From Aphanizomenon flos-aquae FACHB-1287 (lineage in GTDB: Bacteria > Cyanobacteriota > Cyanobacteriia > Cyanobacteriales > Nostocaceae), in NCBI RefSeq assembly GCF_014698755.1, contig NZ_JACJTO010000006.1, positions 1 to 64,000 of the forward strand: a stretch of 64,000 nucleotides of DNA, read 5' to 3'. The notes beneath the pieces were generated by a model, which worked only from the letters and a program-made list of their open reading frames with translations, was not told the DNA's origin and did not search any database. Position numbers and translations under genes: made by a program. Positions 1 through 64,000 of this stretch are shown one piece after another (the first letter of the stretch is position 1; the number at the start of each line of letters is the position of its first letter).

Positions 1-351
1 ACTAATTTGGTAAATATAGAAAGTCTCAATAAAGATGTTTGTGCCATTAAAGATGGTAAGGTTGCTGGAGGTAGTTCTTTTATTATTACTGGTAAAGGCG
101 GTCTACCTGCTGACACTGAGGAATCAATTACTAATTCTCCCGCTTTGGTAGAATGGGAAAATAATTCAGATGTGGTTGCACAAGCAAATATATCTCCTGT
201 TAAAGTAAGTCAAAAAGCTACAAATTATCATCCACAAATCCAGCAAGTACAAGGTTGGATTATTACCCCGGACGGTAAGGTGATTCTCACGGCTGATAGC
301 CAAAAAATCACATTACAAACTGATAAGAATAATCTCCCTGATTGTAAGTAA
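1..351 (+). CDS. C-terminal fragment of a two-partner-secretion (filamentous haemagglutinin-like) exoprotein
   Basis: The reading frame is open from the first base of the window, so the gene starts upstream and only the last 116 codons are seen. The fragment has the tail usual for cyanobacterial FHA-type exoproteins: a Cys followed by an F-I-I-T-G-K-G-G-L-P motif, a stretch ending in LVEWENN, and a final repeated-strand segment (QGWIITPDGKVILTA) before the stop. Family members are secreted beta-helical adhesins exported by a dedicated FhaC/ShlB transporter, and such a transporter gene follows at 3028. That placement supports the call. The N-terminal TPS domain that would prove it lies outside the window. 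A TTG at base 7 is not a credible start. Confidence 0.7.
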   Translation, partial: TNLVNIESLNKDVCAIKDGKVAGGSSFIITGKGGLPADTEESITNSPALVEWENNSDVVAQANISPVKVSQKATNYHPQIQQVQGWIITPDGKVILTADSQKITLQTDKNNLPDCK

Positions 352-389
352 TTTTCTATAATAAATTCACGCAAAGGAAGAAAGATATT

Positions 390-2930
390 ATGATGTTAAA
401 TCGCAAGTTTTTGGTTTTCAGTTTATTATCATTAAGCTGTGTTTTAATTTCTCCAGTTCTTGCTAATATTAGTCGCATTTCTCTATATTCTGAAAATTCT
501 CTATCTCTAGAAAATCAAGCTCAAAAATTATATGAAAATGGCGAATTTCAACCGGCCATTACTATTTTAAAAACTGCTATTAATAACTATCAAAAACAAG
601 ATAACTTGACTGGAAAAATCATAGCTTGGCGAAATTTAGGTTTAGTTTATCAAAAAATGGGAAATCCTCAAGAAGCTAAACAAGCCGTAGCAGCAAGTAT
701 CAAATATTTACCTAAAATATCCGACGACAAAAAACGTCAAGAATTATTGGCTAAAACTCTGGAAGTGCAAGGACAAATCCAATTATCTATTGGTGAAATT
801 CAGGCTTCTTTAGATACTTGGAAACAGATAATTAATATTTATGAAAAATCAGGGGACAGTACCGGATTAATCAGAACTAAAATTAACGAATCTCAATCAT
901 TACAAAGTTTAGGTTTATATAATCAAGCTGTTAAAAATTTGACTGCAACTCAAGCAACTTTAGATAAGCAACCGGATACTTTACTCAAAGCTAAAGCCCT
1001 CTTAACTTTAGGTGATGTTTTAAGAGGAGTGAGAAAATTAGATGAATCTATGACTGTCTTAAATCAAGGCTTAACTATTGCTGAAAAATTATCATCTAAT
1101 TCTACTGTTAGAACGGAAATTTTGATCAGTTTAGGTAAAACTCAGAGGTTACAATTAAACTTTGAGCAAGCTCTGAATTATTATCAACAAGCTATTGAGA
1201 AATCACACTCTTCTGATTTACTGATTCAAGGTTATTTGCATCAAATTGATTTGTTATTATTTAATCAGAAAATATCAAACGCTCAAGCATTAATTCCCAA
1301 AATAAAAGATACTTTAACTAAATTACCTGCTAGTCGGAGTGCTGTTTATGCTCGGATTACTTTCGCTAAAACTATTCTCAAAGATAAAAAAATAGGCAAA
1401 ACTTATCAAAATTTAATTGTTGATGAATTAGCAACAGCATTAAATCTAGCTCAAAAACTAGCAGATAGTCGTGGTGAAAGTTATAGTTTAGGGGTTTTGG
1501 GTAATATTTATGAAAAAAATCAACGCTATGCAGAGGCGCAAAAATTGACGGAAAAGGCAGTTTTAATTGCTCAAAGAATTAAAGCACCAGATATTAGTTA
1601 TAAATGGCAATGGCAACTAGGGAGAATATTAGCGGCAAAAGGAAACCAAAAAGATGCAATATCTGCTTATAAACAAACTGTAGAAACTTTAAAAAGCATC
1701 AGAACCGAGTTAGTTGCTATTAGTTCAGATTTACAATTTTCTTTTCGAGAAGATGTTGAACCTGTTTATCGAGAATTAGCAGGATTATTATTACATGAAA
1801 ACTCAAGTCAAACAGAAATCAAAGAAGCTAGACAAGTAATTGAAGATTTACAACTAGCTGAATTAGATAATTTCTTTCGTAATGCTTGTTTAAATAGTAA
1901 ATCTGTAGAAATAGATGAAATTAATGATTATAGTACCGCTGTTTTCTATACTCTGATTTTAAAAGATAGATTAGAACTAATTGTAGCTTTACCTAATCAA
2001 CCTCTAGAACGATATTCACGCCCTATTTCTCAAGTAGACATTGAGAATAATATTAAAAATTTAAAACGTGAATTAACTAATTCAATAGGTTTGAACAAAA
2101 GAAGATTAAAATTATCTCAAGAAATTTATACTTGGTTAATCAACAAAGAATTAGCTGCAAAATTAGAATATAGCAAGATTAAAAATTTAGTCTTTATTTC
2201 TGATGGTGTATTCAGAAATATTTCCTTAGCTGCTCTTTATGATGGTAAACAATATTTAATTGAAAAATATAGTATTGCTCTTGCTCCTAGTTTGCAACTT
2301 ATAGATATTAAACCCTTAGTACGAGAACAAGTACAATTATTTGCAGGAGGAATAAGTGAGCCTCGTCAAAAATTTCCTGCTCTTCCTAATGTAATAGGAG
2401 AATTATCACAAATCAAGGCTGATTTTCCTAAAGCAAATTTATTAAAAAATGAGTTTTTTACAAGTTCAAATTTAGAAACCAATATTAAGCAACATTCGGC
2501 TCAAATAGTTCATTTAGCAACTCATGGTGAATTTAGCTCCAAAGCAGAAGATAATTTTATTTTAACTTGGGATGGTCGATTAAACATTGATCAGCTGACA
2601 AATATACTACGTTCTGATAATAAGCAAATTCGTCCAATTGAATTATTAGTTTTAAGTGCTTGTCAAACTGCAACTGGAGACAAAAGAGCTATTTTAGGTT
2701 TGGCTGGAATAGCAGTAAAAGCTGGAGCGCGGAGTACAATTGCTAGTCTTTGGTCTGTTAATGATCAAGCGACCTATTTACTGATGAGTAAATTTTATCA
2801 GGAATTAGCTAATAGTAAAATTACAAAAGTTGAAGCTCTGCGTCGCGCTCAATTAGAGGTTTTAAATAAAAATGAATTTAAACATCCCTATTTTTGGTCA
2901 GGTTTTGTACTCATAGGTAATTGGCTATAA
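390..2930 (+). CDS. Secreted TPR-CHAT domain protein (caspase/separase-like protease fold)
   Basis: 846 residues. The first 25 form a signal peptide (hydrophobic FLVFSLLSLSCVLISPVLA). Residues of roughly 35-440 are degenerate TPR repeats (for example NLGLVYQKMGNPQEA). The last 280 residues form a CHAT domain, with a His in HLATHGEF near residue 712 and a Cys in VLSACQTATGD near residue 757, the expected protease dyad. The start is the first of two adjacent ATGs, preceded by AGGAAG. CHAT proteins of this layout commonly sit beside FHA-type exoproteins and FhaC transporters in cyanobacteria, as here, so a role in processing or surface display of the exoprotein is plausible but inferred. Only 38 bases separate it from the upstream exoprotein, so co-transcription is likely. 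Confidence 0.85.
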   Translation: MMLNRKFLVFSLLSLSCVLISPVLANISRISLYSENSLSLENQAQKLYENGEFQPAITILKTAINNYQKQDNLTGKIIAWRNLGLVYQKMGNPQEAKQAVAASIKYLPKISDDKKRQELLAKTLEVQGQIQLSIGEIQASLDTWKQIINIYEKSGDSTGLIRTKINESQSLQSLGLYNQAVKNLTATQATLDKQPDTLLKAKALLTLGDVLRGVRKLDESMTVLNQGLTIAEKLSSNSTVRTEILISLGKTQRLQLNFEQALNYYQQAIEKSHSSDLLIQGYLHQIDLLLFNQKISNAQALIPKIKDTLTKLPASRSAVYARITFAKTILKDKKIGKTYQNLIVDELATALNLAQKLADSRGESYSLGVLGNIYEKNQRYAEAQKLTEKAVLIAQRIKAPDISYKWQWQLGRILAAKGNQKDAISAYKQTVETLKSIRTELVAISSDLQFSFREDVEPVYRELAGLLLHENSSQTEIKEARQVIEDLQLAELDNFFRNACLNSKSVEIDEINDYSTAVFYTLILKDRLELIVALPNQPLERYSRPISQVDIENNIKNLKRELTNSIGLNKRRLKLSQEIYTWLINKELAAKLEYSKIKNLVFISDGVFRNISLAALYDGKQYLIEKYSIALAPSLQLIDIKPLVREQVQLFAGGISEPRQKFPALPNVIGELSQIKADFPKANLLKNEFFTSSNLETNIKQHSAQIVHLATHGEFSSKAEDNFILTWDGRLNIDQLTNILRSDNKQIRPIELLVLSACQTATGDKRAILGLAGIAVKAGARSTIASLWSVNDQATYLLMSKFYQELANSKITKVEALRRAQLEVLNKNEFKHPYFWSGFVLIGNWL

Positions 2931-3027
2931 TTTAGTTAAAATTCATAATCCTTGAAAAAGGATAGTATGCTTGTTTTCACGTCAGTATGTTCCTCTTTAT
3001 TATTGCAAAATACAGGTGTGTTGAAAG

Positions 3028-4758
3028 ATGAAAAATAAATTGCAAAATTCTAATAAAATCATATTTAACTGGTTATTTTTTTGTATTGACTTGGTGATTT
3101 TTTTCCCACCAGCTAATGCTCAAATAATTTCACAACCAATCACACCTCAAGATCCAACAGTATTACCAACTCCCCAACCTTTACCGGAAACCCAACCTTT
3201 ACCCCCTTTAGAAGACCTATTACACGCTCCAGGACAAATTCCTCTCCAACCATCCTTAGAACAAATTCCTGGAACAATTACAGTTACACAGTTTGACGTT
3301 ATTGGTAGCACTGTTTTTAGTCAAACAGAATTAGCAAAAACATTAGAACCTTTTACTAAACATCCTATTTCTTTTACTGAATTATTGAAAGCTCAAGAAG
3401 CTATTAGTCAACTATATATAAAATCTGGATATATTACATCTGGAGCATTTATACCCCCCCAAGAATTAAAAAATGGGGTAGTCAAAATAGAAGTGATTGA
3501 AGGTGAAGTTGAGTCAATTAATATTACAGGGTTACAAAGATTAAAACCTGGTTATCTTCGCAGTAAATTGGCATTAGCAACTAAAGCTCCTTTAAATCAA
3601 AATCGCTTGCTTGAATCTTTGCAAATGCTACAAATTGACCCTTTAATTGCTAATTTATCCGCAGAATTAGCAGCAGGTTCTCGTGCTGGGATAAGTACCT
3701 TAGAAATTAATGTTCGTGAGGCTCAAGCTTTCTCTACACAACTCAGTATTGATAATCAAAGATCTCCTAGCGTTGGTACTGTCCGCCGTCAATTACAAAT
3801 TAGTCACAATAATCTTTTAGGATTTGGCGATCGCTTTCATGTAGGCTATATCAATACCGATAGTAGTAACTCCGTCGATGATTTAAGTTATTCATTTCCC
3901 ATCAATCCCTACAATGGAACAATCAGTTTAAACTATAGTCTCACAAATAGTAATGTTATTGAAAAACCCTTTAATGCCTTAAATATTCAGTCAGAATCTC
4001 GCAACTATCAAATTACCTATCGTCAACCCCTAAAACAAACCCTAACGGAAGATTTTAGCTTAGGTTTAACAGCTTCTCGATAAGAATCACAAACCTCACT
4101 TTTAAATATTCCCTTTCCTTTATCTATTGGTGCAAATGAACAAGGAGAAACAAAAATTTCTGCCCTCCGTTTTTTCCAGGAATATACAAAAAGAGACAGT
4201 CAACAGGTATTTGCTCTCCGTTCACAATTTAGCTTTGGAATTGATGCTTTAAATGCCACTATTAATAGTGAAGAACCGGATAGTCAGTTTATAACTTGGC
4301 GGGGACAAAGCCAATATTTACGTCTGTTAACACCAGATACAACCTTATTATTACGCTCTGATTTACAACTAGCTGATCGTCCTTTGGTTCCCCTCGAACA
4401 ATTAAGTATTGGTGGACAACAAAGTGTTAGAGGTTATCGTCAAGATCAATTATTAGCTGACAATGGCTTATTTGCATCCGCAGAACTGCGTACCTCAATC
4501 CTGAAAATACCTAAATGGCACACTACAGTTCAATTATCCCCCTTTGTCGACTTAGGCACAGTTTGGAATCATCCTGCCTCTGAAGCTAAAATTCCCAAAA
4601 AAACCCTATCCTCGGTGGGTTTAGGTTTACGTTTTTTGGTTGGTAACAACTTTAATGCTAAAATTGATTGGGGTATTCCATTAGTTAAATTGAATCAAAC
4701 TGGCGATACACTGCAAGAAAATGGTCTTTATTTCACAGTTGAATATAAACCTTTTTAA
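3028..4758 (+). pseudogene. ShlB/FhaC/HecB-family outer-membrane transporter, interrupted by one in-frame stop
   Basis: Read through as one frame this is a normal-length (about 575 aa) two-partner-secretion transporter. It has an N-terminal signal sequence ending near ANAQ, a proline-rich linker, a POTRA domain at about residues 80-160 (TVTQFDVIGSTVFS, GYITSGAF), and an FhaC-type 16-strand barrel with the conserved GGQQSVRGYRQ motif near residue 460. Codon 352 (4081-4083) is TAA. The same frame then continues without another stop to 4758. Homologues carry a sequence like SRxESQTS at this point, and SR-stop-ESQTS here fits a single C-to-T change of CAA. The downstream part has no good start. 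Either the gene is freshly inactivated, the stop is read through, or it is a sequencing error. The barrel cannot fold from the first 351 residues alone. Confidence 0.85.
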
Positions 4759-4837
4759 TTCAGGACTTACCCACAAGTCATGAACGAAGGAACTACCTAT
4801 TGCGTCAGAAACTGTAGGGATAGGAAGCATACTTTAA

Positions 4838-6271
4838 TTAACCCCTTCTGACACAAAGCATGGTAATATCATCAAACTGCGGGGCATCAGCAATAAAAGC
4901 AAATAAATTAGTTTTAATTGCATTGAGCAAATCATTAGCACAATTGCATGGCTGCTCCAGAATATCTCGCAGTCGCTTGTCTGTGAATAACTTACCTTCA
5001 GGGTTTTTGCCCTCCGTTACACCGTCAGTATAGCCAATCAATATATCACCGGATTCAATCTGAACCTGTTGGATTTTAAATTTACTTCCAGGCATCATTC
5101 CTACCGCAGGCCCTGTAGATTTAAGAATATTCTTCACACCAGATTGGTTAAGAACAAACAACGGCTCATGCCCACCATTAATATAAGTAAGAATTCCCGT
5201 TTCTGGTTCCAAAATACCAAAAAACATAGTTGCAAACATACTCATTTGCCAGTGATTTTGGGCAACATATTCATTAGTTCGAGAAACTGCTTGCAGGGCA
5301 TTGAGGTGATCTAAATTTCTGAAGTCAGATTCACTCAGCCAACCACCAATAGGCTGATTGTCCTCAAGAATTTGATCAGCCAGTCCACGCAATTGCGTTT
5401 CCGAAGAAAACACACGGATTAAACTCCGCATCAAAGCCATGAATAATGCTGCACCTACACCTTTATCACATACATCCGCAATTACCAGTCCTACCTGATT
5501 ATTAGGAAGATCAAAAGTGTCGTAGAAATCTCCAGCTACCTGACGGGCAGGATAGAAACAAGCAGCAATTTCCCAATTAGGCGATTTAACTAGTTCATAA
5601 GGCAGAAAATCAATCTGTATTTGTCGTCCCTTTTCTAGTTCAGCGTCAAGAGCTTTAGAATATTTATCAAGTTTTGAATACAGACGAGCATTTTCCAAAA
5701 CTAAAGCCATCTGGTCAGCAGTTAGCAGCATGAGATTAGCTATTTCTTGGCTAAAATGCCCTGGTTGAGAATGTAATAAAGTTATTATTCCTAATAATTC
5801 TTCCCCTCTGATAATAGGAACAGCCAAAGCAGAACGGACATTATACGGCTGATTAGGTAAGGTGAGCCAGCGATTATCTTTCTCAGTATCTAAAATCAAT
5901 CCCATTTGGCGATTACGGATTACCCAACCGGCTAGGCCTTTATCTAATACATTACCGATCAGATTCTTACGTTGTTCTGATGTTACTTCCGCCCGCGACA
6001 AAATTGCATCTACTACTTTTCCAGAAGGCTCAAGTAAAAATAGACTGCCTTTTTCTGACTTAGTTTGATCTGTGGCCACATCTAATGTAGTCTGTAATGC
6101 GGCTTTTAGTACCTCCCTTTCCGTCGCAGAGCGTGCCATTGATACTAATTTTTCTAGCAAATGACCTTGAGCTTTAAAAGCAGCCCCTTCATTTCTGAGT
6201 TCTGCTACTTCTCGACGAAGTGCTTCTAGTTCTTCGTAATCTACTGCTTGAATCTGATTGTTAAAACTCAT
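4838..6271 (-). CDS. icfG: GAF-PP2C (SpoIIE/RsbU-type) serine phosphatase, IcfG-like
   Basis: 477 residues. A short coiled coil (about 8-40) is followed by a GAF domain (about 55-200) and a SpoIIE-type PP2C domain (about 230-477). The phosphatase metal-binding motifs are present: VAGDFYD, VIADVCDKG, GHEPLFVL, GYTDGVTEG and FDDITMLCV. The ATG at 6271 is chosen over the upstream TTG (6286) because AGGGGG lies just before it. The enzyme should dephosphorylate STAS-domain antagonists, two of which lie upstream in the same cluster together with an RsbW-like kinase. The same gene set (STAS, glgX, STAS, PP2C, kinase) makes up the icfG cluster of Synechocystis PCC 6803, known to link carbon and glucose metabolism. 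The GAF domain suggests an input signal that cannot be named. The symbol rests on gene order and is not proven. Confidence 0.85.
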   Translation of the reverse strand: MSFNNQIQAVDYEELEALRREVAELRNEGAAFKAQGHLLEKLVSMARSATEREVLKAALQTTLDVATDQTKSEKGSLFLLEPSGKVVDAILSRAEVTSEQRKNLIGNVLDKGLAGWVIRNRQMGLILDTEKDNRWLTLPNQPYNVRSALAVPIIRGEELLGIITLLHSQPGHFSQEIANLMLLTADQMALVLENARLYSKLDKYSKALDAELEKGRQIQIDFLPYELVKSPNWEIAACFYPARQVAGDFYDTFDLPNNQVGLVIADVCDKGVGAALFMALMRSLIRVFSSETQLRGLADQILEDNQPIGGWLSESDFRNLDHLNALQAVSRTNEYVAQNHWQMSMFATMFFGILEPETGILTYINGGHEPLFVLNQSGVKNILKSTGPAVGMMPGSKFKIQQVQIESGDILIGYTDGVTEGKNPEGKLFTDKRLRDILEQPCNCANDLLNAIKTNLFAFIADAPQFDDITMLCVRRG

Positions 6272-6447
6272 ATTCCCCCTAAGCAAATGATTCTAAACAC
6301 GAATGTAAACTGAGTTATCCCGAAAATTAGATGCCTAAAACCTGTATGTATTCTACTTTTCAATTGCTTAACCTACTAACTTAGATTAGTGGGGGCTGAA
6401 TTAACTAGACATCTGGTGAAAATTAAATTTGCGTTTCCTAGAACCCT

Positions 6448-6477
6448 TGTAGAGAAGTTCTATCGAATATCTCTACA
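6448..6477. terminator. TGTAGAGA-type palindrome after the kinase gene
   Basis: An inverted repeat with arms TGTAGAGA / TCTCTACA and a partly paired middle (AGTTC / GAATA). It is one of four related palindromes in the window, all just downstream of a gene end. No T-run follows on the minus strand, so a classical intrinsic terminator is not shown. It could be an attenuator or RNA-stability hairpin between kinase and phosphatase. Confidence 0.45.
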
Positions 6478-6527
6478 TTTTCTCTAAATATTTCCAATAT
6501 AGCCTAAACAAACAGCTATAAAATCAG

Positions 6528-6947
6528 TTATTTGCAATTGACAATAAAGATATTGCGATTTTTATCACCCTCACGCTCATACAAATATTGGTCAACACCT
6601 TGAATTGCTAAATATACACCTAGTCCCCCTATTTGCCGCTCTTCCAAAGGCTTATTTAATTCTTGGGCTGCTACAGTCACCTTGTCATGAGGATCATGTC
6701 TAGCTCCAGTATCTTCAATACAGATAGTGAGCGTGGATTCCCCAAGAGTAGCAGATATCTTTAATTGGCCTTGCAAACCAGCTTCCTCATAGCCATGAAT
6801 AATTATATTAGTGGCAATTTCGTCAACTGCTAGACGGAGCTTGTAAGTAGCTTTTTTATCCAAAGCTGCTGATTCGGCTGCCGTTTTGATGTATGTAGCG
6901 ATCGCCTCTAAAGAGTCTAATGTTCCCGATACGGTTAAAGTTTCCAT
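6528..6947 (-). CDS. RsbW/SpoIIAB-type anti-sigma serine kinase (HATPase_c_2)
   Basis: 139 residues, the usual length for this family. The GHKL ATP-binding signatures are visible: an N box (AVDEIATNIIIHGY), a G1-type box (CIEDTGARHDP) and a G2-like GGLGVYLA. Such kinases phosphorylate a serine in STAS antagonists and bind a sigma factor or another target when the antagonist is phosphorylated. Both substrates are probably the STAS proteins at 7157 and 9728. In Synechocystis the equivalent kinase (Slr1861) phosphorylates Slr1856 and Slr1859. The gene is separated by about 210 bases from the STAS gene upstream and by about 256 from the phosphatase downstream. Each gap holds a hairpin, so expression may be uncoupled. 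No sigma factor gene is nearby. Confidence 0.85.
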   Translation of the reverse strand: METLTVSGTLDSLEAIATYIKTAAESAALDKKATYKLRLAVDEIATNIIIHGYEEAGLQGQLKISATLGESTLTICIEDTGARHDPHDKVTVAAQELNKPLEERQIGGLGVYLAIQGVDQYLYEREGDKNRNIFIVNCK

Positions 6948-7084
6948 AAACAGTGGTTCTGATATTGATCGATAATCACTTGCATATTTACAACCTTCCC
7001 AAACAATAAAGATTCGTATCTTTTTAAATTTCTGGTGTCGTAGATTTTATTTAGGAAAGTGATTTTTTGTTATCTCCTAACCTC

Positions 7085-7115
7085 TGTAGAAACTTTCCTG
7101 CCGAAAGTTTCTACA
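7085..7115. terminator. Perfect 13-bp stem hairpin between STAS and kinase genes
   Basis: Arms TGTAGAAACTTTC and GAAAGTTTCTACA pair perfectly around a 5-base loop (CTGCC). It lies 42 bases after the STAS stop on the minus strand. No T-tract follows. It belongs with the TGTAGA palindromes at 6448, 52714 and 56715. A role as attenuator or processing site is inferred from position only. Confidence 0.5.
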
Positions 7116-7156
7116 ATTAAATCCGATTGTATTTGGTGCAAAATCAAATTGCTAAA

Positions 7157-7516
7157 CTATGCCGATTTGTTGATCTCCTCCTCATTATCTACCAAATAAA
7201 CACTGTGGTCAAAGCCAGTCTTCTTAATAGTATCTAATACAGTCTCTTGAGTGCCAACCATATAGATTTTTACATCTGTTCCCATCTTTTGTTTAGCGAA
7301 GATTAGCACCCGGAGTCCGGCACTGGCCATGTACTCTAGTCCTTCCATCATCAGCACTAAACGTTGAGGATTAAGTTTAGCAGCCTCTTCTACCTTGTCT
7401 TTAAAACCTGTTGCTGTACTGGCATCCAGGTCTCCAGCTAAGGTAATTTTAGCAACATTATCACTTGTTTCTAGAGTTATTTCTAGAGAAGTTTTTCCAG
7501 TTTGTTCAGTAGTCAT
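7157..7516 (-). CDS. STAS-domain anti-anti-sigma factor (RsbV-like), downstream copy
   Basis: 119 residues forming a single STAS domain. The phosphorylation-site helix is clear: LEYMASAGLRVLIFAK, with the target serine near residue 65. The preceding strand-helix pattern (AKITLAGDLDAST) is typical. It should be phosphorylated by the RsbW-like kinase and restored by the PP2C enzyme encoded next. It lies 79 bases after glgX, and a second STAS gene lies on the other side of glgX. That matches the slr1856-glgX-slr1859 order of the Synechocystis icfG cluster. The two STAS proteins here are clearly divergent, so they may answer to different partners. Confidence 0.9.
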   Translation of the reverse strand: MTTEQTGKTSLEITLETSDNVAKITLAGDLDASTATGFKDKVEEAAKLNPQRLVLMMEGLEYMASAGLRVLIFAKQKMGTDVKIYMVGTQETVLDTIKKTGFDHSVYLVDNEEEINKSA

Positions 7517-7595
7517 GATTTCCTGTTAATATTTGAATTGCAAAAAAGTAGTTGAAAGGTGAAAACTGGCAAAATTAACTTTGCCAAAATTGAAT

Positions 7596-9716
7596 TTATT
7601 TACCTACCAAGATTGCCACAGAGCGATCGCCCATTAACAAACCCGATTGATTTTCTAGCATCGGTTCAGTACCAGGTTGCCAACTATCATGGGGTGTTGT
7701 AGCACCAGTATTTGCGAAAATATGCCAATTCATGCCCATAGGTAAGCCAGGAATCTCAAACCACAGAGAGTCCCAGTGCATATTCATAGCCACGTAGACG
7801 TAATTATCTTCTACAGTGCCTTGCTTGGCGTGTTTCCCACAGAGCATAAAAGCCAGAGTCCGCGCAGAATCAGACCAATCAGCGTTCCATGCCCGTGTGC
7901 CATGCCAAGTAATATCGGCATAACCGCTGCCCACATAATCGCGGTTTTGGAAATGCCAGGGATTTCTTAACACTGGATGGAGATTGCGGAAAGCAATACA
8001 GTGTTTAAAAAACTTAAACAAATCTGCATTTTTTTGTAACAGTGTCCAATCTAACCAGTTTAAGTCATTATCATGACAGTAAGTGTTATTATTGCCATAT
8101 TGAGTGCGTCCCACCTCATCACCCATGAGAATCATTGGCACCCCCTGACTTACCATCAGCATAGCCAGGGCATTTTTAATTTGCCGATGGCGTAAAGCAT
8201 TGATACCTGGATCATCTGTTTGACCCTCCCAACCGCAGTTCCAACTATCATTATCATTAGTGCCATCGTTGTTATTTTCACCATTGGCTTCATTATGTTT
8301 CCCGTTATAGGAAACCATATCCATCATGGTAAAACCATCGTGGGCAGTAATAAAATTAATAGATGTTGCGGGCGCACGGCCAGACAAAGCATACAAATCT
8401 GGAGAACCTTGCAGACGTTGGGCGGTATCCCCAACCGTACCATCTCCTTTTAAGAACTTACGAATCCCATCACGGTATTTACCATTCCATTCTGCCCAAC
8501 GTCCATAAGCTGGGAAAGAACCGACTTGGTATAAACCGCCAGCATCCCAAGCTTCAGCAATCAGTTTACACTTAGCCAAAATCGGGTCAAAGGCCAAAGA
8601 TTCCAACAGAGGAGGATTTGCTAAGGGTGCGCCCCAAGGATCACGACCTAAAATAGCTGCCAAGTCAAACCGGAAGCCATCAATATGATATTCTGAAGCC
8701 CAGTAACGCAGACAATCTAAAACTATACCCCGCACAATGGGGTTATTACAGTTGAGAGTATTACCAGTCCCGCTAAAGTTGTAATAGTACCCTTCTGGGG
8801 TAAGCATATAATAGGTCTTATTGTCAATTCCTCGAAAAGAAATTGTCGGACCATGCTCGTTACCTTCGGCAGTATGGTTAAAAACTACATCAAGAATGAC
8901 CTCAATCCCGTTTTTATGCAATTCCTTAACCAGGGCTTTTAACTCATCCATCTGCATCCCAAATTTGCCTGTAGCCGCATAACCAGCCTTGGGAGCAAAA
9001 AAACCAACTGTACTATAACCCCAATAATTATATAGAGTTTCTCCAGTTTGGGGATTAGGACGGCTATTTTCAAACTCATCAAACTCATAAATAGGCATCA
9101 ACTCCACAGCATTGACACCCAACTCTTTCAGGTAAGGAATTTTATCCCGAATACCAGCAAAAGTACCCTGATATTTTTCTTTTACACCGGATGATGGATG
9201 ACGGGTAAAACTGCGGACGTGCATTTCATAAATAACTTGATCTTCTGGAGGAATTTCCAAAGGACAGTCATTTTCCCAGTCAAAATCATCAAAAGCAATT
9301 CTGGCGCGATGATGGTAGATATCATTCCAGTCTGGAGTCACACCCCAAACATCCCGACCACCAATAATTTTGGCGTAGGGGTCCATCAAAACTTTGCTGG
9401 TATCAAACCAATGACCTGCCTGGAAATTATTTGGACCATCCATGCGATAGCCATATTCCAGATTTTCATAATCCAGGTCAAAGACAGTCATGCTATAAAC
9501 ATTACCAATGCGAAATTCTTCAGGAAAAGGAATTTCGGCTAAGGGTTTTTTGGCGTGTTTTTCAAACAGGACTAAAGTACAGGATTTGGCGTAACTCGAA
9601 AAAATTGAGAAGTTAACCCCCCCTGGAACTAGGGTTGCACCAAACGGAAATGGTTTTCCGTTGCGTAATTTAAACCCCTCATAAGTATGCGTTGAATGAA
9701 CATCAATTCTTTCCAT
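7596..9716 (-). CDS. glgX: Glycogen debranching enzyme GlgX (isoamylase-type, GH13)
   Basis: 706 residues, full length for GlgX. It has an N-terminal CBM48-like region (residues about 15-110: FPFGATLVPGGVNFSIFSS) followed by a GH13 barrel. The conserved regions are DVVFNHTAEG, DGFRFDLA with the nucleophile Asp, AEAWDAGG with the acid Glu, and ITAHDGFT with the third Asp. It cleaves alpha-1,6 branches of glycogen or limit dextrin in the cytosol. The stop of the upstream STAS gene is only 11 bases before its start, so the two are translated from one message. This placement between two partner-switching antagonists suggests regulated glycogen mobilisation. Confidence 0.95.
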   Translation of the reverse strand: MERIDVHSTHTYEGFKLRNGKPFPFGATLVPGGVNFSIFSSYAKSCTLVLFEKHAKKPLAEIPFPEEFRIGNVYSMTVFDLDYENLEYGYRMDGPNNFQAGHWFDTSKVLMDPYAKIIGGRDVWGVTPDWNDIYHHRARIAFDDFDWENDCPLEIPPEDQVIYEMHVRSFTRHPSSGVKEKYQGTFAGIRDKIPYLKELGVNAVELMPIYEFDEFENSRPNPQTGETLYNYWGYSTVGFFAPKAGYAATGKFGMQMDELKALVKELHKNGIEVILDVVFNHTAEGNEHGPTISFRGIDNKTYYMLTPEGYYYNFSGTGNTLNCNNPIVRGIVLDCLRYWASEYHIDGFRFDLAAILGRDPWGAPLANPPLLESLAFDPILAKCKLIAEAWDAGGLYQVGSFPAYGRWAEWNGKYRDGIRKFLKGDGTVGDTAQRLQGSPDLYALSGRAPATSINFITAHDGFTMMDMVSYNGKHNEANGENNNDGTNDNDSWNCGWEGQTDDPGINALRHRQIKNALAMLMVSQGVPMILMGDEVGRTQYGNNNTYCHDNDLNWLDWTLLQKNADLFKFFKHCIAFRNLHPVLRNPWHFQNRDYVGSGYADITWHGTRAWNADWSDSARTLAFMLCGKHAKQGTVEDNYVYVAMNMHWDSLWFEIPGLPMGMNWHIFANTGATTPHDSWQPGTEPMLENQSGLLMGDRSVAILVGK

Positions 9717-9727
9717 TAAACTTTTCC

Positions 9728-10075
9728 TTATTTAAGGGCTTTTAATCCTGCTTCCAGGTTTTCAGTAGTGACAAAATGTACTAAAAATCCAGTAGTATCC
9801 ATTGTATCTTTGAGTTCTTCATTCAAACCCACCAATAATAATTTCCCTTCTTTGGCTGTAGTTTGCCGATGTATACTCAGCAGAGTCCGTAAACCTGCAC
9901 TGGACATATATTCTACCTTTGTCATGTCGAGCAGAATTTTACTTTCCGGTACAACTAAAGCTAAAACTGCGTCTGTCACTGATTTTGCTGTACTGGCATC
10001 TATATCGCCCCTCACCACAACTAAGTTTATATCTTCATTCGTTGTGATATTAATCTCAAATTTAGGTTCTTCCAT
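9728..10075 (-). CDS. STAS-domain anti-anti-sigma factor (RsbV-like), upstream copy
   Basis: 115 residues, one STAS domain, with VRGDIDASTAKSV near the N-terminus and the phospho-serine helix VEYMSSAGLRTLLSIH near residue 58. Two adjacent serines (SS) are present in the helix, and the second aligns with the usual target. It lies 74 bases after the AGE-like gene and 11 bases before glgX. By gene order it corresponds to Slr1856 of Synechocystis. Expected partners are the kinase at 6528 and the phosphatase at 4838. Confidence 0.9.
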   Translation of the reverse strand: MEEPKFEINITTNEDINLVVVRGDIDASTAKSVTDAVLALVVPESKILLDMTKVEYMSSAGLRTLLSIHRQTTAKEGKLLLVGLNEELKDTMDTTGFLVHFVTTENLEAGLKALK

Positions 10076-10149
10076 GTTGTCAACTTTCAGTGGATTTGTA
10101 TTTAAGTATGGAGAAGAGGGAGAAACACTCCTCCCTTTCTTCTCTCTAG

Positions 10150-11970
10150 TTATACAGGGACAATCTGCACTTTTACTTTCACCCGTTCGCTGGTTTTTGG
10201 TAAAGTGACGGTTAAAGCTTCTGCATCAAAGTTGCTGTAAGGTTCGCCATCAATTTCGCACTTACCAATTTTCACGCTACCGGGTGGTAAAATATCTGGT
10301 GATACTCTAAGAATATTATCAGCGAATCCACCGGGAATAGGCTTAAAGTAGAAATCCATTGGCTGCTTGGTAATGAGCAGGTTTGTATACACTGCCGCCA
10401 AATAGCATAACTCAAAGGAGTGATAACCACTCATAGAGTGAGAACCTTTCCCTCTTTCGTTACCCCCAGCTAGATAGGGAATACCATTAGCAAGAACGTT
10501 AAAGTAAACCCCACCCTCTTCTAAATCTAAAAACCAAGCATTATAGAATGCTGCGGATTCACGAGCCAAGCGGTGATATTCTTTGTTATCAAGAATACCC
10601 GCTAGAATTTGGTAAGCTAAGATTGCTTGTTCTTGTTGCCACCAAGCTTTACGATCATGCCAAACAAAGCGGTAATGCTCTTCTCCTTCAGCTAGGGTGC
10701 GTTCTACAACGTCGTACCAGCCACCACGTTGCTGATCACTACCCACTGCTGGCATGATATCAGCAATTTTTTGAGCGAGATTGACATAGCTATCTTTAGC
10801 TTTGAGGCTTTGCATCCGCATCAAATTCCAGGCAATTTTGAGGTTGTGACCGACGACAGCGCGGTTTTGCTGCCAACCCCAAGTTTGATCATTAGACCAG
10901 TCTTGAAAGAATCTCTCCTGTACAAATGGACTATTTTCGTAGTCAGGGAACCGCTTTTCAATGGTGTCGAAGGTATACTCCAACATATCCGCGTATTCTT
11001 GTTTACCTGTCGCTAACCACAGGTTAATCAGGTAAGCTGGGGCATGATCACCAACAGAGTTCCAGTTTTTTGTTCCCTTATTATGCCCTAATGAATCACT
11101 GAGAGGATCTAATGTCAAAGGATCAAGGTGAGAAAAATATCCGCCGTGTTCACCTTTATCCAGTAAAAACTCATTAAATAGCTTAATGGTTTTCTCTGTG
11201 TCATCCATAATGCGTGTATCACCAGTACAACGATAGGTTTGAATCGGACCGGCTAGGGCGTAAATTTGTTCATAAGCAGGGATAGCATAGTAATCATCGC
11301 CAAATTCGGAAGCAAAGATTTTATCTTCTTTTTCTCCCTTCACATCAATCCCGTGATACCAGTAGACAATGCCTTCATCTAAGTCTACAAATCTCATGTG
11401 TTCCCGCAGGTACTCAGTACCGTTTTCGGCAGCCTGGAGAAAGCTGTCATTACCAGTCATCATGAAGGCAGTAGCAAAACCGTAGACCAGACGGGAAATA
11501 GTATCGGTTTCTTGGCGGAAATTGGTGGTTGATTGTATACCGCTGAGATTCAAAGTAGTGCGATATTTGCGATAGTCGTAGTCACCATCGCCAAATTGAG
11601 CTTTGAGGTAAAATTTACCTAAAGCATTAATTTGCTGTACCCACCAATTTTGTTTCTCAAAAACGTAATCGTTTTTTTGACGACCGGCAAAAACTATTTG
11701 TTTAGCATCGAAGACATCTTTATCTGGATAAAATACCCCATAAGTAAATAAATATCTTCCAGGTAATAACATGGCTCTCATGCTGCCAGTTGCATCTGGG
11801 TAGCCTTCGTCAAAATTTTGAATTAATTTCGCATAGGCCATGGGACTAATTTTAACTTCAAACTCTCTGCCATCAGAAGTTTTCAGTCCAAATGTGTCGC
11901 TATTACCGTCATATTCAGTAACGTATCCAGCTATGAGATCAGAGAAGGTAAAATCTACCTTTGTGGTCAT
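10150..11970 (-). CDS. AGE-like (N-acylglucosamine 2-epimerase fold) protein with extra N- and C-terminal domains
   Basis: 606 residues. Residues of about 110-500 read as an alpha/alpha-6 barrel of the AGE/cellobiose-epimerase superfamily: NFRQETDTISRLVYGFATA, VYWYHGID, GHNLKIAWNLMRM and FVWHDRKAWWQQEQAILAY carry the conserved Arg, His and Trp pattern. The N-terminal 100 residues (GYVTEYDGNSDTFGLKT and PGRYLFTYGVFYPDKDVFDAKQIVF) look like a small beta domain, and the last 80 residues a beta-rich tail. That makes the protein about 200 residues longer than standard AGE enzymes. Substrate is unknown; a glucose or oligosaccharide epimerase would fit the glgX context. A large AGE-type protein also sits in the Synechocystis icfG cluster, from memory slr1855. 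Confidence 0.75.
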   Translation of the reverse strand: MTTKVDFTFSDLIAGYVTEYDGNSDTFGLKTSDGREFEVKISPMAYAKLIQNFDEGYPDATGSMRAMLLPGRYLFTYGVFYPDKDVFDAKQIVFAGRQKNDYVFEKQNWWVQQINALGKFYLKAQFGDGDYDYRKYRTTLNLSGIQSTTNFRQETDTISRLVYGFATAFMMTGNDSFLQAAENGTEYLREHMRFVDLDEGIVYWYHGIDVKGEKEDKIFASEFGDDYYAIPAYEQIYALAGPIQTYRCTGDTRIMDDTEKTIKLFNEFLLDKGEHGGYFSHLDPLTLDPLSDSLGHNKGTKNWNSVGDHAPAYLINLWLATGKQEYADMLEYTFDTIEKRFPDYENSPFVQERFFQDWSNDQTWGWQQNRAVVGHNLKIAWNLMRMQSLKAKDSYVNLAQKIADIMPAVGSDQQRGGWYDVVERTLAEGEEHYRFVWHDRKAWWQQEQAILAYQILAGILDNKEYHRLARESAAFYNAWFLDLEEGGVYFNVLANGIPYLAGGNERGKGSHSMSGYHSFELCYLAAVYTNLLITKQPMDFYFKPIPGGFADNILRVSPDILPPGSVKIGKCEIDGEPYSNFDAEALTVTLPKTSERVKVKVQIVPV

Positions 11971-12024
11971 AATATTTCCTCGTTTTGGTAAGAATTGATT
12001 AGGTTAAATTATGTATTTACAGAA

Positions 12025-12627
12025 CTAATTTTTCTCAATTTCTTGGACAAAGGTTTCCATGAATTGGTCTACCATTCCTGGATGTTTGCCTGTAATGAGA
12101 TTACCATCAATGACTAAATCAGCAGTGACATCACCTTCATAAATAACATCTGCCCCAGCATTTTCTACATCACAAATGATGTTATGAGCGCAGGTGACTT
12201 TTTTGCCTTTAATTAGGTCTGGGTCGGCACAGAACAACCACAAACTATGGCAAATAGTCCCTAATTTGACATTATCTGTATTCGCTGCATTTCTGAGAAA
12301 AACAACGGCAGGAGCTTGATTTTTTTGCCCCTTTTTGACATTGACTTCATATCGAAGTCTATCCATTGCATAGGCTCCGATACAAATAATGCCTTTATAG
12401 TCGCTGGGTTTTACGTCTTTAACTTCTGTGCTGACAGTGACATGATATTCTACTTGATCATTTTCGGGGTTGGAACCAAAGTGTAGTTCTTTGTTGCCCC
12501 AAAGATGGGAAATATACTCTACTTCATAACCTTGTTCAGGGAAATATTCATTGAAGCGACGAAATTCTGTGCCGTCAAAATGTTCTTCAATAAGTACACC
12601 GATTTTGCCTTTACTATTAGCTGTCAT
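12025..12627 (-). CDS. DJ-1/PfpI family protein
   Basis: 200 residues, a single glutamine-amidotransferase-like fold. The nucleophile elbow is GTICHSLWLF with Cys near residue 126, and a conserved Glu is in LIEEHFDGTEF near residue 15. This fits DJ-1/PfpI enzymes such as glyoxalase III, deglycases or stress proteases. The residue after the Cys is His, as in glyoxalase III-type and PfpI members. It sits 54 bases upstream of the AGE-like gene and 171 bases after the Nif11-SnoaL gene. A DJ-1/PfpI gene is also part of the Synechocystis icfG cluster. Detoxifying sugar-derived aldehydes would fit the carbohydrate setting but is inferred. Confidence 0.85.
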   Translation of the reverse strand: MTANSKGKIGVLIEEHFDGTEFRRFNEYFPEQGYEVEYISHLWGNKELHFGSNPENDQVEYHVTVSTEVKDVKPSDYKGIICIGAYAMDRLRYEVNVKKGQKNQAPAVVFLRNAANTDNVKLGTICHSLWLFCADPDLIKGKKVTCAHNIICDVENAGADVIYEGDVTADLVIDGNLITGKHPGMVDQFMETFVQEIEKN

Positions 12628-12798
12628 CTAAATTTTAATCCTTGGTGATTTGGGAAATTAAGAGAATTGTAAAAACTGTATGACAGAGTGAAAAAATACG
12701 ATAATTTAGAGGTAAGGATAAACGGTTGTTTACCCCTAGTTAATGCTGCTTAAATCAAGAATATTGAAGATCAATAAATTTCTTGATTTGGGGAAAAT

Positions 12799-14307
12799 TT
12801 AAGTTATGGCTTGGTGATAAATTTCGTACAGATGTCCATCTGGAGAAAGTTCTTGGAATATTTTCGGTTCGAGCGATCGCATTTTACCATCAATGGATTT
12901 TTTAAAGAATTCTGGACTTTCCCACTGGGCATAGTTGATCACTCTAGTCCCATCTAAACTTCTGTGCAAAGTGGAGGAGATAAAGCCCGGTTGGTATTTA
13001 ACGTGGTTTTCCATGTAATCAACAATGCTGTTTAAAAGTTCTTGTTGTTTCCATGTTTCAACTTCAAATACCACAATTACTGGAAATACTTGGGAAGCCT
13101 TTTGCTTATCCAGCGCAACGGCTTTACCAGCAGCTTCACCCCAAGGAGACATATCTGCATAGACGCGCCATTCACTGACCTTATTTCCCCGCATTCGATA
13201 GATATCACAACAAGCTACTGTCACGTGTTTCTTGCTGCCCACCATTTCATATTTAGCGTCCATTTCAATGGTGATGATATCTGGTTCTATCCAAATTTTC
13301 CGGGCATCATGACCATAAAACTTAGCAGTAGTTTTAAAGGTGTGTTTAAAGAAGTCTACAACTGCATTTGGTCCATACATTGGCTCACCTGAACCAACTT
13401 TATAAAACAGGTCATCTGTTAGATAAGTTTTGACTTTTTCCCAATCTTCAGCCATGATTGCTGCTGATAGTTCACCAACTGCTTTTAACTGTTCTGATGG
13501 TGTTTCCATATTACCCTCTACTGACCACTTTGGTCCACCAATTGACCATTTAGGAATATATCCTTGGGCTACTCTTTGTTTAGCTTCTGGATGTTCGGCA
13601 AAATGTCTTCTCATTGTGCCAGGAGGAAGCATTTGCTGTCCTTTGCTAACTGTCAACACAGAAGCAGATTCAGGAACGGGGATTGAAGGATCAAATACAG
13701 GATTTACATCCATAAAAATCCGCAGTTCACTGAATTTATCTCCCTCAACTCGGAAGATGTCAAAACAAGGAAGTGAAACAACTGAGCCATCTTTGCGCCA
13801 GTATGTCACGTCCATTTCTACGAATACCGCATCTCCTTCTTCCCAGATCATTTTGATCTCGTGGTATACGGCATCAATTTGACTAAAGAAGGCATCGGCT
13901 GATTTTCTGATTGATTCTTTATCTAAACAGACATCAAAGTTACCAAATTGATAAACTGGTGTATCGGTAAAGAAGGTAATAAAACCTTCAGAATCAAATG
14001 CTTCACCTCTGGAAAATAGGCGTTTTACTAAGTCTGTATTTGTTCCAGAAATGCTTTCTGTGTTGGGAGTTTCGGCGTTATCAGGTGATCCTTGTGCCAT
14101 CAATTCACCCATCATTGACTGCACAACTTGGCCAAAAACTATATGAACTTTACCCAGTGCTGCCGCGAATTCTTGCTGACTTAATTCATAGCCATTTTCT
14201 CTAGCAATCTTGACAAACTGTTCAGCCGTATTAGCAGAATGGAGTTGCTGTTGGAGATTGGGTTGATCAAAGGCTGCTTGTAACAGGTCTATTACTTTAT
14301 GTGACAT
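12799..14307 (-). CDS. Nif11-like N-terminus fused to two SnoaL-like domains and an ABM domain
   Basis: 502 residues in four modules. Residues 1-55 (VIDLLQAAFDQPNLQQQL, then KIARENGYELSQQEF) match a Nif11-type leader domain. Residues about 85-210 and 255-400 are two SnoaL/NTF2-like cones (GEAFDSEGFITFFTD and AAIMAEDWEKVKTYLTDDLF). Residues about 405-502 form an antibiotic-biosynthesis-monooxygenase (ABM) ferredoxin-like domain (VIVVFEVETWKQQE, INYAQWESPEFFKKS). The SnoaL pair is nearly the same as the C-terminus of the next gene upstream. Nif11 normally serves as a RiPP leader or appears in nitrogen-fixation-associated small proteins, so this fusion is odd. No substrate can be named. It starts 20 bases after the 1065-residue gene, so co-translation is likely. 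Confidence 0.8.
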   Translation of the reverse strand: MSHKVIDLLQAAFDQPNLQQQLHSANTAEQFVKIARENGYELSQQEFAAALGKVHIVFGQVVQSMMGELMAQGSPDNAETPNTESISGTNTDLVKRLFSRGEAFDSEGFITFFTDTPVYQFGNFDVCLDKESIRKSADAFFSQIDAVYHEIKMIWEEGDAVFVEMDVTYWRKDGSVVSLPCFDIFRVEGDKFSELRIFMDVNPVFDPSIPVPESASVLTVSKGQQMLPPGTMRRHFAEHPEAKQRVAQGYIPKWSIGGPKWSVEGNMETPSEQLKAVGELSAAIMAEDWEKVKTYLTDDLFYKVGSGEPMYGPNAVVDFFKHTFKTTAKFYGHDARKIWIEPDIITIEMDAKYEMVGSKKHVTVACCDIYRMRGNKVSEWRVYADMSPWGEAAGKAVALDKQKASQVFPVIVVFEVETWKQQELLNSIVDYMENHVKYQPGFISSTLHRSLDGTRVINYAQWESPEFFKKSIDGKMRSLEPKIFQELSPDGHLYEIYHQAIT

Positions 14308-14327
14308 AACTATTCTCCTAAATTATC

Positions 14328-17300
14328 TCAGTTTTGCCATGGGGTCATATCAGCATAAACCCGCCATTCACTGACCTTATTTCCCCGCATCCGATAGATA
14401 TCACAACAGGCAACTACCACGTGTTTTTTACTGCCCACCATTTCATATTTAGCGTCCATTTCAATGGTGATGATATCTGGTTCTATCCAAATTTTCCGGG
14501 CATCATGACCATAAAACTTAGCGGTAGTTTTAAAGGTGTGTTTAAAGAAGTCTACAACTGAGTTTGGTCCATACATTGGCTCACCTGAACCCACTTTATA
14601 GAAAAGGTCATCGGTTAGATAAGTTTTGACTTTTTCCCAATCTTCAGCCATGATTGCTGCTGATAGTTCACCAACTGCGGTTAATTGTGGTGAAGAAGCA
14701 GGGGTATTTTCAATACCGATAGGCCATTTAGGTCCAGCAATTGACCATTTAGGAATAAATCCTTGGGATACTCTTTCTTTACCTTCTGGATGTTCGGCAA
14801 AATGTCTCCTCATGGTGTCAGGAGGAAGCATTTTCTGTCCTCTACTAACTGTCAGCACAGAAGCAGATTGAGGCACAAAAATAGAGGAGTTAAATACGGG
14901 ATTTACATCCATGAAAATCCGCAATTCACTGAATTTATCCCCTTCAACTCGGAAGATATCACTACAAGGAAGTGAGATAACTGAGCCATCTTTTCGCCAA
15001 TAGATAACATCCATTTCTACGAAGACGACGTTGCCGATTTCCCAAATCATTTTGATTTCGTGGTATACGGCATCAATTTGATTGAAGAAAGCATCGGCTG
15101 ATTTTTTGATGGCTTCTTTGGTTAAACAGACATCAAAGTTACCAAATTGATAAACTGGTGTGTCTGTAAAGAAAGTAATGAAACCTTCGGCATCAAAAGC
15201 TTCTCCCCTGGAGAACAATCGCTTTACTAAGTCTGTATTCGTGCCGGGAAATTTTTTGGACATGGATATAGTTCTATTATTGGTTGTTGTTAAATTGCCA
15301 GAGTTATAATTTTCTATCTGGTCAATTTGAGGATGTTCTCCGTTTGTTGTGGAATTGAAGTCAGTAATTATTGCTTCTGGAAACGTGAATGTAGTGCCAT
15401 TAGCCTGGTTATATTCTTCCATACCTTTTTGGAAGCTGGTTTTAACTTTACGGGTAACTTGGTTAAATTCCAATTGTTCCCCGTTTGGTCCTTTGCAGTA
15501 GAACAAAGACCAACCTTCCATTGGGTCATGACTCCAATCTATTTCTGGTTCACCTGCAGCGATCACTTCTGGTTCGTTCCAAAATTTAAAGGAATTATAT
15601 CTTTGAGCTACTACTCTTCTTTCTGCTTCTGATTTCACGTTGACAACTCGGTTACAAACCACGTTTGTCATTCCACGTTTATGACATTCTGCTTCCAACA
15701 TTTGAGCAAAAACATTTAAATCAACACCTTCTTTGACGTTGAAAGAAATGTGCATGGCATTGACATTACCAATGTGGGAAGGAATGGTAGGAACTGAAGC
15801 ATGAGAGGCATTAGGTTTACCAGCTTCTCGGAAGTGAATCAGTTCGATAACGGTATTCCCAAAGGAAATAAACCTCACATCTAAGGCATCTTCCTTAGCA
15901 CTTCTAAGATGGGGAACTTTGATAGTTTGGGGATTGATACTTTGAGCGATCGCATCCAGTTCTTCTTTTTGAAAAAGGGTATTCTGAATGACATCACCAA
16001 CTAACTCGCTTTCGGCAACAACCAGTTTTCCTCCTAACACTTCTAAGTAAAAGTCTAAAGATTGAGAAATGTCATTAACCGTAACACCGACGTGTTGAAC
16101 GCCTTGTAATAAATGACCTAATCCAGACGTAGTTAAAGGGCTATGCTTTAAATCAGTTTGACTATTGTTGATTAAACCCTTACCGTTAGTTTGACCATTG
16201 TTGATTAAACCTTTACCGTTAGTTTGACCACCAACCATTAAGGTAACAATATCATTTTTAATTTGATTAGCAGCCCCAATTTTAGTGATTAACTCTGCTA
16301 CTTTGGCACTCCGCTGACCAGCAAGAGTCATTTGACCATCGTAAACAAAGGTGTAGGCTGTTCTCTCGGGAAATGGTTGGATTTGTTTAATGTATTTAGC
16401 CGCATCTTTAACTGCTGCTAAATATTCGGAAGACGCGAAAAACTTCTCTCTTTCGAGATGATTAGCAAAGGCAATTTCATAAGCTGCATGATATTGCTTT
16501 TCTTCAGGTTCGTAGTGACTGACTCCCGCTGCATCTGGACGAGAATTATCTACTGCTTCAAATAGATGCAATCGGAATTTGAGTACAGAATCACTACTGC
16601 TAACTTTACGGGCAAAAGTTTCTGTGAGATAACGACGAAAAACTTCCATGCTCACACCATGAGCTTTTTTAACCATGACGTGAAATTTGATTGCGTCAAT
16701 TTCACCGTTAGGAATGCCGTTAGAAATCTTATCTATGTATGTAATAGAATTACCAGGACTGCTGTTATAACCAATGGCTTTGCGGAATAAGTTATGCTCG
16801 TCATCCATCAGAATGGCAGAAGCTGTAAACCATGTCTGACGCTCTGCTTCACTGGCAAATGTTAATTCGGCAATCCCATCAAAGTTATCTTCTGAGTCTG
16901 TTGTATAGTCTAAGCCGGGAATGTTTGGACAGAAGCCACCTTGGTTATGAGCTATATGAAACTGCCAATATTGATACTGTCCTGGTAATCGGGCGCAAAC
17001 TGGTCCGTGTACGTCTTTCCAATAGTTATCAAAAAGCTCTAGAGAGATGCCTTGTCTTTTCCACAGAAGGACATAAAAGGCTACTTTCCCTTTTTGATCC
17101 CGTGCTGAATAATCGGCTGTGGTTGCCTTTTTGCTTTCTACAAGCATTGCTGCTGTCCTTGGTGTAGAATGAAAATCATCAACAATTAAATTCAGGGTAG
17201 CAAAGCAAGCTGCAACTTTATTAAATCCTGCATAAATACAGAGGAACAATAACAGTTCTTCAATTTCTGCGAGGGTTGCACCTTGCTGAAGAGCCATTTT

Positions 17301-17525
17301 TACATGGGCTGCAAAAGGGTTGTCAGAACCTCTATGATCCTGATTGACAACATCAATAGCAATGGTAATTAGAGCCTTAGTTTTTTGGTCAATTAATGGC
17401 AAACCCCAAGCTTCACCTGCTACCCGAATGACAAAATCACCAAACTTAGGATTAATTTGTTTTAAACCTTTTTGAAGTTCGAGGTCATCTAAAACTGCGT
17501 TTTTGTACACTCGCACCTGTTCCAT
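14328..17525 (-). CDS. Six-module fusion: CMD - EthD - EthD - VOC - SnoaL - SnoaL
   Basis: 1065 residues. Residues 1-120 form a carboxymuconolactone-decarboxylase domain (FAAHVKMALQQGATLAEIEEL) with no CxxC pair. Residues about 140-250 form an EthD domain with the WKDVHGPV motif, and about 270-395 a second, more divergent EthD without HGP. A low-complexity linker near 435-460 repeats NGQTNGKGLIN. Residues about 475-690 form a two-module VOC domain with plausible metal ligands: His in VQHVGVTV, Glu in TVIELIHF, His in AMHISFNV and Glu in EQLEFNQV. Residues 755-1065 are two SnoaL domains beginning at an internal Met (15261-15263) that looks like a fossil start. It begins 2 bases after the previous stop, which indicates translational coupling. 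The overall chemistry is unknown. Confidence 0.8.
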   Translation of the reverse strand: MEQVRVYKNAVLDDLELQKGLKQINPKFGDFVIRVAGEAWGLPLIDQKTKALITIAIDVVNQDHRGSDNPFAAHVKMALQQGATLAEIEELLLFLCIYAGFNKVAACFATLNLIVDDFHSTPRTAAMLVESKKATTADYSARDQKGKVAFYVLLWKRQGISLELFDNYWKDVHGPVCARLPGQYQYWQFHIAHNQGGFCPNIPGLDYTTDSEDNFDGIAELTFASEAERQTWFTASAILMDDEHNLFRKAIGYNSSPGNSITYIDKISNGIPNGEIDAIKFHVMVKKAHGVSMEVFRRYLTETFARKVSSSDSVLKFRLHLFEAVDNSRPDAAGVSHYEPEEKQYHAAYEIAFANHLEREKFFASSEYLAAVKDAAKYIKQIQPFPERTAYTFVYDGQMTLAGQRSAKVAELITKIGAANQIKNDIVTLMVGGQTNGKGLINNGQTNGKGLINNSQTDLKHSPLTTSGLGHLLQGVQHVGVTVNDISQSLDFYLEVLGGKLVVAESELVGDVIQNTLFQKEELDAIAQSINPQTIKVPHLRSAKEDALDVRFISFGNTVIELIHFREAGKPNASHASVPTIPSHIGNVNAMHISFNVKEGVDLNVFAQMLEAECHKRGMTNVVCNRVVNVKSEAERRVVAQRYNSFKFWNEPEVIAAGEPEIDWSHDPMEGWSLFYCKGPNGEQLEFNQVTRKVKTSFQKGMEEYNQANGTTFTFPEAIITDFNSTTNGEHPQIDQIENYNSGNLTTTNNRTISMSKKFPGTNTDLVKRLFSRGEAFDAEGFITFFTDTPVYQFGNFDVCLTKEAIKKSADAFFNQIDAVYHEIKMIWEIGNVVFVEMDVIYWRKDGSVISLPCSDIFRVEGDKFSELRIFMDVNPVFNSSIFVPQSASVLTVSRGQKMLPPDTMRRHFAEHPEGKERVSQGFIPKWSIAGPKWPIGIENTPASSPQLTAVGELSAAIMAEDWEKVKTYLTDDLFYKVGSGEPMYGPNSVVDFFKHTFKTTAKFYGHDARKIWIEPDIITIEMDAKYEMVGSKKHVVVACCDIYRMRGNKVSEWRVYADMTPWQN
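16168..16240. repeat. 36-bp in-frame tandem duplication in the linker of the fusion protein
   Basis: Two adjacent copies of a 36-base unit encode NGQTNGKGLIN-N/S twice, followed by a third degenerate start (SQTDLK). It sits in the flexible linker between the EthD and VOC modules, where length change should be tolerated. It is probably a slippage product. Confidence 0.7.
16316..17115. repeat. Copy 1 of an ~800-bp near-identical duplication (EthD-EthD coding region)
   Basis: This stretch aligns without gaps to 18244-19043 at a fixed offset of 1928 bases, with only about a dozen differences noticed by eye. Homology ends sharply on both sides, where the two genes encode different modules. This points to recent duplication or gene conversion within the cluster. 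Confidence 0.85.
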
Positions 17526-17527
17526 TA

Positions 17528-19075
17528 TTAAGCGGTGGTGATCAAGTTCAATAATTCCTGAGCAGCAAAAACATCACGATAGAAAGTTAGTTGCTCAGTC
17601 TTCAAATAGCAAGCACCACGATGACCACGACGCACCCAAGTTACATTACCTTTAGCTAGAGTTTCGTTGGTTTCATCATCTACACACTTCCATTCAAAAT
17701 AAGTATGTTCACCAAAAAACATGACAATTGGCCAGCACATTGTCACTCCGGGTTGAGCAATTAAAGCCCACCAATGTTTTTCTCTTTCTTTTTGTTGTTC
17801 TAAACCTTGGTAAGGTCCATCTTGGCAAAAATAAACTAGATCATCACGATATTCTCCAGTTAAAATATCGCCTCTTCCTTGTCTTAAGGCTTCACAATGG
17901 GTAGGCCACCAATCTCTGTTTTCTTGTTCTATTTGTGCAAGGGTGTAATAAGGACTAATTTCTGGTAATTTTGGCTCTTTCATCGCCACAATTCTTTCTG
18001 CATCTTCGATTAGTTTTTTGGCTACGTAAGGAGTAACTAAACCGGGGCGAGAATAATCGGCTGATAAGTCAGTATAATAATTTGTTCTCTTTTTCGTTGC
18101 TTTTGGCTGGTTTTGTCCGGATTGAGATCCGTTAGTTTGTTGACTGTAAAGAGTTTGATTTACCATGAGAGATTCTATGTCTTTTTGAATTTGATTAAGT
18201 GCGCCAATTTCTGTGATCAGTTCTGCTACTGAAGAACTGCGTTGACCAGCGAGGGTCATTTGACCATCGTAAACAAAGGTGTAGGCTGTTCTCTCGGGAA
18301 ATGGTTGGATTTGTTTAATGTATTTAGCCGCATCTTTAACTGCTGCTAAATATTCGGAAGACGCAAAAAACTTCTCTCTTTCGAGATGATTAGCAAAGGC
18401 AATTTCATAAGCTGCATGATATTGCTTTTCTTCAGGTTCGTAGTGACTGACTCCCGCTGCATCTGGACGAGAATTATCTACCGCTTCAAATAGATGCAAT
18501 CGGAATTTGAGTACAGAATTACTACTGCTAACTTTACGGGCAAAAGTTTCTGTGAGATAACGACGAAAAACTTCCGTGCTCACACCATGAGCTTTTTTAA
18601 CCATGACGTGAAATTTGATTGCGTCAATTTCACCGTTAGGAATGCCGTTAGGAATCTTATCTACATAAGTAATAGAATTGCCAGGACTGCTGTTATAACC
18701 AATGGCTTTGCGGAATAAGTTATGCTCGTCATCCATCAGAATGGCAGAAGCTGTAAACCATGTCTGACGCTCTGCTTCACTGGCAAATGTTAATTCGGCA
18801 ATCCCATCAAAGTTATCTTCTGAGTCTGTTGTATAGTCTAAGCCGGGAATGTTTGGACAGAAGCCACCTTGGTTATGAGCTATATGAAACTGCCAATATT
18901 GATACTGTCCTGGTAATCGGGCGCAAACTGGTCCGTGTACGTCTTTCCAATAGTTATCAAAAAGCTCTAGAGAGATGCCTTGTCTTTTCCACAGAAGGAC
19001 ATAAAAGGCTACTTTTCCTTGTTGATCCCGTGCTGAATAATCGGTTTTGTCTGCTTTATTAATTACTGCGAGCAT
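17528..19075 (-). CDS. EthD - EthD - SnoaL-like protein
   Basis: 515 residues. Residues 13-285 are two EthD domains almost identical, at DNA as well as protein level, to those of the next gene (WKDVHGPV present in the first, absent in the second). A polar linker (about 315-335, rich in Q, N, S, K) leads to a C-terminal domain of about 165 residues: WWPTHCEALRQGRGDILTGE, LVYFCQDGPYQGL and VTWVRRGHRGACYLKTEQL. This reads as an NTF2/SnoaL-like fold of a different subfamily from those in the neighbours. EthD proteins are dimeric ferredoxin-like folds found in alkyl-ether degradation and polyketide pathways. Its role here is unknown. It is second in the putative operon. Confidence 0.75.
   Translation of the reverse strand: MLAVINKADKTDYSARDQQGKVAFYVLLWKRQGISLELFDNYWKDVHGPVCARLPGQYQYWQFHIAHNQGGFCPNIPGLDYTTDSEDNFDGIAELTFASEAERQTWFTASAILMDDEHNLFRKAIGYNSSPGNSITYVDKIPNGIPNGEIDAIKFHVMVKKAHGVSTEVFRRYLTETFARKVSSSNSVLKFRLHLFEAVDNSRPDAAGVSHYEPEEKQYHAAYEIAFANHLEREKFFASSEYLAAVKDAAKYIKQIQPFPERTAYTFVYDGQMTLAGQRSSSVAELITEIGALNQIQKDIESLMVNQTLYSQQTNGSQSGQNQPKATKKRTNYYTDLSADYSRPGLVTPYVAKKLIEDAERIVAMKEPKLPEISPYYTLAQIEQENRDWWPTHCEALRQGRGDILTGEYRDDLVYFCQDGPYQGLEQQKEREKHWWALIAQPGVTMCWPIVMFFGEHTYFEWKCVDDETNETLAKGNVTWVRRGHRGACYLKTEQLTFYRDVFAAQELLNLITTA
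18244..19043. repeat. Copy 2 of the ~800-bp near-identical duplication
   Basis: Partner of 16316-17115 (offset 1928, same orientation). Some of the differences change residues, for example TEVF against MEVF and SSN against SSD. The copies are in direct repeat, so recombination between them would delete about 1.9 kb and fuse the two genes in frame. Confidence 0.85.
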
Positions 19076-19208
19076 TCTTGCTGTCCTTTCTCACTGTTGA
19101 TGCCACTTTGATCAAAATAAAGTTTGAACACCGGGGAAAATACAAGGTTTTCCATCCCGACAACTACATTAACATAGTAGCATCCAGGTTGAAAAAACAA
19201 ACCCAAAA

Positions 19209-19550
19209 TTATTTTCCCATTATTTCATTTAAAGCACCAAAACAACCTGCAACTTTATTAAATCCTGCGTAAGCACAGAGGAATAATAATAGTTCTTCAA
19301 TCTCTTCAGGAGTTGCTCCCTGTTTGATAGCCATACCGACGTGAGCCCCAAAGGGGCTTCCAGGTCCAGTTTGCCCTTGGTTAACTACATCAATAGCAAT
19401 GGTAATCAGGGCTTTGGTTTTTTGGTCAATTAATGGTAAACCCCAAGCTTCACCTGCTACTCGCGTGACAAAATCACCAAATTTGGGATTTATTAGTTTT
19501 AAAGCCTCTTGAAGCTCTAAATCATCTAAAACAGCATTTTCATACTTCAT
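19209..19550 (-). CDS. Carboxymuconolactone decarboxylase (CMD) family protein
   Basis: 113 residues, one CMD domain: ALITIAIDVVNQ, GAHVGMAIKQGATPEEIEEL and AYAGFNKVAGC. It is closely similar to the first 113 residues of the 1065-residue fusion, so the fused domain probably came from a gene like this one. A CxxC peroxidase motif is absent, so it is not an AhpD-type reductase. The conserved His of the HVxxA motif is present. It is the first gene of the minus-strand cluster. The 230 bases upstream (19551-19780) should contain the main promoter. AGGGG lies 11-12 bases before the ATG. A CMD gene also belongs to the Synechocystis icfG cluster (slr1853 from memory). Confidence 0.85.
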   Translation of the reverse strand: MKYENAVLDDLELQEALKLINPKFGDFVTRVAGEAWGLPLIDQKTKALITIAIDVVNQGQTGPGSPFGAHVGMAIKQGATPEEIEELLLFLCAYAGFNKVAGCFGALNEIMGK

Positions 19551-19746
19551 GGACTGATTTTCCCCTCGCTACTTCGGACTCTGTCAACTGTGTAAAAATT
19601 GACTGTTTATTCCGTGGTCATCAAGATTTTGACTTCTGGCATTTTTCATTCCATTTTCAACTTAACATAAAACTAAAACCCCCTTATTTCAAATTACCAC
19701 CTAAAATAGGAAAATTACAATTGCTTTTACAAAAATTTACACTCAA

Positions 19747-19764
19747 CACCATCCTAATATGGTG
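19747..19764. terminator. Small hairpin after the porin gene
   Basis: CACCAT-CCTAAT-ATGGTG, a 6-bp stem 17 bases after the porin stop (minus strand). It has no clear T-run, so it is a weak candidate. The rest of 19551-19780 is AT-rich and has no other structure that I can see. It must carry the promoter of the icfG-like cluster. Confidence 0.3.
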
Positions 19765-19780
19765 AATATTAGCGGATTAG

Positions 19781-21502
19781 TTAAAAGTTGAAGGTTGTTC
19801 TCATCCCAGCTATAACAATATCTTCATTATTAGCATCCTGATTAGGGGCTGTAATCCATATAATCGAAGGAGTAATTGAGATATTATCTGAAATCTGATG
19901 CTTGTAATATGCTTCAATATGTAATGATATATCTTTTTTGAATTGCTGATAAGGTAGATTGCTTCTGACATCTGTGAGGGTAGGTTCCATCCCCACAATT
20001 AACCCTCCTTGATTCCCTTGCTTAAACAAATCAGGAAAAGCCGTTTGAATTGAGTAAGTCCAGATATCAGCATCTCCTTTACCAAGTAGCCTAGCTTGGA
20101 TTGAGTTAACCCAACCACCAATTAGCACCTTGGGACTAATGGCAAAGTAACCACCAAGCTGATAAGCATTACTACTAACAGTAGAAGCATCCCTAAATAA
20201 TACACCAGCATCATCAAAACGATTTGCTAGGGCAGTACCGACAAAACCGTTGCCTCTAAAAGTTTGACCATTATTAAAGCCAAAATTACCAGGAGTAAAG
20301 TAGCCGTGCTGATATAAAAATTGCAAAAACAGCCCAGGATTGGGATTATAGTTAATCTGCCCAGCAGCAATATAATCTCCATTGAACAAACCGCCAAAGG
20401 TGGAATCGTTGGCAAAAGTTGATAGGTAAGTCAAAGTTAACACAGTCGAGTCTACGAATTTATAGCTGGCAGCAACACCAGTTCCAGCCCCGACAAGATA
20501 AATAGGAGGTGCTTCAGCAAAGGAGCTTGTTGGACCACCTCCAATGCGATAATATGGAGCAAATTTCGACAGTAAAACAGGACTAAAACGATAGCGATTA
20601 GCAGCAACAACATCTATAAGTAGATTATCACCAATGGGAAATTGATATTCTAAACCTATTATTCTGGCGTTGCTCAAAGTATCACCCGATCCAGCGGTAT
20701 CGCTTGCACCTTCTCTGGTAGAACCAACATCTCTACCATTGTTTTCTGTGGCAAGTTCAGGAAATTGACTATTGGTAGCACCAATTGCGGTGAATAACAA
20801 ATCTTTACCTGTGAAGCTAGTCAGCAATCCAAGGAAGAGATTGTATTGCATATTAGCTTGAGGATTACCATTACCGGAGAAATAGGTATTAGTTTGAACT
20901 CTTAAATTACCAAGTAGTTTAGTGGTAGTAGAGAACTGATTTCCTGATATTTCAGTGTTTTTAGCCTCTAATGTATCTACACGACTATGTAGGGTTGAAA
21001 TTTCAGAGGAGAAATCCTGTTTTAATCGTTGCAAAGAAACTAAATCTGCTTTCTTAACAATATCCTTCGTCTTTGTGGCAATTAATTCGTTAACCCGTTC
21101 TAAACAAGCATTCAAAACTGCGGCAAATTCATAACGGGTGAGGGCACGATTACCCTGGAATCTGCCATTAGGATAACCTGTAATACAGCCATAGTGTTCA
21201 ACTAGGGATTGTAAAGCTTGAAAAGCCCAGTCTGTGGGTTGGACATCAGAAAACTGAGCCACACTATTTATCTGTGCCATACTTCCATCAGGACTACTGT
21301 CAATTGGATCTAGATCAGCGTTAACAGTAGAGGAACTATCCACCGGATAATCATCAGGACTGGATAGAGGGGTTGATTCAATGATTGATGAATTATCAGT
21401 CAATACTACTTGAGCAGATGCAATACCAGTGATGAATGTGGAAGTAGCAATTACTCCCACGACTACCATTGGACTAGCAAGTAATTTTCTTAAGGCCAAC
21501 AT
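19781..21502 (-). CDS. SLH-domain OprB-type outer-membrane porin (iron-uptake porin family)
   Basis: 573 residues. A signal peptide (about 1-30, ending ASAQ) is followed by an acidic low-complexity stretch, then one SLH domain at about 88-145 (FSDVQPTDWAFQALQSLVEH, GYPNGRFQGNRALTRYEF). A coiled coil at about 150-190 leads to an OprB-like beta-barrel ending in the aromatic residue F (MRTTFNF). This is the standard cyanobacterial major porin layout: the SLH domain anchors to peptidoglycan-linked polysaccharide and the barrel passes small solutes or inorganic ions. Substrate cannot be told from sequence. It is transcribed in the same direction as the multicopper oxidase upstream, 120 bases apart. 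Confidence 0.9.
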   Translation of the reverse strand: MLALRKLLASPMVVVGVIATSTFITGIASAQVVLTDNSSIIESTPLSSPDDYPVDSSSTVNADLDPIDSSPDGSMAQINSVAQFSDVQPTDWAFQALQSLVEHYGCITGYPNGRFQGNRALTRYEFAAVLNACLERVNELIATKTKDIVKKADLVSLQRLKQDFSSEISTLHSRVDTLEAKNTEISGNQFSTTTKLLGNLRVQTNTYFSGNGNPQANMQYNLFLGLLTSFTGKDLLFTAIGATNSQFPELATENNGRDVGSTREGASDTAGSGDTLSNARIIGLEYQFPIGDNLLIDVVAANRYRFSPVLLSKFAPYYRIGGGPTSSFAEAPPIYLVGAGTGVAASYKFVDSTVLTLTYLSTFANDSTFGGLFNGDYIAAGQINYNPNPGLFLQFLYQHGYFTPGNFGFNNGQTFRGNGFVGTALANRFDDAGVLFRDASTVSSNAYQLGGYFAISPKVLIGGWVNSIQARLLGKGDADIWTYSIQTAFPDLFKQGNQGGLIVGMEPTLTDVRSNLPYQQFKKDISLHIEAYYKHQISDNISITPSIIWITAPNQDANNEDIVIAGMRTTFNF

Positions 21503-21622
21503 TTTCTTAATCTCACAGCACGTAATAAAAACAGCTTTTATACTTTATAGCAACAGACAGGATGCCTAGGACATCAATTTTTCGTGTAAACCTACCCTAG
21601 GCATTGATGAAACTAAGCTAGT

Positions 21623-24600
21623 TCACCCCAAATTAATTTTCACAATTATGTCATTGTAATCTTTGTCACTACTGCCAGTTGGTAAATCTTCAAAACCAAA
21701 GAGGTTATTGCCTAGTAAACGAATATGATCAGCCTGATCGGAATTAGCTCTTAAGAATGGGAAGTAAACTGCGGGAATGTTGCTAGAACTTCCACTTAAA
21801 ACCGCCTCTGGTGTACCATTAGCAATAATAAATGGTACAAAAAGTGAGCCTTTAGCAAAGGTACCTTGGTAAGTCGCCTCCCCTTGGTTGCTAACAGATA
21901 GACGTATATCTTTCAGGTATAAGTTAATAGCAGCTTGAAGATAACCTGCATCTCCTGGGGCGAAATCGGCTTTACCATCTTTATTAGTATCAATTTTCCC
22001 TTGCTCATCTAAAATGGGATAAAACCCGACAAAGTTATTAAATGCTGCTTCTCTGTAGACTTTAAACTCAGCCTGGACATCAGTAGTAGCAGATCTAAAA
22101 TCAAGGACTTCTCCTACTGAGCTACCTTGGAAACTCGTTCCTTTGATGGTGGTCTCAGTGCTGACATCAACTTTGACTTTAAAATTACTGTCACCAGATT
22201 TATCTTTCCACTTCAAGGAAAATTTGCCCCCAGTTAAACTTTCTATGTTTTGTGAGGTATCCGAAAACAAAATTTCTGTTTTAGGAGTGAATCCAGATGA
22301 TACAGAGTCTAAAGTGCTGTTATTAACTAACAAGAATCTCACTTTCGCACCAGAGTCAAATTCTAACAAGCTGACAGCATCACTGATATTAAAGCCACTA
22401 GGTAGATTGGAAATAGCTGAGAATAAAACTTTGGCTCGTCCTAAAGCTGCATCAGTGTAACCAGATGCTCCTGGAGCTATACCACCGATATTGCCATCAT
22501 CTCCATCCACAACAAACACTGCTAGTTCATTGACTAAACTAGAACTACTTTGTTCAAGGGTAACTTTCAATTTGACTTTACCATTACTACCACCGTTGAG
22601 GGTGAAAATATCTGAGTTATTGTCTTGGTTTATTTCTGGAACTGATGGCTTACCAAAGGTAACTGATTCTGGTGTATTGCCTGAACCCATGTGAACTATA
22701 TTATACTCACCACTTGATTGGCGGGTAAACATAACTGGTTCACCTTTGGATAAGCCGGGAAGATCCGCAAAAGTTCCCAAAATTTCTTGGGTGTTACCAA
22801 TGGGGGTTAATGATACATCAAGGCGAAGTTCGTCTTCTGGATCACTACTTTGAGAAGTCGTATTATGACTATGACTACCACTTTTTCCTGTATAAGTAAA
22901 CACCTGAATTTGTTCATAACCATCAGGTTTACCACTCTTAGCAATTGTAGTTAAGTTGGCATTATTGGTTTGAGTAGGTGATCCATTTGGCTGATCTGGT
23001 CTCTGGAGAATATAGCCAGATGTGACATCTACTTCCCCAGTGTAGTTAGGACCATAGGGTTGGAATTTTTTGGACAATAGCACTGTTGTATGTGCTGTAT
23101 ACCTGGCAACTAAAGTACCTTTTTCACTGATTAAGATCCCGTTGTAAACTTCTACTAAACCATGGCCACCACTGCCCTGTCCGACAATAATATCGTCATA
23201 ATTATCGCCGTTGATATCACCAACGGCTAAGTTGATTTTACCCGTGAAAGTTTCGTGATGGAAGGGAGCAATGCGGCTCATTAGGTGATAATCTTTACCG
23301 CTATAAATCTCAATGATTGGTACAATACCGCCACCTAAACCGACAACTATATCAGCAAAGCCGTCACCATCTATGTCAGCAGATGCTACTGATGCCTCTT
23401 GGTCAGTTGTTGGCGTAATATCTTGGAAAGGATTGATTTCTGTAATTAACAGGGCAGCATTTTCTGAGTTCTTAACTTCTTTAGCCCCTGCTTTTTGCTT
23501 CTGAATTAGTGTTTCACCATCAAATACTTTAACGGTGAACTTTTCACTAGCTTTTTCCAAAGATCGTTGGATGGTAATAATATCAGTGACGTTATCTGTG
23601 ACATTCTGATTTTTATTATCATGTTTAAACTTGTAATTAACATCAGCGATCGCAACATCTATTCCTTGGCTGAAGTTTTGACCGTAAGGTGTAAGAGTGA
23701 TGCCTTGTTGATAGTTGTTAGCTCTGAATAACTCTATTTGACCATCGGCATTCTGATCAACCCCCAGACCTAACCAAGTATCTTGGGTATTGAGAACCAC
23801 CCTAATGACGGTCATCATCCCTGCATCTTCATGGAAGAGGATATGACAGTGATTGACATAACTACCTGGGAAATCCTCAAAACTCATCAGGATTTTGACT
23901 TCTGATGCTTTACCCACAGTGCCAGGTATAAAGCTATTGAATGGTGTACCATAGGGATTATCTGGGGTGACAGTACCATCAATATAGGCGGGAGGTAGAT
24001 TAATTGTGTCAGCTAAGACTCCAGCCAAATAGGTTTGATTAATATCTTCTACCTTCAAACCATTAATTTCTAAAACAGTAAAGTCATTTTGGTGAATATG
24101 GAATGGATGCCATTCTGGTAAAGGTATGTTAGGTAGTGGAATCGGTGTACCTGGTATCGTCTGTCCATTAAAGTCGGGATTTGGCAATCCCGATTTATTC
24201 ACAATAGTCCAAATTTCTTTTGTCCCCAACATGGGTATTGTCAGTGGAGGCATACCCTTAGCAGGATCTGTGGAATAATATTTCCCGTTGATTGTATATG
24301 TACCTTCAAAGGTTTCTACTTTGGTATCACTGGGAGAATTACCAGCCTGGATAGCGCCACCTATGTTGGCATCCCAGACAAAAGTTCTTTGCCGATCAAC
24401 ATCACCGTTTTTAGCTGCTTGTATAGTCGCACTAATCTCTTGACTTTCTTGGACTAAAACGTCATAGGCTTGGGGAAAAGGAGGCAGTTGACCTGGTGCT
24501 ATTGCACTACCTGTCACGTCCACTGTTGCTAAAACTTGAGGAGCCCAAATTAAGTGTCCATCGCTAAACCCTTTCTCCCCAATTTGTTCAGATACGTACT

Positions 24601-25942
24601 TTGGATCTAGGACTTCATTTGTGCCATTGGCCAGAAAATAGTATTTACCGGGCTTAGTGAAAGCGTGTTGAATAGAAACACGCTGACCAGGAGCTAAAAC
24701 TGGCAAGTTTGTTATTTCTCTTCTCGTACCCTCAACTACGCCACTGGCATCACCGTCTAAAGACACCAAATTAACTGTTTCAGGTGTTAGATTGCCATTT
24801 CCATCATCATAGATCAACTGTATAACAAAGAAGGAATTAACGCTCATGTTGGCAAATGAGAACAGACTCCATTTACCTGTTTGAACGCTTTCTATAGTTG
24901 GGTTGTATTGCCCGTTGACGGTGTGGATCACATTTTCTACTGGCTCTGCTAAACCTCCACCACCATATTCAGATGACATGTTAGCAGGATCAGGATTCCC
25001 AGTTGGTTTGGTTGGGTCATAGTTTAGAGGTTTAGCGTTGTAACCAGCAAAGACTGCATCCGAAAGTGTATATGACCCATCTGTTAGTTGTAGAGGTGTA
25101 CCAGCAGGAACTTCTAATCTATCTCCACTTTTGTTTAAAGGATCATTGGGATTTGGTGTTCTCAGTTGTTGTTGAATCCCAAAGGTGTTAATAGCCATTG
25201 TATAAAATGGCTCTGTAGTAGGATTAAATTTATTCAGATCTGGCAAGTTGTATGCCGGGTTAATTGCTAAAAGACCTCCCAAACCAGAAGCCACTTGCTG
25301 ACTAGTCATCCCATGTATGTGGGGATGATACCAGTCCAATCCGAGAAAATGATTATCAGGTATCTTAATTGATATTTCTCTTGTATCTCCAGCAGCCACA
25401 CTGACAAGAACGTTATCTCCTGGACCTAAAGGTGAGACGTGTAATCCATGTGTATGTAGGTTTGTGTCTTCTTCTGGTGCAGATGGAGCAACTGAGCTAG
25501 GCTCCAAATGATTTTTGAGGGTAATTTTGATTGTGTCGCCGGGATCTGCAACCAGCAATGGACCGGGAATTAAACCATTATATGCTCGGAGAAATTCATA
25601 GGCTGTTGTTTTACTGCCTGTTTGGTCTTTTAACCAGGGAATGAAGCCATCACCTGCTTTTAAAATACCAAAGCCATCAATGTTAATCTGGCTCAGATGC
25701 CTCATGTCTAAGGTGACATCTAAGTCTTTATCAGGTCCCCAACTCGAATAGTAAGTTCCAGTTGTATTTGTTGATGTAAATTGACCATTTTGATTACCTC
25801 TTTGCCAGTCAGAAAATGGGTTTTTAAAGACAACTTTTTCGCTTGGATGCGGTAATACTTTTAAGTAACCTGATTTGTTATAACCTGGACTCCAATTCTG
25901 AAAATTTTCAGTGCCAATAATGTATAAATCTTGTAATGCCAC
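21623..25942 (-). CDS. Giant multicopper oxidase with FG-GAP and DUF4114 modules
   Basis: 1439 residues. Residues about 100-730 form a three-cupredoxin multicopper oxidase with all four copper motifs: HTHGLHV, WYHPHIHGM, HPFHIHQNDF and HCHILFHEDAGMM (type 1 Cys, axial Met). Residues about 750-960 contain FG-GAP/VCBS calcium-binding repeats (ADIDGDGFADIVVG, GDINGDNYDDIIVGQG). The last 150 residues include a DUF4114 domain (LFGFEDLPTGSSDKDYND). There is no N-terminal signal peptide, and the DUF4114/FG-GAP tail is typical of large cyanobacterial surface or type I-secreted proteins. Likely activity is oxidation of phenols, bilirubin-like compounds or metal ions such as Mn(II) or Fe(II) outside the cell. 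Substrate is not deducible. Confidence 0.9.
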   Translation of the reverse strand: MALQDLYIIGTENFQNWSPGYNKSGYLKVLPHPSEKVVFKNPFSDWQRGNQNGQFTSTNTTGTYYSSWGPDKDLDVTLDMRHLSQINIDGFGILKAGDGFIPWLKDQTGSKTTAYEFLRAYNGLIPGPLLVADPGDTIKITLKNHLEPSSVAPSAPEEDTNLHTHGLHVSPLGPGDNVLVSVAAGDTREISIKIPDNHFLGLDWYHPHIHGMTSQQVASGLGGLLAINPAYNLPDLNKFNPTTEPFYTMAINTFGIQQQLRTPNPNDPLNKSGDRLEVPAGTPLQLTDGSYTLSDAVFAGYNAKPLNYDPTKPTGNPDPANMSSEYGGGGLAEPVENVIHTVNGQYNPTIESVQTGKWSLFSFANMSVNSFFVIQLIYDDGNGNLTPETVNLVSLDGDASGVVEGTRREITNLPVLAPGQRVSIQHAFTKPGKYYFLANGTNEVLDPKYVSEQIGEKGFSDGHLIWAPQVLATVDVTGSAIAPGQLPPFPQAYDVLVQESQEISATIQAAKNGDVDRQRTFVWDANIGGAIQAGNSPSDTKVETFEGTYTINGKYYSTDPAKGMPPLTIPMLGTKEIWTIVNKSGLPNPDFNGQTIPGTPIPLPNIPLPEWHPFHIHQNDFTVLEINGLKVEDINQTYLAGVLADTINLPPAYIDGTVTPDNPYGTPFNSFIPGTVGKASEVKILMSFEDFPGSYVNHCHILFHEDAGMMTVIRVVLNTQDTWLGLGVDQNADGQIELFRANNYQQGITLTPYGQNFSQGIDVAIADVNYKFKHDNKNQNVTDNVTDIITIQRSLEKASEKFTVKVFDGETLIQKQKAGAKEVKNSENAALLITEINPFQDITPTTDQEASVASADIDGDGFADIVVGLGGGIVPIIEIYSGKDYHLMSRIAPFHHETFTGKINLAVGDINGDNYDDIIVGQGSGGHGLVEVYNGILISEKGTLVARYTAHTTVLLSKKFQPYGPNYTGEVDVTSGYILQRPDQPNGSPTQTNNANLTTIAKSGKPDGYEQIQVFTYTGKSGSHSHNTTSQSSDPEDELRLDVSLTPIGNTQEILGTFADLPGLSKGEPVMFTRQSSGEYNIVHMGSGNTPESVTFGKPSVPEINQDNNSDIFTLNGGSNGKVKLKVTLEQSSSSLVNELAVFVVDGDDGNIGGIAPGASGYTDAALGRAKVLFSAISNLPSGFNISDAVSLLEFDSGAKVRFLLVNNSTLDSVSSGFTPKTEILFSDTSQNIESLTGGKFSLKWKDKSGDSNFKVKVDVSTETTIKGTSFQGSSVGEVLDFRSATTDVQAEFKVYREAAFNNFVGFYPILDEQGKIDTNKDGKADFAPGDAGYLQAAINLYLKDIRLSVSNQGEATYQGTFAKGSLFVPFIIANGTPEAVLSGSSSNIPAVYFPFLRANSDQADHIRLLGNNLFGFEDLPTGSSDKDYNDIIVKINLG

Positions 25943-26059
25943 GACAAAAATGCCCCTAAATTCACAAAAATAAATTAGCTTATGTCACTTTATCATTTGA
26001 TAATAAACCATAAACCCCATAAAATGTTTTTTTGTTAGTATTTTTCAGAATCTAAACAT

Positions 26060-27238
26060 ATGAAAAAAGGTTTGTGGCAAGCGCCTAGATTACGCATTGA
26101 CGAACAGCATGAAGAACGACGTGCAACTTGGCTAGAACTCTTCTATGATCTAGTATTTGTGGCAGCGATCGCTGAATTATCTCACAATTTGAGTAAGGAT
26201 ATTTCACTGGGGGGACTCGTTGGCTTTGTTGCCATGTTTATACCAATATGGTGGTGTTGGGTAGGTGCTACTTTTTACGCTACTTTGTTTGATACTGATG
26301 ATCTTAGCGATCGCTTGCTAACTCTGCTGCAAATGTCAATTATCATCGCTTTGACAGTAAATTTCCATCACGGTCTCAATACATCTTCCCATAGATTTGC
26401 TATTTCATACATAGCTGCTCGCTGTATTCTCATCCTGCAATACCTAATTGCAGGGCATCATGTACCACAAGCCCGTCCCTTAACCAGTTGGTATGTTAAA
26501 GGCTGTAGTATTGGCGTTGTATTTTGGTTAGGTTCACTGTTTGTGCCAATTCCCTGGCGTTTTGGATGCTGGACACTGGGTTTGATTGTAGAATTTATTA
26601 CTCCACTCGGTACAGGTCATTTAGCAGTTAAGATCCCACCAAATATGTCTCATGTTCCAGAACGAATAGGACTATTTACAATCATTGTTTTGGGTGAATC
26701 AATGGCCGCAGTGGTGCGAGGTGTAGCAGAAAAGCAATGGGATACCTTCTCCGTATTAACTGCCGTGTTGGGTGTGAGTATAGCTTTTAGTTTCTGGTGG
26801 CTTTATTTTGATAGCGTTGATGCTTCACCAGTAGAAGCCATGAAATTAGGTAGAATCAAAGTCTTTCTAACTTGGCTTTATTCTCACCTTTTGCTGGCTA
26901 TAGGTTTAGTAGCAGTAGGGGTAGGGGTTGAGCATATAATTACCCAAAGTGGAGTTAATGTTTTACCGGCAAATGAACGTTGGCTTTTTTGTGGCGCGGT
27001 AGCACTATCCTTAATGGTTTTAGCCGTAACTAACTTCACGAATTGTGTTTTGGATAAAATGAAAAAACGGAGAATTTTGAGCACCTATCGTCTAGGTGCA
27101 GGAAGTTTTATTTTATTCTTAGCCATTGCCGGGAATAATTTATCTCCTGTGGTTTTAATGGCCCTTGTTTCTAGTGCTTGTATGGTGACAGTAGTTTTAG
27201 ATTTATTAACAAAAAGCCAGTTTTTTGTTAGTGATTAG
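26060..27238 (+). CDS. Low-temperature-requirement protein A (LtrA) family membrane protein
   Basis: 392 residues with about ten hydrophobic segments. The N-terminal family signature ATWLELFYDLVFVAAIAEL and the GERIGLF/IIVLGES-type motif (PERIGLFTIIVLGESMAAV) identify LtrA. The family was named from Listeria mutants needing low temperature, but its biochemical function is unknown. It stands alone, diverging from the multicopper oxidase gene with 117 bases between the starts. A 107-bp mobile-type repeat follows about 107 bases after its stop. Confidence 0.85.
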   Translation: MKKGLWQAPRLRIDEQHEERRATWLELFYDLVFVAAIAELSHNLSKDISLGGLVGFVAMFIPIWWCWVGATFYATLFDTDDLSDRLLTLLQMSIIIALTVNFHHGLNTSSHRFAISYIAARCILILQYLIAGHHVPQARPLTSWYVKGCSIGVVFWLGSLFVPIPWRFGCWTLGLIVEFITPLGTGHLAVKIPPNMSHVPERIGLFTIIVLGESMAAVVRGVAEKQWDTFSVLTAVLGVSIAFSFWWLYFDSVDASPVEAMKLGRIKVFLTWLYSHLLLAIGLVAVGVGVEHIITQSGVNVLPANERWLFCGAVALSLMVLAVTNFTNCVLDKMKKRRILSTYRLGAGSFILFLAIAGNNLSPVVLMALVSSACMVTVVLDLLTKSQFFVSD

Positions 27239-27344
27239 GTGATTGTAAAATGAAAGACCGACTCTAAACCCAGGTCTATTTCATTCTCATCTCACCCGTC
27301 TCACAATCGATTCTCATAGCTGGTGTGGTGTAGTCATGACTAAT

Positions 27345-27450
27345 AGCCAAGTTCCCGGTATTATGAAGTACAAATATTAAGGATAAAACTTCTGTGGTGC
27401 GGGCAAGAGCCCGCATAAGGTGTACCTCACTCAAACTGAACTTGCTGTAT
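27345..27450 (+). mobile_element. MITE-A copy 1 (about 106 bp, inverted-repeat ends)
   Basis: Left end reads AGTTCCCGGTATTATGAAGTACA and the right end is its imperfect inverse (GTGTACCTCAC...GAACTTGCTGTA), around a core containing ATAAAACTTCTGTGGTGCGGGC. It is homologous over its whole length to 59181-59287 and, inverted, to 59862-59968. No coding capacity. It overlaps a spurious 77-codon ORF. Confidence 0.75.
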
Positions 27451-27483
27451 AAACCAGGAGGTTGGCTAGTATGAATAAATAAA

Positions 27484-28296
27484 CTATGAAACTTTTGACA
27501 TTGGTTCAAACAATTGATGCTTTTGGACTAAGGGAAATTGAAAAACCTGTCCGCACTTTACAAAACCGCAAAAACCATCTTTTTTGGCATCAGGCAAAAG
27601 TCCTGGCTGATAACCATATAACCACATTTTATTCTTGATTGTTGCTGGTAGTTCTGATAATTCTCCATAATTGGCATGAACAGGAGTTTGATAGTGTGAG
27701 GTTTCACAATCATGAAAAATTATATCTGCCTGTTCATAGTATTCTTGATTTTCATCTAAACATAATTGGGTATCTGTAGATAAAAATATCTTAACGCCTT
27801 CTAATGTAAAAAATAATCCATAGCTTGGCATCCTATAAAAACCATTATCAACATGAGCAACTTTAACAAGGTCAAATTTAATTTCTTGCCAAGTAAAATG
27901 ACCGTTACGGTCAATTTTATGCTGCTCAAAAAATGTATTCATAGTGGCAATATCGCCCTCAAGAAATCTTAATCCACCTGATAAAGTTCTATCCCAAAGA
28001 TTTGTGGAAACATCCTTGCTTAAATAAATATTTGGCTTTTGACATCTGGGGTCAAATAATGTACTAAAAGCAATATATTCAAGCCCTCCCACATGATCGG
28101 AGTGGAGATGACTAATATAAATATCGGTAATATCAAGATATGATAAACCAGCCGCATGGAGAGAAAGTCTAATATCAGTGCCACAGTCAATTAACAGTTT
28201 ATGATTTTTCTCTGTCACTAAAAGCATATTGGACTGAAAATTATTGGCACCAACTGTAAAAGCTGAACCAGAACCTAAAAATATCAACTTTGTCAT
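27484..28296 (-). CDS. Metallo-beta-lactamase-fold hydrolase, RNase Z-like
   Basis: 270 residues. The zinc-binding HxHxDH motif is present as ISHLHSDHVGGLEY near residue 60, with later ligands in KVAHVDNG and IIFHDCETSHY. The N-terminal MTKLIFLGSGSAFT is typical of RNase Z / ElaC-like and related MBL proteins. It lacks the length and exosite insertion of true tRNase Z, so a general MBL hydrolase is the safer call. It is separate from neighbours (45 bases after the cyclase stop, same strand) and may be last in the DUF928-cyclase transcription unit. Confidence 0.8.
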   Translation of the reverse strand: MTKLIFLGSGSAFTVGANNFQSNMLLVTEKNHKLLIDCGTDIRLSLHAAGLSYLDITDIYISHLHSDHVGGLEYIAFSTLFDPRCQKPNIYLSKDVSTNLWDRTLSGGLRFLEGDIATMNTFFEQHKIDRNGHFTWQEIKFDLVKVAHVDNGFYRMPSYGLFFTLEGVKIFLSTDTQLCLDENQEYYEQADIIFHDCETSHYQTPVHANYGELSELPATIKNKMWLYGYQPGLLPDAKKDGFCGFVKCGQVFQFPLVQKHQLFEPMSKVS

Positions 28297-28341
28297 TTTG
28301 CTATGTTAGTTTTAAAATTATCCTGACTTCTAATTCCTGAA

Positions 28342-30567
28342 TTATTGAGAACTCTGTGAATTAATTTGTTCAATTAAAGTGCTGAATTTGGTGGTAATTT
28401 CTGGAGGTTTGGCAGTAAAGCGAATGCAAAAATGACCTATTTGAGCAGGTTTTTCTGTAACTTTAGCATAGATATCACCTGTTTCGCCTGGTTGATTTGG
28501 TGTACATAGATTAAGTTTGATATTGCTCAGGGAAGCGGGGGCTTCTTGAAGTTCTTCATTGACAAAACGAATTTCTGCCTCTTTGGTTGCAAGTCTCACT
28601 AACATTCCTTTGACCGATAAACTACTGATATCTTTACCATCCACCAATGAATATTCAATGGGAATAGGTTCAGGGAGGGTGCATAATTCTTCCTGATATT
28701 GAGAGAGAAAAAGATTGTATTCGCCAGCGACACCAGCTATTTTATAGACATTGATTGGTTGTTGAACCCCTTTTGGGGTCACTTGCATTTGACTGTCAAT
28801 TACCACTATTGACTCTACTTTTTGGAAAGTAGATTCAGAAATAATAATTTCGCCGCCTGTGGTGTAGCCCTCGATGCGGTAAGTTAAATTTACTTGACTG
28901 CCAACGATACCATACTTAGTGCGCTTTTCTGAGCCAATATTTCCCACTACTACAACACCTGTATTAATACCGATACCCATTTCTAGAGGTGGCAAGCCCC
29001 ATTCCTGCATTTTAGCATTAACTTTGACCATAGCCAACTGCATGGCGATACCGCAAGCAACGGCTCTAGCAGCGTCATCATCTCTGGCAGTGGGAGCGCC
29101 AAAGAGTACCAAAATCCCATCACCCATGAATTCATCAATGGTTCCTTGATATTTGGTGATTTCATCTGCCATACATTCCAGATAAAAGTTGAGGATTTTT
29201 ACAACTTCTTCTGGTGGTAATCTTTCTGATGTGGCTGTAAATCCTCTTAGGTCAGAGGTAAAGATGGTTATTTGCCGCCGTTCACCACCAAGTTTCAATC
29301 CTTCTGGACTTTCTAGTAAATTAGCCACAACTTCATCCGTTAAGTAACGTCCGAATACCTTGCGGATGTCTCCAGCCGTGCGAGCAATGTAAGCTGTGAT
29401 AGCAATCACTGAGGATATCAGTGCTAAAAATGGTGGGACTACGGGTAGCCACCAACCCCACAGGAAAGCTAGATAGGTGCTACCTAGTAAAGCGCCTGCT
29501 GCCATGACAATAAAAGCTATCCTCTGGAATGTTTGTAATCGCAAGCTCCAACTCCAGAACGCGCCAACCCCGCTCCAAAATAGTATCCACACCCACTCTT
29601 GAGGTTCTGACCAAGTTTTAAATAGATAGCGATTTTCTAAGGCTGCACTGATAATTTGGCTGGTGAGATTAGCATGAATTTCTATCCCACTCATTTGTGT
29701 TGCGAGTCCAAGAAGTCCGCTACTGTAGGGGGTAAAAAATGAGTCTTTGAGACTCTCTCCTATATACCCAATCAAGATAATACGATCTTTTCCCCAATTA
29801 GTAGGTACTTTGTCTTCGATAATATCTGTCATGGAAACAGTGTCAAAGTGACTGTTTTTTCCTCGATAGTTAATCAATATCTGGTAGCCACCATCATCAG
29901 CATGCACATAACCACCATCATTACTTTCAAAGGGAATAAATTTAGTTTTCCCCAGTTGAAAATCTTTGCTGGCACTAATTCCCTCTTGTTTCAGATAACG
30001 CAAAGCTAAATGTAAGCTGAAACTGTAAACTGGTTCACCACCCTCTGTGCTTATATACATTAAACCGCGACGCACCTTGCTATCTGCATCAACCACTAGG
30101 TCATTTGCACCCACTTGTTCCAGAGATTTGAGGATTGGTGGTGGATCTACTCGTTCGTATCTGTTTTTTCCTACTACTTTCTGGATACCAACTAGATTAG
30201 GGGTAGATTTAAATACCTGTTCTAATTTTGAAGTACCAGGTGGTAAAGGTAAGTTACGATACACATCGAGTCCAATAGCTCTTGGTTTTCTGGCTTTGAG
30301 TTTGTTGAGGAGGTCAGCTAAGACTTGATCTGTTATGGTTGGCTGTTTGAGATTATCCAGGTCTTTTTCATCAATGCCGACGATGACAATGCGGTTGTCA
30401 CGGGGTTCTGGAGGTCGCCAACGCATATACTGGTCAAAAAGCCCCCATTCCCAGCCCTGCAATAAACCTGCGGAACGGATGAGAATTACTGTGAAGGCTA
30501 TTACCGGCGTAGTACTCCATAAGCCCCGTCCTTGCCAAAGAAAATTTTTCAGCTTTTCTGCACGCAT
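28342..30567 (-). CDS. CHASE2 - three TM - class III adenylate/guanylate cyclase
   Basis: 741 residues. One TM near residues 18-35 precedes a CHASE2 extracytoplasmic sensor (about 40-310: DNRIVIVGIDEKDL, RKPRAIGLDVYR, ILIGYIGESLKDSFFTPYSS). Three TM helices follow (about 328-400), then a class III cyclase domain (about 425-610). Metal Asp residues are seen in IFTSDLRGFT and DEFMGDGILVLFG, and the transition-state Asn/Arg pair in VNLTYRIEG. A further 120-residue C-terminal region resembles a PilZ-like or beta-sandwich tail but is not identified. Substrate preference cannot be fixed with confidence. It starts 2 bases after the DUF928 stop, so the two are co-translated. Output would be cAMP or cGMP in response to an external signal. 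Confidence 0.9.
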   Translation of the reverse strand: MRAEKLKNFLWQGRGLWSTTPVIAFTVILIRSAGLLQGWEWGLFDQYMRWRPPEPRDNRIVIVGIDEKDLDNLKQPTITDQVLADLLNKLKARKPRAIGLDVYRNLPLPPGTSKLEQVFKSTPNLVGIQKVVGKNRYERVDPPPILKSLEQVGANDLVVDADSKVRRGLMYISTEGGEPVYSFSLHLALRYLKQEGISASKDFQLGKTKFIPFESNDGGYVHADDGGYQILINYRGKNSHFDTVSMTDIIEDKVPTNWGKDRIILIGYIGESLKDSFFTPYSSGLLGLATQMSGIEIHANLTSQIISAALENRYLFKTWSEPQEWVWILFWSGVGAFWSWSLRLQTFQRIAFIVMAAGALLGSTYLAFLWGWWLPVVPPFLALISSVIAITAYIARTAGDIRKVFGRYLTDEVVANLLESPEGLKLGGERRQITIFTSDLRGFTATSERLPPEEVVKILNFYLECMADEITKYQGTIDEFMGDGILVLFGAPTARDDDAARAVACGIAMQLAMVKVNAKMQEWGLPPLEMGIGINTGVVVVGNIGSEKRTKYGIVGSQVNLTYRIEGYTTGGEIIISESTFQKVESIVVIDSQMQVTPKGVQQPINVYKIAGVAGEYNLFLSQYQEELCTLPEPIPIEYSLVDGKDISSLSVKGMLVRLATKEAEIRFVNEELQEAPASLSNIKLNLCTPNQPGETGDIYAKVTEKPAQIGHFCIRFTAKPPEITTKFSTLIEQINSQSSQ

Positions 30568-30569
30568 CT

Positions 30570-31319
30570 TTACTTAGATTCAGGGTTTGATGTGCAACAA
30601 TCAACTACATTTTCTCGGGATATTTTTTCTAACCCAACCGATTTGAGAAGTTGATCCCATTCATCTAATTTTGGTTCGCGTAAGTAAGAAATATTGCTGA
30701 GGACTTCTGCCCAAATATTATGCTCAGCATAAATTTCTGCTTTTTTTAGAGGTGTTGTCTGCTGAATATCCTTATTTAAAGATTCACTGATCGCTGTTCG
30801 TTTTATCACCCCCTGTATAATTTCATCGTAGCTTCTGTCATCATTATTACAAATAATTGAGAAGTACCATTTATATGTTGAACCTATTTTCAGGGCAGAT
30901 TCGGCGGGGATTTTTAGTTTTACTATTCCTGGTTTACCAGGGAGTTTAAAGGATTTTTCGTAAATATTTTCTCCATCAGATTTGAGTATAAATTCCCCGG
31001 TAGTTGCTGTAGTTATGGGAATATAAAAATAGAATTCTGGAGTTCCGGAAACGGTGAGGCTTTTATTATCTGGATTGGGCATTAAAGCAGTCACAGAGCC
31101 TTTCTCATCGTCAGGTGTGATACATGAATTTCCTCTTCTGCCTCCACCAATTGTGGAGTTGGGTGCGCCTCTGGAATCTCCAGATGGGAAATCCAGACTT
31201 ATTTTCATTGGTAATGGCTGTGCCAGTAACTGTTTAGGACAGACAGATGCGACTAATAGTGTTGATGAAATAATACCGACTAGTTTTTTTGGATTCAAGA
31301 AATATTTTAGTAAGTTCAT
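30570..31319 (-). CDS. DUF928 domain protein, exported
   Basis: About 249 residues from the ATG at 31319. A GTG four codons upstream (31331) is possible, and neither has a strong ribosome-binding site. A signal peptide covers about 1-35 (KLVGIISSTLLVASVCPKQLLA). The DUF928 domain follows: GGGRRGNSC, LTVSGTPEFYFYIP, YKWYFSIICN and the C-terminal IYAEHNIWAEVLSNISYLR. DUF928 proteins are almost confined to cyanobacteria and often adjoin CHASE2 or CHAT genes, as here. A periplasmic ligand-binding or regulatory role for the CHASE2 sensor is an inference from the 2-base spacing. Confidence 0.85.
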   Translation of the reverse strand: MNLLKYFLNPKKLVGIISSTLLVASVCPKQLLAQPLPMKISLDFPSGDSRGAPNSTIGGGRRGNSCITPDDEKGSVTALMPNPDNKSLTVSGTPEFYFYIPITTATTGEFILKSDGENIYEKSFKLPGKPGIVKLKIPAESALKIGSTYKWYFSIICNNDDRSYDEIIQGVIKRTAISESLNKDIQQTTPLKKAEIYAEHNIWAEVLSNISYLREPKLDEWDQLLKSVGLEKISRENVVDCCTSNPESK

Positions 31320-31352
31320 GATCGTTAACACTTAGCTAATTATTCTCTAGGA

Positions 31353-34300
31353 TTATAATATGTAACTGTATGGTTCGTCAAAGGATTGAACGTTACTGGA
31401 TTTGATAGCATCTAAATAATGCAGTAATAACTGGACCTGTTGAGCATTGGGACGATAGGAGAGATTACCTTGTTTTTCAAAGAGTGGTGGAGAATCTATA
31501 CCTGATTTTAAGGAAGAAATCGCTTTGTAGTCAGGATTTTCCTGAGATTGATGGGTAAGCCAAAGGTGATCTGAAGCCGCAGGAATTAAGCCCGGTGGTA
31601 GTTCACCTTCCAAGAAAGCTAATAACCGCTGTTGACAGGTACGGGTATTGATTCCACGACTTTCAAATAACTGCAAAACTTCACCAAAGGACAAAGAACG
31701 GTTAGGTAAAAGTTTTAGCAATTCAGAAAACAAGAAATAATCTGTGTATTGTTGTTTAGATATGTCTAAAAATTGGGGATGCAAAGATAACACACTCAAA
31801 CCTAATGCAACTCGACTACAATTAGGAGCGCCAGTTTCACTAAGATATAAGTCTTGAATAATCTTGGCATTAGGCAATTTTTGTCGTAACCAACGGTTAA
31901 TAGTGCCCACAGAAGCCACACCACCACTGAGGACAGCTTGATTAATAGCTTCCGTAGGAATACCACGGGCTACTAATAATTTGTTAAGCTCTCGATTAAG
32001 ACGACGGACAAAGGGAACAAAGACTTGACTTTCCAAATCTCGGCGCTGTAATACCCAACGTTGGTCGGCAAATTCTAGGGTAAAGGTTTCTTGGTGCTGT
32101 AAAATCAATTTTAAAGCCAAAGCGGCATCTAATAAAGCTTGTCCGAGAAGGGAACTTTCTAAACGTTGTTGGAGATGAATGCGAGCTTCTGTATCTGGTT
32201 CTCCTACCTTAGGTAATGTCAAAGCTTCCAAACCCAAACTAGAAAATTGCATTTGGTCTAAACCAGGAATTGACGGTTGCCAATGCCAAGGATTAGTATT
32301 AGCTGCTTCATGATCCGATTGTCCCGGTTGCCGGGTTTGCCGAGATTTTGGTGGTAGTAGTAACTGACAAATAATATCTTGTTCAATGCCCTTGCCAGAG
32401 TAGGCAAAATTATGGAGCATAAAGTCTTTGTGTGTTAATTCTCCCAAATTTGCTGGTATGTCAACCAAGGCCATTTCTACAAGTGTCGCTCCAATATTAA
32501 TGGCTAAAGTGTTCCCTAGCAGGGGATAATTACTGGTTTTTAAGGGACGTAAACCCTGATTTTCACTAATTTGGATAGATTGACCATTAGCACTGTCTAA
32601 TTCTGGCAGTAAACTAGCGATCGCTTCCTCTAAAAATAAGATTTGTTGGGGATGAGAAACCAGTTCACTGGTGATAATTGCTTCTCGAATATTAAAACGA
32701 TATTGTTCTGTCCAATTGGAAGGACAAGTGCAGATTACACCAGCAATATTCTTAATTACTTCAGAAAATGTTGGTGTATTCATGCCCACAGGATTAGCAA
32801 TTAAAGCCGGTGTGGTACTAGTTTGACTAGATCTCAGAGTTGATAATAACTTAGAGAGCGATCGCAGAACCCAAATTAATGGACCTGCAGAAAACTCATT
32901 TAATTGCAACATTGGTTCCCATTTTTGTCGTTCTGGTTGGTAGGGAACTGCTATTTGTAAATAAGGCTTTAACTGTGCTGAATAAAGATGAGGGGCAGAT
33001 TCTGATTCTCCATTTTTGCTATGATGAGAACTTGGATTAGTAGGTAAATAAACTTCTGCTGGTAATCGGAAAGATTGTTGAAAGGCCGGACTACCATTTT
33101 GAGTTTCGGCTGACCAATAAATTGGATAAACTACCAATTTAGAGTGATTTAATAAAGCCGCAGAAATTCCCGTTGTCCCAATATCAATTCCTAAATACCA
33201 GGAAGAATCTATTTTTTCAACTTCTATATATTTCTGAGTTGTTAAACTTAAATCTACTTCCTGACTTTCAGAGTCTAATTTAGTTATAGATTCCCCACCA
33301 TAATTTAATGATTGGTCAAAATCAGCCAAATTTTGCCCTAATACTGGCGATTGCTGGGTATCTAAAGCTAGATCATGATTTTCAGCTTGTCTTCTTGAAT
33401 CATCCCATTGATTTAGGACTTCTGATGATCTTTCTTCATAACTAGTATCTAACAATAAATCAGTTAGAACTACAATTGTATCTGCAGGATTTACCTCTTT
33501 GTGTTGTTCTACTTCTCCTTTATCTGGGAAAAATGTAACTTCAAACTCTGTAGAAACATTAGAAACTATAACTGGCAGATCATAATTTTCCTCTTCTGCA
33601 TTTTCCTCTTCTGCTAAAATAGTGCTGTCGGCTATCATAGAAACTGAAGAACTACTAATTTCTACCGTCGATAAATCATCATTAACCACTGTGTAATCAC
33701 TAGATAAACCTTGATTTTCCTCATGTAAAATATCAGCAGAAAATGAGAAATTTAGAGATTGATAAGTTGAAGCATCAAAGAAACTTGCATAAAGTTCGTC
33801 TACATCATCAGCATTTTTTAACCCTAAATCCTTTGCAGATTGTGATTGTTCATCTAATAACCCTGTATCCAAATTAATTGGCAATATTTCCGCAGCAGAA
33901 GTTTCTATAAATATATCTTCTGAAGGTTTTAAATCTTCAATGGGTAGGGATTGATCTAATAATGGTGATACAGAAATAGCCTGAGTATTGACATGAGAAA
34001 TAGAAGGCTCATTAATCAAAACTTGCTGTTGTAAATATCGAGTCAAATTATTAAGGAAATTTGCCATTAATTGTTCACCTTGCATCCCCTGACCGTGCAT
34101 TTTATCTAATGCTTGAGACAAAGACTGATAATAGGTGTTAATATTACGTTCTAGAGCTTGAAAAACAATATTGACAGTTCCATCTAGAGATAGTAAACGT
34201 TGATCTAAATTATAAGCTAAATTTGCTAACTGCTCTACCCGTTCTGCTGATTCTAAAATAGGCTGAATAGCCGAGCTAATTGCTTCTAAATTATGTAAAT

Positions 34301-34874
34301 TAGGGTTAATTATTGACCCAGAATTTGATATTAAATGTGGTACTAAACGACTCATGAGGACTTCTAAAAATTCAGAAATCATTTTCTCTCGGTTAGCTAA
34401 CTGCTGACTTAAGGAGTGGTTTTGTAGTCGCTTTTGCTCTAGTTGCTTAATTTCTTCGGTTAAATCGGCTCTTTCCGCCAATAAACTCGATAATTCTGTT
34501 TTTAAGGGTTGCAATAAGACAGTTAATTCTTGCTTGATTTGTGCTGTTTCAATACCAGTTAAGTCTAGTTGCTGTGAAGAAGAATCTAAAGCAGATACGG
34601 GTTGACTCTGTTGGTTAAATTGCGCTAATAGAGATGAAAAAGCTGGTTTAGGATCTGAGTCAGTTATTTCTGGTAAAATATCGTCCTTTAATACTTGATT
34701 TTTTGATACCTCATCTTCCTGTAGTCGCACCAAAAAGTCACGCACTCGTTGTAAAACCTCTTTTTCCTGTTGTCCTTGGTTGGACAGGAATTTAGAAAGA
34801 CCTTTAGGACTGTAAGATAGTAAGTTATCAATATCGACAATTAGTTGGTAAATTTCATCAGTATGGGCAGTCAC
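31353..34874 (-). CDS. Large protein with N-terminal coiled coil and C-terminal Hsp70/actin-like ATPase domain
   Basis: 1173 residues. Residues 1-330 are mostly helical, with a coiled coil at about 115-160 (KTELSSLLAERADLTEEI). Residues 330-550 are acidic and low complexity. From about 558 an actin/Hsp70-type ATPase fold is visible: phosphate-1 motif LGIDIGTTGISAAL near 562, phosphate-2 motif LAINIGATLVEMALVD near 795 and adenosine motif AVLSGGVASVGTINRW near 985. Start is GTG at 34874; no ATG is available early in the frame. I do not recognise a named gene. It diverges from exbB-exbD with a 289-base shared upstream region, so a link to envelope energy transduction or cell shape is possible but unproven. 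Confidence 0.75.
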   Translation of the reverse strand: MTAHTDEIYQLIVDIDNLLSYSPKGLSKFLSNQGQQEKEVLQRVRDFLVRLQEDEVSKNQVLKDDILPEITDSDPKPAFSSLLAQFNQQSQPVSALDSSSQQLDLTGIETAQIKQELTVLLQPLKTELSSLLAERADLTEEIKQLEQKRLQNHSLSQQLANREKMISEFLEVLMSRLVPHLISNSGSIINPNLHNLEAISSAIQPILESAERVEQLANLAYNLDQRLLSLDGTVNIVFQALERNINTYYQSLSQALDKMHGQGMQGEQLMANFLNNLTRYLQQQVLINEPSISHVNTQAISVSPLLDQSLPIEDLKPSEDIFIETSAAEILPINLDTGLLDEQSQSAKDLGLKNADDVDELYASFFDASTYQSLNFSFSADILHEENQGLSSDYTVVNDDLSTVEISSSSVSMIADSTILAEEENAEEENYDLPVIVSNVSTEFEVTFFPDKGEVEQHKEVNPADTIVVLTDLLLDTSYEERSSEVLNQWDDSRRQAENHDLALDTQQSPVLGQNLADFDQSLNYGGESITKLDSESQEVDLSLTTQKYIEVEKIDSSWYLGIDIGTTGISAALLNHSKLVVYPIYWSAETQNGSPAFQQSFRLPAEVYLPTNPSSHHSKNGESESAPHLYSAQLKPYLQIAVPYQPERQKWEPMLQLNEFSAGPLIWVLRSLSKLLSTLRSSQTSTTPALIANPVGMNTPTFSEVIKNIAGVICTCPSNWTEQYRFNIREAIITSELVSHPQQILFLEEAIASLLPELDSANGQSIQISENQGLRPLKTSNYPLLGNTLAINIGATLVEMALVDIPANLGELTHKDFMLHNFAYSGKGIEQDIICQLLLPPKSRQTRQPGQSDHEAANTNPWHWQPSIPGLDQMQFSSLGLEALTLPKVGEPDTEARIHLQQRLESSLLGQALLDAALALKLILQHQETFTLEFADQRWVLQRRDLESQVFVPFVRRLNRELNKLLVARGIPTEAINQAVLSGGVASVGTINRWLRQKLPNAKIIQDLYLSETGAPNCSRVALGLSVLSLHPQFLDISKQQYTDYFLFSELLKLLPNRSLSFGEVLQLFESRGINTRTCQQRLLAFLEGELPPGLIPAASDHLWLTHQSQENPDYKAISSLKSGIDSPPLFEKQGNLSYRPNAQQVQLLLHYLDAIKSSNVQSFDEPYSYIL

Positions 34875-35163
34875 GTTAAGTTACCTTAGTTAAAAATGTA
34901 CGTTGATTTGTCAGGGACTGGCAATTACAGAAGTTTCAGCTAAAAAATTAGTATAGCTAATATCAGTCCTAACGGTATGCACTTGAATGAGGCACAAAAT
35001 TTACAACCCCCATTTTCATTTTTTCATTCTCAACCTGTATAACCCTAAAACCGAAAAAGGAACTTTTTTGATTATTGAGAATATCTTATAAATCCTGACT
35101 CAAAGGCAATGAATCCACCAAAATCTGTTAATCTAGCATGGTTAAGGATTAAGAAAAAACTCA
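34875..35163. promoter_or_regulatory. Shared upstream region of the actin-like gene and exbB-exbD
   Basis: 289 non-coding bases between divergent starts. The stretch is AT-rich, with candidate -10 elements on the exbB side (TATAAA near 35089). No palindromic operator or repeat family member was recognised. It must hold both promoters. Confidence 0.4.
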
Positions 35164-35817
35164 ATGGACATTAGTAACTTATTCAAAGCCGGTGGCCTGG
35201 TCATGTGGCCACTACTGTTTTTTTCTATCTTAGGAATCACCCTGATTATCGAACGGATTGTATTTTGGATAGGAATTAGTGGTCGTCAAAATCGTGTGGT
35301 CAAGAATGTGCTAAGTTATTATCGTCAAGGTAATGTAATTACCTCCTTAGACATACTACACAAAAATGCCGATTTACCGATTGCCCGAATTTTTTTAGCG
35401 GCCTTAGAACTGGAAGGGTCCAACCCAGAAGAATTTCGCTTGGCCTTAGAAAGTGAAGCTCAGGCAGAAATTCCCCTATTAAAAAGGTTTCAAAACATTT
35501 TCGATACTATTATTGGTTTAGCCCCCTTGTTGGGACTGCTAGGTACAGTATTGGGCTTAATTACCTCCTTTGCATCATTAAATATTGGTGATGTGGGTGG
35601 AACAAAAACTGCTGGTGTCACCTCTGGGATTAGTGAAGCCTTGGTATCTACAGCATCGGGATTAATTGTCGCTATTATTACTTTATTTTTTGCAAATACT
35701 TTTCGGGGAATGTATTTACGGCAAATTGCTTGGATTCAAGAATATGGTGGTCAGTTAGAATTACTTTACCGTCGTTACTATGAAAGGGGAGCTAATTACC
35801 ATGCGTCTACCAGATGA
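35164..35817 (+). CDS. exbB: ExbB/TolQ/MotA-family proton channel protein
   Basis: 217 residues with three TM segments (about 12-32, 110-135 and 155-180). Family motifs are LAPLLGLLGTVLGLITSF and GISEALVSTASGLIVAI. ExbB forms a pentameric inner-membrane channel that with ExbD uses the proton gradient to energise TonB-dependent uptake. Its gene overlaps exbD by 17 bases, the usual arrangement. No tonB or TonB-dependent receptor lies in the window, so what it energises is unknown. Confidence 0.9.
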   Translation: MDISNLFKAGGLVMWPLLFFSILGITLIIERIVFWIGISGRQNRVVKNVLSYYRQGNVITSLDILHKNADLPIARIFLAALELEGSNPEEFRLALESEAQAEIPLLKRFQNIFDTIIGLAPLLGLLGTVLGLITSFASLNIGDVGGTKTAGVTSGISEALVSTASGLIVAIITLFFANTFRGMYLRQIAWIQEYGGQLELLYRRYYERGANYHASTR

Positions 35818-36205
35818 ACCTGATGTACCAGCCCAGATTAATATTGTGCCCATGATTGATGTCATCTTTGCTATTTTGACATTTTTCATTATGTCCACTT
35901 TATTTTTACATCGTTCCCAAAGCTTACCAGTTAATTTACCCAAAGCAGCAACAGCAAAAGCCCAATCATCAGCAGCACCAATTACTGTGACTATCAATTC
36001 AGAAGGAACTCTGAAGTTAAATCTTCAGCAAGTAACTTTTGATACCCTAGCCGCAAACGTACAAAAATTAATGGGTAAAAATACGGAAGTAGTAGTAATT
36101 ATCAATGCCGATAAAAATGCTACTCATGGTCAAGTAGTAATGGTGATGGATCGGGTGCGTCAAGTTAAAGGAGCAAAATTAGCGATCGCTACTCAAACAC
36201 CTTAG
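35801..36205 (+). CDS. exbD: ExbD/TolR-family protein
   Basis: 134 residues from the ATG at 35801. This start is preferred over an upstream in-frame ATG at 35780 because AGGGGAG lies at 35785-35791 and the protein then begins MRLPDEPDVPAQINIVPMID, as homologues do. One TM (about residues 14-36, VIFAILTFFIMSTLF) follows, with the essential Asp in PMIDV, then a periplasmic domain (ITVTINSEGTLKLN). It overlaps the exbB stop by 17 bases. It acts as the rotor/stator partner of ExbB in proton-driven energy transfer. Confidence 0.88.
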   Translation: MRLPDEPDVPAQINIVPMIDVIFAILTFFIMSTLFLHRSQSLPVNLPKAATAKAQSSAAPITVTINSEGTLKLNLQQVTFDTLAANVQKLMGKNTEVVVIINADKNATHGQVVMVMDRVRQVKGAKLAIATQTP

Positions 36206-36272
36206 TTAATTTCCGCATAGTCTTCCGTTTTGGTTTATACATAGCTCTAGACAATTTTTAATGCCAACCTAC

Positions 36273-37319
36273 TTATTCATGACCAAATTTGCGTTGTAAT
36301 TTTTTGAGACTTTGATATAATTCTGGCAAACGGCTAGAAATTGCCGATACTTTCAGGTACAATTTGTGGGGTAGAGCAGGACTACCAGAAACAATCTCTC
36401 CTGGTGCGACATCACTGTGAATCCCTGCTTGAGCAGAAGCAATTGCCCCGTCCCCAATTCTCACTTGATTGGCAATTCCCACTTGTCCAGCTAAAATTAC
36501 TCGATTTCCCACCTTCACACCTCCAGCCATACCTGCTTGACCAGCTATGGCACAACCAGAACCAATTTGAGCACCATGTCCTATCTGCACTAAATTATCA
36601 ATTTTGGTATTTTTACCAATTCTCGTTTCTCCGACTGCGGGACGGTCTATAGCTGTATTACAACCTACTTCTACCCCATCCTCTAAAACAGTATAACCAG
36701 ATTGCTCCATTTTCAACCAACCTGTATAAGTAGGTACAAAGCCAAAACCTTCTGCACCAATCACAGCACCGCTATGAATTACGCAATTGTCACCGATTTG
36801 GGACCGTTCGTGAATGGTACAATTAGCGTGTAAGATGGTACAATCGCCGATTTTCACCCCTGGATAAATAACCACATTGGGGTGAATTACCGCCAAATTG
36901 CCAATTTCCACACCTTGAGAAAGGACAACATGGGGACCAATATAGACCCCATTCCCGATGTGAGCCGTGGGGTGAATAACTGCCGTAGGATGAATTTCTG
37001 GACTAGGATGGTATGGTTGATAGAATAGAGTGATAGCCTTGGCAAATAGTAAACGTGGTTCCCTCGTCGCTAACCAGGGAATACCCCTGGCTGTTGCTTG
37101 GATTTGTAATTTTTTATCCTCTGGTAAAATTAAGGCACTTGCGCCCGTAGAATCTATCAAAGACGCGAACTTTACCCCTTCTACGTAACTTAATGTCCCA
37201 AATGTAGCTTCACCAATAGCTGCTACTCCAGTGATTTCTAGGTCTTGGTCTGGTTGTATGGTCAGGCTGTCGGCTTTAACCGCTTCACTAAATTGGTTGA
37301 TGATTTTACTGAATTTCAT
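36273..37319 (-). CDS. lpxD: UDP-3-O-acylglucosamine N-acyltransferase LpxD
   Basis: 348 residues, normal length. An N-terminal uridine-binding domain (about 1-100) is followed by a left-handed beta-helix of hexapeptide repeats (HPTAVIHPTAHIGNGVYIGP) and a C-terminal helix. The catalytic His is in VQIGHGAQIG near residue 248. It transfers an acyl chain to the 2-amino group of UDP-3-O-acyl-glucosamine in lipid A synthesis. No other lpx genes adjoin it, so its co-regulation is unknown. Confidence 0.93.
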   Translation of the reverse strand: MKFSKIINQFSEAVKADSLTIQPDQDLEITGVAAIGEATFGTLSYVEGVKFASLIDSTGASALILPEDKKLQIQATARGIPWLATREPRLLFAKAITLFYQPYHPSPEIHPTAVIHPTAHIGNGVYIGPHVVLSQGVEIGNLAVIHPNVVIYPGVKIGDCTILHANCTIHERSQIGDNCVIHSGAVIGAEGFGFVPTYTGWLKMEQSGYTVLEDGVEVGCNTAIDRPAVGETRIGKNTKIDNLVQIGHGAQIGSGCAIAGQAGMAGGVKVGNRVILAGQVGIANQVRIGDGAIASAQAGIHSDVAPGEIVSGSPALPHKLYLKVSAISSRLPELYQSLKKLQRKFGHE

Positions 37320-37418
37320 AATTATTTAATAAAAAATTTTACAGCTTTTTGTCTCACACCAAGGCAGAAATACAGCAATTTACCAGGGTTTTTTGTCTCT
37401 CGCAAAGGAAGAAATAAG

Positions 37419-38666
37419 TTAATGATCTTCTGTTGTTTTGATCATGAACTGACCAGCTAAGTAGGCTGTTGTCCAAGCGCTTTGGAAGTTAAAGCCACCA
37501 GTGACACCATCAATATCTAATATTTCCCCAGCAAAATGCAAGCCTGGTACTAATTTACTTGCCATTGTTTTAAAGTTAACTTCTTTAAGATTGACTCCTC
37601 CACAGGTGACAAATTCTTCTTTAAATACACCTTTACCTTTAATTGCGTATTCTCCTTGGGATATTTCTAGGACTAGCTGATTTAAGGTTTTATTAGATAT
37701 GGCTGCCCAACGGTCTTCTGTGGTAATATTGGCACGATTGATAATATATTGCCAAAGACGATGAGGTAATTCTACACCACGATGTAAGGCGATCGCTTTT
37801 TTTCCCCTTTCTGATTTTACACTTAAAAGTTTTTGTTTGACTTCCTCCTGTGATAATTCGGGCAACCAATTGATTAATAATTGACATTGATACCGATGTT
37901 CATGAAGGATTCTCGCACCCCAAGCGGAAAGTTTCAACACTGCTGGACCACTTACACCCCAATGGGTAATTAATAAGGGTCCTGTTTGTTGCAATTGGTT
38001 TTTACCTGGAAGCGATAACCGTAAATTTACAGAATTAACGCTAATTCCTGCTAATTCCCGCAATTGACTATCTGCAATATTTAGGGTAAAAAGAGAGGGT
38101 ACAGGCGGTTCAATTTGATGACCTAATTCCCTAGCGATTTTATACCCAGCTAAACTACTACCTGTAGCTAAAAGTAAACGGTCGCATTTTTTACTTTCTC
38201 CCGATTTGAGGAGAATTTCAAACTCGTCATTTTTGCGGGTGACAGCAGTTACAGGTGTACCAATGCAGATTTCTATTTTAGCCGCAAAAGCAGCTTTAAT
38301 TAAACATTCCGCAATAGTTTCTGCTCGATCTGTAATGGGGAACATTCGGCCATCGGCTTCAGTTTTTAAGTTTACCCCATGAGCCGCAAACCAGGCAATA
38401 GTATCTAAAGGTTGAAAACGGGTAAATGCACCTAATAAAGCTTTACCACCTCTAGGATAATTCTGGACTAAACGCTGTGGTTCAAAACAAGCATGGGTAA
38501 CATTACAACGACCTCCACCGGAAATCAGCACTTTCGCCAAGGGTTGACGACTGGCTTCAATTAAAGTAACATGAGCTTGGGGATTAGCTTCGGCACAAGC
38601 AATCGCACCGAAAAAACCCGCAGCCCCACCACCAATAACGACAATTTGCAAAGGTAACAAAATCAA
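37419..38666 (-). CDS. HI0933/BaiN-type NAD(P)/FAD-dependent oxidoreductase
   Basis: 415 residues. The FAD-binding Rossmann motif VVIGGGAAGFFGAIACAEA lies at the N-terminus, followed by LISGGGRCNVTHAC, which is diagnostic for this family. The C-terminal LHFAGEILDIDGVTGGFNFQSAW closes the FAD site. No ATG exists at the start: the candidate starts are TTG codons at 38666, 38660 and 38651. Homologues usually begin just before the QIVVIGGG strand, so any of the three would give a complete protein. Function in the cell is not established for most members. It lies in the same direction as the rubredoxin gene upstream, but a hairpin separates them. Confidence 0.85.
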   Translation of the reverse strand: MILLPLQIVVIGGGAAGFFGAIACAEANPQAHVTLIEASRQPLAKVLISGGGRCNVTHACFEPQRLVQNYPRGGKALLGAFTRFQPLDTIAWFAAHGVNLKTEADGRMFPITDRAETIAECLIKAAFAAKIEICIGTPVTAVTRKNDEFEILLKSGESKKCDRLLLATGSSLAGYKIARELGHQIEPPVPSLFTLNIADSQLRELAGISVNSVNLRLSLPGKNQLQQTGPLLITHWGVSGPAVLKLSAWGARILHEHRYQCQLLINWLPELSQEEVKQKLLSVKSERGKKAIALHRGVELPHRLWQYIINRANITTEDRWAAISNKTLNQLVLEISQGEYAIKGKGVFKEEFVTCGGVNLKEVNFKTMASKLVPGLHFAGEILDIDGVTGGFNFQSAWTTAYLAGQFMIKTTEDH

Positions 38667-38694
38667 AAATCACAAGTTTCCGTAATATCCAGAC

Positions 38695-38719
38695 ACCCGA
38701 CTTCTTGAAGTAGTCGGGT
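38695..38719. terminator. ACCCGACT / AGTCGGGT hairpin after the rubredoxin gene
   Basis: 8-bp GC-rich perfect stem with a 9-base loop, 24 bases downstream of the rubredoxin stop (minus strand) and 28 bases before the flavoprotein start. No T-run follows, so termination is uncertain. Confidence 0.5.
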
Positions 38720-38742
38720 ATCTATCTCAACCTATATCCATC

Positions 38743-38907
38743 CTACTCTTCATATAACTCAAAGGCATCTTTTTCTACACCACAAACTGGACAAACCCAA
38801 TCATCTGGAATATCTTCAAAAGCTGTTCCTGGTGCTATACCGCCATCTTCATCACCTGTTTCTGGGTCATATATATAATTACAGGTGCTGCATATATATC
38901 TTTTCAT
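38743..38907 (-). CDS. Rubredoxin (54 residues)
   Basis: A short gene on the minus strand starting with ATG at 38907. Its product begins [19 protein letters not shown] and ends [18 protein letters not shown]. The two CxxC pairs (C6/C9 and C39/C42) and the YDPETGD and [10 protein letters not shown] signatures are those of a one-iron rubredoxin. It has no membrane tail, so it is not the RubA protein of photosystem assembly. It should be a soluble one-electron carrier. It lies upstream of the BaiN-type flavoprotein on the same strand, so the two could form an electron-transfer pair, though a hairpin stands between them. Confidence 0.95.
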
Positions 38908-39043
38908 CTTTTTTGCCTTTTGTCAATGATTTTTTTAAGATACTGCCCATTGAAACTTTACCACACACAATGGGGAATCCGTGGGTAGAAGTCCACTAAA
39001 CTAGACAAATCGGGGACACTTTAGTTTAAGATTGTTCCTGAGA

Positions 39044-39238
39044 CTATAAGCGCCACCATCTCTTTGAACAATAACTTAAAATTGCCAATGCGATCGCCCC
39101 GAAAAATAGTAAAGTAATTAAACCGCCAGGGAAAACAGTAATAATACCAAAACCTCTGAGTAGAAATAGGGCTACACTGATACCCAAGAGAATACCGAAA
39201 CCCTGGATGAATTTGCCATTTAAGGAAGATTGACTCAC
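39044..39238 (-). CDS. Small two-TM membrane protein
   Basis: 64 residues, starting with GTG at 39238 behind CAGGAAA. Two hydrophobic helices (about 13-28 FGILLGISVALFLLRG and 33-55 TVFPGGLITLLFFGAIALAI) are followed by a basic-aromatic tail (CSKRWWRL). No family is recognised. A longer ORF in another frame over the same bases (to 39326) is composition-poor and has no good start. Function unknown. Confidence 0.65.
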   Translation of the reverse strand: MSQSSLNGKFIQGFGILLGISVALFLLRGFGIITVFPGGLITLLFFGAIALAILSYCSKRWWRL

Positions 39239-39386
39239 GGTGTTTTCCTGTTAACTCCAATTTGTGCTGGATATGAAAATAATGATTCCATTGAACTGTA
39301 ATTAGGATTGAGTAAGTTAAACTCAATTAGATCTTCAATGTTAATCAGTTAAAACGTTACCAAAATCACTATATCTGCATTATATT

Positions 39387-39953
39387 ATGTCAAAGTCAAA
39401 TCTTAAAAATATCGCCTACACTACCTTACCACTATCAGATACTCTCTGGAATCAAGATCAGCAAAGATTATTAATTGAGGGGGAAGTGTTAGTACAAACT
39501 AAATCCCATACTAATTGGGGTGGTGCTGTTACCGCTTGTATGTATATTCCCTTAATTAGATCCCATGTTTGGCAACAAATTACAGACTACCCTCGTTGGG
39601 TACAATATTTTCCTGATATTACTACAAGCGAAGTTATCTCTAAAGGTGATGTTAAACGTCTGTATCAATCTGCACAAAAAGCTTTTTTATTTTTCACGGC
39701 TCAAGTAGAAATTTATGTGCGGGTGGTGGAAGTAGCAGGACAACAGGTTCAGTTTCGCATGGAAAGAGGCACATTTACAGATTTTCATGCTAATTTAGAA
39801 CTTAAAGACATGGGCAATGGTACTCTATTAGCTTATACTGTACAGGCCACCCCAAATATTCCCATTCCTTCGATTTTTATTCAACAAGCGATGAATTTGG
39901 AATTACCAGCAAATCTCTGTAAAATGCGACAAGTGCTTTGTAGTCATAAATAA
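39387..39953 (+). CDS. SRPBCC/START-fold (polyketide cyclase/COQ10-like) protein
   Basis: 188 residues. The helix-grip fold pattern is visible: a middle segment HVWQQITDYPRWVQYFPDITTSEVI typical of Coq10/Polyketide_cyc domains, and later beta strands (VQFRMERGTFTDFHANLEL). A hydrophobic-ligand-binding role is likely. The ligand is unknown. It runs in the same direction as the DUF924 gene 28 bases downstream, so they are probably co-transcribed. Confidence 0.8.
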   Translation: MSKSNLKNIAYTTLPLSDTLWNQDQQRLLIEGEVLVQTKSHTNWGGAVTACMYIPLIRSHVWQQITDYPRWVQYFPDITTSEVISKGDVKRLYQSAQKAFLFFTAQVEIYVRVVEVAGQQVQFRMERGTFTDFHANLELKDMGNGTLLAYTVQATPNIPIPSIFIQQAMNLELPANLCKMRQVLCSHK

Positions 39954-39981
39954 TAGCAATGTTACAGCAACAATAATAGTA

Positions 39982-40557
39982 ATGTCACAGGCAACTACCA
40001 TTTTAGATTTTTGGTTTGGTCATCCAAATGACCCGAATTATGGGAAAATTCAACCATTCTGGTTTGATAAACAACCAGATTTTGATATTAAAGTCCGCAA
40101 CCTGTTTCTAGAAGATTACCAAAAAGCGGTAGCAGGATATTTGCATGATTGGAGAAATTCACCAGAAACTTGTTTGGCTTTAATTCTGTTGCTGGACCAA
40201 TTTCCCCGGAATATGTTTCGTGATACTCCTCAAGCCTTTGCAACGGACTGGGAAGCACTATCGTTAGCGCAACAAGCTATAAACAAAGGCTATGACAGAC
40301 AACTACTAGCTGTACAACGCTGGTTTATTTATCTACCCTTTCAACACAGTGAAAACCCAATTGATCAAAGGAAGTGTATTAAACTGTTTCAACAACTTAG
40401 TCATGATCCTGATAGTGCTGAAGCGATCACTTCAGCTTTTCGACACAAAGAAATAATTTCCCGATTTGGTCGTTTTCCCCATCGTAACGCCATTTTAGGA
40501 CGTATTTCCACCCCAGAGGAGGAGGAATTTTTGGAAGAACCTGGTTCTTCATTTTAA
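39982..40557 (+). CDS. DUF924 family protein
   Basis: 191 residues. Conserved DUF924 motifs: ILDFWFGHP at the N-terminus, LILLLDQFPRNMFRDTPQAF and the RWFIYLPFQHSENPIDQ segment, then RFGRFPHRNAILGR. The family is an all-helical TPR-like fold of unknown function, widespread in bacteria and plants. Confidence 0.9.
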   Translation: MSQATTILDFWFGHPNDPNYGKIQPFWFDKQPDFDIKVRNLFLEDYQKAVAGYLHDWRNSPETCLALILLLDQFPRNMFRDTPQAFATDWEALSLAQQAINKGYDRQLLAVQRWFIYLPFQHSENPIDQRKCIKLFQQLSHDPDSAEAITSAFRHKEIISRFGRFPHRNAILGRISTPEEEEFLEEPGSSF

Positions 40558-40569
40558 GTTGGTTAGTAG

Positions 40570-40668
40570 TCAGTGGTCAGTGGTCAGTGGTCAGTGGTTA
40601 GTAGTAAGAAAAATACTTTTCCCCTGTACCCCTGTACCCCTGTACCCCTGTACCCCTGTACCCCTGCT
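40570..40668. repeat. Two short tandem repeats between DUF924 and clpB ends
   Basis: First, repeats of the heptamer GTCAGTG around 40568-40602. Then the 8-mer CCCCTGTA five times plus a degenerate sixth from 40621 to the clpB stop. Both lie between converging gene ends. They look like simple-sequence slippage products, common in bloom-forming Nostocales. Confidence 0.8.
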
Positions 40669-43287
40669 CTAACCCGTAAATACTTCTGCGGGTAAGCGAT
40701 TAAAGGAAAGACGCTCATTTTGCACATCTACAAAAATGGTGTCACTGTCGCTAAAATCACCACGTAAAATGGCTTTGGCTATTTGGGTTTCTAATTCCCG
40801 CTGAATAGCTCTTTTTAACGGTCTTGCACCAAAGACAGGATCATATCCTACTTCTGCTAAAAAGTCAAGGGCAGAACTCGATAATTTCAAAGATATTTTT
40901 CTGTCTGTTAATCTTTGTTTTAACCTATCTACCTGTAATTGGACAATATGCCGTAATTCTGATTTTTGTAAACTGTGGAAAATAATTAATTCGTCCAGAC
41001 GGTTTAAAAATTCTGGACGGAAACTATTTCGCATTGCTTCCATAACCCGATTTCGCATTTCATCATAACGGGTATCATCTCCAGCTACATCAAGTATATA
41101 TTGAGAACCGATATTACTGGTCATGATGATGATACTATTTTTAAAGTCCACTGTGCGACCTTGAGCATCTGTTACCCGACCATCATCGAGAATTTGTAGG
41201 AAAATATTAAAAACGTCAGGGTGTGCTTTTTCGATTTCGTCAAATAAAATCACCGCATAAGGACGACGACGAATGGCTTCTGTTAATTGTCCTCCTTCCT
41301 CATAGCCGACATATCCAGGAGGCGCACCGATTAGACGGGAAACATTATGTTTGTCCATGTATTCGGACATATCAATTCTTACCATAGCCTCTTCTGTGTC
41401 GAACATATAAGCCGCTAAAGCTTTGGCAAGTTCAGTTTTACCAACACCAGTGGGACCTAAGAATACAAAACTAGCAATGGGACGGTTAGGGTCAGAAAGT
41501 CCAGCGCGAGAACGTTGAATAGCGTCTGCTACAGCGGTAACGGCCTCCTGTTGACCGACAACACGATGATGTAATTCATCTTCTAAATGTAACAGTTTTT
41601 CTTTTTCTGATTCTACTAATTTATTCAGAGGAATACCTGTCCATTTAGAAATAATTTCTGCAATATCGGCTTCTGTGACTTCTTCTCGTAATAATGATTT
41701 TCCAGTTTTTTGAGTTTGGGAAAGTTCGGTTTCTACCGCTTGTAATTGACGATGTAAGTCTGTTAATTTACCATATTTTAACTCCGCAGCCCGGTTAAGA
41801 TCATAGTTTCTTTCTGTTTGTTGAATTTCTAAATTCACGCGGTCAATTTCTTCCTTAATTGACTGAATTTTAGTGATAATATCTTTTTCAGATTGCCATT
41901 GTGTGCTGAGAGTTCTTTGATCTTCCTTTAAGTCAGCTAGTTCTTTTTCTAATCTTTCCAAACGTTCACGGGAAGCAGGATCACTTTCTTTTTGTAAAGA
42001 GAGTTTTTCCATTTCCAATTGGAGAATTTTCCGGTCTATTTCGTCCAGTTCTTCGGGTTTAGAAGTAATCTCCATTTTCAGTCTAGCAGCGGCTTCGTCT
42101 ACTAAATCAATAGCTTTGTCAGGGAGAAAGCGATCGCTAATATAACGATTAGATAAAGTAGCCGCAGCCACAAGAGAACTATCAGAAATTCTTACCCCAT
42201 GATGAACTTCATAACGTTCTTTTAAACCGCGCAAAATAGAAATTGTATCAACAACATTAGGCTGATCTACATAAACTTGTTGAAAGCGTCTTTCTAAAGC
42301 TGCATCTTTTTCCAAATATTTGCGGTATTCATCCAAAGTTGTCGCCCCAATACAGCGTAATTCACCTCGCGCTAACATCGGTTTTAATAAGTTCCCTGCA
42401 TCCATAGCCCCTTGGGTAGCACCGGCACCAACAACGGTATGAATTTCATCAATAAATAATACAATATTGCCGCCAGATTCGGTGACTTCTTTTAATACAG
42501 CTTTGAGACGTTCTTCAAATTCACCTCGGAATTTTGCTCCCGCAATTAAAGCCCCCATATCCAAACTAATCAGTTTACGATCTTTGAGAGATTGGGGAAC
42601 ATCACCCGCAACTATGCGCTGTGCCAAACCTTCCGCAATTGCGGTTTTACCAACTCCAGGTTCACCAATTAAAACCGGGTTATTTTTGGTTCTGCGGGAG
42701 AGAATTTGTACTGTACGTCTAATTTCATCATCACGACCGATTACAGGGTCTAATTGACCTTTACGGGCGGCTTCCGTGAGATCTCGTCCGTACTTCTCTA
42801 GTGATTGGTATTTACCTTCTGGATTTTGGTCAGTCACCTTTTGTTTCCCCCGAATTTCTTTGATAATATTTTTGAGTTTGTTTTCATCTAAACCAAATTC
42901 TTGACAGAGACTCTTGCCAAAACGGTCATCTTTGGCGTACCCTAGTAGAAGGTGTTCAATAGAAATAAATTCGTCTTTAAATTCTTGACGATATTTTTCT
43001 GCCCGATCTAACAATGTATCTAAACTGCGTCCTAAATATACGGAAGTGCTAGAACCGGATACCTTGGGTTGACGTTGAATAAATTGCTCAGTACGATCAC
43101 GGACTTTTTGCAGGTTCGCGCCGGCTTTGGTGAAAATCGCACTGGCCAGTCCTTCCTGTTCCAGTAACCCTTTCATCAGATGTTCACTTTCTAGTTGTTG
43201 TTGCTGATATTGTTTTACTACATCGGGTGTATGGGCGATAGCTTCCCAGGCCTTTTCCGTAAATTGATTGGGGTTGGTTGGCTGCAT
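40669..43287 (-). CDS. clpB: ATP-dependent chaperone ClpB
   Basis: 872 residues, full length. It has an N-terminal Clp repeat domain (about 1-145), a first AAA domain with Walker [14 protein letters not shown] near residue 210, the ClpB-specific coiled-coil middle domain (about 410-525), and a second AAA domain with [14 protein letters not shown] near residue 608 and sensor/C-terminal motifs ([13 protein letters not shown]). It lacks the ClpP-binding loop of ClpA/ClpC, so it is a disaggregase working with DnaK. No CIRCE-type inverted repeat was seen upstream (43288-43489). Confidence 0.96.
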
Positions 43288-43489
43288 AAGCTTTTAGAAT
43301 AACAAACTACAGTTTAATAAAATCATTGTAAAAATATTTGGCGCAATTGCTAGATCGGTCTTCACGTCCTTAAAGTGTAGTATTATTGCCCAATGTGGAC
43401 TAATAAGTTGTCAGTTGTTAGTGTTTTTTATCTGTTCACTGTAACCTGTAACGTATTCCCTGGTCCTTTTTTTTGTAATTAAGACTTAA

Positions 43490-45142
43490 TTACCAGATTG
43501 AATTTGTGGATTGTTCAGATCTATATTTTTCAAGTTTAAAGGATTTAATTATAGTTTCTTCCACAGTTTTTGCAAACTCTGGATAGGATTTATCTTCAGC
43601 GCGATAGGTAAGAATATAGGCTTTTTTACCATTAACAATCCATACTTGCATTTCTTGGAAATTTACCTTGTGGACATTATCTCTGAACTGATAAACCACT
43701 TGATAACCTTGTGTTTCAGCAAGTTGTATTTGTCCAGATTTGATAATTTTCGCATTTTTTCCTAATGCTTCAATTTGTTGAATAGAAAACTTAGTATAAT
43801 CTCCCAAAGTCTCCGACTGAAATAACTCGTCTATAGTGATAGAAAACTCTGGAGTTAGAGAAGATGAAATTGTATTTTTCGGGATAATTCGCGTTAATTT
43901 ATCTATTACTGGTGTTTCTTGCCAATTTTTAGGATATTTAAATTTAACCCCAGATTTTGCATATTGTACTACTTCTACTACTTTAATTGATGATTGCAAA
44001 TAAATATTAATACCTATCACACCAACAGTTATTAAAGGTATTAAAAAAGCTGATTTTATGAGTAAAAATTTTAAATTTTGAGATGGTTTAGTGCTGGGCT
44101 TTGTATTATTATTACTATTATTATTAACTGAATGATCTGGTTGCGTAGTTGTTTGAGATTCATTTACAACCGTCATAACTTCCGCTGCTGATTGAAAACG
44201 GTGTCTAGAGTTAACCTTGAGCATTTTATCTAAAATATTAGCTAGAGCAGGACTAATAATTCTACTAGCTTGTTGTCGCCAATTTCGGTAATTATTGTCA
44301 AGGTAATCAACAGGAGGTGTACCTGTGAGTAACTCCAGACAAGTAACAGCCAAACTATATAAATCACTAGACGGATAAACTTCTCGTATTTTTTCTTCTT
44401 CTCTTTGTTCAGGAGAAGCGTACACCTTTGTAAAAATAGGTAGAGATTTTTTTATATTTGTTTCACCAGAAACAACTTGTTTGACCGCCCCAAAATCAAT
44501 TAAAAATAGTTTTTGTGTTGCTGTTTCTCTAACAATATTACTAGGTTTAATATCTCTATGAATAGAATTTTGGTCATGAATAAATTGTAAAACCGGTAAA
44601 ATTTGCTTTAAAAAATCTAAAATCTCTGCTTCTGAAAAACGACCTTTTCTTCTGAGTTCCTTAGATAGGTCTTCACCTTGGATATATTGTTGTACTGAAT
44701 ATTTAAACTCAAGTTCTTCTTGTTGACCAAAAACCGGAGCAGTCAGAGAAAAATAATCATATAAAGAGGGAATATTACCGCTATTATCACCTAAAAATTC
44801 TAAAACCTGAGCTTCTCGATCAAAAGCGGCTTTGATTCCTTCAACAATTTTATTAACAATTTCCGGGTTATCATGTTCAGCTTGAATCTCATCAATTTTA
44901 ATATTCAATCGTTTGATTACACATTGACGCTGATTCACAGAATCTAAATCAATAGCTTGAAAAGTAGCACCAAATCCTCCTTTTCCCAGATGTTTAATAG
45001 TTTGATAATGTCCCTTTCTCCCCCTTAATATTAGGGGCATTCCACAAGCTTGACAGAATATTTCCGAGGTAGTATTAGAATCTGGAGAGTCGGGAAAACG
45101 GTTTTCGGGACTAGGGCAGTGCGGTCGGGTACAATAGTACAT
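43490..45142 (-). CDS. Membrane Ser/Thr protein kinase with N-terminal zinc ribbon and extracytoplasmic PsbP-like domain
   Basis: 550 residues. Four cysteines (C4, C9, C30, C33) form a short zinc-ribbon-like head. The kinase domain (about 48-330) has a Gly loop LGKGGFGATF, the catalytic loop HRDIKPSN near residue 194 and DFGAVK in place of the usual DFG-L/I, plus APE as SPEQ. A polar linker rich in N and T (about 335-365) leads to one TM (about 370-392), then a C-terminal domain (VKFKYPKNWQETPV) that resembles PsbP/Mog1-like folds seen on other cyanobacterial kinases. The outer domain would sense the periplasm or act as a scaffold; the ligand is unknown. It is a single-gene unit. Confidence 0.88.
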   Translation of the reverse strand: MYYCTRPHCPSPENRFPDSPDSNTTSEIFCQACGMPLILRGRKGHYQTIKHLGKGGFGATFQAIDLDSVNQRQCVIKRLNIKIDEIQAEHDNPEIVNKIVEGIKAAFDREAQVLEFLGDNSGNIPSLYDYFSLTAPVFGQQEELEFKYSVQQYIQGEDLSKELRRKGRFSEAEILDFLKQILPVLQFIHDQNSIHRDIKPSNIVRETATQKLFLIDFGAVKQVVSGETNIKKSLPIFTKVYASPEQREEEKIREVYPSSDLYSLAVTCLELLTGTPPVDYLDNNYRNWRQQASRIISPALANILDKMLKVNSRHRFQSAAEVMTVVNESQTTTQPDHSVNNNSNNNTKPSTKPSQNLKFLLIKSAFLIPLITVGVIGINIYLQSSIKVVEVVQYAKSGVKFKYPKNWQETPVIDKLTRIIPKNTISSSLTPEFSITIDELFQSETLGDYTKFSIQQIEALGKNAKIIKSGQIQLAETQGYQVVYQFRDNVHKVNFQEMQVWIVNGKKAYILTYRAEDKSYPEFAKTVEETIIKSFKLEKYRSEQSTNSIW

Positions 45143-45337
45143 GATAGATAGGATACTACATAATAGAGGTACAGGGTTTATCCATCAATAAACAGCATAT
45201 TTTATACAAGTTGATTCACCCCACCCCTCAAAATGAATTGTATCATAAAATTAAATTCCGAGTAAATATCTGATATTTTCAAAAAATTAGTATATAATCA
45301 CTTATGTGTGTGCATATTTGTACACTAATTATCAAGT
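45143..45337. promoter_or_regulatory. Upstream region of the kinase gene (non-coding)
   Basis: About 195 AT-rich bases between the kinase start and a 103-bp repeat element. No operator or RNA gene is recognised. It must hold the kinase promoter on the minus strand. Confidence 0.3.
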
Positions 45338-45440
45338 GGCGTTGCTAAATTGAGACATGAAAATCAAAAATTCCAGGTCTCAAACTCCCCGTCTCCGTGC
45401 CTCCGCGTGAGAAAAATTCATATTTTCACTCACCAACACT
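45338..45440 (-). mobile_element. MITE-B copy 1 (103 bp)
   Basis: Begins GGCGTTGCTAAAT and contains CTCCGTGCCTCCGCGTGAG in its middle. It ends in TCACCAACACT, an imperfect inverse of the start. It is homologous over its length, in opposite orientation, to 53214-53316, also 103 bp. Non-coding. Orientation is given relative to that copy. Confidence 0.65.
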
Positions 45441-45503
45441 TATAAAGTTTAAATAAAAGTAGCACCATAATCGCCAAAATTCAGTAATCAAAGGTCAAAC
45501 ATT

Positions 45504-46046
45504 ATGCAAATACCAGCATTAACTAGTATCTTAGCATTCACTGCATTAACAGTTACCGTGAGTGTTAACCCCGGTTTAAGTCAAGAGATTCCCAAGCAAG
45601 AAATTAGTTTTGCTTGTCGTTCAATTTCTTACCCAGGTAATACGGAAAAAGTTCCCACTACCATGGCCTTCGTTCCCGACAAAAAATCTAACCCTTATGT
45701 ACCCATAATTGCTTGGAAATCTAACTCTTTTCCCAGTAGTGAATGGACTCCTAAAAAACGCTGTGAACAAGTAAGTAAAAAATTCCAGCAATTTCACCAA
45801 CAAGGCCGATTAGATTATTTAAGTACCGGTAAGTTGAATGGTTTGGGAGTTATCTGTGCGGCTAAACCTGGTGAATGCAATAAAAACAATATTTTATTTA
45901 GTGTCAGACCAGGTGTAAATCCCATTACAGTTTTAGCTGAACTTAAAGATATCAGAGAAGGTAGAACTTCAGACCTAACTTGGCAAAATTCAGGTGAAAA
46001 TACTTACTTGAATCTGGGTGAATATCTCAAAAATATCTCTAAATAA
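45504..46046 (+). CDS. COP23 domain protein, exported
   Basis: 180 residues. A signal peptide (about 1-26, ALTVTVSVNPGLSQ) is followed by a COP23-type domain: ISFACRSISYPGNTEKVPTT, VPIIAWKSNSFPSSEWTPKKRCEQVSKKF and VICAAKPGECNKNNILFSV. Four cysteines could form two disulphides. COP23 was described as a circadian-oscillating membrane-associated protein in cyanobacteria; function is unknown. It lies just upstream of a serine-protease gene, separated by a repeat field, and similar COP23/trypsin-TPR pairs may be functional partners. Confidence 0.8.
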   Translation: MQIPALTSILAFTALTVTVSVNPGLSQEIPKQEISFACRSISYPGNTEKVPTTMAFVPDKKSNPYVPIIAWKSNSFPSSEWTPKKRCEQVSKKFQQFHQQGRLDYLSTGKLNGLGVICAAKPGECNKNNILFSVRPGVNPITVLAELKDIREGRTSDLTWQNSGENTYLNLGEYLKNISK

Positions 46047-46447
46047 CAAATTACCCCACCCTAACCCTCACCCTTGCTAAGGGGAGGGGACAAGATTCCG
46101 GTTTTCTCCCTTTACAAGAGGGGACAAGATTCCGGTTTCCTCCCCTTTACAAGAGGGGATAAGATTCCAGTTTCCCCCCTTAGCAAGGGGGGATTAAGGG
46201 GGGTAAATTCCCCGACAAATTACCCCACCCTAACCCTCACCCTTGCTAAGGGGAGGGGATAAGATTCCGGTTTCCTCCCTTTACAAGAGGGGACAAGATT
46301 CCGGTTTCCTCCCCTTTACAAGAGGGGACAAGATTCCAGTTTCCCCCCTTAGCAAGGGGGGATTAAGGGGGGTAAATTCCCCGACAAATTACCCCACCCT
46401 AACCCTCACCCTTGCTAAGGGGAGGGGACAAGATTCCGGGGGGTAAA
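46046..46447. repeat. 169-bp tandem repeat field with nested short repeats
   Basis: Units begin at 46046, 46215 and 46384 (period 169). The third is cut short by an internal deletion ending in GATTCCGGGGGGTAAAT. Each unit contains ACAAGATTCCGGTTTCCTCC-like blocks repeated about three times, and inverted GC-rich arms CCCCTTAGCAAGGGGG. The frame is open in part and yields two short ORFs that are repeat artefacts. It lies between the COP23 gene and the double trypsin gene. Confidence 0.9.
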
Positions 46448-46479
46448 TCACTACTGATAAAAACACTATTTAACTAATC

Positions 46480-49400
46480 ATGAAACATCAAATCGCTATT
46501 ATCTCTTGCTTACTGCTGCTACCTTATCCAGTGTCAGCAATAGAAACCCAAACCAAGACAACAAAACTACTTACACAGACCTCACAAACGTGCAAACTAC
46601 AACCAGCAGACCCAGAAAATGGTATTTATTCAGACTCACAATTACAAACCATTGCTAAACAAATTACAGTCAGAGTCAGAGACAAAGAAAGAGGCGCTTC
46701 CGGGACAATTTTCGCTAGAAAAGGTAACTCTTATTTAGTAGTTACTAATTCCCACGTTGTCAGAAGAATTAATAATATTAATATTATCACAGCCGATGGT
46801 CAAAAATATGCAGCTAAAATTTTACCTAATACTAATTTTGATAAATTCGATTTAGCTATAGTAGAATTTACATCTAATCAAAAACATTGTTTACCATCAG
46901 AAATTGCTGAAAGAATCGCCTCCTTTGATATTAACTTAGAAACACCAGTTATGGCCGCAGGATATGCTGTATCTGAAGATAAATTAGTATTGACAACAGG
47001 AAAAATACAACAAATCATTTCTCAACCCAGTTTAAAAGATGGTTATGAAATTGGCTATACCAGCGATATTCAACAAGGAATGAGTGGCGGTGCAATTATT
47101 AGTAATACAGGAAATTTCATAGGAATTAATGGCATTAGTTCCTATCCTTTGTCCAATTCTGCTTATACTTATACCAACGGAAAACGCCCCACAAATACAG
47201 AAATTCAAGAATTTAGAAAACTCAGTTGGGGAATACCTATTAAAACCGTTTTAGGTCAGGTCAAACCAGAAACTCTCACCGCTTATAATTTACCTATACC
47301 AGATATTAAACAGACAATAGCAGAAACACCATTAACAGGGTGGTTAGGAGAATTAGAAGCAAAAGCTAAACAAATTACCGTCAGAATTGATAGCAGTAGC
47401 GGTAGTAATGGTTCAGGGGTTATTATCGCTAAACAAGGAGATATTTACACCGTTTTAACTGCTGCTCATGTAGTTTGTAAACCACCAGATAAAGTAGGAC
47501 CATGTGAGCCAAATACTTATAAAATCCTCACAGTAGATGGTAAACAATATCCTGTAGAACCCAGCACCATTAAATTAGAAGCAGGGGTAGATTTAGCAGT
47601 AGTTAAATTCACCAGTCGGGAAAATTATCAAGTTGCGACTTTAGCAGATTATAACCCAAGAGATTTTGAATATATGTTCACTGCGGGTTATCCCAGGTTA
47701 GGAGAAAAATCACCTTGGCGGTTTACATTAGGACAGATTTATAGTAAAGAATCAGGATTATTAGCTACTACCCAATCAGACTTTAAAAATAACAGTTCTG
47801 GTACAGCCCAAAGTGCAATTTCTTTAACAGGAGGATATGAATTAGTTTATAGTAGTATCACCTTTGGCGGTATGAGTGGGGGACCTGTTTTAGATTCCCA
47901 AGGGCGAGTCATTGGTATTCATGGCAGAACTGAGGGACAAGCTGCTATTGATAATAATAGTAATAGTAAAGAAACTATCCAATTAGGTAATAGTTTGGGT
48001 ATTCCGGTGAGTACATTTTTGGCATTAGCTACCCGACTGAATACCCAAGCCCAAAAGATAGAAACCACCCCACCACCAGAACTAAATCAACAAAAAGTTA
48101 AGTCTATTCAAACAGCGATTTTATCAGTAGATGTTTCCCAAGGCAATACTACCGCCAGTCAATGGTTAGAAAGAGGAAATCAACTGTGGCGGTTACGTCG
48201 TTATCCAGAAGCAATACAGGCTTTTGACGCAGCAATTAACCAAAAACCAAAGTTTATTCACCTGGCTTATTATGGTAAGGGTTTGGCTTTAGGTTCAAGT
48301 GGAAAATATCCAGAGTCTATAACTGCATTTGAGCAAGCGGTGAAGTCTCAACCTGATTTTGTTCCTGCTTGGAATTATTTAAGTGTAGTCTATAGACAAT
48401 CAAACCAACTGGATAAAGCCTTAGCAGCCATAAATCAAGCCATTCAACTCCAGCACAATAATCCTAATTTGTATAATCAGAAGTATCTAGTTTTAAGTAA
48501 TTTAAAAAAATATAGAGAAGCAGAGGCAGCGATAAATAAAGCCATTGAACTCAGTCCCCGTGCAGTATTTTACTACAACCGGGGAATTGTCCGTTATCAA
48601 TTAGGAGATAAGCCAGGAGCAATAGAAGATTTCAACCAAGCTATCAAGATTAATCCTAACCTTGCCCAAGCCTACTACAACCGGGGAGTTGTCCGTAAGA
48701 AATTAGAAGATAAGCAAGGAGCAATAGAAGATTACAACCAAGCTATCAAGATTAATCCTAACTTTACCGAAGTCTACAACAACCGGGGAGTTGTCCGTTA
48801 TGATTTAGGAGATAAGCAAGGAGCAATAGAAGATTACAACCAAGCTATCAAGTTTAATCCTAACTATGCCGAAGCCTACTACAACCGGGGAGTTGTCCGT
48901 TATGAATTAGGAGATAAGCAGGGTGCAATAGAAGATTACAACCAAGCTATCAAGTTTAATCCTAACTATGCCGAAGCCTACAACAACCGGGGAGGTGTCC
49001 GTAATGAATTAGGAGATAAGCCAGGAGCAATAGATGATTTCAACCAAGCTATCAAGATTAATCCTAACTTTACCGAAGTTTACAAAAACCGGGGAGGTGT
49101 CCGTTATGATTTAGGAGATAAGCCAGGAGCAATAGAAGATTTCAACCAAGCTATCAAGATTAATCCTAACGATGCCCAAGCCTACTACAGCCGGGGAAAT
49201 GTCCGTTATGAATTAGGAGATAAGCAAGGAGCAATAGAAGATTTCAACCAAGCTATCAAGATTAATCCTAACGATGCCCAAGCCTACTACAGCCGGGGAA
49301 ATGTCCGTTATGAATTAGGAGATAAGCAAGGAGCAATAGCAGATTACACCAAAGCTATTGATATTAATCCTAACTTAGACCAACCCTACTACAGCCGGGG

Positions 49401-49749
49401 ACTTGCTAAATATGAATTAGGAGATAAGCAAGGAGCAATAGCAGATTACACCAAAGCTATTGATATTAATCCTAACGATGCCAAAGTCTACAACAACCGG
49501 GGAAATGCTAAATCTGAATTAGGAGATAAGCAAGGAGCAATAGCAGATTACACCAAAGCTATTGATATTAATCCTAACTTAGCCCAACCCTACTACGGAC
49601 GGGGAATTGTTTATTATCAACTTGGTTATTATCAACTTGGTGACAAACAAAAAGCCAGAGAAGACCTGCAACGAGCAGCGCAATTATTCAAGGCTCAAGG
49701 GAATACTGCTGCTTATGAAAAAGCTATGGCTTTATTAAAACAGTTGTAG
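46480..49749 (+). CDS. Exported protein with two trypsin-like protease domains and a long TPR array
   Basis: 1089 residues. The signal peptide is about 1-22. Protease domain 1 (about 50-270) has a triad of His in VVTNSHVV, Asp in FDLAIVEF and Ser in QGMSGGAI. Protease domain 2 (about 285-520) has TAAHVV, VDLAVVKF and GGMSGGPV. Both triads look intact, so both halves may be active. From about 560 there are some 15 TPRs. The first four are divergent; ten consecutive 34-residue units (for example YYNRGVVRYELGDKQGAIED) follow, nearly identical in DNA as well. A final unit carries a YYQLGYYQLG micro-duplication. Likely a periplasmic or surface protease with a protein-binding superhelix. Confidence 0.9.
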   Translation: MKHQIAIISCLLLLPYPVSAIETQTKTTKLLTQTSQTCKLQPADPENGIYSDSQLQTIAKQITVRVRDKERGASGTIFARKGNSYLVVTNSHVVRRINNINIITADGQKYAAKILPNTNFDKFDLAIVEFTSNQKHCLPSEIAERIASFDINLETPVMAAGYAVSEDKLVLTTGKIQQIISQPSLKDGYEIGYTSDIQQGMSGGAIISNTGNFIGINGISSYPLSNSAYTYTNGKRPTNTEIQEFRKLSWGIPIKTVLGQVKPETLTAYNLPIPDIKQTIAETPLTGWLGELEAKAKQITVRIDSSSGSNGSGVIIAKQGDIYTVLTAAHVVCKPPDKVGPCEPNTYKILTVDGKQYPVEPSTIKLEAGVDLAVVKFTSRENYQVATLADYNPRDFEYMFTAGYPRLGEKSPWRFTLGQIYSKESGLLATTQSDFKNNSSGTAQSAISLTGGYELVYSSITFGGMSGGPVLDSQGRVIGIHGRTEGQAAIDNNSNSKETIQLGNSLGIPVSTFLALATRLNTQAQKIETTPPPELNQQKVKSIQTAILSVDVSQGNTTASQWLERGNQLWRLRRYPEAIQAFDAAINQKPKFIHLAYYGKGLALGSSGKYPESITAFEQAVKSQPDFVPAWNYLSVVYRQSNQLDKALAAINQAIQLQHNNPNLYNQKYLVLSNLKKYREAEAAINKAIELSPRAVFYYNRGIVRYQLGDKPGAIEDFNQAIKINPNLAQAYYNRGVVRKKLEDKQGAIEDYNQAIKINPNFTEVYNNRGVVRYDLGDKQGAIEDYNQAIKFNPNYAEAYYNRGVVRYELGDKQGAIEDYNQAIKFNPNYAEAYNNRGGVRNELGDKPGAIDDFNQAIKINPNFTEVYKNRGGVRYDLGDKPGAIEDFNQAIKINPNDAQAYYSRGNVRYELGDKQGAIEDFNQAIKINPNDAQAYYSRGNVRYELGDKQGAIADYTKAIDINPNLDQPYYSRGLAKYELGDKQGAIADYTKAIDINPNDAKVYNNRGNAKSELGDKQGAIADYTKAIDINPNLAQPYYGRGIVYYQLGYYQLGDKQKAREDLQRAAQLFKAQGNTAAYEKAMALLKQL
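48571..49590. repeat. Ten 102-bp tandem repeats coding TPR units
   Basis: Repeat starts fall exactly at 48571, 48673, 48775, 48877, 48979, 49081, 49183, 49285, 49387 and 49489, each encoding 34 residues with no frame change. Adjacent units share most bases, and some pairs (49081 to 49384) are almost the same. Two sub-types alternate: EDF/YNQAIKINPN in the front and ADYTKAIDINPN in the last three. Confidence 0.92.
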
Positions 49750-49781
49750 GGAGTTTCTTTGGTGATGTTAATTGTTATTTT

Positions 49782-50060
49782 GTCAGAATCAGGATGTCCA
49801 GGATTTAAGGATTAACAGGATGTGATTGTGAGATTTTCCCTCGTTCCCTGGCTCTGCCGGGGAATGCTCACGGGAGGCTCTGGATGACAACAATAATATT
49901 TTGTCAGAATCAGGATGTCCAGGATTTAAGGATTAACAGGATGTGATTGTGAGATTTTCCCTCGTTCCCTGGTTCTGCTGGGGAATGTTCACGGGGTTCT
50001 GGATGATAACAATAATATTTTGTCAGAATCAGGATACCCAGGATTTAAGGATTAACAGGA
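49782..50060. repeat. Three-copy repeat of about 120 bp (field 1)
   Basis: Copies begin GTCAGAATCAGGAT at 49782, 49903 and 50022 (periods 121 and 119). Each has a 38-bp core (AGGATTTAAGGATTAACAGG). The first two add a CTCGTTCCCTGG-type GC-rich hairpin segment. Non-coding. The core is the inverse complement of the core in field 2 at 50248. Confidence 0.88.
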
Positions 50061-50247
50061 TGTTTGATAATGGTTGGGTTGATGAGTTTTTGGGAATGTT
50101 TGATATCTATTTTTATATGATCCTGTTAATAACCTGACTATATATGGCGACACAGATTCCCATTATAATTTGATGATAGACTAAATTCAGAAATTTGTCA
50201 AGGGGTAGTTAAGGATAATTTTGACAGACAATATTGAGATAATGAAA

Positions 50248-50497
50248 ATCCTGTACATCCTTAAATCCTGAACATCCTGATTCAGACAATTAATATGTTA
50301 AAATAACAGTAAATACCCATCCTGTACATCCTTAAATCCTGGATATCCTGATTCAGACAATTAATATGTTAAAATAACAGTAAATACCCATCCTGTACAT
50401 CCTTAAATCCTGGATATCCTGATTCAGACAATTAATATGTTAAAATAACAATACATACCTATCCTGTACATCCTTAAATCCTGGATATCCTGATTCT
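50248..50497. repeat. Four-copy 71-bp tandem repeat (field 2)
   Basis: Copies begin ATCCTGTACATCC at 50248, 50319, 50390 and 50461, exactly 71 bases apart; the last is partial. The spacer ATTAATATGTTAAAATAACA is conserved in the first three. The core CATCCTTAAATCCTGGATATC is inverted relative to field 1. Together 49750-50576 has 827 non-coding bases made almost wholly of these repeats. Confidence 0.9.
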
Positions 50498-50576
50498 GAA
50501 AGTGTCAACCTACTTTTCTTAGTTTGTAACCATATTTGCAAATCATCGACAGCGGAAAAATCTAATAAATCCTCAC

Positions 50577-51089
50577 TTACTTTTCCCAAAATCGAAAATT
50601 GAAAGTTGTAGAAGCACGACGAAAACGCCGACTAGGTTTTTTCTTGCGTCTTTTAGCGGCTCTATCACTGGATTGTTCTCTTTCTTCTGCTTCCACAATT
50701 TCCTCAGATAGTTGGGTTTGTAATGCTTCGTCGCTGCGCCACCAAGCAATTATCCAGCCACCACCAATACCAGCAATACAACCTAATAAAATACTTATGG
50801 GTGCTGAATAACCCAAGAAAAGACAACCCAGCATAAAAATTAACCAATATTTCAAACCAGCATCAATACCATCATTAGATGCTACATTGGTATTCTGGGG
50901 GTTATTCTCATTTGCAAAGGTTATCGACCCCAAGATGACACTACCCATAATGGCTATAAATATACTTAGAGGAATTGAAGTATTAAGAACTCTGGAGATA
51001 ATGAATAAAAATAACCCAAACAACAATTGAGCAAAGAAGTTAGGTGAGGAAGAGAAAATATTGTCTAGAAAATTATTTTTTGGTGCCAT
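50577..51089 (-). CDS. Membrane protein of unknown function with basic C-terminus
   Basis: 170 residues. About four hydrophobic segments (FAQLLFGLFLFIISRVL, IPLSIFIAIMGSVILGSI, YWLIFMLGCLFLGYSA, ISILLGCIAGIGGGWIIAWW) are followed by an acidic patch (EEIVEAEEREQ) and a strongly basic tail (AAKRRKKKPSRRFRRAS). No family recognised. It is a single-gene unit with the repeat field downstream. The basic tail suggests nucleic-acid or lipid-headgroup contact on the cytoplasmic side, which is an inference. Confidence 0.65.
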   Translation of the reverse strand: MAPKNNFLDNIFSSSPNFFAQLLFGLFLFIISRVLNTSIPLSIFIAIMGSVILGSITFANENNPQNTNVASNDGIDAGLKYWLIFMLGCLFLGYSAPISILLGCIAGIGGGWIIAWWRSDEALQTQLSEEIVEAEEREQSSDRAAKRRKKKPSRRFRRASTTFNFRFWEK

Positions 51090-51281
51090 AACATTAGGAG
51101 TCAGGAGAAAGCATAATTATATATCGTATATCTCATTATAGAAATATCTAGTCAGCGCCAAATTCAGTGGCTTTAGTCCCTGAAATATAAGCGAATCCTA
51201 AGGTTTTAACCACTGAGAGTTTCAAAGCAGTATGATAGTTTTTTAGTTCTTGATATAATAACAGGCTGGCCTTTTTTCCTT

Positions 51282-51935
51282 ATGACGCAACAACAACTCC
51301 GTATTATCGTCCCACCTCATCCCCTAATTCAGCACTGGTTGGGAGTTGCCCGTGATGTAGCTACACCATCTGTATTATTTCGTTCTGCTATTACTGAGTT
51401 GGGTCGGTGGCTAACTTATGAGGCTAGTAGGGATTGGTTACCTACCCAAGAAATAAGCGTCCAGACTCCTCTAGCTGCCTGTCCAGCGACTTTTATTAAT
51501 CCTAACATACCTGTGGCTGTTGTGCCGATTTTACGGGCTGGTTTGGGCTTATTAGAAGGAGCGCAGGGTGTACTACCTTTGGCTTCAATTTACCATTTTG
51601 GTTTGGTACGCAATGAGGAAACCCTAGAACCTACTTGTTATTTAAATAACTTACCAGAAAAATTCGCACCATTTACACGAGTATTAATTACTGAACCAAT
51701 GTTGGCTACGGGAGGTTCTATAATGGCAGTTATGGCAGAATTGACCCAAAGAGGCGTTGATCCTGCTTTAACGCGGATTGTTTCCGTGATTGTTGCTCCT
51801 CCAGCTTTGCAAAAATTAGCTGCTGTCTATCCCGGTTTAATAGTTTATACCGCTACTATTGACGAAATCTTAAATGATCACGGGTATATTGTCCCAGGAT
51901 TGGGGGATGCGGGCGATCGCATTTTTGGGACTTGA
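51282..51935 (+). CDS. upp: Uracil phosphoribosyltransferase
   Basis: 217 residues, full length. The PRPP-binding loop reads LITEPMLATGGSIMAVM, with Glu where most homologues have Asp. The C-terminal GYIVPGLGDAGDRIFGT is the uracil-binding signature. It converts uracil and PRPP to UMP in pyrimidine salvage. The start ATG follows a T-rich stretch with no clear ribosome-binding site. It stands 76 bases before a small membrane-protein gene. Confidence 0.95.
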   Translation: MTQQQLRIIVPPHPLIQHWLGVARDVATPSVLFRSAITELGRWLTYEASRDWLPTQEISVQTPLAACPATFINPNIPVAVVPILRAGLGLLEGAQGVLPLASIYHFGLVRNEETLEPTCYLNNLPEKFAPFTRVLITEPMLATGGSIMAVMAELTQRGVDPALTRIVSVIVAPPALQKLAAVYPGLIVYTATIDEILNDHGYIVPGLGDAGDRIFGT

Positions 51936-52011
51936 GCTAGGATACAGCTAAGGCCGGAAAATAGCTAAAGTATTGTCAAAGTTGCTTATTTTCTAGAAAA
52001 CGGTAAAAAAT

Positions 52012-52338
52012 ATGAGTCAGCAAGATGGTTTTGCTAGTGGGTTGCTACTGGGAACATTGATTGGGGGTGTAGTCGGTGGTGTTTTAGGTGCGGTGATTAC
52101 TTCACGTTTAGATGCTAAATTAACAGATGAAGAGAATGAAATATTAACTGCTGGTGAAAAGGGTCAAGACACAGCAGCTAGAAGAAGGCAAATGAGAGCT
52201 TCAGCTAATGAAAGTTTAGAAATAGAAGCAACAAGGCGATCGCTTGAAGATAAAATTGCCCAACTCAATGCCACAATTGATGATGTGCGGCAGCAATTGG
52301 GAAATGTGAATAGTAACTCATCTCTTAGCAATGAATGA
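52012..52338 (+). CDS. Small membrane-anchored coiled-coil protein with glycine zipper
   Basis: 108 residues. One glycine-rich TM segment at about 9-28 (GLLLGTLIGGVVGGVLGAVI) resembles YtxH/glycine-zipper proteins. The rest is charged and helical, with a coiled coil (IEATRRSLEDKIAQLNATID). No named function. Probably co-transcribed with upp and the YggT gene (gaps of 76 and 73 bases). Confidence 0.75.
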   Translation: MSQQDGFASGLLLGTLIGGVVGGVLGAVITSRLDAKLTDEENEILTAGEKGQDTAARRRQMRASANESLEIEATRRSLEDKIAQLNATIDDVRQQLGNVNSNSSLSNE

Positions 52339-52411
52339 GCAGTCTTAAACGTTTCCTTAGTTACGTTGATTAGCGACACAATATGACATTTAACAGGAAA
52401 GTTACCCATTC

Positions 52412-52690
52412 ATGAATTTATTAATTACAACCCTAGCTACCTTTGTCTCTCTTTACGGCTACTTACTGATTATTCGGGTCTTATTGACTTGGTTTCCCTC
52501 TGTTGACTGGTCTAATCAACCATTTGCAGCTTTAAGCCAAATTAGTGACCCCTATCTTAATCTATTTCGCTCTATCATTCCCTCTTTGGGTGGTATGGAT
52601 TTCTCCCCTATTCTGGCATTTTTGGCCTTGAATATAGCTGGTGGTATTCTAGATAGTTTAGCGCGTGCTACTTTGGTGCAAGGGTTTTAA
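52412..52690 (+). CDS. YggT/YlmG-family membrane protein
   Basis: 92 residues, two TM helices. YggT motif: IIRVLLTWFPSVDWSNQPFAALSQISDPYLN, then FRSIIPSLGGMDFSPILAFLALN. Cyanobacterial and plastid homologues (YlmG/CCB3) are linked to nucleoid distribution, cytochrome b6 haem insertion or septum-related functions. Which applies here is not clear. A palindrome lies just after its stop. Confidence 0.9.
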   Translation: MNLLITTLATFVSLYGYLLIIRVLLTWFPSVDWSNQPFAALSQISDPYLNLFRSIIPSLGGMDFSPILAFLALNIAGGILDSLARATLVQGF

Positions 52691-52713
52691 CGCCCAAATT
52701 ACAATTTTATTTT

Positions 52714-52743
52714 TGTAGAGACGTTCCATGGAACATCTCTACA
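52714..52743. terminator. TGTAGAGACGTTCC palindrome between convergent genes
   Basis: Near-perfect inverted repeat (arms TGTAGAGACGTTCCA / TGGAACATCTCTACA, one mismatch), 23 bases after the YggT stop and 4 bases before the end of the opposing gene. Preceded by TTTT. A bidirectional terminator is plausible. Related copies are at 6448, 7085 and 56715. Confidence 0.6.
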
Positions 52744-52747
52744 GGGA

Positions 52748-53179
52748 TTATCTTCTGACTCGTCCGCTAAACCCAGCAGCTTTAAATTGTTTAAGCTGCA
52801 ATGGTAAGGGCTGATTACTGGGGACAGTGATTCTAAATTCAAAATCACTATCTCCGGGAGGGACTTCCTCAATTAAACCTAGGCGGGTGCGATTTTGTAA
52901 GGTTGAATCACCATTAGCGTCATATATACGCCCAAAAATATCCGCATCATAGACGGTTTTGCGAGTGCCATTTTTTGCCTTACCCGTAACGATGAAGCAA
53001 CTAGCAGCACTTGAACCGCTACTACCAACTATTCCTGTTGCTAGTTCTGGTGGACATTCGTGGTAAGCAATATGAGATAATTTAATCTGTGTTAAGGCGA
53101 AGGCTGTGGGTGTCCATATCCAGGAAAGTAACCCCATTAGTCCTGTTATAAAAATTAACTGCATTGAGCGTAACCGCAT
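52748..53179 (-). CDS. Exported protein of unknown function
   Basis: 143 residues from the ATG at 53179. This start is chosen over a GTG at 53188 because AGAGG lies 8 bases upstream of the ATG. A signal peptide covers about 1-28 (LIFITGLMGLLSWIWTPTAFA). The mature part reads as a beta-sandwich (IKLSHIAYHECPPELATGIV, AASCFIVTGKAKNGTRKTVYDADIFGRIYDANGDS, DFEFRITVPSN) with two cysteines able to pair. It resembles small periplasmic proteins with a FxLyD-like domain, but I do not recognise a firm family. Confidence 0.7.
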   Translation of the reverse strand: MRLRSMQLIFITGLMGLLSWIWTPTAFALTQIKLSHIAYHECPPELATGIVGSSGSSAASCFIVTGKAKNGTRKTVYDADIFGRIYDANGDSTLQNRTRLGLIEEVPPGDSDFEFRITVPSNQPLPLQLKQFKAAGFSGRVRR

Positions 53180-53213
53180 AAAATACACCTCTGATTGGAA
53201 ATTTATAAAAGTC

Positions 53214-53316
53214 GGCGTTGTTGTTTAAGAGTATGATTTTACCTCACGCAGAGGCGCGGAGTCTCGGAGAGTAAAATTTCTAGCTATTGATTTTTCAATT
53301 TCCATTCAGCAACGCC
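53214..53316 (+). mobile_element. MITE-B copy 2 (103 bp)
   Basis: Ends are GGCGTTGTTGTTTAA and TTCAGCAACGCC, inverted. The centre holds CTCACGCAGAGGCGCGGAG. It is the opposite-orientation homologue of 45338-45440 and of the same length. It lies just upstream of the exported-protein gene and 9 bases from the argJ stop. Confidence 0.65.
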
Positions 53317-53324
53317 CGATTTTG

Positions 53325-54566
53325 TTAAGTGGTATATTCTGCGTTAATTTTCACATAATCATAACTCAAATCACAACCCCAAGCCTGACCTGTACCATGG
53401 CCATTACCAACACTAACAGCAATTAATACTGTGTCTGATTGCATATATTCACCATGAGCGGCTGCTTTTAAATATGCACTAGCTGCGGCTTTATCAAAAG
53501 GTAAGGGTTGACCATTTTCAAATAGTAAAATATCCCCTAATTTAACAGAGAGGTTTTCCTGTTCAAAGGGGACTCCAGCCCGACCAGCAGCAGCCGCAAT
53601 CCGTCCCCAATTGGGGTCATGACCAAAAATGGCCGCTTTGACTAAAGATGAACCTGCAATGGTTTTTGCAATTTGGCGGGCTGATAGTTCGTCATGGGTC
53701 CCAGAAACTTGGACTTCTATTAAACAGGTTGCACCTTCGCCATCACGTGCGATCGCTTTCGCTAAATGTTGACATACATAGGTTAACATAGCTTCTAATT
53801 TCTGAGCTTCCGCCCCCATTTCGGTAATTGCTGGGGTGCGAGATTGACCATTTGCTAAAGCGATTAAACAATCATTGGTACTTGTGTCACCATCAACAGT
53901 GATAGAATTAAAACTTCTATCCGCGGCTCTAGTTAACATTTGTTGCCAAAGTGTAGAGGATACCGCAGCATCACAGGTAACAAAAGCTAACATTGTGGCC
54001 ATGTTGGGGTGAATCATTCCTGAACCTTTAGCAATTCCACCAATTCGCACCGGACGTTCACCTATAGTAGTCTCTAATGCGATGGATTTTGTAACTAAAT
54101 CTGTAGTCACAATTGCCCCTGCGGCTGCGTCTGAGCCTGTTTCTGATAGTTCTGCTACTACTTTAGGGATACCACCTCGCAAAATATCCATTTTTATCCG
54201 TTGACCAATTACGCCGGTAGAAGCTAACAAGATGGATTCCGGGTTAATACCTAATTCTTGAGCTAATAGGTCTGCACATTCTTGAGCATCTTTAATACCT
54301 TGTTCACCTGTAGCGGCGTTAGCTTGTCCCGCATTACAAAGAACGGCTCTAGCACTATGTTTTCCTTGTAACACTTGTCGACAATAATCTACACAAGCTG
54401 CTTTGACTTGACTGGTGGTAAATACACCTGCTGCGATCGCTTCCACATCTGATACAATTAGGGCTAAATCCGGTAGTCCCGAAGCTTTCAGACCTGCTGT
54501 AATTCCCGCTGCTTTATACCCCCGTGCTGCTGTCACACCACCAGTAATTATTTGCCAATCTGCCAT
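53325..54566 (-). CDS. argJ: Bifunctional ornithine acetyltransferase / N-acetylglutamate synthase ArgJ
   Basis: 413 residues. The autocatalytic cleavage motif NMATMLAFVTCDA is present, with the nucleophile Thr near residue 190. Other signatures: AVLCNAGQANAATGEQG, LLASTGVIGQ and GHDPNWGRIAAAAGRAG. It makes ornithine from N-acetylornithine while regenerating N-acetylglutamate, in the cyclic arginine pathway. A single-gene unit. Confidence 0.96.
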   Translation of the reverse strand: MADWQIITGGVTAARGYKAAGITAGLKASGLPDLALIVSDVEAIAAGVFTTSQVKAACVDYCRQVLQGKHSARAVLCNAGQANAATGEQGIKDAQECADLLAQELGINPESILLASTGVIGQRIKMDILRGGIPKVVAELSETGSDAAAGAIVTTDLVTKSIALETTIGERPVRIGGIAKGSGMIHPNMATMLAFVTCDAAVSSTLWQQMLTRAADRSFNSITVDGDTSTNDCLIALANGQSRTPAITEMGAEAQKLEAMLTYVCQHLAKAIARDGEGATCLIEVQVSGTHDELSARQIAKTIAGSSLVKAAIFGHDPNWGRIAAAAGRAGVPFEQENLSVKLGDILLFENGQPLPFDKAAASAYLKAAAHGEYMQSDTVLIAVSVGNGHGTGQAWGCDLSYDYVKINAEYTT

Positions 54567-54652
54567 AATTCTGCTTACAATTATCTAGATTACGTTTGCT
54601 CTATTGTGAGTTTATCTGTTGATGACAATCTTTTTTTACAAAAAAAGGGACC

Positions 54653-54816
54653 AGGGAACTCTTAACAGGGAACAGGGAACAGACAAGAAACACTCATTTA
54701 CACCAGTTTAAAACTCGGTTAAAAAAAAGATGTTTTGAAAAGATGCGTAGCACTAAAAAAAACCGTGTCATTATTTTAATTTCATGTGCTTAAACTGTCC
54801 GTTAAGAGTTCTCTCT
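54653..54816. mobile_element. Candidate MITE-C (about 164 bp, single copy)
   Basis: The left end AGGGAACTCTTAACAGG and right end CCGTTAAGAGTTCTCT are inverted copies of each other with few mismatches. The inside contains GGGAACAGGGAACAG-type repeats and a T/A-rich stretch with no coding frame. It lies right at the gatB stop, between gatB and argJ. Only one copy is present, so the assignment is tentative. Confidence 0.45.
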
Positions 54817-54820
54817 GAAC

Positions 54821-56302
54821 CTAAATGGGATTATTGAGTTTTTCTTCTAGCAATTGATTGGTAAGTTTGGGTTCTGCGCGTTTATTGGTTTTTTTCAGGA
54901 CTTGTCCCACGAAAAAACCTTTGAGGTTAGTGTTACCTTTGCGGTATTTTTCTACTTGTTGAAGATTAGCGGCGATAATTTCATCAATTATGGGTTCAAG
55001 AATGGTACGATCTGCAATTAGTTCTTGACCTGCAAAGGCTTCTTCAGGTGTAATTCCATTTAATAAATCTGTGAGTTTTTCCTTAGCTTGAGCGTTGCTG
55101 ATTTTACCATTTTCAATGCGAGTAATCACATCTGCAAGGTTAACAGCAGTCAGTTTAATTTCGGAGATGGTGAGTTTTTGTTTATTCAAGTAACCAGCGA
55201 TATCTTGAGTAATCCAGTTAGCAGCAGATTTAGGATTTGCACCTTTGGAAATAGCACTTTCAAAATAATCTGCAACTGGTTTATCCTCGGTTAAGACCCG
55301 TGTATCATAAGCTGAAAGTCCCAAATCATTTTCATAATAATGGCGTTTTTGGGCGGGTAGTTGTGGTAATTGATTTAACCATGAATCTAATTCTAATTGA
55401 GTAACTTCAATGGGTGCTAAATCTGGTTCAGGAAAGTAGCGATAATCACTAGAACCTTCTTTGATTCGCATACTACTGGTGCGTTGTGAACCTTCTTCCC
55501 AGAGACGGGTTTCTTGAATAATCTTTTCTCCTGATTCAATAGCGGCTATTTGACGTTCAATTTCATAATCTATCGCTTTTTGAATCGCACTAAAGGAGTT
55601 CATGTTCTTAATTTCTACCTTAGTGCCAAATTGCTCTCGTCCCACGGGACGGACAGAAATATTTACATCACAACGCAGAGAACCTTCTTGCATATTTCCA
55701 TCACTGACACCAAGATAGCGCACAATTCGCCGTAGTTCTTGGGCATATTCGGCGGCTTCTTGTCCTGTTCGTAAATCAGGTTCAGAAACAATTTCTACCA
55801 AGGGGATACCAGCGCGATTATAATCTACGAGAGAATAGGTAGAACCGGAAAGCCTTTCACTACCTGCGTGTACAAGTTTACCTGCATCCTCTTCCATGTG
55901 TAATCGAGTGATACCAATGCGTTTACGACTGGGGTTTCCTGCATCATCGACTAATTCAATTTCTATCCAACCATGTTCGGCTATGGGTAAATCATATTGA
56001 GAAATTTGGTAATTTTTCGGTAAATCAGGATAAAAATATTGTTTGCGATCAAATTTACTATACCGAGCAATTTGACAATTTAACGCTAAACCCGTTTTAA
56101 CGGCGTATTCGAGAACTTTGGCGTTAAGTACGGGTAAAACTCCTGGTAAACCCATACACACTGGGTCAATGTTAGTATTGGGGTCAGCACCAAAGGCTGT
56201 GGAACTATTGGAGAAAATTTTGGTGTTGGTGCTGAGTTGACAGTGTGTTTCTAGGCCTATAATTGCTTCGTATTCAGTTTTTACGGGTGTAGCTGTGGTC
56301 AT
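54821..56302 (-). CDS. gatB: Aspartyl/glutamyl-tRNA amidotransferase subunit B
   Basis: 493 residues. Motifs typical of GatB: IGLETHCQLST, YFYPDLPKNYQISQYD, RLHMEEDAGKL, DYNRAGIPLVEIVSEPD and EIKNMNSF. The C-terminal YqeY-like tail domain is complete (KGFFVGQVLKKTNKRAEPKL). With GatA and GatC it converts Glu-tRNA(Gln) to Gln-tRNA(Gln), needed in cyanobacteria that lack GlnRS. gatA and gatC are not adjacent, as is usual in cyanobacteria. Confidence 0.96.
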   Translation of the reverse strand: MTTATPVKTEYEAIIGLETHCQLSTNTKIFSNSSTAFGADPNTNIDPVCMGLPGVLPVLNAKVLEYAVKTGLALNCQIARYSKFDRKQYFYPDLPKNYQISQYDLPIAEHGWIEIELVDDAGNPSRKRIGITRLHMEEDAGKLVHAGSERLSGSTYSLVDYNRAGIPLVEIVSEPDLRTGQEAAEYAQELRRIVRYLGVSDGNMQEGSLRCDVNISVRPVGREQFGTKVEIKNMNSFSAIQKAIDYEIERQIAAIESGEKIIQETRLWEEGSQRTSSMRIKEGSSDYRYFPEPDLAPIEVTQLELDSWLNQLPQLPAQKRHYYENDLGLSAYDTRVLTEDKPVADYFESAISKGANPKSAANWITQDIAGYLNKQKLTISEIKLTAVNLADVITRIENGKISNAQAKEKLTDLLNGITPEEAFAGQELIADRTILEPIIDEIIAANLQQVEKYRKGNTNLKGFFVGQVLKKTNKRAEPKLTNQLLEEKLNNPI

Positions 56303-56412
56303 ATCCAGATTTACGGTTTTTACTCTTTGGGACTATTTTAGATTAAGGTGCGGGCGATCGCTCTATATCTAAAAGCAAAAGTTGGTTAAACCCGTCTTGG
56401 GGTGAGAAAACT

Positions 56413-56682
56413 CTAAAAATCCTCATCATCAACAAAAAAGTCTCCATCTTCATCTATTCTAGATTGAGATTCTCCCAACTCCCATAAAGGTTGTAAAACT
56501 GCTGTACTCAACAAACCTACAACCACACTAAAAGCTAACATTAAACCAAAAGGAATTTGGATTGATTGAAAAACCAAGAATCGTAAAGATACAGGAGTAG
56601 CATTTTGGACAGAGATAAGAGCGATCGCTGCTACCCAAATGGCTATGATTAATACTATCAAAAAATTTATCAAAATCTTCAT
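56413..56682 (-). CDS. LapA-domain (lipopolysaccharide assembly protein A-like) small membrane protein
   Basis: 89 residues with two hydrophobic helices (ILINFLIVLIIAIWVAAIALI and IPFGLMLAFSVVVGLLSTAVL), separated by VQNATPVSLRFLVFQS, the LapA-domain signature. An acidic C-terminal tail (DEDGDFFVDDEDF) follows. In enterobacteria LapA helps regulate LPS assembly; the role in cyanobacteria is unknown. Confidence 0.8.
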   Translation of the reverse strand: MKILINFLIVLIIAIWVAAIALISVQNATPVSLRFLVFQSIQIPFGLMLAFSVVVGLLSTAVLQPLWELGESQSRIDEDGDFFVDDEDF

Positions 56683-56714
56683 AACTGCAAAAATATAAAT
56701 TTATGACCAATAGT

Positions 56715-56742
56715 GTAGAGACGTTTCATAAAACATCTCTAC
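56715..56742. terminator. GTAGAGACGTTT palindrome after the phosphoglucomutase gene
   Basis: Inverted repeat with arms GTAGAGACGTTT / AAACATCTCTAC (one mismatch) and a 4-base loop. It lies 13 bases downstream of the stop at 56755 (minus strand). Same family as 6448, 7085 and 52714. Confidence 0.5.
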
Positions 56743-56754
56743 GGGAATGTTCAG

Positions 56755-58185
56755 TTAACCCAATTTAGCAATTTCCGCTGCCATGAATTGAGCAATCTGA
56801 CTAAGTTTTTCTGGTGAGTTAGTTTCCATGTACACCCTCACCAAAGGTTCTGTTCCAGAAGGGCGCAGTAACACCCAACTACCCTCTTCTAAATAGAGTT
56901 TGATACCATCTTTCCTACCTACCGCTTTCACCTTGATTCCTGCCACTTCTGAGGGGGGCTTTTGAGTATAACTATCAATCACAGCTATTTTATGAGCTTC
57001 CGTTAGATGTAGATCTAAGCGATTGTTATACAAAGGACCATCAGCTTCGGCTATAGCTTCCTGTACCAACTGACTTAAAGGCTTACCTTCATAAGCAATC
57101 GCCTCAGCCACTAGCATATCTGCTAAAACCCCATCTTTTTCAGGAATATGACCAATGATACTTAAACCACCGGATTCTTCCCCACCAATCAAAACGGCAG
57201 TTTCCCGCATTTTCTCACCAATGTACTTAAAACCCACTGCGGTTTCATAAATTTGCAACCCATACTTAGCAGCAAAATTATCTAATAAATGCGTAGTTGC
57301 CACAGTGCGAACGATTGCCCCATTTTTACCCTTGTTTTTTATTAAATGCCGTGCTAGAACTAACAGCACTGTATTGGGAGTCAAGACATTACCTTGTTCA
57401 TCAACAATACCAAAGCGATCGCTATCACCATCGGTAGCCAAACCCAAATCCGCATGATCAGCCTTCACAGAAGCCACCAACTCAACTAACTGTTCCCCTT
57501 TAGGTTCAGGCATACCACCCCCAAAAAGCACATCTCGCCAGGTGTGGAAACTTTCTAATTGACAACCACAGTGTTGCAAGACTTCATCTAAATAACCACG
57601 TGAGGTAGAATAAAGGGCATCGTACTTAACCTTTAAATTCGCACTTCTAATTTTTTCCACATCCAACAAGGTGTAGATAAAATGCAAATAAGCGGGCTTC
57701 GGATCAAAAGTAGAAATCGAACCAGATGGGTTACTTCCGGGTAACTCATCGGAGGCCGTTTCTATATTAGACACAATAGTATCAGTAATTTCTGGAGTCG
57801 CAGGTCCTGCATAATCAGGAATATATTTAATCCCACAATAAGGCGCGGGATTATGACTAGCAGTAAACATCAAAGCCCCGGCAGAATTGAGAAGACGGGC
57901 ATTATAGGCAATTACTGGGGTGGGACAATCCCGATCAGTAATTTGCACATTCCAGCCCAAATCTGCCAAAACTGCGGCAGAAGTCCGGGCAAACTCGTCA
58001 GCTAAAAATCTAGTATCGTAGGCAATTAGAACAGGCCTGTCCTGACTATAGGCAGTTTCTAAATAACTAGCGATCGCCCTGGTAACTTTCCGCACATTGG
58101 GGAAAGTAAAATCATCAGCAATGATTCCGCGCCATCCATCAGTACCAAACTTGATCTCACCGGATTTGCTAGGGTTACTCGTCAT
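56755..58185 (-). CDS. Phosphoglucomutase/phosphomannomutase family protein
   Basis: 476 residues from the ATG at 58185, which has GGGAGAG before it (a TTG two codons upstream, 58191, is less likely). Alpha-D-phosphohexomutase signatures: active-site Ser in MFTASHNPAPYCG near residue 109, metal loop DGDSDRFG near 250, sugar loop GEESGGLS, and phosphate-binding RPSGTEPLVRVY near the C-terminus. It interconverts hexose 1- and 6-phosphates. It could act as phosphoglucomutase or phosphomannomutase, and sequence alone does not decide. Confidence 0.92.
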   Translation of the reverse strand: MTSNPSKSGEIKFGTDGWRGIIADDFTFPNVRKVTRAIASYLETAYSQDRPVLIAYDTRFLADEFARTSAAVLADLGWNVQITDRDCPTPVIAYNARLLNSAGALMFTASHNPAPYCGIKYIPDYAGPATPEITDTIVSNIETASDELPGSNPSGSISTFDPKPAYLHFIYTLLDVEKIRSANLKVKYDALYSTSRGYLDEVLQHCGCQLESFHTWRDVLFGGGMPEPKGEQLVELVASVKADHADLGLATDGDSDRFGIVDEQGNVLTPNTVLLVLARHLIKNKGKNGAIVRTVATTHLLDNFAAKYGLQIYETAVGFKYIGEKMRETAVLIGGEESGGLSIIGHIPEKDGVLADMLVAEAIAYEGKPLSQLVQEAIAEADGPLYNNRLDLHLTEAHKIAVIDSYTQKPPSEVAGIKVKAVGRKDGIKLYLEEGSWVLLRPSGTEPLVRVYMETNSPEKLSQIAQFMAAEIAKLG

Positions 58186-58299
58186 GGACAATCTCTCCCG
58201 TGTATCATTATTTATTATTAGGAAATATCCCGCAAAGCTGTGGAACAGCCACTAAGCCGCAAGTATCCCCAAGGTAATTTCTCTCACTCTACATGAGCA

Positions 58300-59169
58300 A
58301 TGTCAACCCCCGATAGACCCTTTGTTAGTTACCACCTTTGGTCTTTATTTGCCCCCAGTCGGGGACAGGAGCATTGGCATTGTCAAATGAGAAGGGGATT
58401 TATTAAAGCGCGGCAACATGAACCACAGGTTAAAGCTCTGCTGGCTAAAGCTACCCCACCTCAGCGAATTGGGATTCTTGCCCAAAAAGGTGTATATGAA
58501 TTTCATCATCATCTTCATTGGTTAACTCAGGTTGATGGTGTGGAAAAGGTTGCCCGATTATTGGGATTAAGCACTGCTCATGAGACAGTTAAATATCGGG
58601 TATTGCAAATTTTAAGAAAATATCAAAATGCCCCTTTATTATTAGGTAAAAGGATTCTAGAATTAACTTCAGGTGATGAAGGTTTCCCCAAACCGATTGT
58701 TATTGAAAAACCAAATTATGGCTTTCGTTTATATGCTACTATGGACTGTATATTTATCGAGTCTGATAGCACTTTACATATTTTAGATTTTAAAACTGGT
58801 AAGTCTGCTTTTGACAACAGACAAGCATTAGTTTATTTACTTGCAGCCCGTTATCTTTATCCTGATAAAAGCGCAGTTGCTTCTTTTTATAATTTGGAAA
58901 TTTGTCAAAAATCTGAATTAATTACTATTAGTAATAATGAGTTTACAGATCTGGAATCTCAATTGGCTAATATAGCTCATCAACATCAAGAAGATCTCCA
59001 ACAATATGAAGCTGAAAATAGTAAATTTAGTCGAATATTTCCCCCAAATCCCGGAAACCATTGCCGTTTTTGTGCTTTTAGTTCTATCTGTGAATTTGCT
59101 GACTTAAAACTACCAAAATCCTATTTAATGCCAATTACGAAATCTCATCACACTCCTTCCTCTTCTTAG
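58300..59169 (+). CDS. PD-(D/E)XK nuclease family protein, Cas4/AddB-like with Fe-S cysteines
   Basis: 289 residues. RecB/Cas4-type nuclease motifs: HHHLHWL near residue 70, Asp in LYATMDCIFIE near 148, and LDFKTGKS (Asp then Lys) near 163. One N-terminal Cys (C28) and three C-terminal Cys (C255, C258, C264 in CRFCAFSSIC) match the four-Cys 4Fe-4S pattern of Cas4 and AddB. Family members are 5'-3' exonucleases used in repair or CRISPR spacer capture. No cas gene or array lies in the window, so a stand-alone repair role is more likely. It diverges from the phosphoglucomutase gene. Confidence 0.82.
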   Translation: MSTPDRPFVSYHLWSLFAPSRGQEHWHCQMRRGFIKARQHEPQVKALLAKATPPQRIGILAQKGVYEFHHHLHWLTQVDGVEKVARLLGLSTAHETVKYRVLQILRKYQNAPLLLGKRILELTSGDEGFPKPIVIEKPNYGFRLYATMDCIFIESDSTLHILDFKTGKSAFDNRQALVYLLAARYLYPDKSAVASFYNLEICQKSELITISNNEFTDLESQLANIAHQHQEDLQQYEAENSKFSRIFPPNPGNHCRFCAFSSICEFADLKLPKSYLMPITKSHHTPSSS

Positions 59170-59180
59170 AATCCCAAACT

Positions 59181-59287
59181 TACAGCATTTTCCGCACTAA
59201 TGAGGTACAAGATTGAATCATAAAACTTTTGTGGTGTGAGCATCTTACCTGCTAGATATGTACCTCATAATACCGGGAAGTCCTGTA
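59181..59287 (+). mobile_element. MITE-A copy 2 (107 bp)
   Basis: Left end TACAGCATTTTCC..ATGAGGTACA and right end TGTACCTCAT..GGGAAGTCCTGTA are inverted. The core ATAAAACTTTTGTGGTGTGAGC matches copy 1 at 27345. It sits between the nuclease gene and the RRM gene. The remaining bases to 59440 would be the RRM promoter and leader. Confidence 0.8.
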
Positions 59288-59440
59288 TATCGGAACGGTC
59301 GAGGAGCTTTCCCCTGCTGCAACAAAATGGATTTCCATGCCCAATTAAAAAATAAACCCTAATTACGGGTATTATATACTTAAGGCATTCCTCATGCTTT
59401 ATGGTGTAAAAGTCCACTTGCTAATTTCTGGAGCTATTCA

Positions 59441-59749
59441 ATGTCAATTTACGTCGGTAATTTGTCCTATGATGTTAAAGAAGAAGACCTCAAACAGGCA
59501 TTTTCGGAATATGGAACTGTTAAAAAAGCTCAACTACCTGTTGACCGAGAAACTGGACGCGTCCGGGGTTTCGGTTTTGTAGAAATGAGTTCAGACGCGG
59601 AAGAGGAAGTAGCAATTAAAGCGCTTGATGGTGCTGAATGGATGGGACGCAGTTTAAAAGTTAACAAAGCTAAACCCAGAGAAGACCGTGGTGGTGGTGG
59701 ACGAGGTGGATATGGTGGCGACGGTGGCGGAAATTCTCGTCGTTACTAA
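59441..59749 (+). CDS. RRM RNA-binding protein with glycine-rich tail (cyanobacterial Rbp)
   Basis: 102 residues. One RRM with RNP2 IYVGNL at residues 3-8 and RNP1 RGFGFVEM at about 44-51, then a tail of Gly/Arg repeats (GGGGRGGYGGDGGG). This is the Rbp family of cyanobacteria, often cold-induced. The start has GGAG 8 bases upstream. The leader between MITE-A copy 2 and the start is about 150 bases and could hold a cold-responsive structure, but none was clearly seen. A strong terminator follows. Confidence 0.93.
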   Translation: MSIYVGNLSYDVKEEDLKQAFSEYGTVKKAQLPVDRETGRVRGFGFVEMSSDAEEEVAIKALDGAEWMGRSLKVNKAKPREDRGGGGRGGYGGDGGGNSRRY

Positions 59750-59781
59750 GTTTTAACATCCACAACAACCTATATTGTGAT

Positions 59782-59810
59782 AACAGGACAGATTTTTTGT
59801 CTGTCTTGTT
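59782..59810 (+). terminator. Hairpin terminator after the RRM gene
   Basis: An 11-bp stem, AACAGGACAGA / TCTGTCTTGTT, with one G-U pair and a loop of six T and one G. It begins 33 bases after the stop. The loop and the following TAAAC are T-poor, but the stem is strong. Confidence 0.65.
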
Positions 59811-59861
59811 TAAACACGCTCTTAAATAAGAAAATTGATTAATACTTCAGTAGTACCCATT

Positions 59862-59968
59862 TACAGCACTTCCCGGTTTTATGAGGTACACATATAGCGG
59901 TCAAGAGGCCTCTAAGACAAGAGTTTCATGATGCAACTTTGTATCTTATCAGAGTGGAAAACGCTGTA
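59862..59968 (-). mobile_element. MITE-A copy 3 (107 bp, inverted)
   Basis: Left end TACAGCACTTCCCGGTTTTATGAGGTACA and right end GTATCTTATC..GGAAAACGCTGTA are inverted copies. Reverse-complemented, its core (CATCATGAAACTCTTGT) aligns with copies 1 and 2. It lies in the 305-base gap after the RRM gene; the rest (59969-60054) shows nothing. Confidence 0.75.
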
Positions 59969-60054
59969 TTTTCGATCTTCAGTATCTGTTATAAATTACC
60001 AATTAGTACAAGGGAAAAGGTGTGTACTTCATAAGACTGAAAAATGATATATTT

Positions 60055-61413
60055 TTAACAGAATCTTTTGAAAAATGATAAGTCAATTTCACCAAAATTA
60101 ATACTAAAAGCAATATTCAATTGTTCTAAGGTTTCCACTAACCAGCCAATAGAATTAGTGGTAGAGTTTTCATAGTGATTAAATAAAATCGCTAATTTCT
60201 TCTCTAATAATGGTTTAACTTTATGACAAATCAGGACAATTTTTAATAATAAGCCCATTGTCGGTAATGCTCCTTGATTATTAATCAAATCTAAGAAAAT
60301 AAAGTGCTGTGGTGATGATTTTTGATTAATAACTAAAAAGTTTAATAAATCACAACAAGTTTTCATTAATAATACATCATTAACTTTTTGTTCATTTGCC
60401 TGAGTCGAAATATTTTGTAAGTATTTATATAGTTTTTGATTAAACTGTTTTTTTCCATAAGATTCGTCTACGGAAGAGATCAAATATTTATATAAATCCT
60501 CTTTGAAACTGCCGAAATTTTTAGTTTTTCCACCATAGTTTATAAACTGTTGTGCCAATTCATGATATGTATTACCATGTTCGACTTTACCAAGAAAATG
60601 CTTTAAGGTGGTGTAAAGTTCACTATCGGTTAATAATGTAGGATTATTTACAGGGCGCAAAATTCGATTGACCTCAGTAGTTGATGTGTTTTTTAACAGA
60701 TTAATTCGTCGCACTTTATAAGTTACATATTGTAATAAATCAATTTCAAACTTTTTCTGTACTTTTAACTGAAAATGTTTGAGTGCTTCTTTTTGTTCAG
60801 TAGTGGGGTTGGCGGCCGTTAAATAATGTTGGTATAAATAAGGATAACGGCGAATTAAAATTATCAGTGGTTGCTCATCTTTTCTCTTGGTTACAGCAAC
60901 AGTGTTATTAACGAGGTGAGTAAAACGCTGTAAAATTAAATACTGTTCGCTGTTAACAAATAATTTAACCAATTCCCGTAGACGGCTAATTTCACGGGAA
61001 CGCATATTAATCTTGGTCGCGTACGTGAAATTATTGGGTATACTCTTAAATAAACTTGCTAAATCAGTAATTGCACTATGTAGTAGAGGGTTTATGAGCC
61101 AGTGACTGATGAAAAGATGACAACATTTGTTGAGAAAAAACTTAAAGTTGTCATTTGCGGTTTTAGATAGGATAATTTTGTCTAAAATGGGGAGAATTTC
61201 TGGTTCAGGATAATTTGCTGCTTCAATAAATAATGCGCGAATTCTATCCAATATTTGGTTAGGAGATTCTTTTCCGACTAAATTTAATAAGTGTTGATAA
61301 ATTAGCTGTTCTTCTGGATAACAGTCATGATAATCTAATTTACCGTCGATTATTTTCGGTGAATTTACTGAAAGAAATGTTTTTTCTGAGTTATCACTAG
61401 TTCGATTGCTCAC
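60055..61413 (-). CDS. Unrecognised 452-residue protein
   Basis: No known family was recognised. The protein is predicted helical and cytosolic, with no signal peptide or TM. It is lysine- and asparagine-rich, with several Cys (NKCCHLFISHWL, KTCCDLLNFLVINQ). An N-terminal region has the acidic EEQLIYQHLLNLVG. The middle is basic (VQKKFEIDLLQYVTYKVRR). It is oriented in the same direction as rnc upstream (161 bases). Its base use is like that of the neighbours, so transfer is not suggested. It could be a cyanobacteria-restricted conserved protein. Confidence 0.65.
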   Translation of the reverse strand: MSNRTSDNSEKTFLSVNSPKIIDGKLDYHDCYPEEQLIYQHLLNLVGKESPNQILDRIRALFIEAANYPEPEILPILDKIILSKTANDNFKFFLNKCCHLFISHWLINPLLHSAITDLASLFKSIPNNFTYATKINMRSREISRLRELVKLFVNSEQYLILQRFTHLVNNTVAVTKRKDEQPLIILIRRYPYLYQHYLTAANPTTEQKEALKHFQLKVQKKFEIDLLQYVTYKVRRINLLKNTSTTEVNRILRPVNNPTLLTDSELYTTLKHFLGKVEHGNTYHELAQQFINYGGKTKNFGSFKEDLYKYLISSVDESYGKKQFNQKLYKYLQNISTQANEQKVNDVLLMKTCCDLLNFLVINQKSSPQHFIFLDLINNQGALPTMGLLLKIVLICHKVKPLLEKKLAILFNHYENSTTNSIGWLVETLEQLNIAFSINFGEIDLSFFKRFC

Positions 61414-61574
61414 TTTTAATTACCTACGACTTGGAATAAATGTGATTTTTTATATGTTTTCTTAGGACTTTTGGCCGTAAAAACTAGGCTTTAGTAGTAT
61501 TTTCTAGTTACAAAAATACAATAATGAAGATTATTTTACCACGTTAGAAAGTCAAGCCCTAAGCATTGTTACAA

Positions 61575-62297
61575 TTATTCATCTGTGACTTGAGCGTTAA
61601 TTAGCAAATAAGCCTCCTTTGCAGCGGCTTGTTCTGCGGCTTTAATAGAACGGCCTTTACCTTGTCCTAACATTTTTTCATGTAACCAAACTTCAGCAAA
61701 GAAGCGCTCATGTGTGCGGTGGGGTTGACTGATTTCTAAAACTCGATATTCTGGAAGAACCTTAAATTGTGCTTGAGTCCATTCTTGTAAAGCTGCTTTA
61801 TAATTAAGCATAGCAGGGTCAAGACGGATTTCTGTGGTTAGCTGTTGGAAATGGGGATCTAACCAAGGACGAATCAGGTTAAGATTTTGAGTGCTCAGGT
61901 AAAGCGCTCCTAGAACTGCTTCAAAAGAATCTGCTAATCGTGATTCTTGGCCGATATGGTCAGCAGTAGCACTACCAGCCACCAATAAATATAATTCTAA
62001 ACCATATTCTCTTGCTAATTGGGCGAGAATGCGATCGCTCACTAAAACGGAACGAATAGCGGCAAAATCACCAACGGAGCAATCAGGGTAATGTTCCCAT
62101 AATACCACAGCCGCCACGAGACGTACCACCGCATCGCCGACAAATTCTAGTTGTTCATAATTGGCGGTATCGGAGACGGTAGGATGAGTTAGAGCCAAGT
62201 CCAATAATTGCCACTTTATTGGTGAATTTAGTGACAAACCAAACTTTTGGACTAAACTTTCAAGCTGCCGTTGTCTTCGGGGATAAACGCTGGACAT
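61575..62297 (-). CDS. rnc: Ribonuclease III
   Basis: 240 residues. The RNase III domain (about 8-150) holds the signature YEQLEFVGDAVVRLVAA and a second acidic site DSFEAVLGALYLS. The C-terminal dsRNA-binding domain (about 165-235) ends in KGRSIKAAEQAAAKEAY. It cuts structured RNA in rRNA maturation and regulation. Cyanobacteria often have two full-length rnc genes plus a mini-III; which one this is cannot be told. FVGD instead of the common FLGD is a conservative change. Confidence 0.93.
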   Translation of the reverse strand: MSSVYPRRQRQLESLVQKFGLSLNSPIKWQLLDLALTHPTVSDTANYEQLEFVGDAVVRLVAAVVLWEHYPDCSVGDFAAIRSVLVSDRILAQLAREYGLELYLLVAGSATADHIGQESRLADSFEAVLGALYLSTQNLNLIRPWLDPHFQQLTTEIRLDPAMLNYKAALQEWTQAQFKVLPEYRVLEISQPHRTHERFFAEVWLHEKMLGQGKGRSIKAAEQAAAKEAYLLINAQVTDE

Positions 62298-62498
62298 TAG
62301 GTAAGTGTGGAAAAAAGGGCTAATGACTCTTAACTTAGCATTAAATTATGGAGTATAAGTACAAGTTGTTTTTTGTGGAAAAATTTTCTGTCTGCATATT
62401 CTCAGAATTGCAACTAGCTGCGGAATGTGGAATTGAGGTAATACAGCATACCATAAATTTATGGTAGAAGTTTACTTTATATTAATTTTATTTAACAA

Positions 62499-64000
62499 TT
62501 AACTGCTTTTTTTCGTTCTTTTCTTTTTCTCTGGTTTGAGTAAGGGAGCATTTAAGGCTTCATATTGACTAAATAAAAATTCGATTCGATTTAATTCACT
62601 GACAAAGGGCTGGGGACGATAACATAAGTCTACGGCTTTATCTAATATTTGATGTGCCTTTACTAAGTCTGGTGGCATTGTCAAGGGATCATACAAATCA
62701 GCTAAACTACTATCAGGATATTTGTCTCTGGTGTCTAACACTGCTTGCGCGGCTGTTTCTACTTTCTGTTTTTGTTTCTCATTGACGTTTTCAGGAAAGG
62801 GATAGTTATTATAAACAATGGTATTGGAATAGCGATAATCACTTTTTAATCTTCCACATACATATTTTACCCATGTAATATGCATTTCTGAAGTGAGAAT
62901 ACCAAATAAATAGAGAGTAGCGTTAGGTATAGTAATACAACTATCACTTGCAATTACACTACCCTCAAAAAATCCTATTGGGATATATTTTCGATTCTCA
63001 GATGAAACACGAGGAACAAGTAGATAATCAGTATCAGGTTGTCTATTTTCAGTAAACAATGTAGGAAAATCTGCCCATTTTACCGTTGATTGTTTTGTAC
63101 TTGATAATCTCATTTTTCTAACTTTACTGACTCTATCAGACAATAATGGCAATTTTTTTAATTCATGAGGTTGAATATCTTTCAGCCAAAAACACCAACG
63201 TTTTTTACCATTAAGAAATTCATCAGCAGAAATAAATGGTTTAATAAATTTTTCTCCAGATGGTTCTTGAATGACATATTCTACCTTTTCTTCCTCAGTC
63301 ATTAAAAGGTTTCCTCCATCTGTAGGTTGGCTACCTTTAAGCATTTCTGGTATATTACAAATAGGCTGATTTCTTTTTAAAATTATTAAATCGTTTCCTT
63401 CTGTTAAATACGGATTAATATTTTTAACTTTCCTCTCTGTTGGTTCACCCTTAATATTTACATAATCAAAAACTCTCTTATTTTCAATATCCTCTAAACC
63501 AAAACCAATAATTACACAATGTACAGCAGCATTACCTTTAGCTTCATTACTCCAGCTAAAAGTACGATGAGCAAAATGTATTTTTATTTTGTAATTATTG
63601 TAAAGTTCTTGCCAAATAATCCCAACTTGTTCACCTTGTGATATAGAATTTGTACTCACAAAAGCACAACGAATATTTGTATCTTGTATTAACTGAGCAG
63701 CTTTGATATACCAAGCACTTACATAATCTAAAACACCTGAATTTTTTATACTATTACAAACATATTGCATATCCGCTTTTTGTTCTGCATTTTGTAGCTG
63801 TTTACCAACAAATGGGGGATTTCCTAAGATAAAACTTAACTTTTCCTTCTCGATAACCGTTTCCCAATCAATTCTTAATGAATTACCATGAACAATTTTC
63901 GCAGATTTAGTTAAAGGAACTCTGAAAAAATATTGACCAAATTCATGACTAACCTGAATATTCATTTGATGATCAATTAACCACATTGCCACCTCCGCAA
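62499..64000 (-). CDS. 3' part of an MmeI-like (N6-adenine) class I DNA methyltransferase
   Basis: The frame stays open to the window edge (upstream residues read AEVAMWLIDHQMN), so a GTG at 63992 is internal and the N-terminus is missing. Seen here: motif IV FILGNPPFVGKQ near the start, motif-X-like ALWL-type helix, a region QEPSGEKFIKPFISADEF, and the MmeI-type target-recognition and C-terminal segment (GRLKSDYRYSNTIVYNNYPFPE). Such enzymes methylate adenine in host DNA, and some carry a fused nuclease at the N-terminus. Whether a nuclease is present lies outside the window. The protein ends in a basic tail (KPEKKKRTKKSS). Confidence 0.85.
   Translation of the reverse strand, partial: AEVAMWLIDHQMNIQVSHEFGQYFFRVPLTKSAKIVHGNSLRIDWETVIEKEKLSFILGNPPFVGKQLQNAEQKADMQYVCNSIKNSGVLDYVSAWYIKAAQLIQDTNIRCAFVSTNSISQGEQVGIIWQELYNNYKIKIHFAHRTFSWSNEAKGNAAVHCVIIGFGLEDIENKRVFDYVNIKGEPTERKVKNINPYLTEGNDLIILKRNQPICNIPEMLKGSQPTDGGNLLMTEEEKVEYVIQEPSGEKFIKPFISADEFLNGKKRWCFWLKDIQPHELKKLPLLSDRVSKVRKMRLSSTKQSTVKWADFPTLFTENRQPDTDYLLVPRVSSENRKYIPIGFFEGSVIASDSCITIPNATLYLFGILTSEMHITWVKYVCGRLKSDYRYSNTIVYNNYPFPENVNEKQKQKVETAAQAVLDTRDKYPDSSLADLYDPLTMPPDLVKAHQILDKAVDLCYRPQPFVSELNRIEFLFSQYEALNAPLLKPEKKKRTKKSS

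Follow-up and report, generated by a model that had tools for sequence, protein, structure and literature searches.

An expanded icfG-type locus in Aphanizomenon flos-aquae joins a partner-switching relay to a recurrent metabolic gene set

Work since the 1990s has associated the icfG operon with the use of carbon and glucose. In the icfG cluster of Synechocystis PCC 6803 (slr1852-slr1861), we take Slr1853 to be a CMD protein and Slr1854 to be a DJ-1 protein. Published accounts describe in this cluster an AGE protein (Slr1855), a STAS protein (Slr1856), GlgX (Slr1857), a second STAS protein (Slr1859), a PP2C phosphatase (Slr1860) and a kinase (Slr1861), all of which have counterparts in the locus reported here (PMC12329169, PMC8670252). 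Slr1861 reportedly phosphorylates Slr1856, Slr1859 and Ssr1600 and binds SigC, the binding being based on holoenzyme analysis and modelling, and Slr1856 is dephosphorylated by IcfG (PMC12329169). In SiaABCD, a signalling network of Pseudomonas aeruginosa, the enzyme SiaD is reported to become active through its binding partner SiaC, which binds to it (PMC8457831).

The window, meaning the whole 64,000 nt stretch of DNA that was analysed, comes from Aphanizomenon flos-aquae FACHB-1287 (positions 1-64,000 of NZ_JACJTO010000006.1) in a draft assembly of 85 contigs (GCF_014698755.1). Eleven ORFs lie at 4838-19550 (Table 1), and all eleven are on the minus strand, in agreement with the single direction that was originally predicted. 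Pfam confirms the predicted CMD, EthD, Glyoxalase (VOC), SnoaL, Nif11 and DJ-1/PfpI modules as well as the two STAS proteins, CBM48/amylase, HATPase_c_2 and GAF-SpoIIE/PP2C. The locus is an expanded icfG-type locus, a real and conserved variant of an already known system, in which a partner-switching relay is joined to a metabolic set; the function first proposed for it is borne out in part. This set consists of the AGE-like protein, the GH13 debranching enzyme, DJ-1, CMD, a two-EthD protein (EthD2) and a family named here Acterm, often with VOC, SnoaL and a multicopper oxidase (MCO). The short gaps of the original prediction are present at six of the ten junctions (2-79 bp), but the other four measure 133, 171, 209 and 241 bp. 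All eight terminator-like sites listed on the minus strand are inside genes.

Table 1. Features of the locus in the window (coordinates from the first nucleotide of the window)
Feature	Coordinates	Strand	Length (aa)	Basis or remark
GAF + SpoIIE/PP2C phosphatase, IcfG-like	4838..6286	-	482	Pfam SpoIIE 8.6e-42, GAF
RsbW/SpoIIAB-type serine kinase, Slr1861-like	6528..6947	-	139	Pfam HATPase_c_2 1.5e-19
STAS protein 1 (anti-sigma antagonist type)	7157..7516	-	119	Pfam STAS 4.1e-19; motif MASAGLR
GlgX-type glycogen debranching enzyme	7596..9716	-	706	TIGR02100
STAS protein 2	9728..10075	-	115	Pfam STAS 1.2e-20; candidate phosphoserine S59
AGE/cellobiose-2-epimerase-like protein	10150..11970	-	606	profile match 8bry and homologues
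DJ-1/PfpI protein	12025..12627	-	200	Pfam 1.4e-16; C126-H127
Gene C: Nif11 - SnoaL - SnoaL - ABM	12799..14307	-	502	Pfam (ABM below cut-off)
Gene B: CMD - EthD x2 - VOC - SnoaL - SnoaL fusion	14328..17525	-	1065	Pfam
Fossil leader in gene B: AAGGA + in-frame ATG (M127)	17145..17160	-		homologous to gene A leader/start
Gene A: EthD x2 (1-300) fused to Acterm (338-515)	17528..19075	-	515	Pfam EthD 5.6e-17
Stand-alone CMD	19209..19550	-	113	Pfam CMD 6.9e-13
SLH + OprB porin, possible member	19781..21502	-	573	Pfam
Multicopper oxidase with FG-GAP and DUF4114	21623..25942	-	1439	Pfam

The predicted icfG-type relay with GlgX is borne out by Pfam domains, by the GlgX equivalog score and by gene content, since PP2C, an RsbW-type kinase and two STAS proteins are found beside GlgX, the AGE-like protein, DJ-1 and CMD. 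Conservation is at least 90% (27 rows) for the kinase residues E43, N47, D79 and G107-G110, at least 95% (14 rows) for the PP2C residues D253, D256, D271, D274, D421, D472 and D473, and at least 95% (58 rows) for S59 of STAS protein 2. The catalytic and phosphorylation roles of these kinase, PP2C and STAS motif residues are presumably those of the families concerned. A gene order like that of Synechocystis had been predicted; these genes are shared, but the kinase here precedes PP2C, whereas slr1860 is icfG and slr1861 encodes the kinase in Synechocystis. The predicted order also named CMD once, and CMD is present twice, as the stand-alone gene and in gene B. Relative to the Synechocystis cluster the window adds EthD2, VOC, the SnoaL pair, Nif11, ABM, the fusion protein and the linked porin and MCO.

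The debranching enzyme scores 701.8 bits against the TIGR02100 (NCBIfam) equivalog cut-off of 640.9. The whole AGE-like chain matches the N-acylglucosamine 2-epimerase 8bry (profile E 5e-06); the protein has no Pfam match of its own at E 0.01, and its homologues at two loci (L080 and L093) are above the GlcNAc_2-epim (PF07221) cut-off; through these homologues its kinship to the AGE superfamily stands. It was not assigned to the cellobiose 2-epimerase EpiA (NF041848, 25.4 bits against an equivalog cut-off of 800). In DJ-1, conservation of C126 and H127 is at least 97% (73 rows). The stand-alone CMD protein belongs to the CMD family (48.9 bits, Pfam cut-off 23), which it shares with PcaC of the protocatechuate branch; it is not PcaC itself, falling far below that equivalog cut-off (TIGR02425, 34.3 against 155.7 bits). 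Every Pfam CMD match (two) and EthD match (four) of the window genome is within the cluster.

The original prediction described the modules of genes A, B and C as shuffled, oxygenase-type additions. The shuffling is evident in gene B, whose mosaic combines copies of the neighbouring genes with VOC, and the SnoaL pair of gene C is 85% identical to the gene B tail. The oxygenase label is doubtful. The gene B VOC domain has a glyoxalase I-like site with four candidate metal ligands (H478, E561, H592 and E686), which are invariant in 18 sequences and which we take to be ligands from their motif positions. EthD His47 is invariant or nearly so, and the AlphaFold model of the second EthD unit has a dimeric alpha+beta barrel like that of 4-methylmuconolactone methylisomerase, with pLDDT 72-92 per ten-residue block except 45 at 201-210, although both AlphaFold models are poor overall (mean pLDDT 47.6 and 50.5). 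Identity to that enzyme and to bacterial chalcone isomerase is only ~9-17%, and chains of the anthrone-oxidase-like and sulfur oxygenase reductase types fit the fold about as well as the muconolactone and chalcone isomerases do. The SnoaL tandem can be likened to the two such domains of Lsd19, and MonBI/MonBII are further tandem NTF2 epoxide hydrolases. SnoaL-2 matches limonene-1,2-epoxide hydrolase by profile (3.1e-08) and by fold, but it was rejected as that enzyme, because in the alignment one Asp of the Asp-Arg-Asp catalytic triad is kept while Arg is replaced by Glu and the second Asp by Val, at the positions that we assume for the triad. The predicted ABM module scores 22.3 bits, slightly below the Pfam cut-off of 23.1, but phmmer matches ActVA-Orf6 and anthrone monooxygenases. 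The C-terminal half of gene A, which had been considered extra, is Acterm, a family of ~190 aa without a Pfam match that is a separate ORF of the cluster in many loci.

Gene B is the one-chain form of proteins that are separate in other genomes. When the intergenic stretch between CMD and gene A was aligned with gene B, the CMD-EthD linker of gene B was found to retain an old ribosome-binding site and ATG (the fossil leader of Table 1), and AGGA with an in-frame ATG was counted by eye in 12 of 18 readable CMD-EthD linkers. Most likely the CMD-gene A pair was copied, after which loss of the CMD stop codon and of most of the intergenic sequence fused CMD in frame with EthD. In the window genome, gene conversion has since made the EthD portions of the two genes, A and B, more alike. 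In the homologous EthD stretch, sites pairing the two window copies outnumbered sites following orthology by 45 to 2 with genome G064 and by 60 to 2 with G074, while G064 against G074 gave 11 to 11. It is extremely unlikely that near-identical copies were collapsed or swapped in assembly and that part of the mosaic is false. The genome is a draft and identity between genes A and B reaches 100% across two successive 100-column blocks, as an artefact would have it, but 42 of the 899 positions aligned still distinguish the copies, the fusion architecture is found in 20 ORFs (the window included) from many assemblies, and the same A/B pairing of EthD is seen by tree in six other genomes.

The end of the cluster at 19550 is probably too near, and the locus probably reaches upstream to 25942 through the porin and the MCO, which is likely the first gene of the run. 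The window MCO has all four copper motifs (HxHG, HxHxxG, HPxHxH and HCHxxxHxxxxM), as do the matches at all 16 loci checked of 18 others, the partial matches at L055 and L090 being left out. MCO is near EthD2 or VOC in seven of the eight genomes with a match of at least 700 residues. The porin has tblastn matches in 18 other loci, at 68-85% identity in six (L005, L006, L045-L048) and 30-66% elsewhere. The predicted small-molecule oxidation step loses support from the modules, whose oxygenase nature is doubtful, but regains some from the MCO just beyond the original coordinates.

The EthD2, CMD, Acterm, VOC and SnoaL genes adjoin AGE/GlgX across cyanobacteria, and the same set, mostly unfused, is found in at least three further phyla, Acidobacteriota, Nitrospirota and Ignavibacteriota. 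The modules are thus a widespread set and not, as first proposed, foreign to the known cluster. Of 386 genomes, 25 carry Acterm, and every one of these has AGE, at most 15 kb away in 21; in two genomes they are 2.0 and 2.5 Mb apart. EthD2 is present in 14 of 386 genomes, 13 with AGE, and within 15 kb of it in 12 of the 13, so that the linkage withstands the test set beforehand, that homologues be unlinked in relatives. As the genomes are related, hypergeometric values for this co-occurrence overstate the evidence; the linkage recurs in other families and phyla, and the association is therefore more than chance. Of the 66 non-proteobacterial loci in the named scan, 46 have EthD2, CMD and Acterm jointly and 37 have AGE; among the 33 that are full length, the counts are 26 and 25. 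One acidobacterial locus (L080) has the whole set unfused beside AGE-STAS-GlgX-STAS-KIN-PP2C, and those of Nitrospirota (L093, L095) and Ignavibacteriota (L096) read DJ1-Acterm-EthD2-CMD-GlgX-AGE/STAS. The order Acterm-CMD-DJ1-AGE-STAS-GlgX-STAS-PP2C-KIN of L014 and L015 suggests, by position, that Acterm is Slr1852-like.

In 20 of 67 AGE rows the AGE protein carries a fused STAS-like domain, with the picocyanobacterial tails detected only by a locally trained profile whose training was partly on fused tails. For some tails the match to STAS is weak (18.4 bits for that of L093, Pfam cut-off 22.6), and the fusion is only weakly supported as having a single origin (66/0, 68% of bootstraps). The fusion suggests, but does not prove, that the switch has an enzyme among its targets besides sigma factors, and it makes the AGE-like enzyme a candidate second output. 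Ser/Thr is at the switch site in 8 of 19 fused tails, and no kinase and only one PP2C match (L059, on the other strand) were found in the loci of these tails, so the fusion need not be phospho-regulated.

In the proposed mechanism, the kinase would phosphorylate the S-A-G-L serine of the STAS proteins, GAF-PP2C would strip the phosphate upon a signal, and the output would depend on the partner to which the kinase or STAS protein is bound as a result. One output would be a sigma factor, after the Slr1861-SigC precedent, and the other may be the AGE-like enzyme itself, given the fusions. In SiaABCD, where SiaA and SiaB are phosphatase and kinase, the output is a diguanylate cyclase; here the AGE-like enzyme is only a candidate. 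GlgX would free linear glucans, AGE would isomerise their ends or sugars, and a cyclic enol- or lactone-like intermediate, tied to MCO oxidation, would undergo isomerisation or decarboxylation by CMD/EthD/VOC/SnoaL. The anatomy and history of the locus are held with high confidence. Joint control of glycogen and a small-molecule step by the relay falls slightly short of an even chance, and the exact chemistry is doubtful; the explanation as a whole, covering anatomy, history, control and chemistry, is modestly favoured. On a joint reading the switch would be more than a sigma-factor device: the STAS proteins would bind the AGE-like enzyme encoded in the same operon and gate glycogen-derived sugar into an unrecognised CMD/EthD/VOC/SnoaL/Acterm/MCO pathway, and the set would be an ancient unit of Cyanobacteria, Acidobacteriota, Nitrospirota and Ignavibacteriota, with control made permanent by AGE-STAS fusion in some lineages and four activities drawn into one chain in several cyanobacterial orders; in this full form it is unlikely.

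The relay may instead act on SigC or another sigma factor only, with the metabolic genes as co-transcribed targets that the switch does not contact. This would agree with the account of Slr1861 in Synechocystis, where it has SigC as a target and three antagonists as phosphorylation substrates (PMC12329169), with the frequent absence of the phospho-site from fused STAS domains and with type III loci (L044, L056, L076, L079), in which the metabolic set is present but STAS, kinase and PP2C are all missing. The AGE-STAS fusions speak against it, as does a Nostoc NIES-3756 plasmid with STAS-KIN-PP2C upstream of CMD-EthD2-Acterm and no AGE/GlgX within the 18 kb read, and we consider it possible but rather unlikely.

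It is improbable that CMD/EthD/VOC/SnoaL/MCO form a cassette for secondary metabolism or detoxification, carried along with the AGE/GlgX region but functionally unrelated to relay or glycogen. Acterm, the steadiest member, is restricted to AGE-carrying genomes even where the two are megabases apart, and other phyla carry the same set with AGE and GlgX, against which stand the ketosynthase-type gene, HpaB and halogenase near the cassette on a Gloeothece plasmid, a 'putative quinol monooxygenase' adjoining VOC on two rhizobial plasmids, a patchy distribution within the genus (AGE in only 2 of 10 sampled genomes) and the 16 of 74 loci (8 of 66 non-proteobacterial, 8 of 8 proteobacterial) where EthD2 lacks CMD, Acterm, AGE, GlgX and DJ-1. 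More improbable still is that the modules are ligand-binding sensors, not enzymes, that pass a carbon-status metabolite to the relay. Dimeric alpha+beta barrel, NTF2 and VOC folds often bind small ligands, several modules share one chain, and SnoaL-2 lacks two of the three triad positions; yet the four VOC residues, the DJ-1 Cys-His pair and EthD His47 are invariant or nearly so, and PP2C already carries a GAF domain.

The MCO, and perhaps the porin, join the genes worth study. Genes A and B are a clear example of a fusion gene held alike to its source by gene conversion, and the gene B fusion names enzymes that likely act in one pathway. Acterm is always found with AGE in the sampled genomes, and the AGE-STAS fusions offer a candidate physical contact between switch and enzyme to be tested.

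The eleven minus-strand genes that run from 19550 to 4838 in the window form a cluster that is real and conserved. It is an enlarged icfG-type locus, in which a relay of PP2C phosphatase, RsbW-type kinase and STAS proteins is accompanied by extra parts that belong to a wider unit. The intergenic gaps range from 2 to 241 bp. All eight terminator-like sites listed on the minus strand fall within genes, and terminator-like sites as a whole are commoner than in shuffles (21 vs 11.9). With 33 sites, the promoter scan stayed below the 41 of shuffled sequence, and therefore no promoter is claimed. Nif11, the domain at the start of gene C, is usually a peptide leader; the order Nif11-SnoaL-SnoaL was found in ten ORFs without ABM and in three with ABM, the window counted.

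Features of the window and of loci compared with it (L, locus; G, genome of the 386-genome survey; Acterm, a family of ~190 aa without a Pfam match; AGE, N-acylglucosamine 2-epimerase/cellobiose-2-epimerase-like protein; EthD2, two-EthD protein or part)
Feature	Position	Strand	Description
TPR-CHAT protein	390-2930		upstream of the split ShlB/FhaC-type transporter
ShlB/FhaC-type transporter	3028-4758		two separate ORFs (3028-4083, 4384-4758), gene apparently broken
DJ-1, AGE-like, STAS, GlgX, STAS, RsbW-type kinase, GAF-PP2C phosphatase		-	after gene C, in this order
Gene C	12799-14307	-	502 aa; Nif11-SnoaL-SnoaL-ABM
Nif11 domain	14167-14295		start of gene C
Gene B	14328-17525	-	1065 aa; CMD-EthD-EthD-VOC-SnoaL-SnoaL
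Gene A	17528-19075	-	515 aa; two EthD domains and C-terminal Acterm
CMD		-	113 aa; first of the eleven genes
OprB porin		-	230 bp upstream of CMD
Multicopper oxidase		-	1439 aa; further upstream, 120 bp gap to OprB
LtrA gene	26060	divergent	beyond the multicopper oxidase
CHASE2-cyclase, DUF928 protein, 1173-aa protein without Pfam match	28342-34874	all on one strand	past the divergent LtrA gene
L028 (G187), split AGE	7287-11389		ORFs of 466 and 155 aa about 2.2 kb apart; their matches share a few residues; the gene looks split by an insertion
L076, type III locus	7287-15247		AGE, DJ-1, EthD2, CMD, Acterm, DJ-1, 841-aa alpha-amylase-family protein; variants in L056, L079 and L044
L093, pirin/quercetinase-like gene	11422-12144		within the Nitrospirota cluster
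L119, Gloeothece plasmid copy	10148-11766		EthD2 flanked by two CDGSH iron-sulfur genes

Scanning with the EthD2 alignment yielded 232 relatives; the best 80, corresponding to 74 loci, were retained. The counts over 66 loci exclude eight proteobacterial loci (L111-L118), and some loci overlap or share one genome (e.g. L068/L083; L012/L092 are identical). Of the 66 loci from these best 80 of 232 relatives, 46 combine EthD2 with CMD and Acterm (26 of the 33 full-length ones), 37 have AGE (25 of 33), and eight have EthD2 but none of CMD, Acterm, AGE, GlgX and DJ-1. In Acidobacteriota one locus (L080) carries VOC, SnoaL, SnoaL, Acterm, CMD, EthD2 and DJ-1 as unfused genes beside AGE-STAS-GlgX-STAS-kinase-PP2C, and DJ-1, Acterm, EthD2, CMD, GlgX and AGE/STAS follow each other in Nitrospirota (L093, L095) and Ignavibacteriota (L096); these four loci come from metagenome-assembled genomes, any one of which could contain a binning error. 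The original prediction described the cluster correctly in its gene content; the modules that it took as special to the window recur in cyanobacteria and in these three other phyla, and the second half of gene A is not an extra, as Acterm is a stand-alone cluster gene in other genomes. The EthD2 proteins of Sphingomonas and Salinicola (L111-L118) are 35-39% identical and none of the other modules was found at any of the eight loci; in L111 and L112 EthD2 adjoins ORFs that appear LysR- and MFS-like, judged from the ORF starts alone.

Gene B is best explained, from its sequence, as a fusion that arose from a copy of the CMD-gene A pair, because its matches form a mosaic and the AAGGA leader and ATG start codon of gene A are retained, in frame, in its linker. 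Residues 1-115 are 79% identical to the stand-alone CMD. Residues 127-459 correspond to gene A, with 87% protein identity across 340 residues and 95% DNA identity across 899 bases, and residues 744-1063 to gene C, with 85% identity in protein and 87% in DNA. The part of gene B that joins CMD to EthD can be aligned with the spacer that separates CMD from gene A; it lacks the stop codon of CMD and the greater part of that spacer. AGGA and an in-frame ATG, counted by eye, are kept in 12 of the 18 readable linkers from 22 gene-B ORFs, and gene B may still have an internal start. Among the best 80 of 232 relatives, the full CMD-EthD2-VOC-SnoaL-SnoaL architecture was counted in 20 single ORFs, that of the window among them, and a version with a single SnoaL in four.

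Genes A and B of the window have been subject to gene conversion. A tree built on 115 EthD pairs groups the A and B copies of the same genome in seven genomes (the window, L046, L047, L048, L050, L059 and L063), with less than full support for L047 (99/79), and the gene A copy of the window is nested within the gene B copies of relatives (99/97); others have separate A and B groups (e.g. L054, L055, L058, L061, L066, L075, L084). Informative sites were counted only in alignment columns 100-900, where A and B are homologous: against G064, 45 pair the two copies of the window and 2 support orthology, against G074 the numbers are 60 and 2, and the comparison of G064 with G074 gives 11 to 11. Over the homologous stretch the two copies are 98.1% identical, vs 84.9-89.1% with either relative. 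The tract covers about the whole of this stretch (about 775 columns), which leaves its borders without independent markers; sharp borders are not supported, as most of the flanking "orthology" sites lie where A/B homology has ended. The same pattern could have come from an artefact of the draft assembly, which is possible but unlikely because the A and B copies differ and the gene-B architecture recurs elsewhere.

The loci can be divided into three types. In type I the STAS genes are separate and the relay is often present. In type II a C-terminal STAS-like domain is fused to AGE (20 of 67 AGE rows); a single change divides types I and II in the AGE tree, in which type III rows were counted as type I; this division is weakly supported (66/0; 68% of bootstraps). 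The profile for the STAS tail was trained partly on fused tails, and independent support comes from tblastn with STAS1 of the window (30-44% in L017, L018, L020, L021 and L024) and from a Pfam match of the fused tail in L093, which is below threshold. At the switch position 8 of the 19 aligned fused tails have Ser/Thr and the others Asp, Asn, Ala or Pro; the twentieth tail, in L074, is incomplete. No kinase was found in the fused-AGE loci, and their one PP2C match (L059) is on the opposite strand. Type III (L044, L056, L076, L079) combines a distant AGE with two DJ-1 genes and another GH13-type protein, which belongs to the alpha-amylase family in L076; STAS, kinase and PP2C were not found in these loci, nor was an Acterm match in L044.

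Of 386 genomes of the cyanobacterial phylum, the window's own included, 37 have AGE, 25 have Acterm and at least 14 have EthD2; for EthD2 and the multicopper oxidase two candidates were scored per genome, so that these counts are lower bounds. AGE is present in all 25 Acterm genomes, within 15 kb in 21, at about 30 kb in G278 and G382, and at 2.0 Mb and 2.5 Mb in G145 and G187. Thirteen of the 14 EthD2 genomes have AGE (the exception is G213), 12 within 15 kb; in G382 one AGE copy is 29 kb away from EthD2, and another, 40%-identical copy about 0.7 kb away. The hypergeometric values are 1e-30 and 8e-14, with kinship among genomes ignored. Two matches were excluded, a short EthD match in L024 (34% over 44 residues) and a weak match in G123 (54 residues). 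In the genome of the window every CMD (2) and EthD (4) match lies inside the cluster. The locus is patchy, since AGE occurs in only 2 of 10 sampled genomes of the genus.

The reading of the modules as plain oxygenases was rejected, as family searches gave no flavin or haem oxygenase domain and the VOC site reads H/E/H/E; the oxidation step itself gains more support from the linked multicopper oxidase than from those modules. Matches to this protein over at least 700 residues occur in at least 8 of the 386 genomes and any match in at least 55, mostly short laccase-like proteins. The long matches lie near EthD2 or VOC in 7 of 8 genomes (distances read by eye; the exception is G288). In the EthD2 scan a match is present in 13 of 66 loci (best 80 of 232 relatives), and the window protein has all four copper motifs, as does every one of the 16 loci checked among the 18 others with a match. 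A plasmid of Gloeothece PCC 7822 has the order multicopper oxidase-CMD-Acterm-CDGSH-EthD2-CDGSH, near a ketosynthase-type gene, HpaB and a halogenase. The order on the Nostoc NIES-3756 plasmid is STAS, kinase, PP2C, CHASE2, DUF928, CMD, EthD2, Acterm and an EthD-AtaL-SnoaL protein, with AGE and GlgX absent from the 18 kb covered. CHASE2 and DUF928 thus occur on Nostoc plasmid pNOS3756_1 too, between relay and CMD. A 40%-identical VOC lies beside a putative quinol monooxygenase on two rhizobial plasmids.

Alignment of the SnoaL-2 domain with limonene-1,2-epoxide hydrolase excluded a true hydrolase of this kind. A link to iota-carbonic anhydrase came up only in fold-level Foldseek matches for gene B (ranks 25, 28 and 35 among the 50 matches listed). 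The quality of the AlphaFold models is too low for domain packing; pLDDT is under 50 from residue 260 on, which includes Acterm, and no search match covers Acterm, which is left without an assigned fold. The link of the modules to the cluster is undescribed in the excerpts of the open-licence PMC papers searched, and those of PMC12475003, PMC5341163 and PMC2743698 hold nothing further on function.

The expected motif residues are present in the relay of the window. HsbA binds HsbD. In an excerpt of PMC5085249 HsbD intersects with the HptB cascade, and PMC8457831 describes the activation of SiaD by SiaC; both are precedents for a switch with an enzyme as its output. For Synechocystis, excerpts of PMC12329169 report that Slr1861 phosphorylates Slr1856, Slr1859 and Ssr1600 and acts on SigC, and that Slr1856 is dephosphorylated by IcfG; the operon slr1852-1862 is repressed by salt (PMC8670252), and knock-down of cyAbrB1 induces the icfG and sll1783 operons, according to the title of Hishida et al. 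2024 as cited in PMC11368403. Across types I, II and III, then, the metabolic set of the locus varies less than the relay. An enzyme output of the switch in an icfG-type locus is plausible by analogy, because AGE-STAS fusions exist, and the joint control of glycogen and a small-molecule step, as originally suggested, is partly supported.
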